Assembly: GCA_030998225.1 (NCBI GenBank)
Contig: JAPYXD010000686.1
Location: 4,216,001-4,280,000 of the forward strand
Length of the DNA: 64,000 nt
Origin: Diplolepis rosae
Taxonomy: Eukaryota > Arthropoda > Insecta > Hymenoptera > Diplolepididae
Direction: 5' to 3'
Shown here: piece by piece, positions 1-64,000 of the stretch
Layout of the letters: each line of letters opens with the position of its first letter
How positions within the stretch are numbered: the first letter of the stretch is position 1
Translations under genes and position numbers: made by a program
Notes under the pieces: model-generated
What the model was told of the DNA's origin: nothing
Seen by the model: only the letters and a program-made list of their open reading frames with translations
Databases searched by the model: none

Positions 1-610
1 TTAAAATTATAAATTTTTATAAGTTTACATTTTGGCGTCCAATGTGGGGCCACATGGAGTTTAAAATGAAATAAGAAGTTGAAGACAATTAAATACTATC
101 TTATAAGAATGACTTCATCCTTAAGCGTCAAATAGTAGTGTTAAGATGAATCCATTAGATCTATTAAATGGACAAATAACCTTTAAAAGGATATATCTGC
201 AACCACAGACAAGCCAGAGAATAGCGCCTAAAGGAATGGAAGATCTCGCTAAATTTTTGCTTGAACAGGTAAAAGCTAAAAGTAAAATAACATGAGGAAA
301 AAGATGAGTGTCAGACGTGGAATAGAATAGACTCAGAGACTCAGACTGACGCACCCAGCCTCCTACCACGTCGTCTTGGCAGAAGAACGGATATTGGAAC
401 GGAAAAATGGAAATTTCCTGGAGAAAAATCTAGATCAAAGCACAAGTAGAAATTTTTTGACAAAAATTGACAATGAAAACTACCACCGCGGGCAAAGAGG
501 CGCGCGTGTTGCGAAACAAATATGGCCGGCATTGGCGTACATTTTTCTACAGCTACATATGGATAAGTTCACAAAAAACATATAATGAAAGTGGTTAAGT
601 TTTTAATAGT
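1..610. other. No recognisable feature
   Basis: AT-rich sequence with a small GC-richer patch around 485-530. Short open frames exist on both strands but none shows a recognisable domain, and they overlap one another as expected by chance. Confidence 0.5.
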
Positions 611-775
611 ATATTACGTGCCTAGGCGCACAATGAGGGTTATTGCGTGACGAGCAACAATGCTCGCAGGAGATCGAAGCCGAGACAAAGCCGAGACGAA
701 GCTGATGCGCGATCAGTCCTGTGAGCATTGTCGCGAGTCTCGTAATTTCCCGAATTGTGTGCATTGGCACGTATT
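611..775. repeat. Foldback hairpin (inverted repeat, arms about 58 bp)
   Basis: The left arm (about 611-670) and the reverse complement of the right arm (about 718-775) align over their whole length with roughly three quarters identity; both contain ACGTGCC near the outside and CAATGCTC near the inside. The spacer holds a small direct repeat (GCCGAGAC, twice). This looks like an old foldback or MITE. No target duplication could be fixed and no protein is encoded. Confidence 0.6.
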
Positions 776-1216
776 CTATTTTATGTGACTCCGGTGCGTA
801 TACGAGTTTTTATGCGTACACTCGAATCTAATCTATTATTGTAGTTGTTTGCGGCGCTAGTCATTACACTTAATATGTCACGACCGGTCCCGGCCATTTT
901 GATTTTATCGATCTTGTGTAGTAGTAATGGATTTTTGTAGATGCATGCGCAGTTCAAATGTACAAGGCTTTGCCAGTAAAATGCTAACGCTGCACGAAGA
1001 AGAAGAAGAATAAGAAGAAGATTGTGCTTCGTTTCATGGCTATGGGCGCATGCGCAGTTCAATTTTTACATTTCATTCCTCTGTATCGCAATGTAGCGAT
1101 GTAGCCGGTGGCACATAAAAAATGTTAACTCTGCAGCTACATACACTGTGCGAGTTTTCGAATGCCATAACGTCCTCAAGAAACCTAATAGAAGGTCAGA
1201 AAGTGGTGAATTCTGA
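776..1216. other. Intergenic; short GAA-type microsatellite and direct repeat
   Basis: A GAAGAA/TAAGAAGAAG purine stretch lies at about 996-1020. The motif CATGCGCAGTTCAA occurs twice as a direct repeat (near 944 and 1049). No coding similarity recognised. The left end of the ISL2EU-like element to the right may lie here, but no terminal repeat was found. Confidence 0.4.
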
Positions 1217-2326
1217 CATGATTATAATGAGAATGAGAATGAGAAAAATGTCGTTACTATCGACAGAATGTCATTTTCTTGTAAAGCCGGTACTAGTGAG
1301 TCTTGTAAACATATAGTTGGAGTACTGTTGCATTGCAGCAGGTAAGTGCTTGTTCCTGTCCTTTTCATTGTTAATGTCATGTTTTTTATTATATTGTTTA
1401 ACAATTTCAGAACGGATTCAAACGCTCTGGAACCAATCTCTTCAACCGATAAGAAATGCTTATGTAAAAAACAAAAAGCACTTCTTCTTGAACAGTTTCA
1501 AGCTCAGCCCACAACATTTTTTTGTTATGTTCATCAAGACAGATTGCCAACACTTTCTCAAAGTACACTGATTCATATAAGAAATAGATTAACTATCTGT
1601 AATAATGGAACAGCAGTTGCTAAGCATATAAATCGCAACGTTAAAACTTCAAGAGTACTTCTTCGACAAATCGAAAATCAAATACTACAAGTAAATAGTA
1701 GAGAACTGCAAAACAAAGACGTTCTTTCTGTGACCAATAATAATCATAGGCCAGATGATTTTGAAAATTGCACGCAGAATTTCATTCAATCAATTATTAA
1801 TATTGCCAAGTGCTCAAAAGAAATTATATTTTTAAACAGCATAAAATTTAATTTAGCTGACTGTTGCCAAAATACTTTGGAGAATAAAATTACCTGTGAT
1901 AATGTTTTGCAAACAGCTATAAGAACTAAAGATTCTGAATTGGCGTGGCAGCAAGAAAGAAAATTTAGGACAACAGGCAGCCGATGTTACAGTGTAAATA
2001 AATATTCAAAAGGGGATTGATCAGAGAAAGCGTGTAAGTACTTTTGGTCGAAAGAGTTATCAAAAAAATATACTCGCCATGGAAATCAATATGAAAGGGT
2101 AGCTAGGAAAATGTACTCCAAAGAAACTAATTTATTAGTGCAAGAATGTGGATTAATTGTCTCGGATATCGAACCGTGGAAAGCATACTCACCTGATGGT
2201 GTCGTAATAAAAAACTTTCAAGTATTTAAATTGCTAAAAATAAAATGTCCATATGGGCTTATAAGTACCACAAATGAAATTTTACTTAAAAAATGCAAGT
2301 TTTTATATGCTGCAAACAATAATTAG
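1217..2326 (+). pseudogene. SWIM/YqaJ-domain nuclease gene of an ISL2EU-like DNA transposon, broken
   Basis: Two exons are visible. Exon 1 (to 1,341) ends in a SWIM-like zinc segment reading SCKHIVGVLLHC. Exon 2 (from 1,411) continues in phase and carries ERKFRTTGSRCY, then, after an in-frame TGA at 2,018-2,020 that probably replaced a Trp codon, the YqaJ-type segment with CGLIVSDIEPWKAYSPDGVV and LLKIKCPYG. These match the D-(E)xK core of YqaJ/lambda-exonuclease-like nucleases (SPDG...IKCP). SWIM plus YqaJ proteins of this kind are the second gene of ISL2EU transposons, and a DDE_4 transposase remnant faces it at 2,866-3,215. The true start was not found: frame 2 is open only from 1,217 and no good ATG precedes the zinc segment. 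The protein ends soon after the nuclease core, so the C-terminus is probably lost. The nuclease role in transposition is inferred from the family, not shown here. Confidence 0.72.
1342..1410 (+). other. Intron of the SWIM/YqaJ gene (69 bp, GT-AG)
   Basis: The donor is CAG|GTAAGT and the acceptor is a pyrimidine-rich ACAATTTCAG. Joining 1,341 to 1,411 keeps the reading frame between the zinc segment and the downstream coding region. Size and signals are typical for an insect intron. Confidence 0.7.
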
Positions 2327-2865
2327 CATGTAAAAAAAAGCATCTTTATTGTGCCCAAATTCAATTTGGCATGGCATTGCTAAATTAATAATATTGTGAT
2401 TTTGTAATCTATTCTAGTATTTCTCATTTAATTAGAATTATTAATGTTAGTTTCGACAAAAAATATATATAAGATTTATTATCTAAATTAAAAAAGAAAT
2501 ATTTTGAAAAAATGTTGCACAAAATATGTAGAAATTCAAGAGTTCCTTAAATACATGAAATGCGATAATTATGTTATAGTTGAAGTGCAAAGTAAAAGAT
2601 ATAAGTTGATGCGTGTGATAATAAACTTTATTTCCAAAGCAAAATAATTAAATTTAAGAAAAGTGTTGTATTGTTAATGTACAGCTTACCAAATTAATCG
2701 CGTTATTCGTTGTATTTTTCATTGTATGTAATATAAGCAGAGGAAACTATTATGTAGAAATTAGTTCCAAATGAAACTTGTGATTCTAATTGTATGTTTC
2801 ATTATGCTTAATACTTTAAGCAATAAAAATTTCAACATTGATAATAAAAAAAGATATTTAGATTC
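2327..2865. other. AT-rich gap between two convergent transposon genes
   Basis: No coding similarity. AATAAA-like signals occur on both strands, as expected between the 3' ends of two convergent genes of one element. Confidence 0.4.
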
Positions 2866-3215
2866 CTTACTTTCTGTTTTCAAGGGCTTCTTACTCCGTT
2901 AACTGCTCTCGATTCTTCATAAATGGTGGCCTAATTAATCTAATTTCTCTCTGCATACATTCATCATCAATTAGAAATCCTCGATCAAACATTACAGCAT
3001 CTCTCGTACTTTCTAAACTTTGAAGAATCCCACTATAACATAAAATTGCTATATCTGATGCTCGGCCACCGAAAGATTTACTAACAAATGTGATCAAGCC
3101 TGCCGGTGTGACTTCAGTCATAAATTTTACAGTCAAATCACCTTTATAATGCGAATAGAACTCAATTTGGCATTTTAAACACTTGGGCTTTTGAATTTTT
3201 ATTTCAGTGCAATCG
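2866..3215 (-). pseudogene. DDE_4 (PIF/Harbinger-ISL2EU type) transposase fragment
   Basis: Read on the minus strand, the fragment opens with DCTEIKIQKP (first catalytic Asp), then YSHYKGDLTVKFMTEVTPAG, SKSFGGRASD and a MFDRGFLI block that holds the second Asp of the DDE_4 family (usual form ADRGF). The FMKNREQLTE block follows and is cut by a stop codon near 2,891, after which the frame still reads EALENRK. Only the middle of a protein of usually 250-400 residues is left; the DNA-binding N-terminus and the last catalytic Glu are gone. Its orientation, tail to tail with the YqaJ gene, is what ISL2EU elements show. The right boundary meets the next transposon at about 3,220, suggesting that the latter inserted into or replaced the missing part. 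Confidence 0.72.
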
Positions 3216-3224
3216 AGAACTGAC

Positions 3225-4290
3225 GTTGTAGCTTGGAATTTCTCAAAGCGCGAATATTTTGATATGTTGATGGTGCTGTGGGAATACCGTAAACATTACA
3301 GAAACGCCCAAGATTTGTATGCAGCTCGTTATCCGGATAGGCAACAAAAATCGCACATGGCTTTTAAGCGATTAGCTGACCGTTTCTGTCACTTCGGTAC
3401 AGTGAAACAAACACGAGTCAAACGTCAACCAATTTTTAATGAAAATAATGCGGCTGCTATCTTAGCTTTTGCTGCACTAAATCCACATGCGAGCAGCAGG
3501 CAAATGGAAAAAAGAGAGGAATTAATCAGCGATCTGTATTGAGAATCTTACATAAACACAAGTTCCATCCGTATCGTATGTCATTAAATCAGGATTTGTA
3601 CGGCAATGATTTCCTAAAACGCGTCATTTTTTTAAATTGCATTCGTAGGAAAATACGCACAGATGTCTCATTTCTGAGTTATATGCTCTTTTCTGATGAA
3701 GCTAACTTCGCAAATACGGGAAATGTGAATAGGCATAATATGGATTATTGGGCAAATGAGAATCCTCGATGGATGAGAACTGTACAATTTCAACATCCGT
3801 GATTCGTTAATTGTTGGTGCGGCATTGTCGGCGATCACGTCATTGGTCCATATTTTTTTTAAGGTCGCTTGACTGGGCAAGTTTACGCAACCTTTCTGCA
3901 AAACGTACTGCCTCAATTAATGGAAGACGTGCCCTTGCATGTTCGCATGAACATGTGGATGCAACACGACGGTGCATTACCTCATTATGCTCTGTGTTTA
4001 AGACAAGTGATGAATGAGATTTTTGACGAGGCGGACCTGTAGCTTGGCCACCTCGTTCGCCAGATCGAACATCACCAGATTACTTTTTATGGAGTTTTGT
4101 CGAAAAACGCGTAATGGCGGTAGCACCTACCACGCCTGACGACATGAAAGAAAGAATACGCCGATGCATGGTTCCATTTAAAAATATCGAGTTGACCTTG
4201 ACGTAGCTCCAGCGCCTCCACCAATAAAAAATAGGGTGGTTCAGTATGACGGCCTTCTCGAACACTGGAACTTTTGTCTGAAACATTTTT
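3225..4290 (+). pseudogene. DUF4817/DDE_3 transposase (Tc/mariner-like), broken
   Basis: The N-terminal helix-turn-helix segment (about 3,240-3,430) has the DUF4817 pattern: EYFDMLMVLWEYRK, then RNAQDLYAARYPDR and FKRLADRF. After a frameshift near 3,540 the frame reads LHKHKFHPY and FSDEANFANTGNVNRHNM, with the first catalytic Asp in SDEA. Pieces of the remaining DDE_3 core lie in other frames: WCGIVGDHVIGPYFF near 3,815, MWMQHDGALPHYAL near 3,955 (second Asp) and PPRSPDRTSPDYFLW near 4,050 (third Asp). Several frameshifts and stops make it inactive. A terminus-like motif CACCCTGTATACC lies near 4,342. This gene family is widespread in insect genomes as a multicopy transposon. Confidence 0.75.
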
Positions 4291-4506
4291 GGATATGATC
4301 AATAGTTTGAGTACTATCTCTCTGTAACACTTTATGTGCCTCACCCTGTATACCAGTTTTTCCTTTTTTTGGGAATTCAACGCCAGACTCTTTTTGCAAT
4401 TTTTACTAACGGCTATTGGAACAGCATTCTTTTTAAACTTTCGTTTTTTGGCAGGTAAATCTGTAATACTATTATATTAGTTGACTGATGAATCTTCAAT
4501 TTTATA

Positions 4507-5773
4507 TAACTTAATTCGTGCGGTTTGCTAAGAGATGGCGTATCTTGATTATTATTCCATTGTTCCAATATTCCGAACATGCGTTGGAAAGCTACTGTTA
4601 TTGTGCGTCTTTTTCAGTATATGTCATTCATTTGAAGCGTAAACCACAATAATTTCTTGCACTCAAATATGTCGAACTTTGTGCCTGAAAAAGTGTTTCT
4701 ACGGGGATTTCTTCTTCATTACTTTAATATGAAGAAAACTGCTGCCGAAAGTCATCGTATTTTGGTAGAAGTTTATGGTGAACATGCTCTAGCTGAGCGA
4801 ACATGCCAAAAGTGGTTTGCACGATATAAAGGTGGTGATTTTGGCTTGGAGGACGAAGAACGTCCTGGGCAGCCAAAAAAGTTTGATGATGAAGAACTGG
4901 ATGCATTACTCGATGAAGATTGTTGCCAAACACAAGAAGACCTCGCAGGATCTTTGGGAGTGACTCTAGCAGCCATTTTAAAACGTTTAAAAGCAGCCGG
5001 ATACATTCAAAAGCAAGGGCATCGGGTTCCACATGAACTCAAGCCGAGAGACGTTGAAAGGCGGTTTTGCATGTCCGAAATGCTGCTGGAACGCCAAAAA
5101 AAGGAAGTCATTTTTGCATCAGATTGATACTGGTGATGAAAAATGGATCCATTACGACAACCCCAAGTGCAAAAAATTATATGTGAAACCCGGCCAACCA
5201 GCCAAATCGACGGCAAAACCGAATATCCATGGCGCGAAGGTAATACTCTGTATTTGGTGGGATCAGAAGGGTGTGCTGTATTATGAGCTGCTAAAACCGG
5301 GTGAAACCATCAATGGAGAACGCTAACGAACACAATTAATCCGTTTGAAGAGAGCAATAGCCGAAAAACGCCCGGAATATGCGACTAGACACGAGGCAAT
5401 AATTTTCCATCATGACAACGCTTGTCCCCATGTTGCTATTCCAGTTAAGAACTATTTGGAAAACAGTGGATGGGGAGTTTTACCCCACCCGCCTTATAGC
5501 TCAGATCTTGCCCCTTCTGACTACCATTTGTTCCAGTCGATGCAGAACGCCCTCACTGGAATACGGTTCACATCAGAATAGGGTATCAAAAATTGGCTTG
5601 ATTCATTCTTGGCCGCCAAGCCGGCGCAGTTCTTTTGAGATGGAATCCACAAATTACTAGAAAGATGGGAAAAAGTCATAGCTTCAGATGGGCAATACTT
5701 TGAATAATACTATTGTACACGTTTTTCTTAAATAGACGTTCAAATTTTGAAAAAAACCGCACGAATTAAGTTA
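4507..5773 (+). mobile_element. Mariner element with both terminal inverted repeats
   Basis: The element is 1,267 bp. Both ends carry the same roughly 20-bp inverted repeat, starting TAACTTAATTCGTGCGGTTT, and both are flanked by the TA dinucleotide duplicated by mariners (4,505-4,506 and 5,774-5,775). Length, termini and target duplication all agree with a complete mariner insertion. Its only gene is a broken transposase, so it could move only if an enzyme were supplied by another copy. Confidence 0.9.
4669..5707 (+). pseudogene. Mariner DD34D transposase, broken by a frameshift and stops
   Basis: The ATG at 4,669 starts MSNFVPEKVFLRG, and the paired helix-turn-helix DNA-binding region follows (TAAESHRILVEVYGE, QKWFARYKGGDF). 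All three catalytic Asp positions can be found: [15 protein letters not shown] and SSDLAPSDYHLF, the last two spaced as in DD34D mariners. Reading breaks are a frameshift near 5,103 (an extra base at an A/G run), an in-frame TAA near 5,324, a TAG at about 5,579 and a TGA near 5,638. The family C-terminus (KVIASDGQYFE, stop) is present, so the gene is full length but dead. Few breaks in about 340 codons suggest a moderately young insertion. It belongs to a subfamily different from the mariner at 7,890. Confidence 0.88.
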
Positions 5774-7889
5774 TAGATCCAATATTACCTGGAAAACAAT
5801 AATTATCTCTTTTGTTGACAATTCCAATGTTTCCGAACAAATTTTCGGTTTCAATATTAATTCCACTTTAAAGAATTTGAAATCTTTCTGTAGAAAAAAA
5901 GACGCTCTCGACTGCGCTGGGATTCGAGCCCAAGTATTTCGATATCAGGAATGTGTATTAAAATTTTCGAAGAATCAGGCAACGTAATTTGTGTTTAATA
6001 AAATAACTATAAAATTTAATTTTATACGCCTGAAAACTCGAGACAAATAATTATACGCACATGGACTATACACAGTTATATATATTTAACAATTTTAATA
6101 TTTTTAACTAACTCACCAAAGTTAATCGTATACCATAAAACTGTACAACTAAAACAAGATATAATAATTTGAATTTTGGAAATTTAAATGAAATTTACAT
6201 AACAAAACTGTACAATAAAAGAGAAAATGCTACGGAACATAATTTCCTTGATAATTTTTCAAACACAATGAAATTGTGCACCTTACAACTTTACACTAAA
6301 TTATAGAAAAATTAATTTTGTACATTTAAATGAACTATTAGAATGTACGAGAAAATATTGCACACCCGATTAAATACTTCTTTATAAGTTTAAGGGGGTA
6401 TTCTACCCAAGTTGGTCCGAAATATCGAATTTTTTTTTTAATCGTTGTGAAAAAAAACTTTTCTATATTTTTATCTGCAATTTTTCGTAATTTATTCTAC
6501 AGGATATGGACAATGAAATTTTTTTTACTTTTGAAAAAATCTTTAAAAATATAGTTTTTTCGACGCCTTGAACTTGAGCCTGCCGAAAAAAGTTGCTCCC
6601 TTGCGGACACGATATCTTCCGTTCAAAGATTCTGAAACACAAATTTTAATCCATTTTATAGCAATTACACTTGCCGCTATCGCCTGAACTAGGGAATAAT
6701 AAAAATAATAATTTCATACAAATTTCAAACTAAGTTGCACACACATTCTCAAATAATGAGTATCAAAGAAAGTAGAATTTAAAAAAAAGTATCATTAAAG
6801 AAAAATCCGAATTTAGATGAAAGAAAACATTCTAAATTGTGACTTGTAAGTCAACTTGAAGTTTTAGACAATCTATTATATCTACCTTAATAATACGCAA
6901 TTAAGACTTAAGACCTCATGTCAGATGTAGAATCTTATACTTGAAAGTCCTTCCATTTACTTCGCTGAATAGGGCGTAGAAGGCATCTGAAAAAGAATGA
7001 AAACAAAATTTGAAGTCAGTTAATAGCTTTTATTATTTTTTTTCAATCGAAACTCCTACAATATTTTCTTATTCCCTCAAAAAACCTCGAAATTCACCAT
7101 TTTGGAACGATTCAAACACTACCAAAATATTTTCTGGCTTTTCTGAAATATACATCTACAATTTTTAGAATGAAAATTTTCGAATAATTCTAAATTCAGC
7201 AAAATTTTTGAAATTTGCTGAAATTTGCTAGAATTTTTTAACCAATAGGAATTTTTTAAGATTTTCGAAAAAAAATGTGAACAGAAGATATTAACTGATT
7301 CCAAAACTTTTTATCCTCACTTTTTTCGTATGCTAAACCCAGAAACTGTTAACCCTCAGCCTAAACTATACAATTAATAATGCTCAACTTCCATATCTTT
7401 GTATCATAAGAACACAACCCCTTTAGAAATCTTGAGTTAAACAAAATTTTTCTAAATAACTAAATATCTTCCTGTACTATCTCTGAAGCAGCAATTCGCA
7501 CACAGTTTAATGCCTTTCAATTTCTGTCTTCCAAAATATGTAAAACCCAATAATCTTGTTCATGAATAATTTCTATTGCTTTTAAACGTTTAACCGTTAC
7601 AGTCGATTTATTAGCTTTTAATAATTGTGACAATTTCTTGAGTGTTTAATGAGCATCTCCATTCAATAGTGTTTCCAATTCTTCATCTTCAAATTTTTTG
7701 GGGCTAGAGAGCGTTCTTTGTCTTTTACATCGTAGTCGCTGTTCTACAATAGTAAGGACATCTATTAGTGAACGGTGGAAACTTATTCAAGTACCTTATA
7801 TATTTCTACATTGATGAATAAGTGCATATATTCAAGAGTATAATTGTATCTATTCGTTTGTATTCTTATAATATATATTCGATTATCTA
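5774..7889. other. AT-rich sequence without a recognisable gene; one 48-bp repeat
   Basis: The only clear similarity inside the window is 5,867-5,914, which matches 14,776-14,823 at 46 of 48 positions; that second place is the tail of an unnamed transposase-like gene, so this is probably a scrap of the same family. A GGGGGTATTCTACCC motif near 6,395 and a run of low-complexity A/T sequence (6,420-6,560) may mark another decayed element. No domain was recognised in any frame. Confidence 0.4.
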
Positions 7890-8985
7890 CGAGGGTCGTT
7901 CAATAAGTCCTTGAGAAAAGATAGAAAAACAAATTATTTTGTGTAGATTTTTTTTATTTTTCGACTTAATCTCCTTTCAACTGTATGCACTTTTTCAAGC
8001 GTTTCTCTAACTTTTGGAAGCCGTCCAAAAGTAGGCTTCGGAAGGTCCTCAAAATAGACATCTGTTTGGGCGATGACCTCCTCGTTCGACGTGAACCATT
8101 GTCCGCCGAGACATTTTTTCAAGTTTGGAAATGAGAAAAGTCACTGGGGGCCAAATCCGGTCGATGTTCTAATAATTCGAATTTTAATCCTTTGCGGTCG
8201 TATGTCTACTCTCAGCCACTAAAACATGTTATAGATAAACTTAATACGACCACAAAGGGTTAATTCTATAATTTTGGCCATCGAAACTGCACAGGTGTGC
8301 ACTCATGCATTGTCTTGATAGACAAGGATCTTTTTCAAATGAAGAAGTTTTTTCTTGATTTCTTCGCTCAACCGGTGCAATAACGACGCATAATACGCTC
8401 TAGTTATCGTTTGTCCTTTTTCCAAGTAATCGGTGTAGATGATTCCACGTGCATCCCAAAATCTTGCCGAGATTTTTTTCACATCCAATTTTTCGTGCAA
8501 AATGGAAAACACTGTACCTTGCGATATGCCTGTGGCCTCAACTATTTCGCGCACTTTGATTCGTCGATCACTCAAAACCATATAGTGGATTTTGTCAATA
8601 ATTTTACAGGTAGTCACTTCCACTGAATGTCTCGAACGATGTTCATCTATTGTGGATGTACGGACAGGTTTAAACTCATTTACTCAGCTGTAAACAGTTG
8701 CAAACACAGAAGGAGATGTGCCATGAACTTCATCCAACTCAGCTTTGATCTCTTTGAATGTTAAATGTAAGTTTTCAATAATCGCTCGAAACTCACTTTT
8801 TTCCATTTTTCTAAATACACAAAAATTTTTCGATTCAATCGACAATAAAAATAAAACACTGTGATGGATATGACAGAGACTTTAACAGCTGTCTAGTGAG
8901 TAATGATTCCTACTAAAACCAAACCATTTTCAATACTACGAGCGCTATCTCTTGGATTTTCTAAGGACTTATTGAATGACCCTTG
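7890..8985 (-). mobile_element. Mariner element with terminal inverted repeats, internally deleted
   Basis: Both ends carry a matching inverted repeat of about 25 bp, containing GGGTCRTTCAATAAGTCCTT, flanked by TA (7,888-7,889 and 8,986-8,987). At 1,096 bp it is about 200 bp shorter than a complete mariner. The coding strand is minus; the gene inside has lost part of its middle. It is a different subfamily from the element at 4,507, with different termini and a different transposase. Confidence 0.87.
7945..8806 (-). pseudogene. Mariner transposase (second subfamily), internally deleted
   Basis: The minus-strand ATG at 8,806 starts MEKSEFRAIIE. The helix-turn-helix part follows, with EIKAELDEVHGTS, then DKIHYMVLSDRRIKVREIVE and ATGISQGTVFSILHEKL. 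The sequence then jumps from the VKKISAR block directly into FWDARGIIYTDYLEKGQTIT, so the segment holding the first catalytic Asp (VDETWIHYY in intact relatives) is missing. The second Asp remains in VYQDNA. Downstream, a PDLAPSDF-like block (third Asp) and GGQWFTSNEEVIAQTDVYFE lie in shifted frames. Loss of the first Asp and the frameshifts make it inactive. Confidence 0.83.
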
Positions 8986-9949
8986 TATTTTATATAAATT
9001 GTTATTATACTTGTAAGATACCTCAACACTGATCACTTTTCCAAATGAGAAAGGAAATTAAATTTACTTAAGGTTCTAACGGCCTGAGAGAGCACATTCT
9101 CATCGTAATACTCGCACTTCGTGCTCGATTTTTATTTTATATTTTTTATATTTATATTATTTATATCATGGATTAATATTTTTTATATTTTGTAATATAA
9201 TATTTTTTCCTATCTCCTATAATATAACTGCAAAATGGAATTTTGTTATTAACTAATTTCAAGTTTTAACATATTATATAATTATTAAACATATTTAACT
9301 ATAACTCTCCTCGTTTTGGCTGAATCATAAAATGTTATAAGGATAATTAGTAGAGATGTATGAGAACTATCATAAACCAATATTGCAATTTTTTATTTTT
9401 TCAAAAACATAAAAATACTCTGATTTGTACAATTTTGGTCGAATATGGCTGGTTAGCGAACTAATCCTTACTTTTCGGGCTTCGATAAAGTATGCCAAAG
9501 CTCAATCGAATCCGATAATTCTATCGAGAGTTATCGTTTTCACAGATGCCGGACAGACAGACAGACACTTTCGTAAGAACCGTTTTTGCTGAATTAGGGG
9601 TTCTTGAAACGTAAAGATTTGATGAAAATTCCAAAAGTAATTTTCCACATAAAACCAATATGTATTTATAATATGCATGCTAATCTTACATGGGTTGCGG
9701 GAAAACAATTATCATAGGACGTAAATCACACAGATCTGCATTTAAGAAAAAAATTTGCGACTTCAGAGAAAAAGTGATTTGTTGTATTCGATTCCACGAC
9801 AAAATCGAATCTGCAAACAAAAAACCTCTATGAAAAACTGCAAATTCTCAATAAAATTACAAATAAATTAATGCTATTTAGAAAACTACTACTTCTATGA
9901 CATATACTTCATCCACATGTGAATTAAAAAGTGTAAGTCTAATTGAAAC
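8986..9949. other. AT-rich intergenic sequence with a GACA microsatellite
   Basis: A short GACA repeat (GGACAGACAGACAGACAC) lies at about 9,551-9,568 in a slightly GC-richer patch (9,430-9,600). That patch looks like the tail of some dispersed repeat, but I cannot name it. No coding similarity. Confidence 0.35.
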
Positions 9950-10432
9950 ACAACATAACATTTTTTGCGTCGATTTGAAACTAGATAAAACATGGATTCA
10001 CCACTACACTCCTGAGACAAAAGAACATTCGAAACAGTGGAACGCGAAGGGTGAATCTGCCCCAAATAACGCGAAGACAGTTTCATCGGTCGAAAAGGTG
10101 ATGGTGAATTGGGATAACATGGCACTGTTTGCAAAAAAGGGCCGCATTTGAACAAGAAGAAAGTTTTGTTCCATGAAGACAACGCACCATCTCACACTTT
10201 GATGATTGCCGTGCCCAAAATTCACGAATTGCAATTCGAACTGATTGACAACCCTCCGTATTTGTCAGAGCGTGACCCCGGTGACTTTTTTCTGTTTCTT
10301 AATCTTAAAGTTTGGCTTGGTAACCAGAGGTTTCCATCGAACAAGAAGGTAACAGAATCCGTAGATGACTATTTTACAGAGCAAGACGCCAAATACTATT
10401 TGGACCGGCTAACATGGTTGGAGCATTGCTGA
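9950..10432 (+). pseudogene. Mariner transposase fragment (C-terminal half)
   Basis: The first frame holds DKTWIHHYTPETKEHSKQW and APNNAKTVSSVEKVM, corresponding to the block around the first catalytic Asp (usual VDETWIHYY). After a frameshift near 10,148 the second frame gives KKKVLFHEDNAPSHT (second Asp) and KIHELQFELIDNPPY. At the third catalytic position the usual SPDLAPSD reads SERDPGD, so the Asp is replaced. The fragment ends at DRLTWLEHC followed by a stop, right beside the Penelope fragment. The N-terminal DNA-binding half and any terminal repeat are missing. It is closest in wording to the mariner at 7,890. Confidence 0.8.
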
Positions 10433-10439
10433 ACTCAGT

Positions 10440-10712
10440 GTATGCAGTCCATCTATCTGGTGAATTAAAAACATATCTTTTTTGTTCATAGATTCTGGTT
10501 TTGAGGGGCGTTTTTTTTGTACTTTTATAACTACCTGTGCAATCACTGCATGGAATATTGTACACAAAATCGTCCGTTTCAAGTTTAGGAATAATGACTT
10601 TTGTTGATTCAAAAATGTGGGATGAAACATTCTTGTTCCGTAGTGTGATTTTGTTGTTAGGTTTGAGGATGGCTGATAGTTCTTCTGTGAGCCCTTTATT
10701 ACAAACGAACAA
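10440..10712 (-). pseudogene. Penelope-like element, C-terminal GIY-YIG endonuclease fragment
   Basis: On the minus strand the frame reads NNKITLRNKN, then FVYNIPCSDCTGSYKSTKK and PLKTRIYEQK. This is the typical linker and GIY-YIG region of Penelope-like polyproteins: Y-x-I-x-C-x2-C-x3-Y, then a basic stretch with the conserved Arg and the E-(H) position, here EQ. The second Tyr-Ile-Gly signature is degenerate (SYKST instead of CYIGQT). The reverse transcriptase part is absent here; a separate Penelope reverse transcriptase remnant lies at 18,245-19,211. The fragment abuts the mariner piece at about 10,435. Confidence 0.68.
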
Positions 10713-11211
10713 TTAGTTAAGCTGTATAATAATTTTATTCGTCACGGAAACCACCAAGCTGCCAAGTTCCGTGGGAACTTGTTTTTATTGTTGGGATCGC
10801 TTACCTTCTTTTTTCAGTGTGTCTTAAGCCGTTTTTTTACTTCAAGTTTGACCTTTATTAATTAAACTTCAAAATTTTTTGAAAATAGTGAAAAGGGTGA
10901 ACTCAGTAAAACACCAAATTTAGGCTCAAGAATCCTATTTCTATTAGGGATTGATTGAACAAGGAATTTTTAAGTTTACAGATTGTCAACAAATTGACTC
11001 CGCGAATATTATCGTCTGTTACACGAACTCCTATAAAAGTAACAATACATTTACTATACTATGGAAATTTGTTAGTTTGTAAGAGAGCTGTTATATGTTA
11101 AACTCTGTTTCCATATTCTGTGAGATACTTTTGCCTGCCTTGTTTATTGAACCGTCTGTATAATTTTCTCTACAAAAATAAAAGACGAAAGTCTTAAATT
11201 CAATATAGTTT
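10713..11211. other. Intergenic, nothing recognised
   Basis: No domain, repeat or RNA gene seen. A local GC-richer patch near 10,740-10,800 is unexplained. Confidence 0.35.
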
Positions 11212-11225
11212 TTGTTATTTTACAG

Positions 11226-11400
11226 GAATTCGTGTATTGGGAGAGATAAAAAGGTATCGAATGATATTTCGGTATCAAATACAGAAAACGAAACAGGAGA
11301 AACAATTACTACTGACCCAGTTCCAGGAACTAGCAAACTGAGAGATTCAGATTTACGGAAAACGCAAACACCAAAGTGGTTACGAGGTTTATTCAAATAA
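11226..11400 (+). CDS. Possible terminal exon of an unidentified gene
   Basis: A pyrimidine-rich tract ending in TTTTACAG (to 11,225) could be a splice acceptor. The following frame stays open to a TAA at 11,398-11,400 and reads, in part, DPVPGTSKLRDSDLRK and ending TPKWLRGLFK. An AATAAA lies 135 bp after the stop. The composition (Ser/Thr/Asp-rich, then basic) is more protein-like than the surroundings, but I recognise no domain and see no upstream exon. It could be the last exon of a host gene or of a transposon. Low confidence. Confidence 0.25.
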
Positions 11401-11968
11401 CCTATCCAAAACTATCTATGTATGGATGGAGATCCTTATTGATTATTCACATAATTTCCAAACCCTAATTGTATCGTTATACTATGTTACAAATAATTAA
11501 AATATTTTAATAATATGTTTTAAAAAGCTATAGGAATAAATATATGTTATAATATTTTTTTTTGTGGCGGGGAGTTTTAATTGAGTATAGAAAATAGAAA
11601 TGCTATAGCGCCATTTGAATTCATGTAACGGTATCTAAACAATTCATAAATTTTTTTAAATCAGTCACTACTTTCTTAAAAAGTTAAGGAAATTTAATTA
11701 TGAATATTTTTACATTGATAGCAACACTTGATTAATTAATCTGTGTATTCAGTTTTGTAATCACAAATGGTTTATTTCAAAATTATTATACAACTTCATA
11801 TAAAAGTATTTAAAGTTTTGATCACTTTAGTTTTAAGTTAGATTTCTCAAAAATGTGTAAAAAGATAAAATTCTAATTCCCAGCGGAATAAGATCATTTA
11901 ATTCTAAATTCTTTAGAAAAAAATTTCATTTTTCCAAAAATACATCACGGAGAGAAATAACTAGTTTT
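11401..11968. other. AT-rich intergenic sequence
   Basis: Contains the AATAAA at 11,535-11,540 that could serve the possible exon to the left. Otherwise nothing recognised. Confidence 0.35.
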
Positions 11969-12064
11969 ACGCACGTGAAAGGTACTAAGCATTAAGAACA
12001 AGTGAATGGACGAGTGTGAAATATATGAATTCAAGTATTTCACACCAGCAAATTTCACGTGCGT
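11969..12064. repeat. Nested perfect inverted repeats
   Basis: An outer pair, ACGCACGTGAAA (11,969-11,980) and its exact complement (12,053-12,064), encloses an inner pair, GTGTGAAATA (12,014-12,023) and TATTTCACAC (12,036-12,045), around an ATGAATTCA centre. A third copy of GCACGTGAAA follows at about 12,066. This is either a decayed foldback element or a cluster of E-box-like CACGTG sites. No transposase is linked to it. Confidence 0.6.
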
Positions 12065-12153
12065 CGCACGTGAAACTCGAGCGTTTGTTACACTGGCCTT
12101 CTAATGTTTTCAACGAGTCATCTTGTAGCTCAATTTTGAAGCTCACATAATTC

Positions 12154-12760
12154 TTATGTTATTCCATGCTTATAGAAGTTCTTTTCCTTAGTGGCGAAAA
12201 ACTGAAGTAAGCTGTTTTTTACACCTTCAACGGAATCAAAGTTCACAGCGTTTAAAAAATTCTGGAAAGACCGGAGCAAATGGTTATCCGATTGTACCAA
12301 ATCAGGAAAGTATGGTGAGTACGGTAAAGTATCCCATCCAAGCTGCAAAATTTTCTGGTGAGTGACCAAACTTGTTTTTCGGCAGCAGCTTGAAAAATAT
12401 AATTTCCTTCCAATCCCCCCATACAGAGAGCGTCGTCTTCTTTTGATGAATATCTGCCTTCGTAATTGATTAAGTAGGTCCTTCTCGCCTGGTACACGAT
12501 CGTTTTTGCTTTACATTGTTGTAAACAATCCATTTTTCATCTCCAGTTATGATTTGCTTGAAAAATGGATCATTTTCTTTGCGTTTTAAGAGTAAATCGC
12601 AAATGGTAACGCGCCAAACCAAGTAAATTTTCTTTGTCTCGTGGGGAGCCCAAGTGTCAAGCTTTGAAACTAATCCAAGGCTTTTTAAATGATCGTGAAA
12701 CCAGAACGAAATTTTGAAAACAAATTCTGACACTGGTATTCTCTAAACACGTCACCGTGA
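12154..12760 (-). pseudogene. Mariner transposase (mellifera-like) with internal deletion
   Basis: On the minus strand the first part reads FHDHLKSLGLVSKLDTWAPH, CDLLLKRKENDPFFKQI and ITGDEKWIVYNNV (first catalytic Asp). A shifted frame then gives IHQKKTTLSVWGDWK and LLPKNK. The sequence next jumps straight to VTHQKILQLGWDTLPYSP, so the segment with the second Asp (usual HQDNARPH) has been deleted. The third Asp region survives as FPDLVQSDNHLLRS. The end, FYKHGIT, stops short of the usual C-terminus. No terminal repeats were found, so this is a doubly truncated relic. Confidence 0.8.
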
Positions 12761-13141
12761 ACGGCACAAAACTTTTTTCTCGCTTTTAGTTAATTATAAC
12801 TTTCACATAAATAAAAAAACTAGCACTCGAAAATGCATCCTAACATGTAGTGTTGACAATCCATAATCATATGACTTGATATATAAAACTTTGCCTTTGA
12901 CTCTATCTAAGTCATTCATCTCTTTAGATGTAGCTTGACAAATGTAGCAAGTCATAGATGATAAAGTTACAGAAAAAACCTGGCAAACTTTTCCCTCCAC
13001 CATCGTCAACTTCATATCAGGTTTTATCACAAAAGTACCGGAATCGTTTTTTATTATTGTCGACTTCATTTCATCGATTTCTTTCTGAAGGGATGATATT
13101 ACTGAATTGGTTTTTCCTGGGGTTTCTTTTGCGAATTCATA
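12761..13141. other. Intergenic, nothing recognised
   Basis: No coding or repeat similarity seen, apart from the terminal repeat of the next mariner fragment at its right edge. Confidence 0.3.
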
Positions 13142-13455
13142 TATTGGGTTGGCAACAAAGTCATTTTGCTTTTTTCCGCTAGATGACTATAGTCGTTCGA
13201 AGTCGTTCTTCTCCACTGCAAACTTCAGACCGTATATGGCATTTGTCAGCTGACGTTTCATAGATTATTCAGGGAAAAAAATGTTTCAAGTTTTATTGTT
13301 TATTTATTGTTTTCATTTTCGTCAAATTTTACTTTATTACTTCCGAAAAGGTAAAAACGCAGTGCAAGCTCAAAAAAAGTTGTATGATGTTTATGGTGAA
13401 AAATCATTAACAGAACGCCACTGCCAGAATTGGTTTGCTCATTTTCGTTCATGTT
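13142..13455 (+). pseudogene. Mariner fragment: left terminal repeat plus N-terminal transposase
   Basis: It starts with a typical mariner terminus, TTGGGTTGGCAACAAAG, preceded by TA. A frame beginning near 13,281 contains ILLYYFRKGKNAVQAQKKL, then YDVYGEKSLTERHCQNWF, the first helix-turn-helix of mellifera-type mariner transposases. Similarity stops at WFAHFRS (about 13,450), where an unrelated pyrimidine-rich sequence begins. The catalytic domain is missing. It lies on the strand opposite to the neighbouring relic at 12,154, so the two are not one element cut by a simple insertion. Confidence 0.75.
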
Positions 13456-13911
13456 CATGTTCTTGCCTTAATCGGCCGGATCACCATTTGATCGTGCCTT
13501 ACCCGGTTATATCACCTTTCGATACTGCCTTATCCTGTCGAATCACCTTTGCAAAATCATATGTTTTTTTATTTCTTTGCTTACAAGCAGTTATTGCAGT
13601 TATATCTTATTTGGCCTCCAAATTACTGCCAGGGTTCATTTTGACTCCATAACACGTTGACACGTTAAGACCTAAAATTTTCTGATTTTTACATTTCCGA
13701 TGTCAGAAATAGGGCTTTCAATTTTAAAAAATGAAGATGATCTTAAATCAGCCCAAAAATTTATTGGAGGCTCAAAGTTAAGGTCGCCTTCAGATGTTCC
13801 CTTTTGGCCCCTACAATTTTAGCCTAAAACATTTTCTTAAAATGTTTTCCTAATAAGATAATCCATTGGTAACCGAAGAATAAGACATACATATTCAAAG
13901 AAACGAATATG
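13456..13911. other. Intergenic sequence, nothing recognised
   Basis: Includes a short degenerate repeat of roughly 25-30 bp at 13,470-13,550 built on GG/CCGGATCACC-like and ATCACCTTT words. No coding similarity. Confidence 0.3.
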
Positions 13912-14441
13912 TACACGGAGAAAAATAGTTGAAGTAATTTTACTCAATATTATATTCAATAATCAAAACCAATTATAAACATTCAAAATACAATTATAGT
14001 TTATGTTAGTACACCGAAACAAATCTCTTCCGAATTTTGCACAAATCTGAATTTACTAAAATCGCAACACATTCGTTTTACTTTAATTGCAGAAATTTAA
14101 GAGAATGTCGTATGGACATCAGTATGCCAAAATAGCAACGCCGATATACAAAGAAAGCACACTACTCTGCTTGTGAAAAACGCATGGCACCCGTACTCTT
14201 TCGGTATGGCTAAGCTGGTTTGACAATGTATTGCAATACACTGAAGTTGCCGAATCTAATGTATTGCAATACATTGTCAAACCAATTTGGCCATACCGAG
14301 AGAGTACGGATTCCGTGAGTTTGCGCAAGCAGAATGGTGTGCTTTCTTCGTATTTATTTATACCAATATCACATAAAAAGTCGTTTACGAAAATTGTAAC
14401 GGCACCTCATACGAAATGCGTAAGAGATTTTTCTCGGTGTA
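13912..14441. mobile_element. Candidate MITE with terminal repeats and a long internal hairpin
   Basis: The ends TACACGGAGAAAAATAG (left) and TACACCGAGAAAAATC (right, complement) form near-perfect inverted repeats. Inside lies a strong hairpin: about 95 bp on each side (14,150-14,241 and 14,262-14,355) are complementary, with a perfect 24-bp core (14,217-14,240 and 14,260-14,283). The core contains TGTATTGCAATACA, itself a palindrome. No protein is encoded. The whole could be a non-autonomous transposon, or a hairpin that inserted between two unrelated short terminal matches. Confidence 0.6.
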
Positions 14442-14721
14442 GGAAGTTATTAATTTGACCCTAATAGATTGAAGTTAATCCTCCTACACAGAAAATTTTA
14501 GTTGTCGATACTTTCTTTAATTGTCATCGAATTTTGAATATGACTAGTCAATAAGAATTTCGACAACTTTTTTAGAAGTATTCATTGAAAGCTGTACGGA
14601 ATTATTGAATTCGTCAATGAATTTTTTTATGATTTCGTTCCTATCCAAAAGTCGATGACATGTGACTGTAATAAGAATTTTTATGCAACGGAAGCACGTT
14701 TTTCGCGTTATCCCGGGACTG

Positions 14722-15312
14722 TTATTGTAAGATTAATTTGGAATATGTTTTGAAAATTAAATCCATCGAATTTATTTTAAAGAATTTGAAATCTTTCTGT
14801 GGAAAAAAAGACGCTTTCGACTGATGGATTTTGTTTTTTAGATCCTTCTGTCTTTTTTTACATACCTTATTTCGTAGAATTATGTTTCTTGGCGATTTTT
14901 TTCGCTTTTGGAGGTAATTTCGCGGGCGTCTTATGCGGTTTATTTTTTTGGCCTTTTCGGAAGATGTCATACTTTTCAGAATATGAAAACTTTTTCATTA
15001 AAAGTTTTCTATCCTGAGTAGAAATGAAAGCGTGGTATTGCAGTGTACCCAGAATCGTTACTGCTTGGTCAAATTGTCCTTTCAGAATCTCGGTAGCTAT
15101 GGCATAACTTTCTTTGCTGCTGAAGAAAATTTCGGTTTCTTTGTAATTACTCTTTGCCCACTGGAATAAAGCTTGAGGAATGCGTATGTGATGTTTTGAA
15201 GAACGTTGTAAGCTAGAACAGCCACCGTGTCATGTGCTAAATTATCGGATATTATCGCGATACTTCTGTGTTTCAGCTCTTCACCATCCTTATGATAAAT
15301 TTCTAAAGACAA
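14722..15312 (-). pseudogene. Unnamed transposase-like family, copy A (internally deleted)
   Basis: The minus-strand frame starting near 15,312 reads KDGEELKHRSIAIISDNLAH and continues HDTVAVLAYNVLQ. The same block appears in copy B at 19,498-20,385 as NFVTISENVTHDTSSV. After about 70 residues the frame breaks; the later part, in another frame (to 14,722), is strongly basic and Lys/Pro-rich, as is the C-terminus of copy B. The region between these blocks in copy B (SDGAASQYKN to ASLQRI) is missing here. I recognise the family as a widespread multicopy insect protein without an established name, so the function is an inference from its repeats. Confidence 0.5.
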
Positions 15313-15989
15313 ACCTGCTTCAAGAAAGTCTTCTCAGATAAAATCTAAAAATAATGTACCCAACTCGTATGCTGGGATATTATGCTGAGTCAAAGTATTT
15401 TCTCTTATGGGAAACGAAAATAGTGGAACTCTAGTGGTAGAAATAACGAAGCAACAAAAAAAATGAAGAAAAAAATGGACAAAGAAACAAATCCCGTCAC
15501 ATGATTTTGATGTCACGTGATGAAATATCATATATTTAAATTTTAAGATTGGGTTTCTAAACATCCCACATGTATTTCACACAGAGCAGTTACACTAACC
15601 GCGTATGATATTATGTAATGTACATAATTAGCTGGAGGGTGTTCTACGGATTCCCTAGCGTGAAAACGGTAGCGAATGGTCGCGCGGCCTCAGCTCCGGC
15701 GAAGCATCCGGGTATTCGTCGCACAATTGCTCGAAAACAAAAAAAAAGACATCCTGAAATTTTCCTATTTTTCATAGGAAAATTCTCAGCTTTTTAACTA
15801 GATAATTTTAAAAAAAATAAAATGGGTCCAAATTTGAGAAAAAGTCAAATTTATTTTTGATTTTCGAAAATGGAGGTCAAATTTTGATTTTTTCCAAAAA
15901 TGGTTACAACCAGTTGAAAGATCACGAAAAAGACTGAAGAAAACTTTTGCTTTATGCAAAAAGAAATAAGTTATATTCAGAGAAAAAAT
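15313..15989. other. Intergenic; perfect 11-bp hairpin
   Basis: AATTTTCCTAT (15,758-15,768) and its exact complement (15,774-15,784) form a hairpin with a 5-base loop. A GC-rich patch lies at about 15,650-15,720. No coding similarity. Confidence 0.4.
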
Positions 15990-16101
15990 AGGTGGCCTTT
16001 CCGGTCTTGTACAGATGTTAATTCATAAAACGTCAACTTTTCGACCACAGTTTTGGTCTTTATCAACACTATAAAGGAAATATTTAACATGAGCATTTGC
16101 T
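15990..16101 (-). ncRNA. Penelope-like terminal region with hammerhead-like core (candidate)
   Basis: Read on the minus strand from about 16,072, the sequence has a degenerate CTGATGA box (TTGATAAA), a GACC/GGTC stem with an 8-base loop, and then CGAAAA. This is the order of the catalytic core and helix II of hammerhead ribozymes. Small type I hammerheads are known from the terminal repeats of Penelope-like elements, and the reverse transcriptase of such an element lies upstream on the same strand. The first core box deviates from consensus, and I could not fold helices I and III convincingly, so this copy is probably inactive or misread. Confidence 0.35.
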
Positions 16102-16373
16102 GGGTGAACTGCCGTATCCGAGAGCATGTCGAGGTTGCCCGGTGCTTTAGGTGCCAGGGGTATGGCCATGTGTCGCGCGGCTGCGCGCTTCCAGGCTGGA
16201 AGGATGCCTGCTGGAGGTGTGGGGGCGCGTTGCACGTGGCCAAGGAGTGCAAGGCTCCCCCTCAGTGCCTGACTTGCGCTGATAGGGGCGAAAAAGATGT
16301 CACCCATGTTTCGGGGAGCGGCTCTTGCCCAATATTTAGGGCCGAGCTCCGAAGGTTGAGAGGTGCAAAGTGA
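16102..16373 (+). pseudogene. ORF1 (gag-like) C-terminal fragment of copy 4, zinc knuckles intact
   Basis: Three cysteine-histidine knuckles are preserved: CFRCQGYGHVSRGC, CWRCGGALHVAKEC and CLTC with later H and C. The ORF1 stop has the same context as in the array copies (AAAGTGA), with ORF2 continuing in the -1 frame without an ATG. Everything before the knuckles is missing. Confidence 0.82.
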
Positions 16374-17764
16374 AGTTCCTACAGGTCAACCTCGGGAGAG
16401 GGAAGGAAGCCCAGAACCTTCCGATGCAGACTGCCAGGGAGAGGAGGGCCGATGTGTTGCTCATTAGTGAGCAACACAAATAGTCCGAAAACTCTGCTTG
16501 GTACCAGGATGCATGAAGGAGGGCTGGGATCCTTGTTGGCAGCCCTGATTCGACCATCGGGGATTTCCTGGAGACCGACGCAGGGTTCGTTTGGGTGGAG
16601 GTGGTGGGGTTACGCATGTACAGCTGCTACTTCTCTCCCAGCGATACCTTCGAGATCTTTAAAACCCAGATCCTTCTCCTTGAGGAAAGCCTCAGAGAGG
16701 CTAGTGGGTGGTCCCTTATTGCGGGTGACTTTAATAGAAAGTCGCCCGAGTGGGGAGAAGCCCGTCTGGATAGGAGAGGGATCTTGGTCGGCGAGATGGT
16801 CGCTATGAATGACCTGATTGTATTGAAACGGGACAGGGATTTTACGTTCAGACGAGGAGCGGGGGGGTCGATTATCGTCCTCACGATTGCCGTGCCCTGT
16901 CTTGCCTGAAGGATAGGCGACTGGTGCGTCCTCGAGGTAATAACCTTGAGTGACCACCGGTGCATTGAGTTTAGCATCTGGGAACGGAGTCACCCAGTGA
17001 ATACAGCAAGGAGCGGCAGGGCAAGGAGCCCCTCCTGGAACACGAAACGACTCAGCAAAGACAAGCTTCGCAAACATCTTGAAGAAACCAGGCTCCTAGA
17101 TGAGCTCGATTGGGCAAGGTCTGCTGGATCTTTGGAGGACACTGTGCGGGCAGCGAGGCGGAAACTGGTCGCAGCATGTGACCACTCCACGCCTCGCCGC
17201 GGGCACGGGCGTACCGGGGACTCGATGTACTGGTGGAACGACCAGTTGTCTGTCCTGCGTCGAAAATGCCTCACAGTGCGGCGGAGATTTACCCGCTCAA
17301 AGAGTGTTCCTCTGCTGTATGAGGCATGGAAAAAAGCAAAATCAGCTCTGAGGCAAGGCATGGTGACCAATCCGGGAGATTGGCACATCGTCTGATCCCG
17401 GAGCTCTCCACCTGGCTGGATAAAGAGCACGGTCAAGTCGGCTTTTACCTGGCGCAAGCGCTTTCGGGCCATGGTTGCTTTGATGCGTACCTGAAGCGCT
17501 TCAAGAAAAGAGACGATGAGTCGTGTCGTTACTGCGGTTCCCATGTGAAAAATGCAGAGCACACTCTTTGTCTGTGCCAAGTAGGGCGCGAGAAGGGAAG
17601 CTGTCGGTCGGGCCGTCGGCGCACAACTCACTCCTGACACGATGGTCTCTCTCATGCTCCAGTCTGAAAAGATATGGATGCTTATCGAGTCATTCGTCAC
17701 CCTGGTGATGAAGACGAGGGAGCTCGGTGGGCGTGCAGAGCGCGGCAACAACGTGGGCCAGTAG
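16374..17764 (+). pseudogene. ORF2 remnant of copy 4 (endonuclease and C-terminus, no reverse transcriptase)
   Basis: The start of the apurinic-like endonuclease is readable (VKFLQVNLGRGKEAQ) and the GDFNRKSPEWGEAR block carries the catalytic Asp/Asn pair. The G run at 16,861-16,867 has seven bases here, whereas copies 2 and 3 have six; seven keeps the frame open across SIIVLTIA. After the deletion the C-terminus reads RLIPELSTWLDKEHGQVGFY and the CCHC-like CRYCGSHVKNAEHTLCLC. In-frame stops and shifts make it non-functional. Long open frames on the opposite strand here are antisense shadows. Confidence 0.8.
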
Positions 17765-17768
17765 AAAT

Positions 17769-18244
17769 TTATTATAAAATCTATGTAATTGTCTGTTGTA
17801 TAAAAATTTTTCCTTGTGAAAAATTCGTTAAGTTTAAAAACATAGATTGCTTGTTTGTTCACTTTGAGGTTAAAATGAAACAAAGACACCTATATAATAT
17901 AAATGCACAGTAAAAAGAAATTATTAAAATTTATAATGAATTATGTAAAAATCCCGTTACTTACAAGCAATTCCCTTTTGAAATAGTTCACATTTTTTTG
18001 GATAATTTATAATTAATATCTGAAAAAAGTTTCAGTGCGTTTTTGGCTATAATAGCGTTGTTACTCTAAAGGTGCATTCATAGCATTTCTGATGTGTATC
18101 GTATAAAAGCGTGGTAAAATTTGAAAGTTATTTTAGGAAATTTATGAAATTATGAAATTATTCAGAAAGTAGAGAAATCATTATTTTATTGATTTTATAA
18201 TGTTATTGTAAATTGCACTAAGATTTTCTAAGTCTGTTTTATAA
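17769..18244. other. AT-rich flank between R1-clade fragment and Penelope RT
   Basis: Probably the 3' non-coding part of the minus-strand Penelope-like element interrupted by the R1-clade fragment. No GIY-YIG endonuclease domain could be read here. Confidence 0.35.
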
Positions 18245-19211
18245 TTAATTGAGGAATTTCCTCTTTGAATATAAATTATTTCTAGAAATAATCTGTTTCC
18301 TGTACCAATTAGTTGTAATTTTATTATTAATAATTTGAATGTTTGAATCTAGGAAGTTGATGTTATTATTTATAAATTTTTCTAAAGTACATTTAAGTTT
18401 TTTATCTATGGAATTGAATCTGCATAATATATTTTTCACTTTGTTTTCTAGTAGACATATTAAAGTGTCATCTACATATCTAATAAAACATGATATCATA
18501 AGGTAATGTAAAAAAAGAAAAATTCTAATTCTACCATGACAACGTTTGCAGCAGTGGCTGATAAAGGTGATCCCATTGGTGAACCAAAAATTTGCTTATG
18601 AAATTCATTGTTAAAGGTACAGTGTGATGATTCAAGACAAAATTGTAAAATGTTATCAAAATGTGTTTGTTTAAGAAGAGTATTGGTTCTTATTTGATTC
18701 CATCTTAGTTTAACTGATTTTCTAATAAGATTCCATGAAATATTAGTATACATTGAAACAACATCAAGTGAGATAATAGTAAAGTTAGTTGGGATATAAG
18801 TATTAGAAATTTTATTTTTAAATTTAAAACTATCTTTAATATGATATTCTGCGTGTCCAACAATTTTTTGCATAGATTTCGAAAGTAATTTGGATAAGCT
18901 GTATAATGGTGAACCAATAAATGAAGTAATAGGTTTTAATGGACAGTCTATTTTATACATTTTAGCTAAACCATAGAATTTGGGTGCAATGTTGGTGCAA
19001 CAATGTAGAAATTTGTATAGTTTTTCATCAATAATATTTTTATTTGAGTCGAAATTTCTGAAGTGGCCCCCTCATTTTTCGCAGAGTTACGAATCGCGCA
19101 ATTGATCTTTCCATTTTGAAGTGCCAGCACCCACAAATACTTCCTCCAAGTTTTGTGCATATATTCCAATTGTTTAATAGTTTTTTCAAAACTTAAACAT
19201 TTATGCACCAT
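18245..19211 (-). pseudogene. Penelope-like reverse transcriptase, broken
   Basis: Three overlapping minus-strand frames together give the reverse transcriptase core in order: IAPKFYGLAKMYK and CPLKPITSFIGSPLYSLSK, then IISLDVVSMYTNI (first catalytic Asp), HKQIFGSPMGSPLSATAANV, then CFIRYVDDTLICL (the DD pair) and NINFLDSNI. These are the signature blocks of Penelope-like rather than LTR or LINE enzymes. Frame changes occur near 18,965 and 18,497. No endonuclease domain follows. The region left of it is interrupted by the R1-clade fragment, and a possible terminal region lies at 15,990-16,101. The catalytic residues are intact although the frame is not. Confidence 0.85.
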
Positions 19212-19497
19212 TTTATTGAAATATTCATAACAATTATAATTCTATCGCGAATTTGATGAAATTTTCAGGATTGTTAAATGAATGATGGTCCTTTTAAATA
19301 ATATAATGCGATGTGAAAAAAATTTTTATTTAACAATTTTTTTATAACAATTTCATAAACAAATGCATTTTTAACTGCTTTCTCCACGCAATTTGTCCCT
19401 AGTTTTTACATGGAAAGAACCCTAAAATAGTGAGCAACTATCGTATGAAAAAAAAATTTTGAGCAACACCGCGCAAGCAACTAATACACATATAAAT

Positions 19498-20385
19498 TCA
19501 GAATTTGGGAGTTCCCCTCGTCTTTTTTGGTTTTTTTTTTGGTAAAACATTTTTGATCGACTCGGTGTCTTTCGAAAACAATTTACTCTCAATTGTCGAA
19601 TCATTGACTGGTATATAACAATGGAATTGTCTTGTGTTTTGTATAGTCGTTGTGTTTTGGAAACGTGTTTTGAGATACGCGTTATGAATTTCATGCTCAT
19701 TTTCGGTACAAAAATCGAAATCAATGTTCTTGAAAAACGTTTTCGCCCAATCAAACAGTTTTTGTGTGGTCGTAATTCGATCATTATTTATTCTTTGTAA
19801 ACTGACTTTGTACGCGTGCCTTTGTACTGTCCCTCCAATTCCATCACAAGCTCCCTTTCCATGAGAAGTTGCAAAAAAATTCCGTTCTACCGTAATCCCA
19901 AAATCTTTCTCATGGAGCGCCAAATTAATGAAATTGCATTTATTTTTATATTGTGACGCGGCTCCATCAGAAAAGTAAGAAATTTATTTGATATTCTTAT
20001 CCGAAAGTTGAGTTCCTACGTATTTGATCATTCGCGAATTGAAAAAGTGGACCGAACTCGTATCGTGTGTAACATTTTCCGAGATGGTAACGAAATTTCG
20101 GTTTTTTATTTTACAATTTTCGCGATAATAAATTACATAAGGATGCAATGTAGCTTGATTATTAGACCAATGATGAGACTGAATTGCATTTTGCACATAA
20201 AACGAATAACTCTCAGCAAAGTCTAAACTTACAACAATTTCTTCCTCCTGTATTTCTTCTTTCTTTTCCTTAAAATAAGAGGCTTGGGACTTTGCTATTA
20301 AATCATGCTTGATCAAAACTGGTAATTCGGATTGCAGCTCATTCAGAAAATCCTCAACTGATTTGGATGTTTCTGTTATTTCGCT
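19498..20385 (-). pseudogene. Unnamed transposase-like family, copy B (one in-frame stop)
   Basis: Minus-strand reading gives EIVVSLDFAESYSFYVQNAI, HHWSNNQATLHPYVIYY, NFVTISENVTHDTSSV, then a TAA (about 19,985), YFSDGAASQYKN, FFATSHGKGACDGIGGTVQR and a basic tail (LPKKKPKKTRG) that could be a nuclear signal. Both sides of the stop are in one frame, so a single nonsense change separates an otherwise continuous frame of about 295 codons. Conserved Asp residues in SLDFAE, FSDGAA and CDGIGG recall an RNase H-like nuclease core; this is an inference. The family is multicopy in insects and I know no established name. Copy A lies at 14,722-15,312. The 5' end is cut at about 20,385. Confidence 0.55.
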
Positions 20386-20639
20386 CCTGTGTTACGTACG
20401 AAAACGCACAAATGTACATCACGTGAAATGACGTTTGCTTTTAGGTCAACGCCCGCGCGCTATAACCTAGGGAACGACCTATCGCGATTAGAGGTTTCGG
20501 CAATGGCCTTAATCATAGGAAAAATCACATTCGGCTAAGAGAATAATTTAACGCTATCCGTTGACTCGTGATCAGTTTTTCTCAAGACCAAGAGTCAATT
20601 TATCAATCAATTTATCACCTATCCCAAATGTCCTGCTAA

Positions 20640-22044
20640 AGCATTTTACCTAATTAAATCGATGCAAGGCAATGTGTGAAAATGCTCGGCACTAAATTCG
20701 GTGTAAATTAATAAAGAAATATCGATATTGAAATGTATAATTCGCTTGAATCAGTGCAAACTAAAATGGGAACGGATGACAATAGATTTAGATTAGATAC
20801 ATAAAGCATTATTTGATATTGAATGTTCAATTCGATTCAATCAGTGCAAACCCGTTACTGAGACGGTTAGCACCGGATTTAAATAAATGAATGAAGAATT
20901 ATTTGATATTGAATGTTCTATTCGATTGAATCAGTGCAAACCCGTTACTGAGACGGTTAGCACCGGATTTAGATAAATGAATGAAGAATTATTTGATATT
21001 GAATATTCTATTCGATTGAATCAGTGCAAACCCATTATTGAACGGTTAGCACTAAATTCAGTATAATTGAATAAAGAAATATCGACATGAGAATGTTTTT
21101 ATTTAGTTGAATTAGTGCAAACCCGTTACTGAGACGGTTAGCACCGGATTTAGATAAATGAACGAAGAATTATTTGATACTGAATGTTCTATTCTATTGA
21201 ATCAGTGCAAAACCGTTACTGAGACGGTTAGCACCGGATTTAGATAAATGAACGAAGAATTATTTGATATTGAATATTCTATTCTATTGAATCAGTGCAA
21301 ACCCGTTACTGAGACGGTTAGCACCGGATTTAGATTAGATGAATAAAGAATTATTGGTATTAAATGTTCTATTCGATTGAGATAGTGCAAACCCATTATT
21401 GAGACGGTTAGCACCGGGTTTTGATATTGAATGTTCTATTCGATTGAATCAGTGCAAACCCGTTACTGAGACGGTTACCACCGGATTCAGATAAATGAAT
21501 AAAGCATTATTTGATATTGAATGTTCAATTCGATTCAATCAGTGCAAACCCGTTACTGAGACGGTTAGCACCGGATTTAGATAAACGAACGAAGAATTAT
21601 TTGATATTGAATATTCTATTCGATTGAATCAGTGCAAACCCATTATTGAACGGTTAGCAATAAATTCAGTATAATTGAATAAAGAAATATCGATATGAGA
21701 ATGGTTTTATTTAGTTGAATTAGTGCAAACCCGTTGCTGAGACGGTTAGCACTAATTTCAGTATGGATGAATAAAGAAATATCGATATTAAAATGTTTTA
21801 TTTAATTGAATTAATGCAAACCCACTATTGAACGATTAGCACTGAATTCAGTATACTTGAATAAATAAATATTGATATGAAAATGTTTTATTTAATTGAA
21901 TTAGTGCAAACCCATTATCGAACAGTTAGCATTAAATTCAGTATAATTGAATACAGAAATATTGATATGAAAATGTTTTATTTTAATTGAATTAGTGCAA
22001 ACCCGTTATTGAACGGTTAGCACTGAATTCAGTATAATTGAATA
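20640..22044 (+). repeat. 90-bp satellite array, block 1 (diverged left edge)
   Basis: About 15 monomers. The first, at 20,640-20,770, is badly decayed and blends into unique sequence. Most monomers from about 20,820 to 21,640 are a distinct variant: they read GTTACTGAGACGGTTAGCACC in place of ATTATTGAACGGTTAGCACT and have GATTTAGATAAATGAA where the others have ATTCAGTATAATTGAA. From about 21,640 the main variant takes over. Diverged edge monomers are typical of satellites kept uniform internally by unequal exchange. The array is broken on the right by retrotransposon copy 1. Confidence 0.93.
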
Positions 22045-23787
22045 AGCAACAGGACACAACACATTACAGCGACACTAAACATAACACACCTAACAACCGA
22101 GAGAGCGTTCTGTGGGCGGGCAGGGTCTCGCCGAGGTGAACGCATGAGTCCAAGCACGGAGCAGACGCGTCCTGCAGCCCACCAACGGTAGTAGCCGCAA
22201 GGACTCTGCCAGCAGTAGGGCTGTTGCCGTCAGGATGGTTGCCAAGGGAGCCCTATAGACGGGCTTTTCCCTAGTGATGGGCCTGCCGGGCGCACGTGCC
22301 ACGACGGTTGTTCTGCGACTTTCAGGCGCGTGAGGACGCGGTATGGAGCGAAAGCATCAGGGGACCTTGAACAGGTCTCTTGATGCCGAATGAACGTACA
22401 CGGAGTGAATGCGGGGGGCCCCTAATCGGGGTATCGCCCCAAATGCGTATGCGGCGATGACGCTGAACTTCCCATGTGCGCTCTTGCGGTCACACCACAA
22501 TCACATGCACGACACCGACACCCACACACACCAGAATGAATGGGACGCTGAGTCAATGAGGCTGCGGCCGGCGCCTGGTGGATATTCCCGATAGACTAGC
22601 CAAGGGAGGAGTAGTAGCCTCTCGACCAGGGTAGGACGCGATGTCAGTACTTCACCTCTGTGGAAGTAATATGGGTAACCGTAAGTCCCTCCGATGTTCG
22701 ACCGCGAAGGGCAAAGATCCCGTGAAACCACATGTTAATCTGGGAAAACCGCTCACGATCCTACTGTCTGGAGCCAATGTCGGGGTTGAAATCATGGACG
22801 TCCGGGCGCAGGAATGAAGGATTACCTGGTCAGTATTTCCTCATATCCGACGCTGCGTAGGATAAATCGCACACCGTCTAGCCTTCAGCTCCTGAAGGAG
22901 CAAAGTACAAAGATGGAAAAGTTGGCCAGGGCTCTCAGTGTCATCCAGCAGGGTATGCTGAGAAATAACCCTGGCCACGTAAAGGACAGTGTTAACGAGG
23001 CATCAGAGGTGTTGAGCGGAATGCTCAACACCCACAAATGTCTTGTAGAAAGCGGGATGGAAATCCAGAAGAAGCTGGAATCCCACCCCGCCTCAAAAAA
23101 GATGGGTATCTTCCGGAGACTGCGCTCTGCGTCTCTGGGAGATACCCCCAAGAAGCTGACAAAGGGGGAGAAGAGGGTTGCTCCTTCTCCCCGAAGATCG
23201 GCTCCCCAAGAAAGGGAAGGCGGCATATCGCCGTCTTATGCTGCGGCCACCAGAGGCCAGACCCCGAAAAAGGATGGGGAATGGCAGCTGGTGGAGAAGA
23301 AGAAGAAGAAAAAAAAAGAGAAGAAGAAGAAAGAGGTTCCTGTGCCCTCTGCGCAGGAACACAACACAAAGGGAAAGTTGCCGAGGCGCTCCCCGGCCGC
23401 GAGGTCGGGCGACGCCATCAAGGTGTCGGCGAAGGACGGCCAGTCCTACGCCGAAATCTTGAGGGAAATGAAGGCGAAGGTCGACCCCCAGAAGGCAGGA
23501 CTTGAGGTCCTGTCTATCCGGAGGACCAGGAAGGAAGAAGTCCTTTTGGTCCTCAAAAAGGGGGGAGACGTTTCGGCCTTCCGAAAGGAGCTCGACCTGG
23601 CGGTCGGGGAAAGGGCGCAAATTTCAGCCCTGGTCTCGACGAGGTCCCTCGAAATTAGGGACCTCGACGAGACCGTTGAAAAAGAAGAGGTTGTGTCTGC
23701 CCTGTGCTTGGCATTGGGCAGACCAGCTTTTGAGGGGTCCTGCAGGCTCTTCACCCGCTTTGGTGGGGTGCAGACTGCAGTGATCCG
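22045..23787 (+). mobile_element. R1-clade retrotransposon copy 1: 5' part only
   Basis: It begins inside the 5' UTR (about 54 bases shorter than copy 3) directly after GTATAATTGAATA of a satellite monomer, the same monomer position used by copies 2 and 3. It carries diverged 5' UTR sequence, then a 368-bp internal deletion at 22,883/22,884 relative to copy 3 that removes the end of the 5' UTR and the ORF1 start. ORF1 follows and stops abruptly at 23,787, where satellite resumes in mid-monomer at GCACTAAATTC. ORF2, 3' UTR and poly(A) are missing. Retrotransposition normally truncates 5' ends, so the lost 3' end points to a later deletion or unequal exchange within the array. Confidence 0.88.
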
Positions 23788-23794
23788 GCACTAA
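22884..23794 (+). pseudogene. ORF1 (gag-like) fragment of copy 1
   Basis: The frame matches copy 3 ORF1 from LQLLKEQS to the block LFTRFGGVQTAV and then runs into satellite, ending by chance at a TAA. The original start codon lies in the deleted segment; the open frame extends upstream only through 5' UTR sequence. The Lys/Glu-rich low-complexity region (EKKKKKKKEKKKK) is present, the zinc knuckles are not. Divergence from copies 2 and 3 is much larger than between those two, so this is an older or different lineage of the family. Confidence 0.8.
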
Positions 23795-26700
23795 ATTCAG
23801 TATAACTGAATGAAGATATATTCATATGAAAATGTTTTATTAAATTGAATTAGTGCAACCCATTATTCAACTGTTAGCACTGAATTCATTATAATTGAAT
23901 AAAGAAATATTGAAATTAAAATGTTTTATTTTAATTGAATTAGTGCAAACCCATTATTGAAGGGTTAGCACTGAATTCATTATAATTGAATGAACAAATA
24001 TTGATTTTAAAATGTTTTATTTTAATTGAATTAGTGCAAACCCGTTATTGAACGGTTCGCACTGAATTCAGTATTATTGAATAAAGAAATATTGATATAA
24101 AAATGTATTATTAAATTGAATTAGTGCAACCCATTATTGAACTGTTAGCACTGAATTCAGTATAACTGAATAAAGAAATATTGATATGAAAATGTTTTAT
24201 TTAGTTGAATTAGTGCAAACCCATGATCGAACGGTTAGCACTAAATTCAGTATAATTGAATAAAGATATATTGATATGAAAATGTTTTATTTAATTGAAT
24301 TAGTGCAACCCATTATTGAACTGTTAGCACAGAATTCAGTATAATTGAATAAAGAAATATTGAAATTAAAATGTTTTATTTTAATTTTATTAGTGCAAAC
24401 CCATTATTGAACGGTAAGCCCTAAATTCAGTATAATTGAATATAGAAATATCGATATGAGAATCTTTTTATTTATTTGATTCGTGCAAACCCCTTATTGA
24501 ACGGTTAGCACTAAATTCAGTATAATTGAATAAAGAAATATTGATATGAAAATGTTTTATTTAGTTGAATTAGTGCAAACCCATAATTGAACGGTTAGCA
24601 CTAAATTCAGTATAATTGAATAAAGAAATATTGATATGAAAATATTTTATTTTATTGAATTAATGCAATTCCATTATCGAACGGTTAGCATTAAACTCAG
24701 TATAATTGAATAAAGAAAAATTGATATGATAATGTTTTATTTAATTGAATTAATGCAAACCCATTATCGAACGTTTACCATTAAATGCAGTATAATTGAA
24801 TATAGAAAAATTGATATGATAATGTTTTATTTAATTGAATTATTGCAAACCCATTATTGAACGGTTAGCACTAAATTCATTATAATTGAAAAAAGAAATA
24901 TTGATTTGAAAATGTTTTATTTTAATTGAATTAGTGCAAACCCGTTATTGAACAATTAGCACTAAATTCATTATAATTGAATAAAGAAAAATTGATATGA
25001 AAATGTTTTATTTTAATTGAATTAGTGCAAACCCATTATTGAACGGTTAGCATTAAATTCTGTATAATTGAATAAAGAAATATTGATATGAAAATGTTTT
25101 ATTTTAATTGAATTAGGGCAAACCCATTATCGAACGGTTACCATTAAATTTAGTATAATTGAATAAAGAAAAATTGGTATGATAATGTTTTATTTAATTG
25201 AATTAATGCAAACCCATTATTGAACAGTTAGCACTAAATTCAGTATAATTGAATAAAGATATATTGAAATTAAAATGTTTTATTTTAATTGAATTAGGGC
25301 AAACCCATTATTGATAGGTTAGCACTAAATTCAGTATAACTGAATAAAGATATATTGATATGAAAATGTTTTATTTTAATTGAATTAGTGCAAACCCAGT
25401 ATTGAACGGTTAGCACTAAATTCAGTACCATTGAATAAAGAAATATTAATATGAAAATGTTTTATTTAGTTGAATTAGTGCAAACCCATTATTGAAGGGT
25501 TAGCACTGAATTCATTATAATTGAATGAACAAATATTGATAATAAAATGTTTTATTTTAATTGAATTAGTGCAAACCCATTATTGAACGGTTAGCACTGA
25601 ATTCATTATAATTGAATAAAGAAAAATTGGTATGATAATGTTTTATTTAATTGAATTAATGCAAACCCATTATTGAACAGTTAGCACTAAATTCAGTATA
25701 ATTGAATAAAGATATATTGAAATTAAAATGTTTTATTTTAATTGAATTAGGGCAAACCCATTATTGATAGGTTAGCACTAAATTCAGTATAACTGAATAA
25801 AGATATATTGATATGAAAATGTTTTATTTTAATTGAATTAGTGCAAACCCAGTATTGAACGGTTAGCACTAAATTCAGTATTATTGAATAAAGAAATATT
25901 AATATGGAAATGTTTTATTTAGTTGAATTAGTGCAAACCCATTATTGAAGGGTTAGCACTGAATTCATTATAATTGAATGAACAAAAATTGATATTAAAA
26001 TGTTTTATTTTAATTGAATTAGTGCAAACCCGTTATTGAACGGTTAGCACTGAATTCATTTTAATTGAATATAGAAATATCGATATGAGAATGTTTTTAT
26101 TTATTTGAATTGGTGCAAACTCCTTATTTTACGGTTAGCATTAAATTCAGTATAATTGAATAAAGAAAAATTGATATGATAAAGTTTTATTTAATCTAAT
26201 TAATGCAAACCCATTAGTAAACGGTTAGCACTAATTAAAGTATAATTGAATAAAGAAAAATTGTTATGTTAATGTTTTATTTAATTGAATTAATGCAATT
26301 CCATTATTGAACGGTTAGCACTGAATTCAGTATAGTTGAATAAAGAAATATTGATATGAAAATATTTTATTTAATTGAATTAATGCAATTCCATTATTGA
26401 ACGGTTAGCATTAAACTCAGTATAATTGAATAAAGAAAAATTGATATGAAAATATTTTATTTAATTGAATTAATGCAATTCCATTATTGAACGGTTAGCA
26501 CTGAATTCATTATAATTGAAAAAAGAAATATTGATTTGAAAATGTTTTATTTTAATTGAATTAGTGCAAACCCGTTATTGAACAATTAGCACTAAATTCA
26601 TTATAATTGAATAAAGAAAAATTGATATGAAAATGTTTTATTTAATTGAATTAGTGCAAACCCATTATTGAACGGTTAGCACTGAATTCAGTATAATTGA

Positions 26701-29700
26701 ATAAAGAAATATTGATATGAAAATATTTTATTCAATTTAATTAATGCAATTCCATTATTGAACGGTTAGCACTAAATTCATTATAATTGAATAAAGAAAA
26801 ATTGAAATGAAAATGTTTTATTTAATTGAATTAATGCAAACCCATTATTGAACAGTTAGCACTAAATTCAGTATAATTGAATAAAGATATATTGAAATTA
26901 AAATGTTTTATTTTAATTGAATTAGGGCAAACCCATTATTGATAGGTTAGCACTAAATTCAGTATAATTGAATAAAGATATATTGAAATTAAAATGTTTT
27001 ATTTCAATTGAATTAGGGCAAACCCCTTATTGAACGGTTAGCACTAAATTCAGTATTATTGAATAAAGAAATATTAATATGGAAATGTTTTATTTAGTTG
27101 AATTAGTGCAAACCCATTATTGAAGGGTTAGCACTGAATTCATTATAATTGAATGAACAAACATTGATATTAAAATGTTTTATTTTAATTGAATTAGTGC
27201 AAACCCCTTATTTTACGGTTAGCATTAAATTCAGTATAATTGAATAAAGAAAAATTGATATGATAAAGTTTTATTTAATCTAATTAATGCAAACCCATTA
27301 GTAAACGGTTAGCACTAATTTCAGTATAATTGAATAAGGAAATATTGATATGAAAATATTTTATTTAATTGAATTAATGCAATTCCATTATTGAACGGTT
27401 AGCACTAAATTCATTATAATTGAAAAAAGAAATATTGATTTGAAAATGTTTTATTTTAATTGAATTAGTGCAAACCCGTTATTGAACAATTAGCACTAAA
27501 TTCATTATAATTGAATAAAGAAAAATTGATATGAAAATGTTTTATTTAATTGAATTAGTGCAAACCCATTATTGAACGGTTAGCACTAAATTCAGTATAA
27601 TTGAATAAAGAAATATTGATATGAAAATATTTTATTTAATTTAATTAATGCAATTCCATTATTGAACGGTTAGCACTAAATTCATTATAATTGAATAAAG
27701 AAAAATTGATATGAAAATGTTTTATTTAATTGAATTAATGCAAACCCATTATCGAACGGTTACCATTAAATGCAGTATAATTGAATAAAGAAAAATTGAT
27801 ATGATAATGCTTTATTTAATTGAATTAATGCAAACCCATTATTGAACAGTTAGCACTAAATTCAGTATAATTGAATAAAGATATATTGAAATTGAAATGT
27901 TTTATTTTAATTGAATTAGGGCAAACCCATTATCGAACGGTTACCATTAAATTTAGTATAATTGAATAAAGAAAAATTGGTATGATAATGTTTTATTTAA
28001 TTGAATTAATGCAAACCCATTATTGAACAGTTAGCACTAAATTCAGTATAATTGAATAAAGATATATTGAAATTAAAATGTTTTATTTTAATTGAATTAG
28101 GGCAAACCCATTATCGAACGGTTACCATTAAATGCAGTATAATTGAATAAAGAAAAATTGATATGAAAATGTTTTATTTAGTTGAATTAGTGCAAACCCA
28201 TAATTGAACGGTTAGCACTAAATTCAGTATAATTGAATAAAGAAATATTGATATGAAAATATTTTATTTAATTTAATTAATGCAATTCCATTATTGAACG
28301 GTTAGCACTAAATTCATTATAATTGAATAAAGAAAAATTGATATGAAAATGTTTTATTTAATTGAATTAATGCAAACCCATTATCGAACGGTTACCATTA
28401 AATGCAGTATAATTGAATAAAGAAAAATTGATATGATAATGCTTTATTTAATTGAATTAATGCAAACCCATTATTGAACAGTTAGCACTAAATTCAGTAT
28501 AATTGAATAAAGATATATTGAAATTGAAATGTTTTATTTTAATTGAATTAGGGCAAACCCATTATCGAACGGTTACCATTAAATTTAGTATAATTGAATA
28601 AAGAAAAATTGGTATGATAATGTTTTATTTAATTGAATTAATGCAAACCCATTATTGAACAGTTAGCATTAAATTCAGTATAATTGAATAAAGAAAAATT
28701 GATATGAAAATATTTTATTTAATTGAATTAATGCAATTCCATTATTGAACGGTTAGCACTGAATTCAGTATAGTTGAATAAAGAAATATTGATATGAAAA
28801 TATTTTATTTAATTGAATTAATGCAATTCCATTATTGAACGGTTAGCATTAAACTCAGTATAATTGAATAAAGAAAAATTGATATGAAAATATTTTATTT
28901 AATTGAATTAATGCAATTCCATTATTGAACGGTTAGCATAAAACTCAGTATAATTGAAAAAAGAAATATTGATTTGAAAATGTTTTATTTTAATTGAATT
29001 AGTGCAAACCCGTTATTGAACGGTTAGCACTGAATTCAGTATTATTGAATAAAGAAAAATTGATATGAAAATGTTTTATTTAATTGAATTAGTGCAAACC
29101 CATTATTGAACGGTTAGCACTAAATTCAGTATAATTGAATAAAGGAATATTGATATGAAAATGTTTTATTTTAATTGAATTAGTGCAAACCCAGTATTGA
29201 ACGGTTAGCACTAAATTCAGTATTATTGAATAAAGAAATATTAATATGGAAATGTTTTATTTAGTTGAATTAGTGCAAACCCATTATTGAAGGGTTAGCA
29301 CTGAATTCATTATAATTGAATGAACAAACATTGATATTAAAATGTTTTATTTTAATTGAATTAGTGCAAACCCGTTATTGAACGGTTAGCACTGAATTCA
29401 TTTTAATTGAATAAAGAAATATCGATATGAGAATGTTTTTATTTATTTGAATTGGTGCAAACCCCTTATTTTACGGTTAGCATTAAATTCAGTATAATTG
29501 AATAAAGAAAAATTGATATGATAAAGTTTTATTTAATCTAATTAATGCAAACCCATTAGTAAACGGTTAGCACTAATTAAAGTATAATTGAATAAAGAAA
29601 TATTGATATGAAAATACTTTATTTAATTGAATTAATGCAATTCCATTATTGAACGGTTAGCACTGAATTCAGTATAATTGAATAAAGAAATATTGATATG

Positions 29701-32214
29701 AAAATATTTTATTTAATTGAATTAATGCAATTCCATTATTGAACGGTTAGCATTAAACTCAGTATAATTGAATAAAGAAAAATTGATATGAAAATATTTT
29801 ATTTAATTGAATTAATGCAATTCCATTATTGAACGGTTAGCATTAAACTCAGTATAATTGAATAAAGAAATATTGATATTAAAATGTTTTATTTTAATTG
29901 AATTAGTGCAAACCCGTTATTGAACGGTTAGCACTGAATTCAGTATTATTGAATAAAGAAAAATTGATATGAAAATGTTTTATTTAATTGAATTAGTGCA
30001 AACCCATTATTGAACGGTTAGCACTGAATTCAGTATAATTGAATAAAGAAATATTGATATGAAAATATTTTATTCAATTTAATTAATGCAATTCCATTAT
30101 TGAACGGTTAGCACTAAATTCATTATAATTGAATAAAGAAAAATTGAAATGAAAATGTTTTATTTAATTGAATTAATGCAAACCCATTATTGAACAGTTA
30201 GCACTAAATTCAGTATAATTGAATAAAGATATATTGAAATTAAAATGTTTTATTTTAATTGAATTAGGGCAAACCCATTATTGATAGGTTAGCACTAAAT
30301 TCAGTATAATTGAATAAAGATATATTGAAATTAAAATGTTTTATTTTAATTGAATTAGGGCAAACCCCTTATTGAACGGTTAGCACTAAATTCAGTATTA
30401 TTGAATAAAGAAATATTAATATGGAAATGTTTTATTTAGTTGAATTAGTGCAAACCCATTATTGAAGGGTTAGCACTGAATTCATTATAATTGAATGAAC
30501 AAACATTGATATTAAAATGTTTTATTTTAATTGAATTAGTGCAAACCCCTTATTTTACGGTTAGCATTAAATTCAGTATAATTGAATAAAGAAAAATTGA
30601 TATGATAAAGTTTTATTTAATCTAATTAATGCAAACCCATTAGTAAACGGTTAGCACTAATTTCAGTATAATTGAATAAGGAAATATTGATATGAAAATA
30701 TTTTATTTAATTGAATTAATGCAATTCCATTATTGAACGGTTAGCACTAAATTCATTATAATTGAAAAAAGAAATATTGATTTGAAAATGTTTTATTTTA
30801 ATTGAATTAGTGCAAACCCGTTATTGAACAATTAGCACTAAATTCATTATAATTGAATAAAGAAAAATTGATATGAAAATGTTTTATTTAATTGAATTAG
30901 TGCAAACCCATTATTGAACGGTTAGCAGTAAATTCAGTATAATTGAATAAAGAAATATTGATATGAAAATGTTTTATTTAGTTGAATTAGTGCAAACCCA
31001 TAATTGAACGGTTAGCATTAAACTCAGTATAATTGAATAAAGAAAAATTGATATGATAATGTTTTATTTAATTGAATTAATGCAAACCCATTATCGAACG
31101 TTTACCATTAAATGCAGTATAATTGAATAAAGAAAAATTGATATGATAATGTTTTATTTAATTGAATTAATGCAAACCCATTATTGAACGGTTAGCACTA
31201 AATTCATTATAATTGAAAAAAGAAATATTGATTTGAAAATGTTTTATTAAATTGAATTAGTGCAACCCATTATCGAACGGTTAGCATTAAATTCAGTAGA
31301 ATTGAATAAAGGAATATTGATATTAAAATGTTTTATTTTAATTGAATTAGTGCAAACCCGTTATTGAACAATTAGCACTAAATTCATTATAATTGAATAA
31401 AGAAAAATTGATATGAAAATGTTATATTTAATTGAATTAGTGCAAACCCATTATTGAACGGTTAGCACTAAATTCAGTATAATTGAATAAAGAAAAATTG
31501 ATATGATAATGTTTTATTTAATTGAATTAATGCAAACCCATTATCGAACGGTTACCATTAAATGCAGTATAATTGAATAAAGAAAAATTAATATGATAAT
31601 GTTTTATTTAATTGAATTAATGCAAACCCATTATTGAACAGTTAGCACTAAATTCAGTATAATTGAATAAAGATATATTGAAATTAAAATGTTTTATTTT
31701 AATTGAATTAGGGCAAACCCATTATTGAACGGTTAGCACTAAATTCACTATAACTGAATAAAGATATATTGATATGAAAATGTTTTATTTTAATTGAATT
31801 AGTGCAAACCCAGTATTGAACGGTTAGCACTAAATTCAGTATTATTGAATAAAGAAATATTAATATGGAAATGTTTTATTTAATTGAATTAGTGCAACCC
31901 ATTATTGAACTGTTAGCACAGAATTCAGTATAATTGAATAAAGAAATATTGAAATTAAAATGTTTTATTTTAATTTTATTAGTGCAAACCCATTATTGAA
32001 CGGTAAGCCCTAAATTCAGTATAATTGAATATAGAAATATCGATATGAGAATCTTTTTATTTATTTGATTCGTGCAAACCCCTTATTGAACGGTTAGCAC
32101 TAAATTCAGTATAATTGAATAAAGAAATATTGATATGAAAATGTTTTATTTAGTTGAATTAGTGCAAACCCATAATTGAACGGTTAGCACTAAATTCAGT
32201 ATAATTGAATAAAG
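23788..32214 (+). repeat. 90-bp satellite array, block 2
   Basis: About 94 monomers of 89-91 bp in one orientation. The shared frame is a poly-purine AATAAAGAAATATTGATATG segment, a T-rich TGTTTTATTT segment, then a dyad with GTGC (or ATGC, GGGC) on one side and GCAC (or GCAT) on the other around AACC...GGTT. Several monomer types recur, distinguished by TGCAATTCC, GGGCAAACCC or GTGCAACCC, in long repeated orders: for example the run around 26,880-27,400 recurs 3,342 bp later at 30,220-30,740. No gene is inserted in this block. Confidence 0.96.
32199..32214 (+). repeat. Target site duplication, left copy (copy 2)
   Basis: GTATAATTGAATAAAG, repeated exactly at 37,488-37,503 after the poly(A). 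A single copy of the same stretch in identical surroundings occurs at 40,730-40,745, the empty paralogous site. Confidence 0.92.
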
Positions 32215-32684
32215 CCTCCCGACCAGGGTAGGACGCGATGTCAGTACCTTACCTCTGTGGAAGTAATATGGGTAAATGTAAGTCCCTCCGGTGTTCGGCC
32301 GCGAAGGGCAAAGATCCCGTGAAACCACATGTTAAACTGGGAAAACCGCTCACGTTTCTACTGTCTGGAGCCAATTTCGGGGTTGAAATCATGGACGCCC
32401 GGGCGCAGGAATGAAGGATTACCTGGTCAGTATTTCCTTATACCCGACGATGCGTAGGATAAATCGCACACCGTCTAGCCTGAAGTCCGGGTCAGGTGTC
32501 GGGGCGGACCCGGCACCGCTCGGTCGATAGGGGTGACGTTAAACCTTTAGCATCATTATGGCGCGGGCCTATCCCGTAACCTTTTTTACTAGCTTCATAT
32601 AATGTGCCGATAGGATCGACCATCCGATAAGCCGCTTCTCGGTTTCGGTGCACATAACTAGGGATCTATACAGGCGGGGATAGT

Positions 32685-32704
32685 AGCCCTACTGCGGTAG
32701 GGCT
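32685..32704 (+). promoter_or_regulatory. Hairpin in 5' UTR just before ORF1 (copy 2)
   Basis: A perfect 8-bp stem (AGCCCTAC/GTAGGGCT) with a TGCG tetraloop, about 40 bases before the ORF1 ATG. The identical structure is in copy 3 at 52,022-52,041. It could affect translation or RNP formation; no function is shown. Confidence 0.5.
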
Positions 32705-32745
32705 CCCATGATGGGCGAACCGTCTCAAGACACGACGACATTAAT

Positions 32746-34084
32746 ATGAATTTTAAAAATTTTGAAAAAAATAAAGGAGATGAAGCGGTGAAGGCGCCTG
32801 ATGCGCAGTCACACACTCCTCCAGGGGCTGATGGATGGAAAGACGTCCTTCAGCTCCTGAAGGAGCAAAGTAAGAAAATGGAGAGGTTGGCCAGGGCTCT
32901 CAGCGTTATCCAGCAGGGTATGCTGAGAAACAACCCTGGCCATGTTAAGGACAGTGTGAGTGAGGCTACGGAGGTGTTGAGCGGAATGCTCAACACCCAC
33001 AAGTGCTTACTAGAGAGCGGGGTGGAAATCCAGAAAAGGATGGAATCCCACCCCGCCGTCAAAAAGATGGGTATCTTCCGGAGACTGCGCTCTGCGTCTC
33101 TGGGAGATACCCCAAAAAGCTGACAAAGGGGGAGAAGAGGGTTGCTCCTTCTCCCCCCGAAGATCGGCTTCCCAAGAAAGGGAAGGGCGGCATACCGCCA
33201 ACTTACGCTGCGGCCACCAGAAGCCAAACCCCAAAAAAGGATGGGGAATGGCAGCTGGTGGAGAAGAAAAAAAGAAAAAAATAAAAAAAGAGAAGAAAAA
33301 AGAGGTTCCTGTGCCATCTGCGCAGGAACCTAAAACAAAGGTGAAGTTGGCGATGCGCTCTCCGGCCGCACGGTCGGGCGACGCTATCAGGGTGTCGGCG
33401 AGGGATGGAGAGTCCTACGCCGATATCCTGAAGGCTATGAAGGCGAAAGTAAACCCCCAAAACGCAGGGGCGGAGGTCCTCTCCATTCGGAGAACCAGGA
33501 GGGAGGAGATTCTCCTGGTCCTCAGAAAGGGGGGTGACGTCTCGACCTTCGAAAAGGCGCTCGACCAGGCGGTCGGAGAGAAGGCCGAAGTTAAATCTTT
33601 GGTCTCGAAGAGGTCCCTTGAAGTTAGGGACCTCGACGAGACAGTCACAAGAGAAGAGGTTGTTGCAGCGCTTTGCATCGCACTGGGCAAGCCAGACCTC
33701 GGTGACCAGTGCAGGCTGTACAAACGCTTTGGCGGTGTGCAGACTGCGGTGGTCCGTTTAACCGAGGCGGACGCCCAGAGCTTGCTCGGGCTTGGTAGAC
33801 TAAGGGTAGGGTGGGTGAACTGCCGCATCCGAGAGCATGTCGTGGTTGCCCGGTGCTTCAGGTGCCAGGGATACAGCCATGTGTCGCGTGGCTGCGCGCT
33901 TCCAGGCAGGAAGGATGCCTGCTGGAGGTGTGGGGGCGCGTCACACGTGGCCAAGGAGTGCAAGGCTCCCCCTCGGTGCCTGACTTGTACTGATAGGGGC
34001 GAAAAAGATGTCGCCCATGCTTCGGGGAGCGGTTCTTGCCCAATATTCAGGGCGGAGCTCCGGAGGTTGAGAGGTGGAAAGTGA
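32746..34084 (+). pseudogene. ORF1 (gag-like, zinc-knuckle protein) of copy 2, two frameshifts
   Basis: Homologous over its whole length to the intact 446-residue ORF1 of copy 3. Two one-base losses in A runs (near 33,113 and 33,270) shift the frame after residue 124 and again in the Lys-rich region; the rest stays open to the TGA at 34,082-34,084. It binds element RNA to form the retrotransposition particle, going by the family. One first-knuckle residue differs from copy 3 (GYSH instead of GYGH), a further small change that leaves the Cys and His ligands in place. Confidence 0.85.
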
Positions 34085-37000
34085 AATTTCTACAGCTCAA
34101 CCTCGGGAGAGGGAAGGAAGCCCAGAACCTTCTGATGCAGACTGCCAGGGAGAGGAGAGCCGATGTGTTGCTCATTAGTGAGCAACACAAATGGTCCGAA
34201 AACTCTGCTTGGTACCAGGATGCATCAAGGAGGGCTGGGATCCTTGTCTGCAGCCCTGATTTGAGCATCGCGGAGTTCCTGGAGACCGACGCGGGGTTCG
34301 TTTGGGTGGAGGTGGCGGGGGTACGTGTGTACAGCTGCTACTTCTCCCCCAACGATCCTTTCGAGATTTTCGAGACCCAGATCCTCCTCCTTGAGGAAAG
34401 CCTCAAAGAGGCTAGTGGGCGGTCCCTTATTGCGGGTGACTTTAATAGTAAGTCGCCCGAGTGGGGAGAAGCCCGTCTGGACAGGAGGGGAATCTTGGTC
34501 GGTGAGATGGTCGCCAGGAATGACCTGATCGTGTTGAATCGGGGCAGGGATTTTACGTTCAGACGAGGAGCGGGGGGTCGATTATCGACCTCACGATTGC
34601 CGCGCCCCGTCTTGCCTCCAGGATAGGCGACTGGTGCGTCCTCGATGTAATAACATTGAGTGACCACCAGTGCATTGAGTTTAGCATCCAGGAACGGAGT
34701 CACCCAGTGAATACGGGAAGGGGCGGCAAGGTAAGGAGCCCCTCCTGGAACACAAAACGACTCAGAAAAGACAAGCTTCGGGAACATCTTGAAGAAACCA
34801 GGCTCATAGATGAGCTTGGTTGGGCAAGGTCTGCTGGGTCGTTGGAGGACACTGTGCGCGCGGCGAGGCGGAAAGTGGTAGCAGCATGCGACCACTCCAT
34901 GCCTCGCCGCGGGCACAGGCGTACCGGGGACTCGATGTACTGGTGGAACGACCAGTTGTCCGTCCTGCGTCGAAAGTGCCTTACAGCGCGGCGGAGTTTT
35001 ACCCGCTCAAAGGGTGATCCTCTGCTGCGCGAGGCATGGAAAAAAGCAAAATCAGCTCTGAGGCAGGGCATAAAAAAAAGCCGACTTCAGTGCTGGAAAG
35101 ACTTGATCGGAGAAGTCGAGAAGGATCCATGGGGTCTCGCCTTCAAAATAGTCACTAAGAGATTGGTGACTAGAAGAAAGACCCCGGGCCTGGATAGTGC
35201 CGATCGTGTCAAGTACATCGTGCGAAGCTTGTTCCCGCATGTAGAGCCGTTCCAAAGACAGGACCGAAGTTCCTGCGTGGTCCGGGGCGAAGAACTCTTC
35301 ACTCTCGAAGAACTAAAGAGAGCGGGTGGAAGGCTCAAGGCAAACACAGCGCCGGGGATCGACGGGTTGCCGAACGAGATCCTCAAAGAGGTGATCGGGG
35401 TATACCCGGAGATGCTCCTAGAAGTCTTCAACTCCTGTCTTCGGGAGGGGAGGTTCTTCGCAGACTGGAAGAAGCAGAGGTTGGTCCTGCTGAGGAAAGG
35501 CAACAAACCTCTAGGGGATGCCTCATCGTATAGGCCAATATGTTTATTGGATACGATGGGGAAACTTCTGGAGGAAATGATCCTACAAAGACTACAGGGT
35601 CACATGGTCCGCGAGAATGGTCTCTCGGAAAACCAGTTCGGCTTTCGGAAAGGCAGGTCCACAGTCGACGCCATCCAGGCAGTGGTGGACATCGCCACTA
35701 AAGCAAGAAGAGGAACTGGTAAGCGTAAGGGATTCTGCGCGTTGATCAGCATTGACATACGCAATGCGTTTAATACCCGCGAGATGGAACATCTGCATCG
35801 AGGCGATGGTGCGGAAAAAGGTTCCAGACTGCCTGTTACGAATGATAGATGACTATCTGAGCGGCAGGTGGGTGATATACGAGGGCGACAAATGGTCTCT
35901 TCAAGAAGAGATGACATGTGGCGCCCCTCAAGGGTCGCGGGTAGGTCCACTCGTCTGGAACGTCATGTACGACGATTTCCTGCGCATGGACCTGCCTGCT
36001 GGAACGAGCATCATCGGCTTCGCGGATGACGCACTTGTCGTGTGCGCCGCTGACGACGTCAAAATCCTGGAGCTGAGGATCAATGATAGTCTGTGGCGGG
36101 CAAAGCGTTGGTTGGATAGCAGATGCCTGAAAATGGCCCCTGAGAAGACCGAGGCTTTGCTGGTCACAGACAGGAGATCCTTCAAATACCCGAGGATCGT
36201 TCTCGGGGAACATGAAATCAAGTGGAAAAAGAGCATTAAGTACCTGGGTGTGCAGTTGGATCGAAGGCTTAGCTTCGGCGAACACCTGCAGATCGCGACT
36301 GCCAAAGCCATCCAGTGTGGGGCCGCCCTGACTCGGCTCATGCCCAACATTGGTGGTCCTAGGGAAGCTAAGAGAAGGCTGGTGGCGAGCGTGGTAAATT
36401 CGAAGCTGCTTTATGCAGCTCCGATCTGGACAAGTGCCCTTAACAACCATGCTATCCTGAAGAAGCTGTTCTCGGCACAGAGAGGTGTGGTGATGAGAAT
36501 TGTCTCAGCATACCGAACTGTGTCGACGAGTGCTGTGCTGGTCCTGGCGAGCGTCCCGCCAATAGATTTATTGGCGGAGGAAAGGCAGGAGACCTTTCAG
36601 CTTCGCAAGGAGCTTACCTGCGCCGACCTGCAGGAAATCGCTCGCGCGAAGGAGGCCATCCGCAAGGATGGAAGGCGCAGACTCGTCGAGAAATGGCAGA
36701 CGAGATGGCATGGTGACCAAACCGGGAGATGGACACACCGTCTGATCCCGGAGCTCGCCACCTGGCTGGATAGAAAGCACGGTCAAGTCGGCTTTTACCT
36801 GGCGCAAGCGCTTTCGGGCCATGGTTGCTTTAATGCGTACCTGAAGCGCTTCAAAAAAAGAGACGATGAGTCGTGCCGCTACTGCGGTTCCCTTGTGGAT
36901 AATGCAGAGCACGCACTCTTCGTCTGCGCAAAGTGGGGCGCGGCAAGGGAGGCCCTCGGTCAGGCAGTGGGTGCCGAGCTCACTCCTGACACGATGGTCT

Positions 37001-37116
37001 CTCTCATGCTCCAGTCTGAACAGATTTGGATGTTTATCGAGTCATTCGTCACCCTGGTGATGAAGGCGAGGGAGCTCGATGAGCGTGCAGAGCGTGGCAA
37101 CAATGGGGGCCAGTAG
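34085..37116 (+). pseudogene. ORF2 (endonuclease-reverse transcriptase) of copy 2, two frameshifts
   Basis: The endonuclease domain runs from VKFLQLNLGRGKEAQ (catalytic Asn) through LLISEQHKW (Glu), VYSCYFSPN (Tyr), LIAGDFNSKSPEWGE (Asp, Asn) to LSDHQCIEFSI (Asp, His). The reverse transcriptase has ASSYRPICLLDTMGKLLE, NQFGFRKGRSTVDAI, ISIDIRNAFNT (first Asp), GAPQGSRVGPLVWN and FADDALVV (the DD pair). A C-terminal CRYCGSLVDNAEHALFVC forms the CCHC-type finger of R1-clade enzymes. Breaks relative to a continuous frame are a G run of six (34,572-34,577; copy 4 has seven) and an extra C at about 35,776. All catalytic residues are intact. There is no ATG before the endonuclease; ORF2 overlaps the ORF1 stop in the -1 frame. 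Confidence 0.92.
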
Positions 37117-37487
37117 AAATCGCATCGGGGCCTACACCCGCGGTTATGCGTCTTGGGCGGACTTGGCTGTTCGCGTCGACCGGGGGAGGAATCTCCTTAT
37201 TCCTTTTCTGGTTGGCGCGGTTGGCCGGCCTGCCTAACGGGCGTGTGCCCGCGGATGGGAGTCCCGGGCGAACGGACGACGGAAGAGTCGTACGCGACTT
37301 TAAGCTAGAACCAACTGCCCGCGAAGTTTAAAGCCGAAAGGCGGTTCCGCGGGCGGTGCATTGGTTCGCGAGAGGGGGTTTTTTGGTTTTAACAGGTATG
37401 CCTAGACCCGTCCTAGGAGAGTCCTGTACAACGTCTATAAAAGATTTCGCCATTTTTCCTCTTCACAAAAAAAAAAAAAAAAAAAAA
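37117..37487 (+). other. 3' UTR of copy 2 with stable hairpins and poly(A)
   Basis: GC-rich, against the AT-rich array. It contains a stem GCCCGCG/CGCGGGC (37,317-37,354) that encloses GCC-GAAA-GGC, a GNRA tetraloop hairpin, and slightly upstream AGTCG-TACG-CGACT. In R1-clade and R2 elements the 3' UTR is the RNA part recognised by the reverse transcriptase, so a structured end is expected here. It closes with CAC and a run of about 21 A. Confidence 0.7.
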
Positions 37488-40400
37488 GTATAATTGAATA
37501 AAGAAATATTGATATGAAAATATTTTATTTTATTGAATTAATGCAATTCCATTATCGAACGGTTAGCATTAAACTCAGTATAATTGAATAAAGAAAAATT
37601 GATATGATAATGTTTTATTTAATTGAATTAATGCAAACCCATTATCGAACGTTTACCATTAAATGCAGTATAATTGAATATAGAAAAATTGATATGATAA
37701 TGTTTTATTTAATTGAATTAATGCAAACCCATTATTGAACGGTTAGCACTAAATTCATTATAATTGAAAAAAGAAATATTGATTTGAAAATGTTTTATTA
37801 AATTGAATTAGTGCAACCCATTATCGAACGGTTAGCATTAAATTCAGTATAATTGACTAAAGAAATATTGATATTAAAATGTTTTATTTTAATTGAATTA
37901 GTGCAAACCCGTTATTGAACAATTAGCACTAAATTCATTATAATTGAATAAAGAAAAATTGATATGAAAATGTTTTATTTAATTGAATTAGTGCAAACCC
38001 ATTATTGAACGGTTAGCACTAAATTCAGTATAATTGAATAAAGAAATAATGATATGAAAATATTTTATTTTATTTAATTAATGCAATTCCATTATTGAAC
38101 GGTTAGCAATAAACTCAGTATAATTGAATAAAGAAAAATTGATATGATAATGTTTTATTTAATTGAATTAATGCAAACCCATTATCGAACGGTTACCATT
38201 AAATGCAGTATAATTGAATAAAGAAAAATTGATATGATAATGTTTTATTTAATTGAATTAATGCAAACCCATTATCGAACGTTTACCATTAAATGCAGTA
38301 TAATTGAATATAGAAAAATTGATATGATAATGTTTTATTTAATTGAATTATTGCAAACCTATTATTGAACGGTTAGCACTAAATTCAGTATAACTGAATA
38401 AAGATATATTGATATGAAAATGTTTTATTTTAATTGAATTAGGGCAAACCCATTGTTGGACGGTTAGCACTAATTCAGTATAATTGAATAAAGAAAAATT
38501 GTTATGATAATGTTTTATTTAATTGAATTAATGCAAACCTATTATTGAACGATTAGCACTAAATTCATTATAATTGAAGAAAGAAATATTGATTTGAAAA
38601 TGTTTTATTAAATTGAATTAGTGCAACCCATTATCGAACGGTTAGTATTAAATTCAGTATAATTGAATAAATAAATATTGATATTAAAATGTTTTATTTT
38701 AATTGAATTAGTGCAAAGCCGTTATTGAACGGTTACCATTAAATGCAGTATAATTGAATAAAGAAAAATTGATATGATAATGTTTTATTTAATTGAATTA
38801 ATGCAAACCTATTATTGAACGGTTAGCACTGAATTCATTATAATTGAATAAAGAAATATTGAAATTAAAATGTTTTATTTTAATTGAATTAGTGCAAACC
38901 CATTATTGAAGGGTTAGCACTGAATTCATTATAATTGAATGAACAAATATTGATTTTAAAATGTTTTATTTTAATTGAATTAGTGCAAACCCGTTATTGA
39001 ACGGTTAGCACTGAATTCAGTATTATTGAATAAAGAAATATTGATATAAAAATGTATTATTAAATTGAATTATAGCAACCCATTATTGAACTGTTACCAC
39101 TGAATTCAGTATAATTGAATAAAGAAATATTGATATGAAAATGTTTTATTTAGTTGAATTAGTGCAAACCCATGATCGGACGGTTAGCACTAAATTCAGT
39201 ATAATTGAATAAAGATATATTGATATGAAAATGTTTTATTTAATTGAATTAGTGCAACCCATTATTGAACTGTTAGCACAGAATTCAGTATAATTGAATA
39301 TAGAAATATCGATATGAGAATGTTTTTATTTATTTGATTCGTGCAAACCCCTTGTTGAACGGTTAGCAGTAAATTCAGTATAATTGAATAAAGAAATATT
39401 GATATGAAAATGTTTTATTTAGTTGAATTAGTGCAAACCCATAATTGAACGGTTAGCATTAAACTCAGTATAATTGAATAAAGAAAAATTGATATGATAA
39501 TGTTTTATTTAATTGAATTAATGCAAACCCATTATCGAACGTTTACCATTAAATGCAGTATAATTGAATATAGAAAAATTGATATGATAATGTTTTATTT
39601 AATTGAATTAATGCAAACCCATTATTGAACGGTTAGCACTAAATTCATTATAATTGAAAAAAGAAATATTGATTTGAAAATGTTTTATTAAATTGAATTA
39701 GTGCAACCCATTATCGAACGGTTAGCATTAAATTCAGTAGAATTGAATAAAGGAATATTGATATTAAAATGTTTTATTTTAATTGAATTAGTGCAAACCC
39801 GTTATTGAACAATTAGCACTAAATTCATTATAATTGAATAAAGAAAAATTGATATGAAAATGTTATATTTAATTGAATTAGTGCAAACCCATTATTGAAC
39901 GGTTAGCACTAAATTCAGTATAATTGAATAAAGAAATATTGATATGAAAATATTTTATTTAATTTAATTAATGCAATTCCATTATTGAACGGTTATCATT
40001 AAACTCAGTATAATTGAATAAAGAAAAATTGATATGATAATGTTTTATTTAATTGAATTAATGCAAACCCATTATCGAACGGTTACCATTAAATGCAGTA
40101 TAATTGAATAAAGAAAAATTAATATGATAATGTTTTATTTAATTGAATTAATGCAAACCCATTATTGAACAGTTAGCACTAAATTCAGTATAATTGAATA
40201 AAGATATATTGAAATTAAAATGTTTTATTTTAATTGAATTAGGGCAAACCCATTATTGAACGGTTAGCACTAAATTCACTATAACTGAATAAAGATATAT
40301 TGATATGAAAATGTTTTATTTTAATTGAATTAGTGCAAACCCAGTATTGAAAGGTTAGCACTAAATTCAGTATTATTGAATAAAGAAATATTAATATGGA

Positions 40401-43400
40401 AATGTTTTATTTAATTGAATTAGTGCAACCCATTATTGAACTGTTAGCACAGAATTCAGTATAATTGAATAAAGAAATATTGAAATTAAAATGTTTTATT
40501 TTAATTTTATTAGTGCAAACCCATTATTGAACGGTAAGCCCTAAATTCAGTATAATTGAATATAGAAATATCGATATGAGAATCTTTTTATTTATTTGAT
40601 TCGTGCAAACCCCTTATTGAACGGTTAGCACTAAATTCAGTATAATTGAATAAAGAAATATTGATATGAAAATGTTTTATTTAGTTGAATTAGTGCAAAC
40701 CCATAATTGAACGGTTAGCACTAAATTCAGTATAATTGAATAAAGAAATATTGATATGAAAATATTTTATTTTATTGAATTAATGCAATTCCATTATCGA
40801 ACGGTTAGCATTAAACTCAGTATAATTGAATAAAGAAAAATTGATATGATAATGTTTTATTTAATTGAATTAATGCAAACCCATTATCGAACGTTTACCT
40901 TTAAATGCAGTATAATTGAATATAGAAAAATTGATATGATAATGTTTTATTTAATTGAATTAATGCAAACCCATTATTGAACGGTTAGCACTAAATTCAT
41001 TATAATTGAAAAAAGAAATATTGATTTGAAAATGTTTTATTAAATTGAATTAGTGCAACCCATTATCGAACGGTTAGCATTAAATTCAGTATAATTGAAT
41101 AAAGAAATATTGATATTAAAATGTTTTATTTTAATTGAATTAGTGCAAACCCGTTATTGAACAATTAGCACTAAATTCATTATAATTGAATAAAGAAAAA
41201 TTGATATGAAAATGTTTTATTTAATTGAATTAGTGCAAACCCATTATTGAACGGTTAGCACTAAATTCAGTATAATTGAATAAAGAAATATTGATATGAA
41301 AATATTTTATTTAATTTAATTAATGCAATTCCATTATTGAACGGTTAGCAATAAACTCAGTATAATTGAATAAAGAAAAATTGATATGATAATGTTTTAT
41401 TTAATTGAATTAATGCAAACCCATTATCGAACGGTTACCATTAAATGCAGTATAATTGAATAAAGAAAAATTGATATGATAATGTTTTATTTAATTGAAT
41501 TAATGCAAACCCATTATCGAACGGTTACCATTAAATGTAGTATAATTGAATAAAGAAAAATTGTTATGATAATGTTTTATTTAATTGAATTAATGCAAAC
41601 CTATTATTGAACGGTTAGCACTAAATTCATTATAATTGAAAAAAGAAATATTGATTTGAATATGTTTTATTAAATTGAATTAGTGCAACCCATTATCGAA
41701 CGGTTAGTATTAAATTCAGTATAATTGAATAAAGAAATATTGATATTAAAATGTTTTATTTTAATTGAATTAGTGCAAAGCCGTTATTGAACGGTTAGCA
41801 CTGAATTCAGTATTATTGAATAAAGAAATATCGATATGAGAATGTTTTATTCAGTTGAATTAGTGCAAACCCATAATTGAACGGTTAGCACTAAATTCAG
41901 TATAATTGAATAAAGAAATATTGATATGAAAATATTTTATTTTATTGAATGAATGCAATTCCATTATCGAACGGTTAGCATTAAACTCAGTATAATTGAA
42001 TAAAGAAAAATTGATATGATAATGTTTTATGTAATTGAATTAATGCAAACCCATTATCGTACGTTTACCATTAAATGCAGTATAATTGAATATAGAAAAA
42101 TTGATATGATAATGTTTTATTTTAATTGAATTAGTGCAAAGCCGTTATTGAACGGCTAGCACTGAATTCATTATAATTGAATAAAGAAATATTGCTTTGT
42201 ATATGTTTTATTAAATTGAATTAGTGCAACCCATTATCGAACGGTTAGCATTAAATTCAGTATAATTGAATAAAGAAATATTGATATGAAAATGTTTATT
42301 TTAATTGAATTAGGGCAAATCCATTATTGAACGGTTAGCACTAAATTCAGTATAATTGAATAAAGAAATATTGATATGAAAATATTTTATTTAATTTAAT
42401 TAATGCAATTCCATTATTGAACGGTTAGCAATAAACTCAGTATAATTGAATAAAGAAAAATTGATATGATAATGTTTTATTTAATTGAATTAATGCAAAC
42501 CCATTATCGAACGGTTACCATTAAATGCAGTATAATTGAATAAAGAAAAATTGATATGATAATGTTTTATTTAATTGAATTAATGCAAACCCATTATCGA
42601 ACGGTTACCATTAAATGTAGTATAATTGAATAAAGAAAAATTGTTATGATAATGTTTTATTTAATTGAATTAATGCAAATCTATTATTGAACGGTTAGCA
42701 CTAAATTCATTATAATTGAAAAAAGAAATATTGATTTGAATATGTTTTATTAAATTGAATTAGTGCAACCCATTATCGAACGGTTAGTATTAAATTCAGT
42801 ATAATTGAATAAAGAAATATTGATATTAAAATGTTTTATTTTAATTGAATTAGTGCAAAGCCGTTATTGAACGGTTACCATTAAATGCAGTATAATTGAA
42901 TAAAGAAAAATTGATATGATAATGTTTTATTTAATTGAATTAATGCAAACCTATTATTGAACGGTTAGCACTAAATTCATTATAATTGAAAAAAGAAATA
43001 TTGATATTAAAATGTTTTATTTTAATTGAATTAGTGCAAACCCATTATTGAAGGGTTAGCACTGAATTCATTATAATTGAATGAACAAATATTGATTTTA
43101 AAATGTTTTATTTTAATTGAATTAGTGCAAACCCGTTATTGAACGGTTAGCACTGAATTCAGTATTATTGAATAAAGAAATATTGATATAAAAATGTATT
43201 ATTAATTTGAATTATAGCAACCCATTATTGAACTGTTACCACTGAATTCAGTATAATTGAATAAAGAAATATTGATATGAAAATGTTTTATTTAGTTGAA
43301 TTAGTGCAAACCCATGATCGGACGGTTAGCACTAAATTCAGTATAATTGAATAAAGATATATTGATATGAAAATGTTTTATTTAATTGAATTAGTGCAAC

Positions 43401-46400
43401 CCATTATTGAACTGTTAGCACAGAATTCAGTATAATTGAATATAGAAATATCGATATGAGAATGTTTTTATTTATTTGATTCGTGCAAACCCCTTGTTGA
43501 ACGGTTAGCAGTAAATTCAGTATAATTGAATAAAGAAATATTGATATGAAAATGTTTTATTTAGTTGAATTAGTGCAAACCCATAATTGAACGGTTAGCA
43601 CTAAATTCAGTATAATTGAATAAAGAAATATTGATATGATAATGTTTTATTTAATTGAATTAATGCAAACCCATTATCGAACGTTTACCATTAAATGCAG
43701 TATAATTGAATATAGAAAAATTGATATGATAATGTTTTATTTAATTGAATTAATGCAAACCCATTATTGAACGGTTAGCACTAAATTCATTATAATTGAA
43801 AAAAGAAATATTGATTTGAAAATGTTTTATTAAATTGAATTAGTGCAACCCATTATTGAACGGTTAGCACAGAATTCAATATAATTGAATAAAGAAAAAT
43901 TGATATGAAAATGTTATATTTAATTGAATTAGTGCAAACCCATTATTGAACGGTTAGCACTAAATTCACTATAATTGAATAAAGAAATATTGATATGAAA
44001 ATATTTTATTTAATTTAATTAATGCAATTCCATTATTGAACGGTTAGCATTAAACTCAGTATAATTGAATAAAGAAAAATTGATATGATAATGTTTTATT
44101 TAATTGAATTAATGCAAACCCATTATCGAACGGTTACCATTAAATGCAGTATAATTGAATAAAAGAAAAATTAATATGATAATGTTTTATTTAATTGAAT
44201 TAATGCAAACCCATTATTGAACAGTTAGCACTAAATTCTGTATAATTGAATAAAGATATATTGAAATTAAAATGTTTTATTTAATTGAATTAGTGCAAAC
44301 CCATTATTGAACGGTTAGCACTAAATTCACTATAACTGAATAAAGATATATTGATATGAAAATGTTTTATTTTAATTGAATTAGGGCAAACCCATTATTG
44401 GACGGTTAGCACTAAATTCAGTATTATTGAATAAAGAAATATTAATATGGAAATGTTTTATTTAATTGAATTAGTGCAACCCATTACTGAACGGTTAGCA
44501 CTGAATTCAGTATAGTTGAATAAAGAAATATTGATATGAAAATGTTTTATTTAGTTGAATTAGTGCAAACCCATAATTGAACGGTTAGCACTAAATTCAG
44601 TATAATTGAATAAAGAAATATTGATATGAAAATATTTTATTTTATTGAATTAATGCAATTCCATTATCGAACGGTTAGCATTAAACTCAGTATAATTGAA
44701 TAAAGAAAAATTGATATGATAATGTTTTATTTAATTGAATAATTGCAAACCCATTATCGAACGTTTACCATTAAATGCAGTATAATTGAATATAGAAAAA
44801 TTGATATGATAATGTTTTATTTAATTGAATTAATGCAAACCCATTATTGAACGGTTAGCACTAAATTCATTATAATTGAAAAAAGAAATATTGATTTGAA
44901 AATGTTTTATTAAATTGAATTAGTGCAACCCATTATCGAACGGTTAGCATTAAATTCAGTATAATTGAATAAAGAAATATTGATATTAAAATGTTTTATT
45001 TTAATTGAATTAGTGCAAACCCGTTATTGAACGGTTAGCACTGAATTCAGTATTATTGAATAAAGAAAAATTGATATAAAAATGTATTATTAAATTGAAT
45101 TAGTGCAAACCCATTATTGAACGGTTAGCACTAAATTCAGTATAATTGAATAAAGAAATATTGATATGAAAATATTTTATTTAATTTAATTAATGCAATT
45201 CCATTATTGAACGGTTAGCAATAAACTCAGTATAATTGAATAAAGAAAAATTGATATGATAATGTTTTATTTAATTGAATTAATGCAAACCCATTATCGA
45301 ACGGTTACCATTAAATGCAGTATAATTGATTAAAGACAAATTGATATAATAATGTTTTATTTAATTGAATTAATGGAAACCCATTATCGAACGGTTACCA
45401 TTAAATGTAGTATAATTGAATAAAGAAAAATTGTTATGATAATGTTTTATTTAATTGAATTAATGCAAACCTATTATTGAACGGTTAGCACTAAATTCAT
45501 TATAATTGAAAAAAGAAATATTGATTTGAATATGTTTTATTAAATTGAATTAGTGCAACCCATTATCGAACGGTTAGTATTAAATTCAGTATAATTGAAT
45601 AAAGAAATATTGATATTAAAATGTTTTATTTTAATTGAATTAGTGCAAAGCCGTTATTGAACGGTTAGCACTGAATTAAGTATTATTGAATAAAGAAATA
45701 TCGATATGAGAATGTTTTATTCAGTTGAATTAGTGCAAACCCATAATTGAACGGTTAGCACTAAATTCAGTATAATTGAATAAAGAAATATTGATATGAA
45801 AATATTTTATTTTATTGAATGAATGCAATTCCATTATCGAACGGTTAGCATTAAACTCAGTATAATTGAATAAAGAAAAATTGATATGATAATGTTTTAT
45901 GTAATTGAATTAATGCAAACCCATTATCGTACTTTTACCATTAAATGCAGTATAATTGAATATAGAAAAATTGATATGATAATGTTTTATTTAATTGAAT
46001 TAATGCAAACCCGTTATTGAACGGTTAGCACTAAATTCATTATAATGGAAAAAAGAAATATTGTTTTGAAAATGTTTTATTAAATTGAATTAGTGCAACC
46101 CATTATCGAACGGTTAGCTTTAAATTCAGTATAATTGAATAATGATATATTGATATTAAAATGTTTTATTTTAATTGAATTAGTGCAAAGCCGTTATTGA
46201 ACGGCTAGCACTGAATTCATTATAATTGAATAAACAAAAATTGATTTGAATATGTTTTATTAAATTGAATTAGTGCAACCCATTATCGAACGGTTAGCAT
46301 TAAATTCAGTATAATTGAATAAAGAAATATTGATATGAAAATGTTTATTTTAATTGAATTAGGGCAAATCCATTATTGAACGGTTAGCACTAAATTCAGT

Positions 46401-49400
46401 ATAACTGAATAAAGATATATTGATATGAAAATGTTTTATTTTAATTGAATTAGGGCAAACCCATTGTTGGACGGTTAGCTCTAAATTCAGTATAACTGAA
46501 TAAAGATATATTGATATGAAAATGATTTATTAAATTGAATTAGTGCAACCCATTATTCAACTGTTAGCACTGAATTCAGTATAATTGATTAAAGAAATAT
46601 TGAAATTAAAATGTTTTATTTTAATCGAATTCGTGCAAACCCATTATTGAAGGGTTAGCACTGAATTCATTATAATTGAACGAACAAATATTGATGTTAA
46701 AATGTTTTATTTTAATTGGATTAGTGCAAACCCGTTATTGAACGATTAGCACTGAATTCAGTATAATTGAATAAAGAAATATTGATATGAAAATGTTTTA
46801 ATAAATTGAATTAGTGCAACCCATTATTGAACTGTTAGGACAGAATTCAGTATAATTGAATAAAGAAATATTGATATGAAAATGTTTTATTTAGTTGAAT
46901 TAGTGCAAACCCATGATCAAACGGTTAGCACTAAATTCACTGTAATTGAATATAGAAATATTGATATGAAAATATTTTATTTAAGTGAATTAATGCAATT
47001 CCATTATTGAACGGTTAGCATTAAACTCAGTATAATTGATTAAAGAAAAATTGATATAATAATGTTTTATTTAATTGAATTAATGCAAACCTATTATCGA
47101 ACGGTTAGCACTAAATTCAGTATAATTGAATAAAGAAATATTGATATGAAAATGTTTATTTTAATTGAATTAGGGCAAATCCATTATTGAACGGTTAGCA
47201 CTAAATTCAGTATAACTGAATAAAGATATATTGATATGAAAATGTTTTATTTTAATTGAATTAGGGCAAACCCATTATTGGACGGTTAGCTCTAAATTCA
47301 GTATAACTGAATAAAGATATATTGATATGAAAATGTTTTATTAAATTGAATTAGTGCAACCCATTATTCAACTGTTAGCACTGAATTCAGTATAATTGAA
47401 TAAAGAAATATTGAAATTAAAATGTTTTATTTTAATTGAATTAGTGCAAACCCATTATTGAAGGGTTAGCACTGAATTCATTATAATTGAATGGACAAAT
47501 ATTGATTTTAAAATGTTTTATTTTAATTGAATTAGTGCAAACCCGTTATTGAACGGTTAGCACTGAATTCAGTATTATTGAATAAAGAAATATTGATATA
47601 AAAATGTATTATTAAATTGAATTAGTGCAACCCATTATTGAACTGTTAGCACTGAATTCAGTATAATTGAATAAAGAAATATTGATATATAAATGTTTTA
47701 TTTAGTTGAATTAGTGCAAACCCATTATTGAACGGTTAGCACTAAATTCATTATAATTGAAAAAAGAAATATTGATTTGAAAATGTTTTATTTTAATTGA
47801 ATTAGGGCAAACCCATTATCGAACAGTTAGTATTAAATTCAGTATAATTGAATAAAGAAAAATTGATATGATAATGTTTTATTTAATTGAATTAATGCAA
47901 ACCTATTATTGAACGGTTAGCACTAAATTCATTATAATTGAAAAAAGAAATATTGATTTGAAAATGTTTTATTAAATTGAATTAGTGCAACCTATTATCG
48001 AACGGTTAGCATTAAATTCAGTATAATTGAATAAAGAAATATTGATATGAAAATGTTTTATTTTAATTGAATTAGGGCAAACCCATTATTGAACGGTTAG
48101 CACTAAATTCAGTATAACTGAATAAAGATATATTGATATGAAAATGTTTTATTTTAATTGAATTAGGGCAAACCCATTATTGGACGGTTAGCACTAAATT
48201 CAGTATAACTGAATAAAGATATATTGATATGAAAATGTTTTATTAAATTGAATTAGTGCAACCCATTATTCAACTGTTAGCACTGAATTCAGTATAATTG
48301 ATTAAAGAAATATTGAAATTAAAATGTTTTATTTTAATTGAATTCGTGCAAAACCATTATTGAACTGTTCGCACAGAATTCAATATAATTGAATAAAGAA
48401 ATATTGAAATTAAAATGTTTTATTTTAATTGAATTAGTGCAAACCCGTTATTGAACTGTTAGCACTGAATTCAGTATAATTGAATAAAGAAATATTGATA
48501 TGAAAATGTTTTATTTAGTTGAATTAGTGCAAACCCATGATCGAACGGTTAGCACTAAATTCAGTATAATTGAATAAAGAAATATTGATATGAAAATGTT
48601 TTATTTAGTTGAATTAGTGCAATTCCATTATTCAACGGTTAGCATTAAACTCAGTATAATTGAATAAAGAAAAATTGATATGAAAATGTTTTAATAAATT
48701 GAATTAGTGCAACCCATTATTGAACTGTTAGCACAGAATGCAGTATAATTGAATAAAGAAATATTGAAATTAAAATGTTTTATTTTAATTTAATTAGTGC
48801 AAACCCATTATTGAACGGTAAGCACTAAATTCAGTATAATTGAATAAAGAAATATCGATATGAGAATGTTTTTATTTATTTGATTCGTGCAAACCCCTTA
48901 TTGAACGGTTAGCACTAAATTCAGTATAATTGAATAAAGAAATATTGATATGAAAATGTTTTATTTAATTGAATTAGTGCAAACCCGTTATTGAATGTTA
49001 AGCACTAAATTCAGTATAAGTGAATAAAGATATATTGGTAAGAAAATGTTTTAATAAATTGAATTAGTGCAACCCATTATTGAACTGTTAGCACAGAATT
49101 CAGTATAATTGAATAAAGAAATATTGAAATTAAAATGTTTTATTTTAATTTAATTAGTGCAAACCCATTATTGAACGGTTAGCATTAAATTCAGTATAAT
49201 TGAATAAAGAAATATTGATATGAAAATGTTTTATTTTAATTGAATTAGTGCAAACCCATTATTGAAGGGTTAGCACTAAATTCATTATAATTGAAAAAAG
49301 AAATATTGATTTGAAAATGTTTTATTAAATTGAATTAGTGCAACCTATTATCGAACGGTTAGCATTAAATTCAGTATAATTGAATAAAGAAATATTGATA

Positions 49401-50920
49401 TGAAAATGTTTTATTTAATTGAATTAGTGCAAACCCATGATCGAACGGTTAGCATTAAATTCAGTATAATTGAATAAAGAAATATTGATATGAAAATGTT
49501 TATTTTAATTGAATTAGGGCAAATCCATTATTGAACGGTTAGCACTAAATTCAGTATAACTGAATAAAGATATATTGATATGAAAATGTTTTATTTTAAT
49601 TGAATTAGGGCAAACCCATTGTAGGACGGTTAGCACTAAATTCAGTATAACTGAATAAAGATATATTGATATGAAAATGGTTTATTAAATTGAATTAGTG
49701 CAACCCATTATTCAACTGTTAGCACTGAATTCAGTATAATTGATTAAAGAAATATTGAAATTAAAATGTTTTATTTTAATTGAATTAGTGCAAACCCATT
49801 ATTGAAGGGTTAGCACTGAATTCAGTATAATTGAATGAACAAATATTGATGTTAAAATGTTTTATTTTAATTGGATTAGTGCAAACCCGTTATTGAACGA
49901 TTAGCACTGAATTCAGTATAATTGAATAAAGAAATATTGATATGAAAATGTTTTAATAAATTGAATTAGTGCAACCCATTATTGAACTGTTAGCACAGAA
50001 TTCAGTATAATTGAATAAAGAAATATTGATATGAAAATGTTTTATTTAGTTGAATTAGTGCAAACCCATGATCGAACGGTTAGCACTAAATTCACTATAA
50101 TTGAATATAGAAATATTGATATGAAAATATTTTATTTAATTGAATTAATGCAAACCCATTATCGAACGGTTACCATTAAATGCAGTATAATTGATTAAAG
50201 ACAAATTGATATAATAATGTTTTATTTAATTGAATTAATGGAAACCCATTATCGAACGGTTACCATTAAATGTAGTATAATTGAATAAAGAAAAATTGTT
50301 ATGATAATGTTTTATTTAATTGAATTAATGCAAACCTATTATTGAACGGTTAGCACTAAATTCATTATAATTGAAAAAAGAAATATTGATTTGAATATGT
50401 TTTATTAAATTGAATTAGTGCAACCCATTATCGAACGGTTAGCATTAAATTCAGTATAATTGAATAAAGAAATATTGATATGAAAATGTTTATTTTAATT
50501 GAATTAGGGCAAATCCATTATTGAACGGTTAGCACTAAATTCAGTATAACTGAATAAAGATATATTGATATGAAAATGTTTTATTTTAATTGAATTAGGG
50601 CAAACCCATTATTGGACGGTTAGCTCTAAATTCAGTATAACTGAATAAAGATATATTGATATGAAAATGTTTTATTAAATTGAATTAGTGCAACCCATTA
50701 TTCAACTGTTAGCACTGAATTCAGTATAATTGAATAAAGAAATATTGAAATTAAAATGTTTTATTTTAATTGAATTAGTGCAAACCCATTATTGAAGGGT
50801 TAGCACTGAATTCATTATAATTGAATGGACAAATATTGATATTAAAATGTTTTATTTTAATTGAATTAGGGCAAACCCATTATTGAACGGTTAGCACTAA
50901 ATTCAGTATAAATGAATAAA
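37488..50920 (+). repeat. 90-bp satellite array, block 3
   Basis: The longest uninterrupted block, about 149 monomers, opening with the right copy of the target duplication of retrotransposon copy 2 (37,488-37,503). Runs of monomers recur in the same order at several distances; the stretch after 37,488 matches that after 40,730, and the stretch around 41,280-41,880 recurs near 42,340 and 45,140. Monomer types are those of block 2. No insertion or gene is present. Confidence 0.96.
50906..50920 (+). repeat. Target site duplication, left copy (copy 3)
   Basis: GTATAAATGAATAAA here corresponds to GTATAATTTAATAAA at 56,832-56,846, with two differences; each copy has one substitution from the satellite consensus. 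The equivalent empty site in the paralogous duplicate is at 47,572. Confidence 0.8.
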
Positions 50921-52082
50921 ACTCCGCCATTGCCGGTCCCAAGCCCGGATGCGAAAGGAGGAGGGGACACACAGACAGCAACATGACACTACATACTTAC
51001 AGCAACACTGAACGCAACACAACCAATACCCGAGACGGCCTTTCGCGGGAGGGCAGTGTCTCACCCACAGAAACGTGTGAGGCCATGCACGGAGCAGACG
51101 CGTCCTGCAGCCCGCCAATGGTAGTAGCCGAAAGGACTCTGCCAACAGCTGGGCTGTCGCCGTTAGGATGGCCGTCAAGGGAGTCTTATAGACAGACTTT
51201 CCCTAGCGGTGGGCCTGCCGGGCGCACGCGTTTGAATGGTCTCTCCTCAACCTTCGGACGCGTGAGGACGCGGTGTGGAGCAAAAAGCATCAGGGGACCT
51301 TGAACAGGTTCCTTGATGCCGCATGAGTGGAACCAGTGTGAATGCGGGGGGCCCCTTAATCGGGGTATCAACCCAAATACGCATGCGGCGGTGACGCTGA
51401 ACTTCCCTCGTGCCCTTCTCGCGGTCACATCACAACCACATGCACGATACCGACACCCACACATACCAGTACGAATGCGTTGCCGAGTGAATGGGCTGCG
51501 GCCGGCGCCTGGTGGATATTCCCGATAGACTAGCCAAGGGAGGAGTAGTAGCCTCCCGACCAGGGTAGGACGCGATGTCAGTACCTTACCTCTGTGGAAG
51601 TAATATGGGTAAATGTAAGTCCCTCCGGTGTTCGGCCGCGAAGGGCAAAGATCCCGTGAAACCACATGTTAAACTGGGAAAACCGCTCACGTTTCTACTG
51701 TCTGGAGCCAATTTCGGGGTTGAAATCATGGACGCCCGGGCGCAGGAATGAAGGATTACCTGGTCAGTATTTCCTTATACCCGACGATGCGTAGGATAAA
51801 TCGCACACCGTCTAGCCTGAAGTCCGGGTCAGGTGTCGGGGCGGACCCGGCACCGCTCGGTCGATAGGGGTGACGTTAAACCTTTAGCATCATTATGGCG
51901 CGGGCCTATCCCGTAACCTTTTTTACTAGCTTCATATAATGTGCCGATAGGATCGACCATCCGATAAGCCGCTTCTCGGTTTCGGTGCACATAACTAGGG
52001 ATCTATACAGGCGGGGATAGTAGCCCTACTGCGGTAGGGCTCCCATGATGGGCGAACCGTCTCAAGACACGACGACATTAAT
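50921..52082 (+). promoter_or_regulatory. 5' UTR of copy 3, presumed internal promoter region
   Basis: GC-rich non-coding leader. Possible structures are CCGGGTC...GACCCGG near 51,825-51,851 and the perfect hairpin at 52,022-52,041. Elements of this clade use an internal promoter or co-transcription with their target; a core promoter cannot be pointed out by eye. The ORF1 ATG at 52,083 follows. Confidence 0.5.
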
Positions 52083-53423
52083 ATGAATTTTAAAAATTTT
52101 GAAAAAAATAAAGGAGATGAAGCGGTGAAGGCGCCTGATGCGCAGTCACACACTCCTCCAGGGGCTGATGGATGGAAAGACGTCCTTCAGCTCCTGAAGG
52201 AGCAAAGTAAGAAAATGGAGAGGTTGGCCAGGGCTCTCAGCGTTATCCAGCAGGGTATGCTGAGAAACAACCCTGGCCATGTTAAGGACAGTGTGAGTGA
52301 GGCTACGGAGGTGTTGAGCGGAATGCTCAACACCCACAAGTGCTTACTAGAGAGCGGGGTGGAAATCCAGAAAAGGATGGAATCCCACCCCGCCGTCAAA
52401 AAGATGGGTATCTTCCGGAGACTGCGCTCTGCGTCTCTGGGAGATACCCCAAAAAAGCTGACAAAGGGGGAGAAGAGGGTTGCTCCTTCTCCCCCCGAAG
52501 ATCGGCTTCCCAAGAAAGGGAAGGGCGGCATACCGCCAACTTACGCTGCGGCCACCAGAAGCCAAACCCCAAAAAAGGATGGGGAATGGCAGCTGGTGGA
52601 GAAGAAAAAAAAGAAAAAAATAAAAAAAGAGAAGAAAAAAGAGGTTCCTGTGCCATCTGCGCAGGAACCTAAAACAAAGGTGAAGTTGGCGAGGCGCTCT
52701 CCGGCCGCACGGTCGGGCGACGCTATCAGGGTGTCGGCGAGGGATGGAGAGTCCTACGCCGATATCCTGAAGGCTATGAAGGCGAAAGTAAACCCCCAGA
52801 ACGCAGGGGCGGAGGTCCTCTCCATTCGGAGAACCAGGAGGGAGGAGATTCTCCTGGTCCTCAGAAAGGGGGGTGACGTCTCGACCTTCGAAAAGGCGCT
52901 CGACCAGGCGGTCGGAGAGAAGGCCGAAGTTAAATCTTTGGTCTCGAAGAGGTCCCTTGAAGTTAGGGACCTCGACGAGACAGTCACAAGAGAAGAGGTT
53001 GTTGCAGCGCTTTGCATCGCACTGGGCAAGCCAGACCTCGGTGACCAGTGCAGGCTGTACAAACGCTTTGGCGGTGTGCAGACTGCGGTGGTCCGTTTAA
53101 CCGAGGCGGACGCCCAGAGCTTGCTCGGGCTTGGTAGACTAAGGGTAGGGTGGGTGAACTGCCGCATCCGAGAGCATGTCGAGGTTGCCCGGTGCTTCAG
53201 GTGCCAGGGATACGGCCATGTGTCGCGTGGCTGCGCGCTTCCAGGCAGGAAGGATGCCTGCTGGAGGTGTGGGGGCGCGTCACACGTGGCCAAGGAGTGC
53301 AAGGCTCCCCCTCGGTGCCTGACTTGTACTGATAGGGGCGAAAAAGATGTCGCCCATGCTTCGGGGAGCGGTTCTTGCCCAATATTCAGGGCGGAGCTCC
53401 GGAGGTTGAGAGGTGGAAAGTGA
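52083..53423 (+). CDS. ORF1 (gag-like RNA-binding protein), intact
   Basis: 446 residues, ATG at 52,083 preceded by ATTAAT. The N-terminal third is helical in character (LQLLKEQSKKMERLARAL, then NNPGHVKDSVSEATEVLSGM). A basic low-complexity stretch near residue 180 (EKKKKKKIKKEKKK) may be a nuclear or RNA-binding signal. A middle domain follows (VLSIRRTRREEILLVLRKGG and LEVRDLDETVTREEVVAAL). Three zinc knuckles close the protein: 371-384 (CFRCQGYGHVSRGC), 393-406 (CWRCGGASHVAKEC) and 412-432 (CLTC, then H and C with wider spacing). The pattern of three knuckles is that of R1-clade ORF1 proteins, which package the element RNA. The stop TGA overlaps ORF2, read in the -1 frame. It is the only uninterrupted long gene of the element in this window. 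Confidence 0.92.
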   Translation: MNFKNFEKNKGDEAVKAPDAQSHTPPGADGWKDVLQLLKEQSKKMERLARALSVIQQGMLRNNPGHVKDSVSEATEVLSGMLNTHKCLLESGVEIQKRMESHPAVKKMGIFRRLRSASLGDTPKKLTKGEKRVAPSPPEDRLPKKGKGGIPPTYAAATRSQTPKKDGEWQLVEKKKKKKIKKEKKKEVPVPSAQEPKTKVKLARRSPAARSGDAIRVSARDGESYADILKAMKAKVNPQNAGAEVLSIRRTRREEILLVLRKGGDVSTFEKALDQAVGEKAEVKSLVSKRSLEVRDLDETVTREEVVAALCIALGKPDLGDQCRLYKRFGGVQTAVVRLTEADAQSLLGLGRLRVGWVNCRIREHVEVARCFRCQGYGHVSRGCALPGRKDACWRCGGASHVAKECKAPPRCLTCTDRGEKDVAHASGSGSCPIFRAELRRLRGGK

Positions 53424-56400
53424 AATTTCTACAGCTCAACCTCGGGAGAGGGAAGGAAGCCCAGAACCTTCTGATGCAGACTGCCAGGGAGAGGGGAGCC
53501 GATGTGTTGCTCATTAGTGAGCAACACAAATGGTCCGAAAACTCTGCTTGGTACCAGGATGCATCAAGGAGGGCTGGGATCCTTGTCTGCAGCCCTGATT
53601 TGAGCATCGCGGAGTTCCTGGAGACCGACGCGGGGTTCGTTTGGGTGGAGGTGGCGGGGGTACGTGTGTACAGCTGCTACTTCTCCCCCAACGATCCTTT
53701 CGAGATTTTCGAGACCCAGATCCTCCTCCTTGAGGAAAGCCTCAAAGAGGCTAGTGGGCGGTCCCTTATTGCGGGTGACTTTAATAGTAAGTCGCCCGAG
53801 TGGGGAGAAGCCCGTCTGGACAGGAGGGGAATCTTGGTCGGTGAGATGGTCGCCAGGAATGACCTGATCGTGTTGAATCGGGGCAGGGATTTTACGTTCA
53901 GACGAGGAGCGGGGGGTCGATTATCGACCTCACGATTGCCGCGCCCCGTCTTGCCTCCAGGATAGGCGACTGGTGCGTCCTCGATGTAATAACATTGAGT
54001 GACCACCAGTGCATTGAGTTTAGCATCCAGGAACGGAGTCACCCAGTGAATACGGGAAGGGGCGGCAAGGTAAGGAGCCCCTCCTGGAACACAAAACGAC
54101 TCAGAAAAGACAAGCTTCGGGAACATCTTGAAGGAAACCAAGCTCATAGATGAGCTTGGTTGGGCAAGGTCTGCTGGGTCGTTGGAGGACACTGTGCGCG
54201 CGGCGAGGCGGAAAGTGGTCGCAGCATGCGACCACTCCATGCCTCGCCGCGGGCCCAGGCGTACCGGGGACTCGATGTACTGGTGGAACGACCAGTTGTC
54301 CGTCCTGCGTCGAAAGTGCCTTACAGCGCGGCGGAGTTTTACCCGCTCAAAGGGTGATCCTCTGCTGCGCGAGGCATGGAAAAAAGCAAAATCAGCTCTG
54401 AGGCAAGGCATAAAAAAAGCCGACTTCAGTGCTGGAAAGACTTGATCGGAGAAGTCGAGAAGGATCCATGGGGTCTCGCCTTCAAAATAGTCACTAAGAG
54501 ATTGGTGACTAGAAGAAAGACCCCGGGCCTGGATAGTGCCGATCGTGTCAAGTACATCGTGCGAAGCTTGTTCCCGCATGTAGAGCCGTTCCAAAGACAG
54601 GACCGAAGTTCCTGCGTGGTCCGGGGCGAAGAACTCTTCACTCTCGAAGAACTAAAGAGAGCGGGTGGAAGGCTCAAGGCAAACACAGCGCCGGGGATCG
54701 ACGGGTTGCCGAACGAGATCCTCAAAGAGGTGATCGGGGTATACCCGGAGATGCTCCTAGAAGTCTTCAACTCCTGTCTTCGGGAGGGAGGTTCTTCGCA
54801 GACTGGAAGAAGCAGAGGTTGGTCCTGCTGAGGAAAGGCAACAAACCTCTAGGAGATGCCTCATCGTATAGGCCAATATGTTTATTGGATACGATGGGGA
54901 AACTTCTGGAGGAAATGATCCTACAAAGACTACAGGGTCACATGGTCCGCGAGAATGGTCTGCTCGGAAAACCAGTTCGGCTTTCGGAAAGGCAGGTCCA
55001 CAGTCGACGCCATCCAGGCAGTGGTGGACATCGCCACTAAAGCAAGAAGAGGAACTGGTAAGCGTAAGGGATTCTGCGCGTTGATCAGCATTGACATACG
55101 CAATGCGTTTAATACCGCGAGATGGAACATCTGCATCGAGGCGATGGTGCGGAAAAAGGTTCCAGACTACCTGTTACGAATGATAGATGACTATCTGAGC
55201 GACAGGTGGGTGATATACGAGGGCGACAAATGGTCTCTCAAGGAAGAGATGACATGTGGCGCCCCTCAAGGGTCGCGGGTAGGTCCACTCGTCTGGAACG
55301 TCATGTACGACGATTTCCTGCGCATGGACCTGCCTGCTGGAACGAGCATCATCGGCTTCGCGGATGACGCACTTGTCGTGTGCGCCGCTGACGACGTCAA
55401 AATCCTGGAGCTGAGGATCAATGATAGTCTGTGGCGGGCAAAGCGTTGGTTGGATAGCAGATGCCTGAAAATGGCCCCTGAGAAGACCGAGGCTTTGCTG
55501 GTCACAGACAGGAGATCCTTCAAATACCCGAGGATCGTTCTCGGGGAACATGAAATCAAGTGGAAAAAGAGCATTAAGTACCTGGGTGTGCAGTTGGATC
55601 GAAGGCTTAGCTTCGGCGAACACCTGCAGATCGCGACTGCCAAAGCCATCCAGTGTGGGGCCGCCCTGACTCGGCTCATGCCCAACATTGGTGGTCCTAG
55701 GGAAGCTAAGAGAAGGCTGGTGGCGAGCGTGGTAAATTCGAAGCTGCTTTATGCAGCTCCGATCTGGACAAGTGCCCTTAACAACCATGCTATCCTGAAG
55801 AAGCTGTTCTCGGCACAGAGAGGTGTGGTGATGAGAATTGTCTCAGCATACCGAACTGTGTCGACGAGTGCTGTGCTGGTCCTGGCGAGCGTCCCGCCAA
55901 TAGATTTATTGGCGGAGGAAAGGCAGGAGACCTTTCAGCTTCGCAAGGAGCTTACCTGCGCCGACCTGCAGGAAATCGCTCGCGCGAAGGAGGCCATCCG
56001 CAAGGATGGAAGGCGCAGACTCGTCGAGAAATGGCAGACGAGATGGCATGGTGACCAAACCGGGAGATGGACACACCGTCTGATCCCGGAGCTCGCCACC
56101 TGGCTGGATAGAAAGCACGGTCAAGTCGGCTTTTACCTGGCGCAAGCGCTTTCGGGCCATGGTTGCTTTAATGCGTACCTGAAGCGCTTCAAAAAAGAGA
56201 CGATGAGTCGTGCCGCTACTGCGGTTCCCTTGTGGATAATGCAGAGCACGCACTCTTCGTCTGCGCAAAGTGGGGCGCGGCAAGGGAGGCCCTCGGTCAG
56301 GCAGTGGGTGCCGAGCTCACTCCTGACACGATGGTCTCTCTCATGCTCCAGTCTGAACAGATTTGGATGTTTATCGAGTCATTCGTCACCCTGGTGATGA

Positions 56401-56453
56401 AGGCGAGGGAGCTCGATGAGCGTGCAGAGCGTGGCAACAATGGGGGCCAGTAG
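53424..56453 (+). pseudogene. ORF2 (endonuclease-reverse transcriptase) of copy 3, several frameshifts
   Basis: Same domain order and catalytic residues as in copy 2: endonuclease (LQLNLGRG, LISEQ, GDFNSKSPEWGE), reverse transcriptase (ISIDIRNAFNT, GAPQGSRVGPLVWN, FADDALVV) and the C-terminal CCHC finger, which lies partly out of frame. Breaks relative to copy 2 or 4 are a G run of six at 53,911-53,916, an extra G near 54,133, one A fewer in the run at about 54,411, one G fewer near 54,786, an extra G at about 54,961 and one A fewer near 56,191. At 55,131, where copy 2 is broken, copy 3 is in frame, so the two copies complement each other. The stop is TAG at 56,451-56,453. Confidence 0.92.
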
Positions 56454-56803
56454 AAATCGCATCGGGGCCTACACCCGCGGTCCTGCGTCTTGGGCGGACT
56501 TGGCTGTTCGCGTCGACCGGGGGAGGAATCTCCTTATTCCTTTTCTGGTTGGCGCGGTTGGCCGGCCTGCCTAACGGGCGTGTGCCCGCGGATGGGAGTC
56601 CCGGGCGAACGGACGACGGAAGAGTCGTACGCGACTTTAAGCTAGAACCAACTGCCCGCGAAGTTTAAAGCCGAAAGGCGGTTCCGCGGGCGGTGCATTG
56701 GTTCGCGAGAGGGGGTTTTTTGGTTTTAACAGGTATGCCTAGACCCGTCCTAGGAGAGTCCTGTACAACGTCTATAAAAGATTTCGCCATTTTTCCTCCT
56801 CAC

Positions 56804-56831
<28 letters not shown>
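56454..56831 (+). other. 3' UTR of copy 3 with stable hairpins and poly(A)
   Basis: Equivalent to the 3' UTR of copy 2, with hairpins at 56,623-56,636 (AGTCG-TACG-CGACT) and 56,654-56,691 (GCCCGCG/CGCGGGC enclosing GCC-GAAA-GGC). The poly(A) is longer (about 29 A). Conservation of both structures in two copies is not independent evidence, because the copies are nearly identical. Confidence 0.7.
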
Positions 56832-56834
<3 letters not shown>

Positions 56835-59800
56835 TAATTTAATAAAAAAATATTGATATTAAAATGTTTTATTAAATTTAATTAGTGCAACCCATTAATT
56901 ACCGGTTAGCACTGAATTTAGTATAGTTGAATAAAGAAATATTGATATATAAATGTTTTTATTTAGTTGAATTAGTGCAAACCCATTATTGAACGGTTAG
57001 CACTAAATTCATTATAATTGAAAAAAGAAATATTGATTTGAAAATGTTTTATTTTAATTGAATTAGGGCAAACCCATTATCGAACAGTTAGTATTAAATT
57101 CAGTATAATTGAATAAAGAAAAATTGATATGATAATGTTTTATTTAATTGAATTAATGCAAACCTATTATTGAACGGTTAGCACTAAATTCATTATAATT
57201 GAAAAAAGAAATATTGATTTGAAAATGTTTTATTAAATTGAATTAGTGCAACCTATTATCGAACGGTTAGCATTAAATTCAGTATAATTGAATAAAGAAA
57301 TATTGATATGAAAATGTTTTATTTTAATTGAATTAGGGCAAACCCATTATTGAACGGTTAGCACTAAATTCAGTATAACTGAATAAAGATATATTGATAT
57401 GAAAATGTTTTATTTTAATTGAATTAGGGCAAACCCATTATTGGACGGTTAGCACTAAATTCAGTATAACTGAATAAAGATATATTGATATGAAAATGTT
57501 TTATTAAATTGAATTAGTGCAACCCATTATTCAACTGTTAGCACTGAATTCAGTATAATTGATTAAAGAAATATTGAAATTAAAATGTTTTATTTTAATT
57601 GAATTAGTGCAAACCCGTTATTGAAGGGTTGGCACTGAATTCATTATAATTGAATGAACAAATATTGATGTTAAAATGTTTTATTTTAATTGGATTAGTG
57701 CAAACCCGTTATTGAACGATTAGCACTGAATTCAGTATAATTGAATAAAGAAATATTGATATGAAAATGTTTTATTTAGTTGAATTAGTGCAAACCCATG
57801 ATCGAACGGTTAGCACTAAATTCAGTATAATTGAATAAAGAAATATTGATATGAAAATATTTTATTTAATTGAATTAATGCAATTCCATTATTGAACGGT
57901 TAGCATTAAACTCAGTATAATTGAATAAAGAAAAATTGATATGATAATGTTTTATTTAATTGAATTAATGCAAAACCCATTATCGAACGGTTACCATTAA
58001 ATGCAGTATAATTGAATAAAGAAATATTGATATGAAAATGTTTTATTTTAATTGAATTAGTGCAACCCATTATTGATTTGTTAGCACAGAATTCAGTATA
58101 ATTGAATAAAGAAATATTGAAATTAAAATGTTTTATTTTAATTTAATTAGTGCAAACCCATTATTGAACGGTAAGCACTAAATTCAGTATAATTGAATAA
58201 AGAAATATCGATATGAGAATGTTTTTATTTATTTGATTCGTGCAAACCCCTTATTGAACGGTTAGCACTAAATTCAGTATAATTGAATAAAGAAATATTG
58301 ATATGAAAATGTTTTATTTAGTTGAATTAGTGCAAACCCATTATTGAACTGTTATCTCTAAATTCAGTATAATTGCATAAAGAAATATCGATATGAAAAT
58401 GTTTTAATAAATTGAATTAGTGCAACCCATTATTGAACTGTTAGCACAGAATTCAGTATAATTGAATAAAGAAATATTGAAATTAAAATGTTTTATTTTA
58501 ATTTAATTAGTGCAAACCCATTATTGAACGGTTAGCATTAAATTCAGTATAATTGAATAAAGAAATATTGATATTAAAATGTTTTATTTTAATTGAATTA
58601 GTGCAAACCCGTTATTGAACAATTAGCAGTAAATTCATTATAATTGAATAAAGAAAAATTGATATGAAAATGTTTTATTTAATTTAATTAGTGCAAACCC
58701 ATTATTGAACGGTTAGCACTAAATTCAGTATAACTGAATAAAGATATATTGATATGAAAATGTTTTATTTTAATTGAATTAGGGCAAACCCATTATTGGA
58801 CGGTTAGCACTAAATTCAGTATAACTGAATAAAGATATATTGATATGAAAATGTTTTATTAAATTGAATTAGTGCAACCCATTATTCAACTGTTAGCACT
58901 GAATTCAGTATAATTGATTAAAGAAATATTGAAATTAAAATGTTTTATTTTAATTGAATTAGTGCAAACCCATTATTGAAGGGTTAGCACTGAATTCAGT
59001 ATAATTGAATAAAGAAATATTGATATGAACATGTTTTAATAAATTGAATTAGTGCAACCCATTATTGAACTGTTAGCACAGAATTCAGTATAATTGAATA
59101 AAGAAATATTGATATGAAAATGTTTTATTTAGTTGAATTAGTGCAAACCCATGATTGAACGGTTAGCACTAAATTCAGTATAATTGAATAAAGAAATATT
59201 GATATGAAAATATTTTATTTAATTGAATTAATGCAATTCCATTATCGAACGGTTAGCATTAAATTCAGTATAATTGATTAAAGAAAAATTGATATAATAA
59301 TGTTTTATTTAATTGAATTAATGCAAACCCATTATCGAACGGTTACCATTAAATGCAGTATAATTGAATAAAGAAAAATTGTTATGATAATGTTTTATTT
59401 AATTGAATTAATGCAAACCTATTATTGAACGGTTAGCACTAAATTCATTATAATTGAAAAAAGAAATATTGATTTGAAAATGTTTTATTAAATTGAATTA
59501 GTGCAACCCATTATCGAACGGTTAGCATTAAATTCAGTATAATTGAATAAAGAAATATTGATATGAAAATGTTTATTTTAATTGAATTAGGGCAAATCCA
59601 TTATTGAACGGTTAGCACTAAATTCAGTATAACTGAATAAAGATATATTGATATGAAAATGTTTTATTTTAATTGAATTAGGGCAAACCCATTATTGGAC
59701 GGTTAGCTCTAAATTCAGTATAACTGAATAAAGATATATTGATATGAAAATGTTTTATTAAATTGAATTAGTGCAACCCATTATTCAACTGTTAGCACTG

Positions 59801-62800
59801 AATTCAGTATAATTGAATAAAGAAATATTGAAATTAAAATGTTTTATTTTAATTGAATTAGTGCAAACCCATTATTGAAGGGTTAGCACTGAATTCATTA
59901 TAATTGAATGGACAAATATTGATTTTAAAATGTTTTATTTTAATTGAATTAGTGCAAACCCGTTATTGAACGGTTAGCACTGAATTCAGTATTATTGAAT
60001 AAAGAAATATTGATATAAAAATGTATTATTAAATTGAATTCGTGCAACCCATTATTGAACTGTTAGCACTGAATTCAGTATAATTGAATAAAGAAATATT
60101 GATATATAAATGTTTTATTTAGTTGAATTAGTTCAAACCCATTATTGAACGGTTAGCACTAAATTCATTATAATTGAAAAAAGAAATATTGATTTGAAAA
60201 TGTTTTATTTTAATTGAATTAGGGCAAACCCATTATCGAACAGTTAGTATTAAATTCAGTATAATTGAATAAAGAAAAATTGATATGATAATGTTTTATT
60301 TAATTGAATTAATGCAAACCTATTATTGAACGGTTAGCACTAAATTCATTATAATTGAAAAAAGAAATATTGATTTGAAAATGTTTTATTAAATTGAATT
60401 AGTGCAACCTATTATCGAACGGTTAGCATTAAATTCAGTATAATTGAATAAAGAAATATTGATATGAAAATGTTTTATTTTAATTGAATTAGGGCAAACC
60501 CATTATTGAACGGTTAGCACTAAATTCAGTATAACTGAATAAAGATATATTGATATGAAAATGTTTTATTTTAATTGAATTAGGGCAAACCCATTATTGG
60601 ACGGTTAGCACTAAATTCAGTATAACTGAATAAAGATATATTGATATGAAAATGTTTTATTAAATTGAATTAGTGCAACCCATTATTCAACTGTTAGCAC
60701 TGAATTCAGTATAATTGATTAAAGAAATATTGAAATTAAAATGTTTTATTTTAATTGAATTCGTGCAAACCCATTATTGAAGGGTTAGCACTGAATTCAT
60801 TATAATTGAATGAACAAATATTGATGTTAAAATGTTTTATTTTAATTGAATTAGTGCAAACCCGTTATTGAACGATTAGCACTGAATTCAGTATAATTGA
60901 ATAAAGAAATATTGATATGAAAATGTTTTATTTAGTTGAATTAGTGCAAACCCATGATCGAACGGTTAGCACTAAATTCAGTATAATTGAATAAAGAAAT
61001 ATTGATATGAAAATATTTTATTTAATTGAATTAATGCAATTCCATTATTGAACGGTTAGCATTAAACTCAGTATAATTGAATAAAGAAAAATTGATATGA
61101 TAATGTTTTATTTAATTGAATTAATGCAAACCCATTATCGAACGGTTACCATTAAATGCAGTATAATTGAATAAAGAAAAATTGATATGATAATGTTTTA
61201 TTTTAATTGAATTAGGGCAAACCCATTATTGATTTGTTAGCACAGAATTCAGTATAATTGAATAAAGAAATATTGAAATTAAATTGTTTTATTTTAATTT
61301 TATTATTGCAAACCCATTATTGAACGGTAAGCACTAAATTCAGTATAATTGAATAAAGAAATATCGATATGAGAATGTTTTTATTTATTTGATTCGTGCA
61401 AACCCCTTATTGAACGGTTAGCACTAAATTCAGTATAATTGAATAAAGAAATATTGATATGAAAATGTTTTATTTAGTTGAATTAGTGCAAACCCATTAT
61501 TGAACTGTTATCTCTAAATTCAGTATAATTGCATAAAGAAATATCGATATGAAAATGTTTTAATAAATTGAATTAGTGCAACCCATTATTGAACTGTTAG
61601 CACAGAATTCAGTATAATTGAATAAAGAAATATTGAAATTAAAATGTTTTATTTTAATTTAATTAGTGCAAACCCATTATTGAACGGTTAGCATTAAATT
61701 CAGTATAATTGAATAAAGAAATATTGATATTAAAATGTTTTATTTTAATTGAATTAGTGCAAACCCGTTATTGAACAATTAGCAGTAAATTCATTATAAT
61801 TGAATAAAGAAAAATTGATATGAAAATGTTTTATTTAATTTAATTAGTGCAAACCCATTATTGAACGGTTAGCACTAAATTCAGTATTATTGAATAAAGA
61901 AATATTGATATGAAAATATTTTATTTAATTGAATTATTGCAATTACATTATTGAACGGTTAGCATTAAACTCAGTATAACTGAATAAAGAAAAATTGATA
62001 TGATAATTTTTTATTTAATTGAATTAATGCAAACCCATTATCGAACGGTTAGCATTAAATTCAGTATAATTGAATAAAGAAATATTGATATGATAATGTT
62101 TTATTTAATTGAATTAATGCAAACCCATTATCGAACGGTTACCATTAAATGCAGTATAATTCAATAAATAAAAATTGATATGATAATGTTTTATTTAATT
62201 GAATTAATGCAAACCCATTATCGAACGGTTACCATTAAATGCAGTATAATTGAATAAAGAAAAATTGATATGATAATGTTTTATTTAATTGAATTAATGC
62301 AAACCTATTATTGAACGGTTAGCACTAAATTCATTATAATTGAAAAAAGAAATATTGATTTGAAAATGTTTTATTAAATTGAATTAGAGCAACCCATTAT
62401 CGAACGGTTAGCATTAAATTCAGTATAATTGAATAAAGGAATATTGATATGAAAATGTTTTATTTTAATTGAATTAGGGCAAACCCATTATTGAACGGTT
62501 AGAACTAAATTCAGTATAACTGAATAAAGATATATTGATATGAAAATGTTTTATTAAATTGAATTAGTGCAACCCATTATTCAACTGTTAGCACTGAATT
62601 CAGTATAATTGAATAAAGAAATATTGAAATTAAAATGTTTTATTTTAATTGAATTAGTGCAAACCCATTATTGAAGGGTTAGCACTGAATTCATTATAAT
62701 TGAATGAACAAACATTGATATTAAAATGTTTTATTTTAATTGAATTAGTGCAAACCCGTTATTGAACGGTTAGCACTGAATTCATTTTAATTGAATAAAG

Positions 62801-63153
62801 AAATATCGATATGAGAATGTTTTTCTTTATTTGAATTGGTGCAAACCCCTTATTTTACGGTTAGCATTAAATTCAGTATAATTGATTAAAGAAAAATTGA
62901 TATGAAAATGTTTTATTTAATTGAATTAATGCAAACCCATTATTCAACTGTTAGCACTGAATTCAGTATAATTGATTAAAGAAATATTGGTATAAAAATG
63001 TATTATTAAATTGAATTAGTGCAACCCATTATTGAACGGTTAGCATTAATCTCAGTATAATTGATTAAAGAAAAATTGATATAATAATGTTTTATTTAAT
63101 TGAATTAAGGCAAACCCATTATCGAACGGTTACCATTAAATGCAGTATAATTG
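56832..63153 (+). repeat. 90-bp satellite array, block 4 (right end, cut by an LTR)
   Basis: About 70 monomers. The first two or three after the retrotransposon are slightly degenerate (ATTAATTACCGG in place of ATTATTGAACGG). The sequence from about 56,940 recurs near 60,098 (3,157 bp later), and near 47,681 in block 3. The array does not decay at its right side: the last monomer, of ordinary type, stops in mid-unit at TGCAGTATAATTG where the LTR begins. The satellite may continue beyond the inserted element. Confidence 0.96.
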
Positions 63154-63290
63154 TGTTACGTCACAAGTACGTAAATACTTACTTTGATCGAAGATTCCTC
63201 GTTTTACGTTAGGATCGAATGATCCTCTCTTAGGGATGAGGATAAGTCAATGAAAAGTACACAATGATTAGTAAAGTAATACAAATTGAA

Positions 63291-63296
63291 TTTATT
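63291..63296 (-). terminator. Polyadenylation signal in the LTR
   Basis: AATAAA on the minus strand, about 140 bases before the LTR end and downstream of the TATA box, as expected for the R region of an LTR. Confidence 0.4.
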
Positions 63297-63426
63297 TAAA
63301 TTAACACTGATATAAACAAGGTTAAAATTTTACAATGATTCAAACAATGGCACAGGGAATAGGTAAAGAATAGAGAGAATTTTCGGTACCTTTGTTGAGT
63401 TGTGAATAGTCCCTTTTTTATGAATG

Positions 63427-63555
63427 ATCCTCACAGGTGTGAGGGAGAGAGAAAGATTATTCCACTGGTGCGACGAAGACAGCAATAGGTATCCCACTGG
63501 TGTGAGGAAGACAGAAACAAATATCCCACTGGTGTGAGGAGGACAAGAATAGTTA
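63427..63555 (+). repeat. 32-bp minisatellite inside the LTR (about 4 copies)
   Basis: Units begin at 63,427, 63,460, 63,492 and 63,524 and share CACTGGTGTGAGGAAGACA-like wording. The two best units are close to identical; the outermost is more diverged. Short internal repeats of this type in LTRs often hold binding sites for regulators; none is identified here. Confidence 0.75.
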
Positions 63556-63737
63556 TTTCACTCTACACTGACTCTAAGATCCTTTCAAAGATTGAAAGTA
63601 CAATCAGAGAATTTACGACACGTTTCTTCGGAAAACTGAACTAAACACGTATCTCACGCTGTGAATCCTTTTAAGATTTTAGAAATTTCCCGCACTTAAT
63701 TTTGCTCACAAGACTAGTTTTCCCTTGGCGGCGTGTC

Positions 63738-63767
63738 CTTTTTATATTATATTTTTTGGTGACGTCA
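63738..63767 (-). promoter_or_regulatory. LTR promoter: CRE-like site and TATA box
   Basis: On the minus strand a perfect CRE/ATF palindrome TGACGTCA (63,760-63,767) is followed 13 bases downstream by TATAAAAAG (63,746 to 63,738). A bZIP site just upstream of a TATA box is a plausible LTR promoter; activity is an inference. Confidence 0.5.
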
Positions 63768-63915
63768 CGCGTTGCGCAGTCTCCCGCTGCGTGTGACGTA
63801 GTTATACCTCTCTTTTCAATAGGTGGTTTTCTCTCTCTTTTAGTAATTTCCCCAGATTTCTCTCTAGACCTAGCCTATGCCTATAGTACATTCTAATGCG
63901 TCGCGGGACGTGACA

Positions 63916-63925
63916 CCTCCCCCCC
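63916..63925 (-). promoter_or_regulatory. Polypurine tract of the LTR retrotransposon
   Basis: GGGGGGGAGG on the minus strand, immediately upstream of the LTR start TGTCACG. It fixes the orientation of the element. Confidence 0.65.
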
Positions 63926-64000
63926 TAGTTCGAGCGCGGGGGTGAAGCATCCGCGATCGAATCTTCGGAAGAAGAATACATTCGTTAATGTTTTTGAAGA
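63926..64000 (-). other. Start of the internal region of the LTR element, cut by the window end
   Basis: 75 bases of the 3' end of the internal region; too short for any coding call. Confidence 0.4.

Follow-up and report, generated by a model that had tools for sequence, protein, structure and literature searches.

An R1-like LINE of Diplolepis rosae with dispersed insertions and an apparently favoured position in a 90-bp satellite

The satellite array and its three insertions

In this work, we describe a region of the Diplolepis rosae genome (assembly GCA_030998225.1, contig JAPYXD010000686.1), analysed as a window of 64,000 nt; genome-wide counts refer to the whole 758-Mb assembly. A 90-bp tandem array spans about 20.7–63.15 kb of the window, and is broken by three related insertions, all in the same orientation. 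The features of the array are the following:

20700..22045, + strand: satellite, left part of the array; monomers more diverged; ends at the 5' junction of copy 1
22032..22045, + strand: target stretch preceding copy 1, GTATAATTGAATAA, by direct reading
22046..23787, + strand: copy 1 of the R1-like element; begins near position 55 of the element, has an internal deletion, and ends at about position 2173, its 3' part being lost
23788..32212, + strand: satellite between copies 1 and 2; 93 full monomers counted; includes the insert-free segment 24355-24879 (copy 2 flanks)
32199..32212, + strand: target duplication of copy 2, 5' copy, GTATAATTGAATAA possibly plus AG, by reading and insert-free segments
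32213..37487, + strand: copy 2, with a 5' truncation at position ~628 of the element; tail A21
37488..37502, + strand: target duplication of copy 2, 3' copy, by insert-free segments
37488..50919, + strand: satellite between copies 2 and 3; 149 full monomers; insert-free segments 40475-40999 (copy 2) and 47319-47840 (copy 3)
50906..50919, + strand: target duplication of copy 3, 5' copy, GTATAAATGAATAA, by direct reading
50920..56831, + strand: copy 3, full length; begins AACTCCGCC, as dispersed full-length copies do; tail A28
56832..56845, + strand: target duplication of copy 3, 3' copy, GTATAATTTAATAA, by direct reading
56832..63153, + strand: satellite right of copy 3; 70 full monomers; insert-free segment 59736-60257 (copy 3 flanks)

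No Rfam family matched the window at gathering thresholds, hence no rDNA was found in it, nor was any tRNA; an origin of the satellite from a known RNA gene was rejected on these grounds. A 39-base satellite stretch had no match in viral_contigs. The idea that, among the contigs preceding C229, only C72 carries the satellite was also discarded: contig C169 bears it as well, with variant monomers.

Copies in one orientation, with a common 5' junction and, in copies 2 and 3, the same stretch after the poly(A), had been proposed in the original prediction, and were confirmed by direct reading. The 5' junctions lie after GTATAATTGAATAA in copies 1 and 2, and after its one-base variant GTATAAATGAATAA in copy 3; right after the A21 and A28 tails comes GTATAAT..., which wrap-around alignment places at monomer phase 0. 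The same alignment puts the point where copy 1 meets the satellite at phase 78 of the monomer; its 3' part seems to have been deleted later.

The 5' and 3' flanks of copy 2 are found contiguous, with about 15 bp of overlap, in insert-free segments at 24355 and 40475, and those of copy 3, with a similar overlap, at 47319 and 59736; the joined flanks match these segments at 797 and 781 of 800 for copy 2, and at 781 and 779 of 799/800 for copy 3. These matches show that copy 2 and copy 3 were inserted separately, each with a target duplication of about 15 bp; the duplication is imperfect in copy 3, as it is in the satellite copy on C72. The proposal of independent insertions is thus supported for these two, which are 99.5% identical. 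Two corrections concern copy 1, which has no true 3' end and is only 84–86% identical to copy 3.

A single old insertion might instead have been multiplied by array amplification or exchange, with its junction phase kept. Near-identical block duplications, detected by a 60-mer method, do occur in the array, and the copies on C72 and C169 are identical over the bases read of the 3' flank, which points to possible common ancestry among satellite copies. For copies 2 and 3, however, the insert-free segments, different for each copy, largely refute this explanation; moreover, copy 2 is truncated where copy 3 is complete, flanking monomers vary among satellite copies, and copy 1, diverged by about 15%, still has the same 5' junction. 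Overall, we regard multiplication of one insertion as highly improbable.

Coding capacity of the element

The coding features were defined on copy 3, where ORF2 is disrupted by frameshifts:

52038..53423, + strand: ORF1 frame, 461 codons stop to stop, with a zinc-knuckle-like C-terminus
53336..53965, + strand: APE-type endonuclease part of ORF2, by Pfam and PDB sequence matches
54919..56397, + strand: reverse transcriptase part of ORF2, by translations and Pfam

The endonuclease matches Pfam Exo_endo_phos_2 (E 4e-10) and Exo_endo_phos (E 5e-6). Compared with PDB sequences, it is closest to TRAS1 (E 9e-8), followed by R1Bm (E 8e-6), a ranking which separates clades weakly, because few LINE endonucleases are present in PDB. 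The reverse transcriptase matches RVT_1 (E 7e-24), and relatives of this piece were found neither in genome_contigs nor in viral_contigs; a scan of two C-terminal pieces, with E values up to 0.001, detected no RNase H family. ORF1 features a weak zf-CCHC match, slightly below the Pfam cut-off (E 7e-4), and by eye CCHC-like motifs are seen in the translations, three in ORF1 and one in ORF2. An R1-clade retrotransposon had been predicted: the APE-type endonuclease, the RVT_1 match and the RNase H result support an R1-like APE-type LINE, while membership of the R1 clade itself, as judged from these sequence comparisons, is likely.

Satellite and dispersed insertions

Six distinct satellite 3' junctions, those of copies 2 and 3, C358:4395141, C72, C229:78436 and C229:95894, fall at one monomer position and on one strand, in C72 once the As merging with the tail are allowed for. 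C358:4395141 is a further full-length satellite copy with both junctions at the common site; both are at the common phase in C72 as well, within a variant monomer, and the two C229 copies have their 3' side there. The 5' junctions readable in copies 1–3, C358:4395141 and C72 all lie at the common site. The use of one monomer position, as originally proposed, is therefore borne out by six distinct junctions agreeing on C358, C229 and C72/C169. Scans for other phases used an 8-base motif and missed variant monomers (copy 2, C358:4395141, C229:78436), so that their coverage is partial. Three opposite-orientation matches, at C169:54021 (-), C283:3416895 and C424:9197239, stand outside the tally of six; the one on the satellite-bearing C169 may be an exception to the shared site.

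Most copies lie elsewhere. The assembly contains 196 occurrences of an exact 3'-end tag (control, 0), and 56 of the 60 copies read have their 3' flank outside the satellite; no telomeric repeat runs were seen by eye in the 3' flanks read. Among twenty dispersed copies that were read through, the 5' end is full-length in 11 and a target duplication is present in 13; their main matches are 98.9–99.9% identical to copy 3. The satellite contains at least 4 of the 196 exact tags, representing 3 distinct events, where about 0.08 would be expected; because the satellite size behind this figure was roughly estimated from exact 16-mers, the enrichment is equally rough. The element looks like a young one, dispersed over the genome, with the satellite as a favoured site and not the sole target.

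A true satellite specialist, comparable to R1 in rDNA or to TRAS and SART in telomeres, with dispersed copies as escapes, would account for both the single position and strand of the six junctions and the excess of tags in the satellite. As an exclusive habit, it is refuted by the 56 flanks found in other DNA, and the dispersed copies, given their completeness, duplications and identity, are not rare escapes. Strict specificity for one satellite position was hence rejected, and a specialist of this kind is very doubtful; the prediction of a family specialised on this satellite fails on flanks lying mostly outside it, the very outcome it had named as evidence against itself.

Target choice

Target duplications were found in 21 of the 37 dispersed copies with the 5' side examined, and measure 13–15 bases in 20 of them and 17 in one. 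T or C precedes the A-run in 19 of these 21 targets, defining a weak preference for a pyrimidine before A. The derived position model consists of these 21 sites, and a longer motif could escape it. It leaves out 7 of the 20 read-through copies, which have no clean duplication or lie within a TAA repeat, as well as 9 of 18 further slices, without a full-length 5' end, including L060, with a truncated start and repetitive flank. L059, a satellite copy, was set apart, and L052 was retained, its duplication matching at just 13 of 15. For L031, a search for insert-free segments in the window returned very many equal candidates.

The satellite site fits the pyrimidine/A pattern and ranks 6th among 180, with a median rank of 5 across 124 monomers. 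It could thus be one of several permissive sites for an ordinary, loosely targeting LINE, the agreement being due to chance or small sampling. Yet five sites score better, and it is here that all six 3' junctions lie, as do the 5' junctions that could be read; under the model from dispersed targets, five junctions would fall on any one site with a probability of about 5e-5. This small computed chance agrees with the earlier claim that the coincidence of junctions is hardly fortuitous, and leaves loose targeting alone with little likelihood.

Because the satellite site is not the best ranked, something beyond the sequence model is at work. The position might be set by chromatin rather than by DNA sequence, with putative phased nucleosomes or a bound protein exposing one stretch per monomer; a longer sequence preference fits the data equally well, however, and we consider chromatin alone rather unlikely.

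We favour, with a probability of roughly 0.72, an R1-like APE-type LINE with loose genome-wide targeting and one satellite hotspot. Insertion would occur by target-primed reverse transcription: a nick at a pyrimidine/A step would open the bottom strand, copying of the poly(A) RNA would start from the nicked end, and the top strand would be cut 13–15 bases downstream, yielding the short duplication; the strand order is taken from the known mechanism, and duplications, tails and truncations are observed. Site choice would be loose across the genome, most copies read being in unrelated DNA, while in the 90-bp satellite AAATTC^AGTATAATTGAATAA on one strand would be strongly preferred, which would explain why the satellite insertions found so far lie at the same base. 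This site may match an extended endonuclease preference, met just partly by dispersed sites, perhaps assisted by regular chromatin on the array.

The case bears on the route from a loose to a site-specific LINE. Tentatively, this element might be caught between the two ways of life, its endonuclease already strongly preferring one sequence, by chance one that occurs thousands of times in the satellite, where resident copies could seed a specialist lineage. Each monomer is a natural test substrate with 180 strand positions: because the element recurs at one of them while scattering elsewhere, a single endonuclease and a single 90-bp DNA allow a direct test of whether sequence or chromatin underlies the choice of target.

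Among known systems, TRAS1 and SART1 are R1-clade LINEs residing in Bombyx mori telomeric repeats. They resemble the present element in the use of a fixed base within a tandem repeat, TRAS1 also as the best PDB endonuclease match and SART1 in its poly(A) tail; in contrast, the present element has a 90-bp satellite as its target, and the majority of the copies read are dispersed. R1 has a two-ORF plan and a 14 bp target duplication. R1Bm, inserted in 28S rDNA, shares this plan and a short duplication, besides being the second-best endonuclease match, but differs from the loose targeting seen here, in a window without rDNA by Rfam. According to PMC7265360, the TRAS insertion point on the CCTAA strand lies between C and T; the nick inferred here would also be C^T if the A were counted outside the duplication, an A that is ambiguous with the tail, so that we place the nick one base further on. 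YURE of Ciona, as described in PMC4640811, is a LINE partly preferring a satellite derived from U2 genes, and is placed with NeSL/Utopia within the families whose endonuclease is restriction-like: the partial satellite preference is shared, whereas the endonuclease is here APE-type and the window has no Rfam family match. Mino, RT and R7, members of the R1 clade, which is noted for target specificity (PMC3124438), target AC repeats, 28S and 18S genes, respectively, where the present element favours a satellite.

Copies of the element and their array

The following features were recognized in the window:

14146-14353, imperfect palindrome of ~208 bases, with an 81% self-complementary match
16101-17768, element relic lying beyond the array, 90-92% identical
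~20.7-63.15 kb, 90-bp satellite array, broken up by three related R1-like insertions in one common orientation
22046-23787, copy 1, 84-86% identical, beginning near element position 55, with an internal deletion and without the 3' end
32213-37487, copy 2, 99.5% identical to copy 3, without the first ~627 bases, terminal A21
50920-56831, copy 3, full length, terminal A28
63427-63556, separate 32/64-bp tandem repeat directly past the array

In the element, Pfam identifies an endonuclease of the APE type as well as a reverse transcriptase (RT), and ORF1 features a zinc knuckle scoring just under the Pfam cut-off; TRAS1 and R1Bm provide the solved structures closest to the element's endonuclease. 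ORF2 is broken by frameshifts in copies 2 and 3, one break being common to both and the others different; these breaks could reflect assembly error. The relic spans mid-ORF1 to directly past the ORF2 stop, most of the RT region being deleted, and an ATG in the upstream non-element DNA starts a short frame across its zinc-knuckle part.

Eight pairs of near-identical block duplications (0.7-1.4 kb, 98-99.9% identical), found between 26606 and 61121, indicate that the array was rearranged recently. At its left edge (20700-21433) monomers are more diverged, and their consensus differs.

At the 5' junctions, GTATAATTGAATAA immediately precedes the element, with a one-base difference in copy 3, while GTATAAT, at phase 0 of the monomer, directly follows the poly(A) tails of copies 2 and 3. 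The joined flanks of copy 2 match insert-free array segments of the window at 797/800 (position 40475) and 781/800 bases (24355), those of copy 3 at 781 (47319) and 779 (59736) of 799/800, with target duplications of ~15 bp at both. Copies 2 and 3 are therefore separate insertions. The insert-free matches, taken together with the block duplications, indicate that copy 2 entered an array already block-duplicated. The first monomer 3' of copy 3 has diverged further than its insert-free counterpart.

Genome-wide distribution

The assembly comprises 758 Mb in 428 contigs, the window lying close to the end of C358, a contig of 4.46 Mb. Searching with the 3' UTR produced 2706 first-look candidates, the best 40 of which were scored. 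A 25-base tag from the 3' end has 196 exact matches, the first 100 of them listed by place, against 0 for the control. The 3' flank was read in 60 copies, corresponding to 30 loci (including L033) plus sets of 5, 19 and 6 slices, leaving out 5 of the 40 scored copies. In this sample, which is non-random, copy 3 being the query and C72 and C229 having been taken partly for satellite already seen there, the flank is inside the satellite in four cases, namely copy 3, C358:4395141 (contig:position), C72 and C229:78436; copy 2 is a fifth case.

The original prediction was right in describing three same-orientation copies with common junctions in the array, a pattern which reaches beyond the window (C358:4395141, C72, C229), but specialisation on the satellite, as it was put, is contradicted by the 56 of 60 copies lying outside. 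The element is best read as a LINE scattered over the genome, for which the satellite is a hotspot.

Of two gapped junction patterns, one had a single match, C229:78450, which is copy C229:78436, and the other had five: C169:16258, C229:95894, C72, copy 3 and C130, the bases printed at the last not being satellite. C72 (32.7 kb) and C169:16258 feature an identical element-satellite junction across the printed bases, and were counted as one event; C72 may thus be an alternative haplotype of C169.

Phase 0 and strand are shared by the 6 distinct satellite 3' junctions found, a tally which leaves aside junction gaps of 6-66 bp and 3 opposite-orientation matches; in C72, where the monomer has A in place of G at phase 0, agreement requires allowing for As that run into the poly(A). 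On the 5' side, copies 1, 2, 3 and C358:4395141 also join the satellite at one place, and C72 agrees too, within its variant monomer; the 5' slice of C229:78436 is satellite throughout, the element not being reached. At C169:54021-54132, a possible exception, the 3'-end tag is followed by a satellite-like 8-mer in reverse orientation.

Elsewhere, a relative of the element, 79-81% identical, adjoins a young copy in L041 (6600-8130, or 72-1602 of its reverse complement), so that the genome seems to harbour a related family or subfamily of greater age. In L015/L045, one copy sits in a (TAA)n run, and another starts directly past the run.

Target preference and known R1-clade targets

Target duplications were found in 21 of 37 dispersed copies examined at the 5' side (13-15 bases in 20, 17 in one); the base preceding the A-run at these 21 sites is T in 11, C in 8 and G in 2. 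In a model built from them, the satellite site ranks 6 among 180 strand positions of the consensus monomer, and over 124 real monomers its median rank is 5, never first; the probability of five junctions on any one site is ~5e-5. The satellite site is therefore permissive, and its use above others is not explained by the 21-site model. With 1709 exact 16-mers in the assembly, and 326 monomers per 154 exact 16-mers in the window, the satellite is estimated at ~326 kb, 0.043% of the assembly. At least 4 of the 196 tags (3 distinct) are in satellite, against 0.08 expected, an enrichment which is overstated, since diverged monomers are left out of the satellite size.

No R1-clade element targeting a satellite is named in the titles and abstract openings of the openly licensed papers searched. 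Reported targets of the clade include 28S genes, 18S genes and AC repeats (PMC3124438), as well as telomeric repeats (PMC7265360), and YURE is described as favouring, to some extent, a satellite derived from U2 (PMC4640811).
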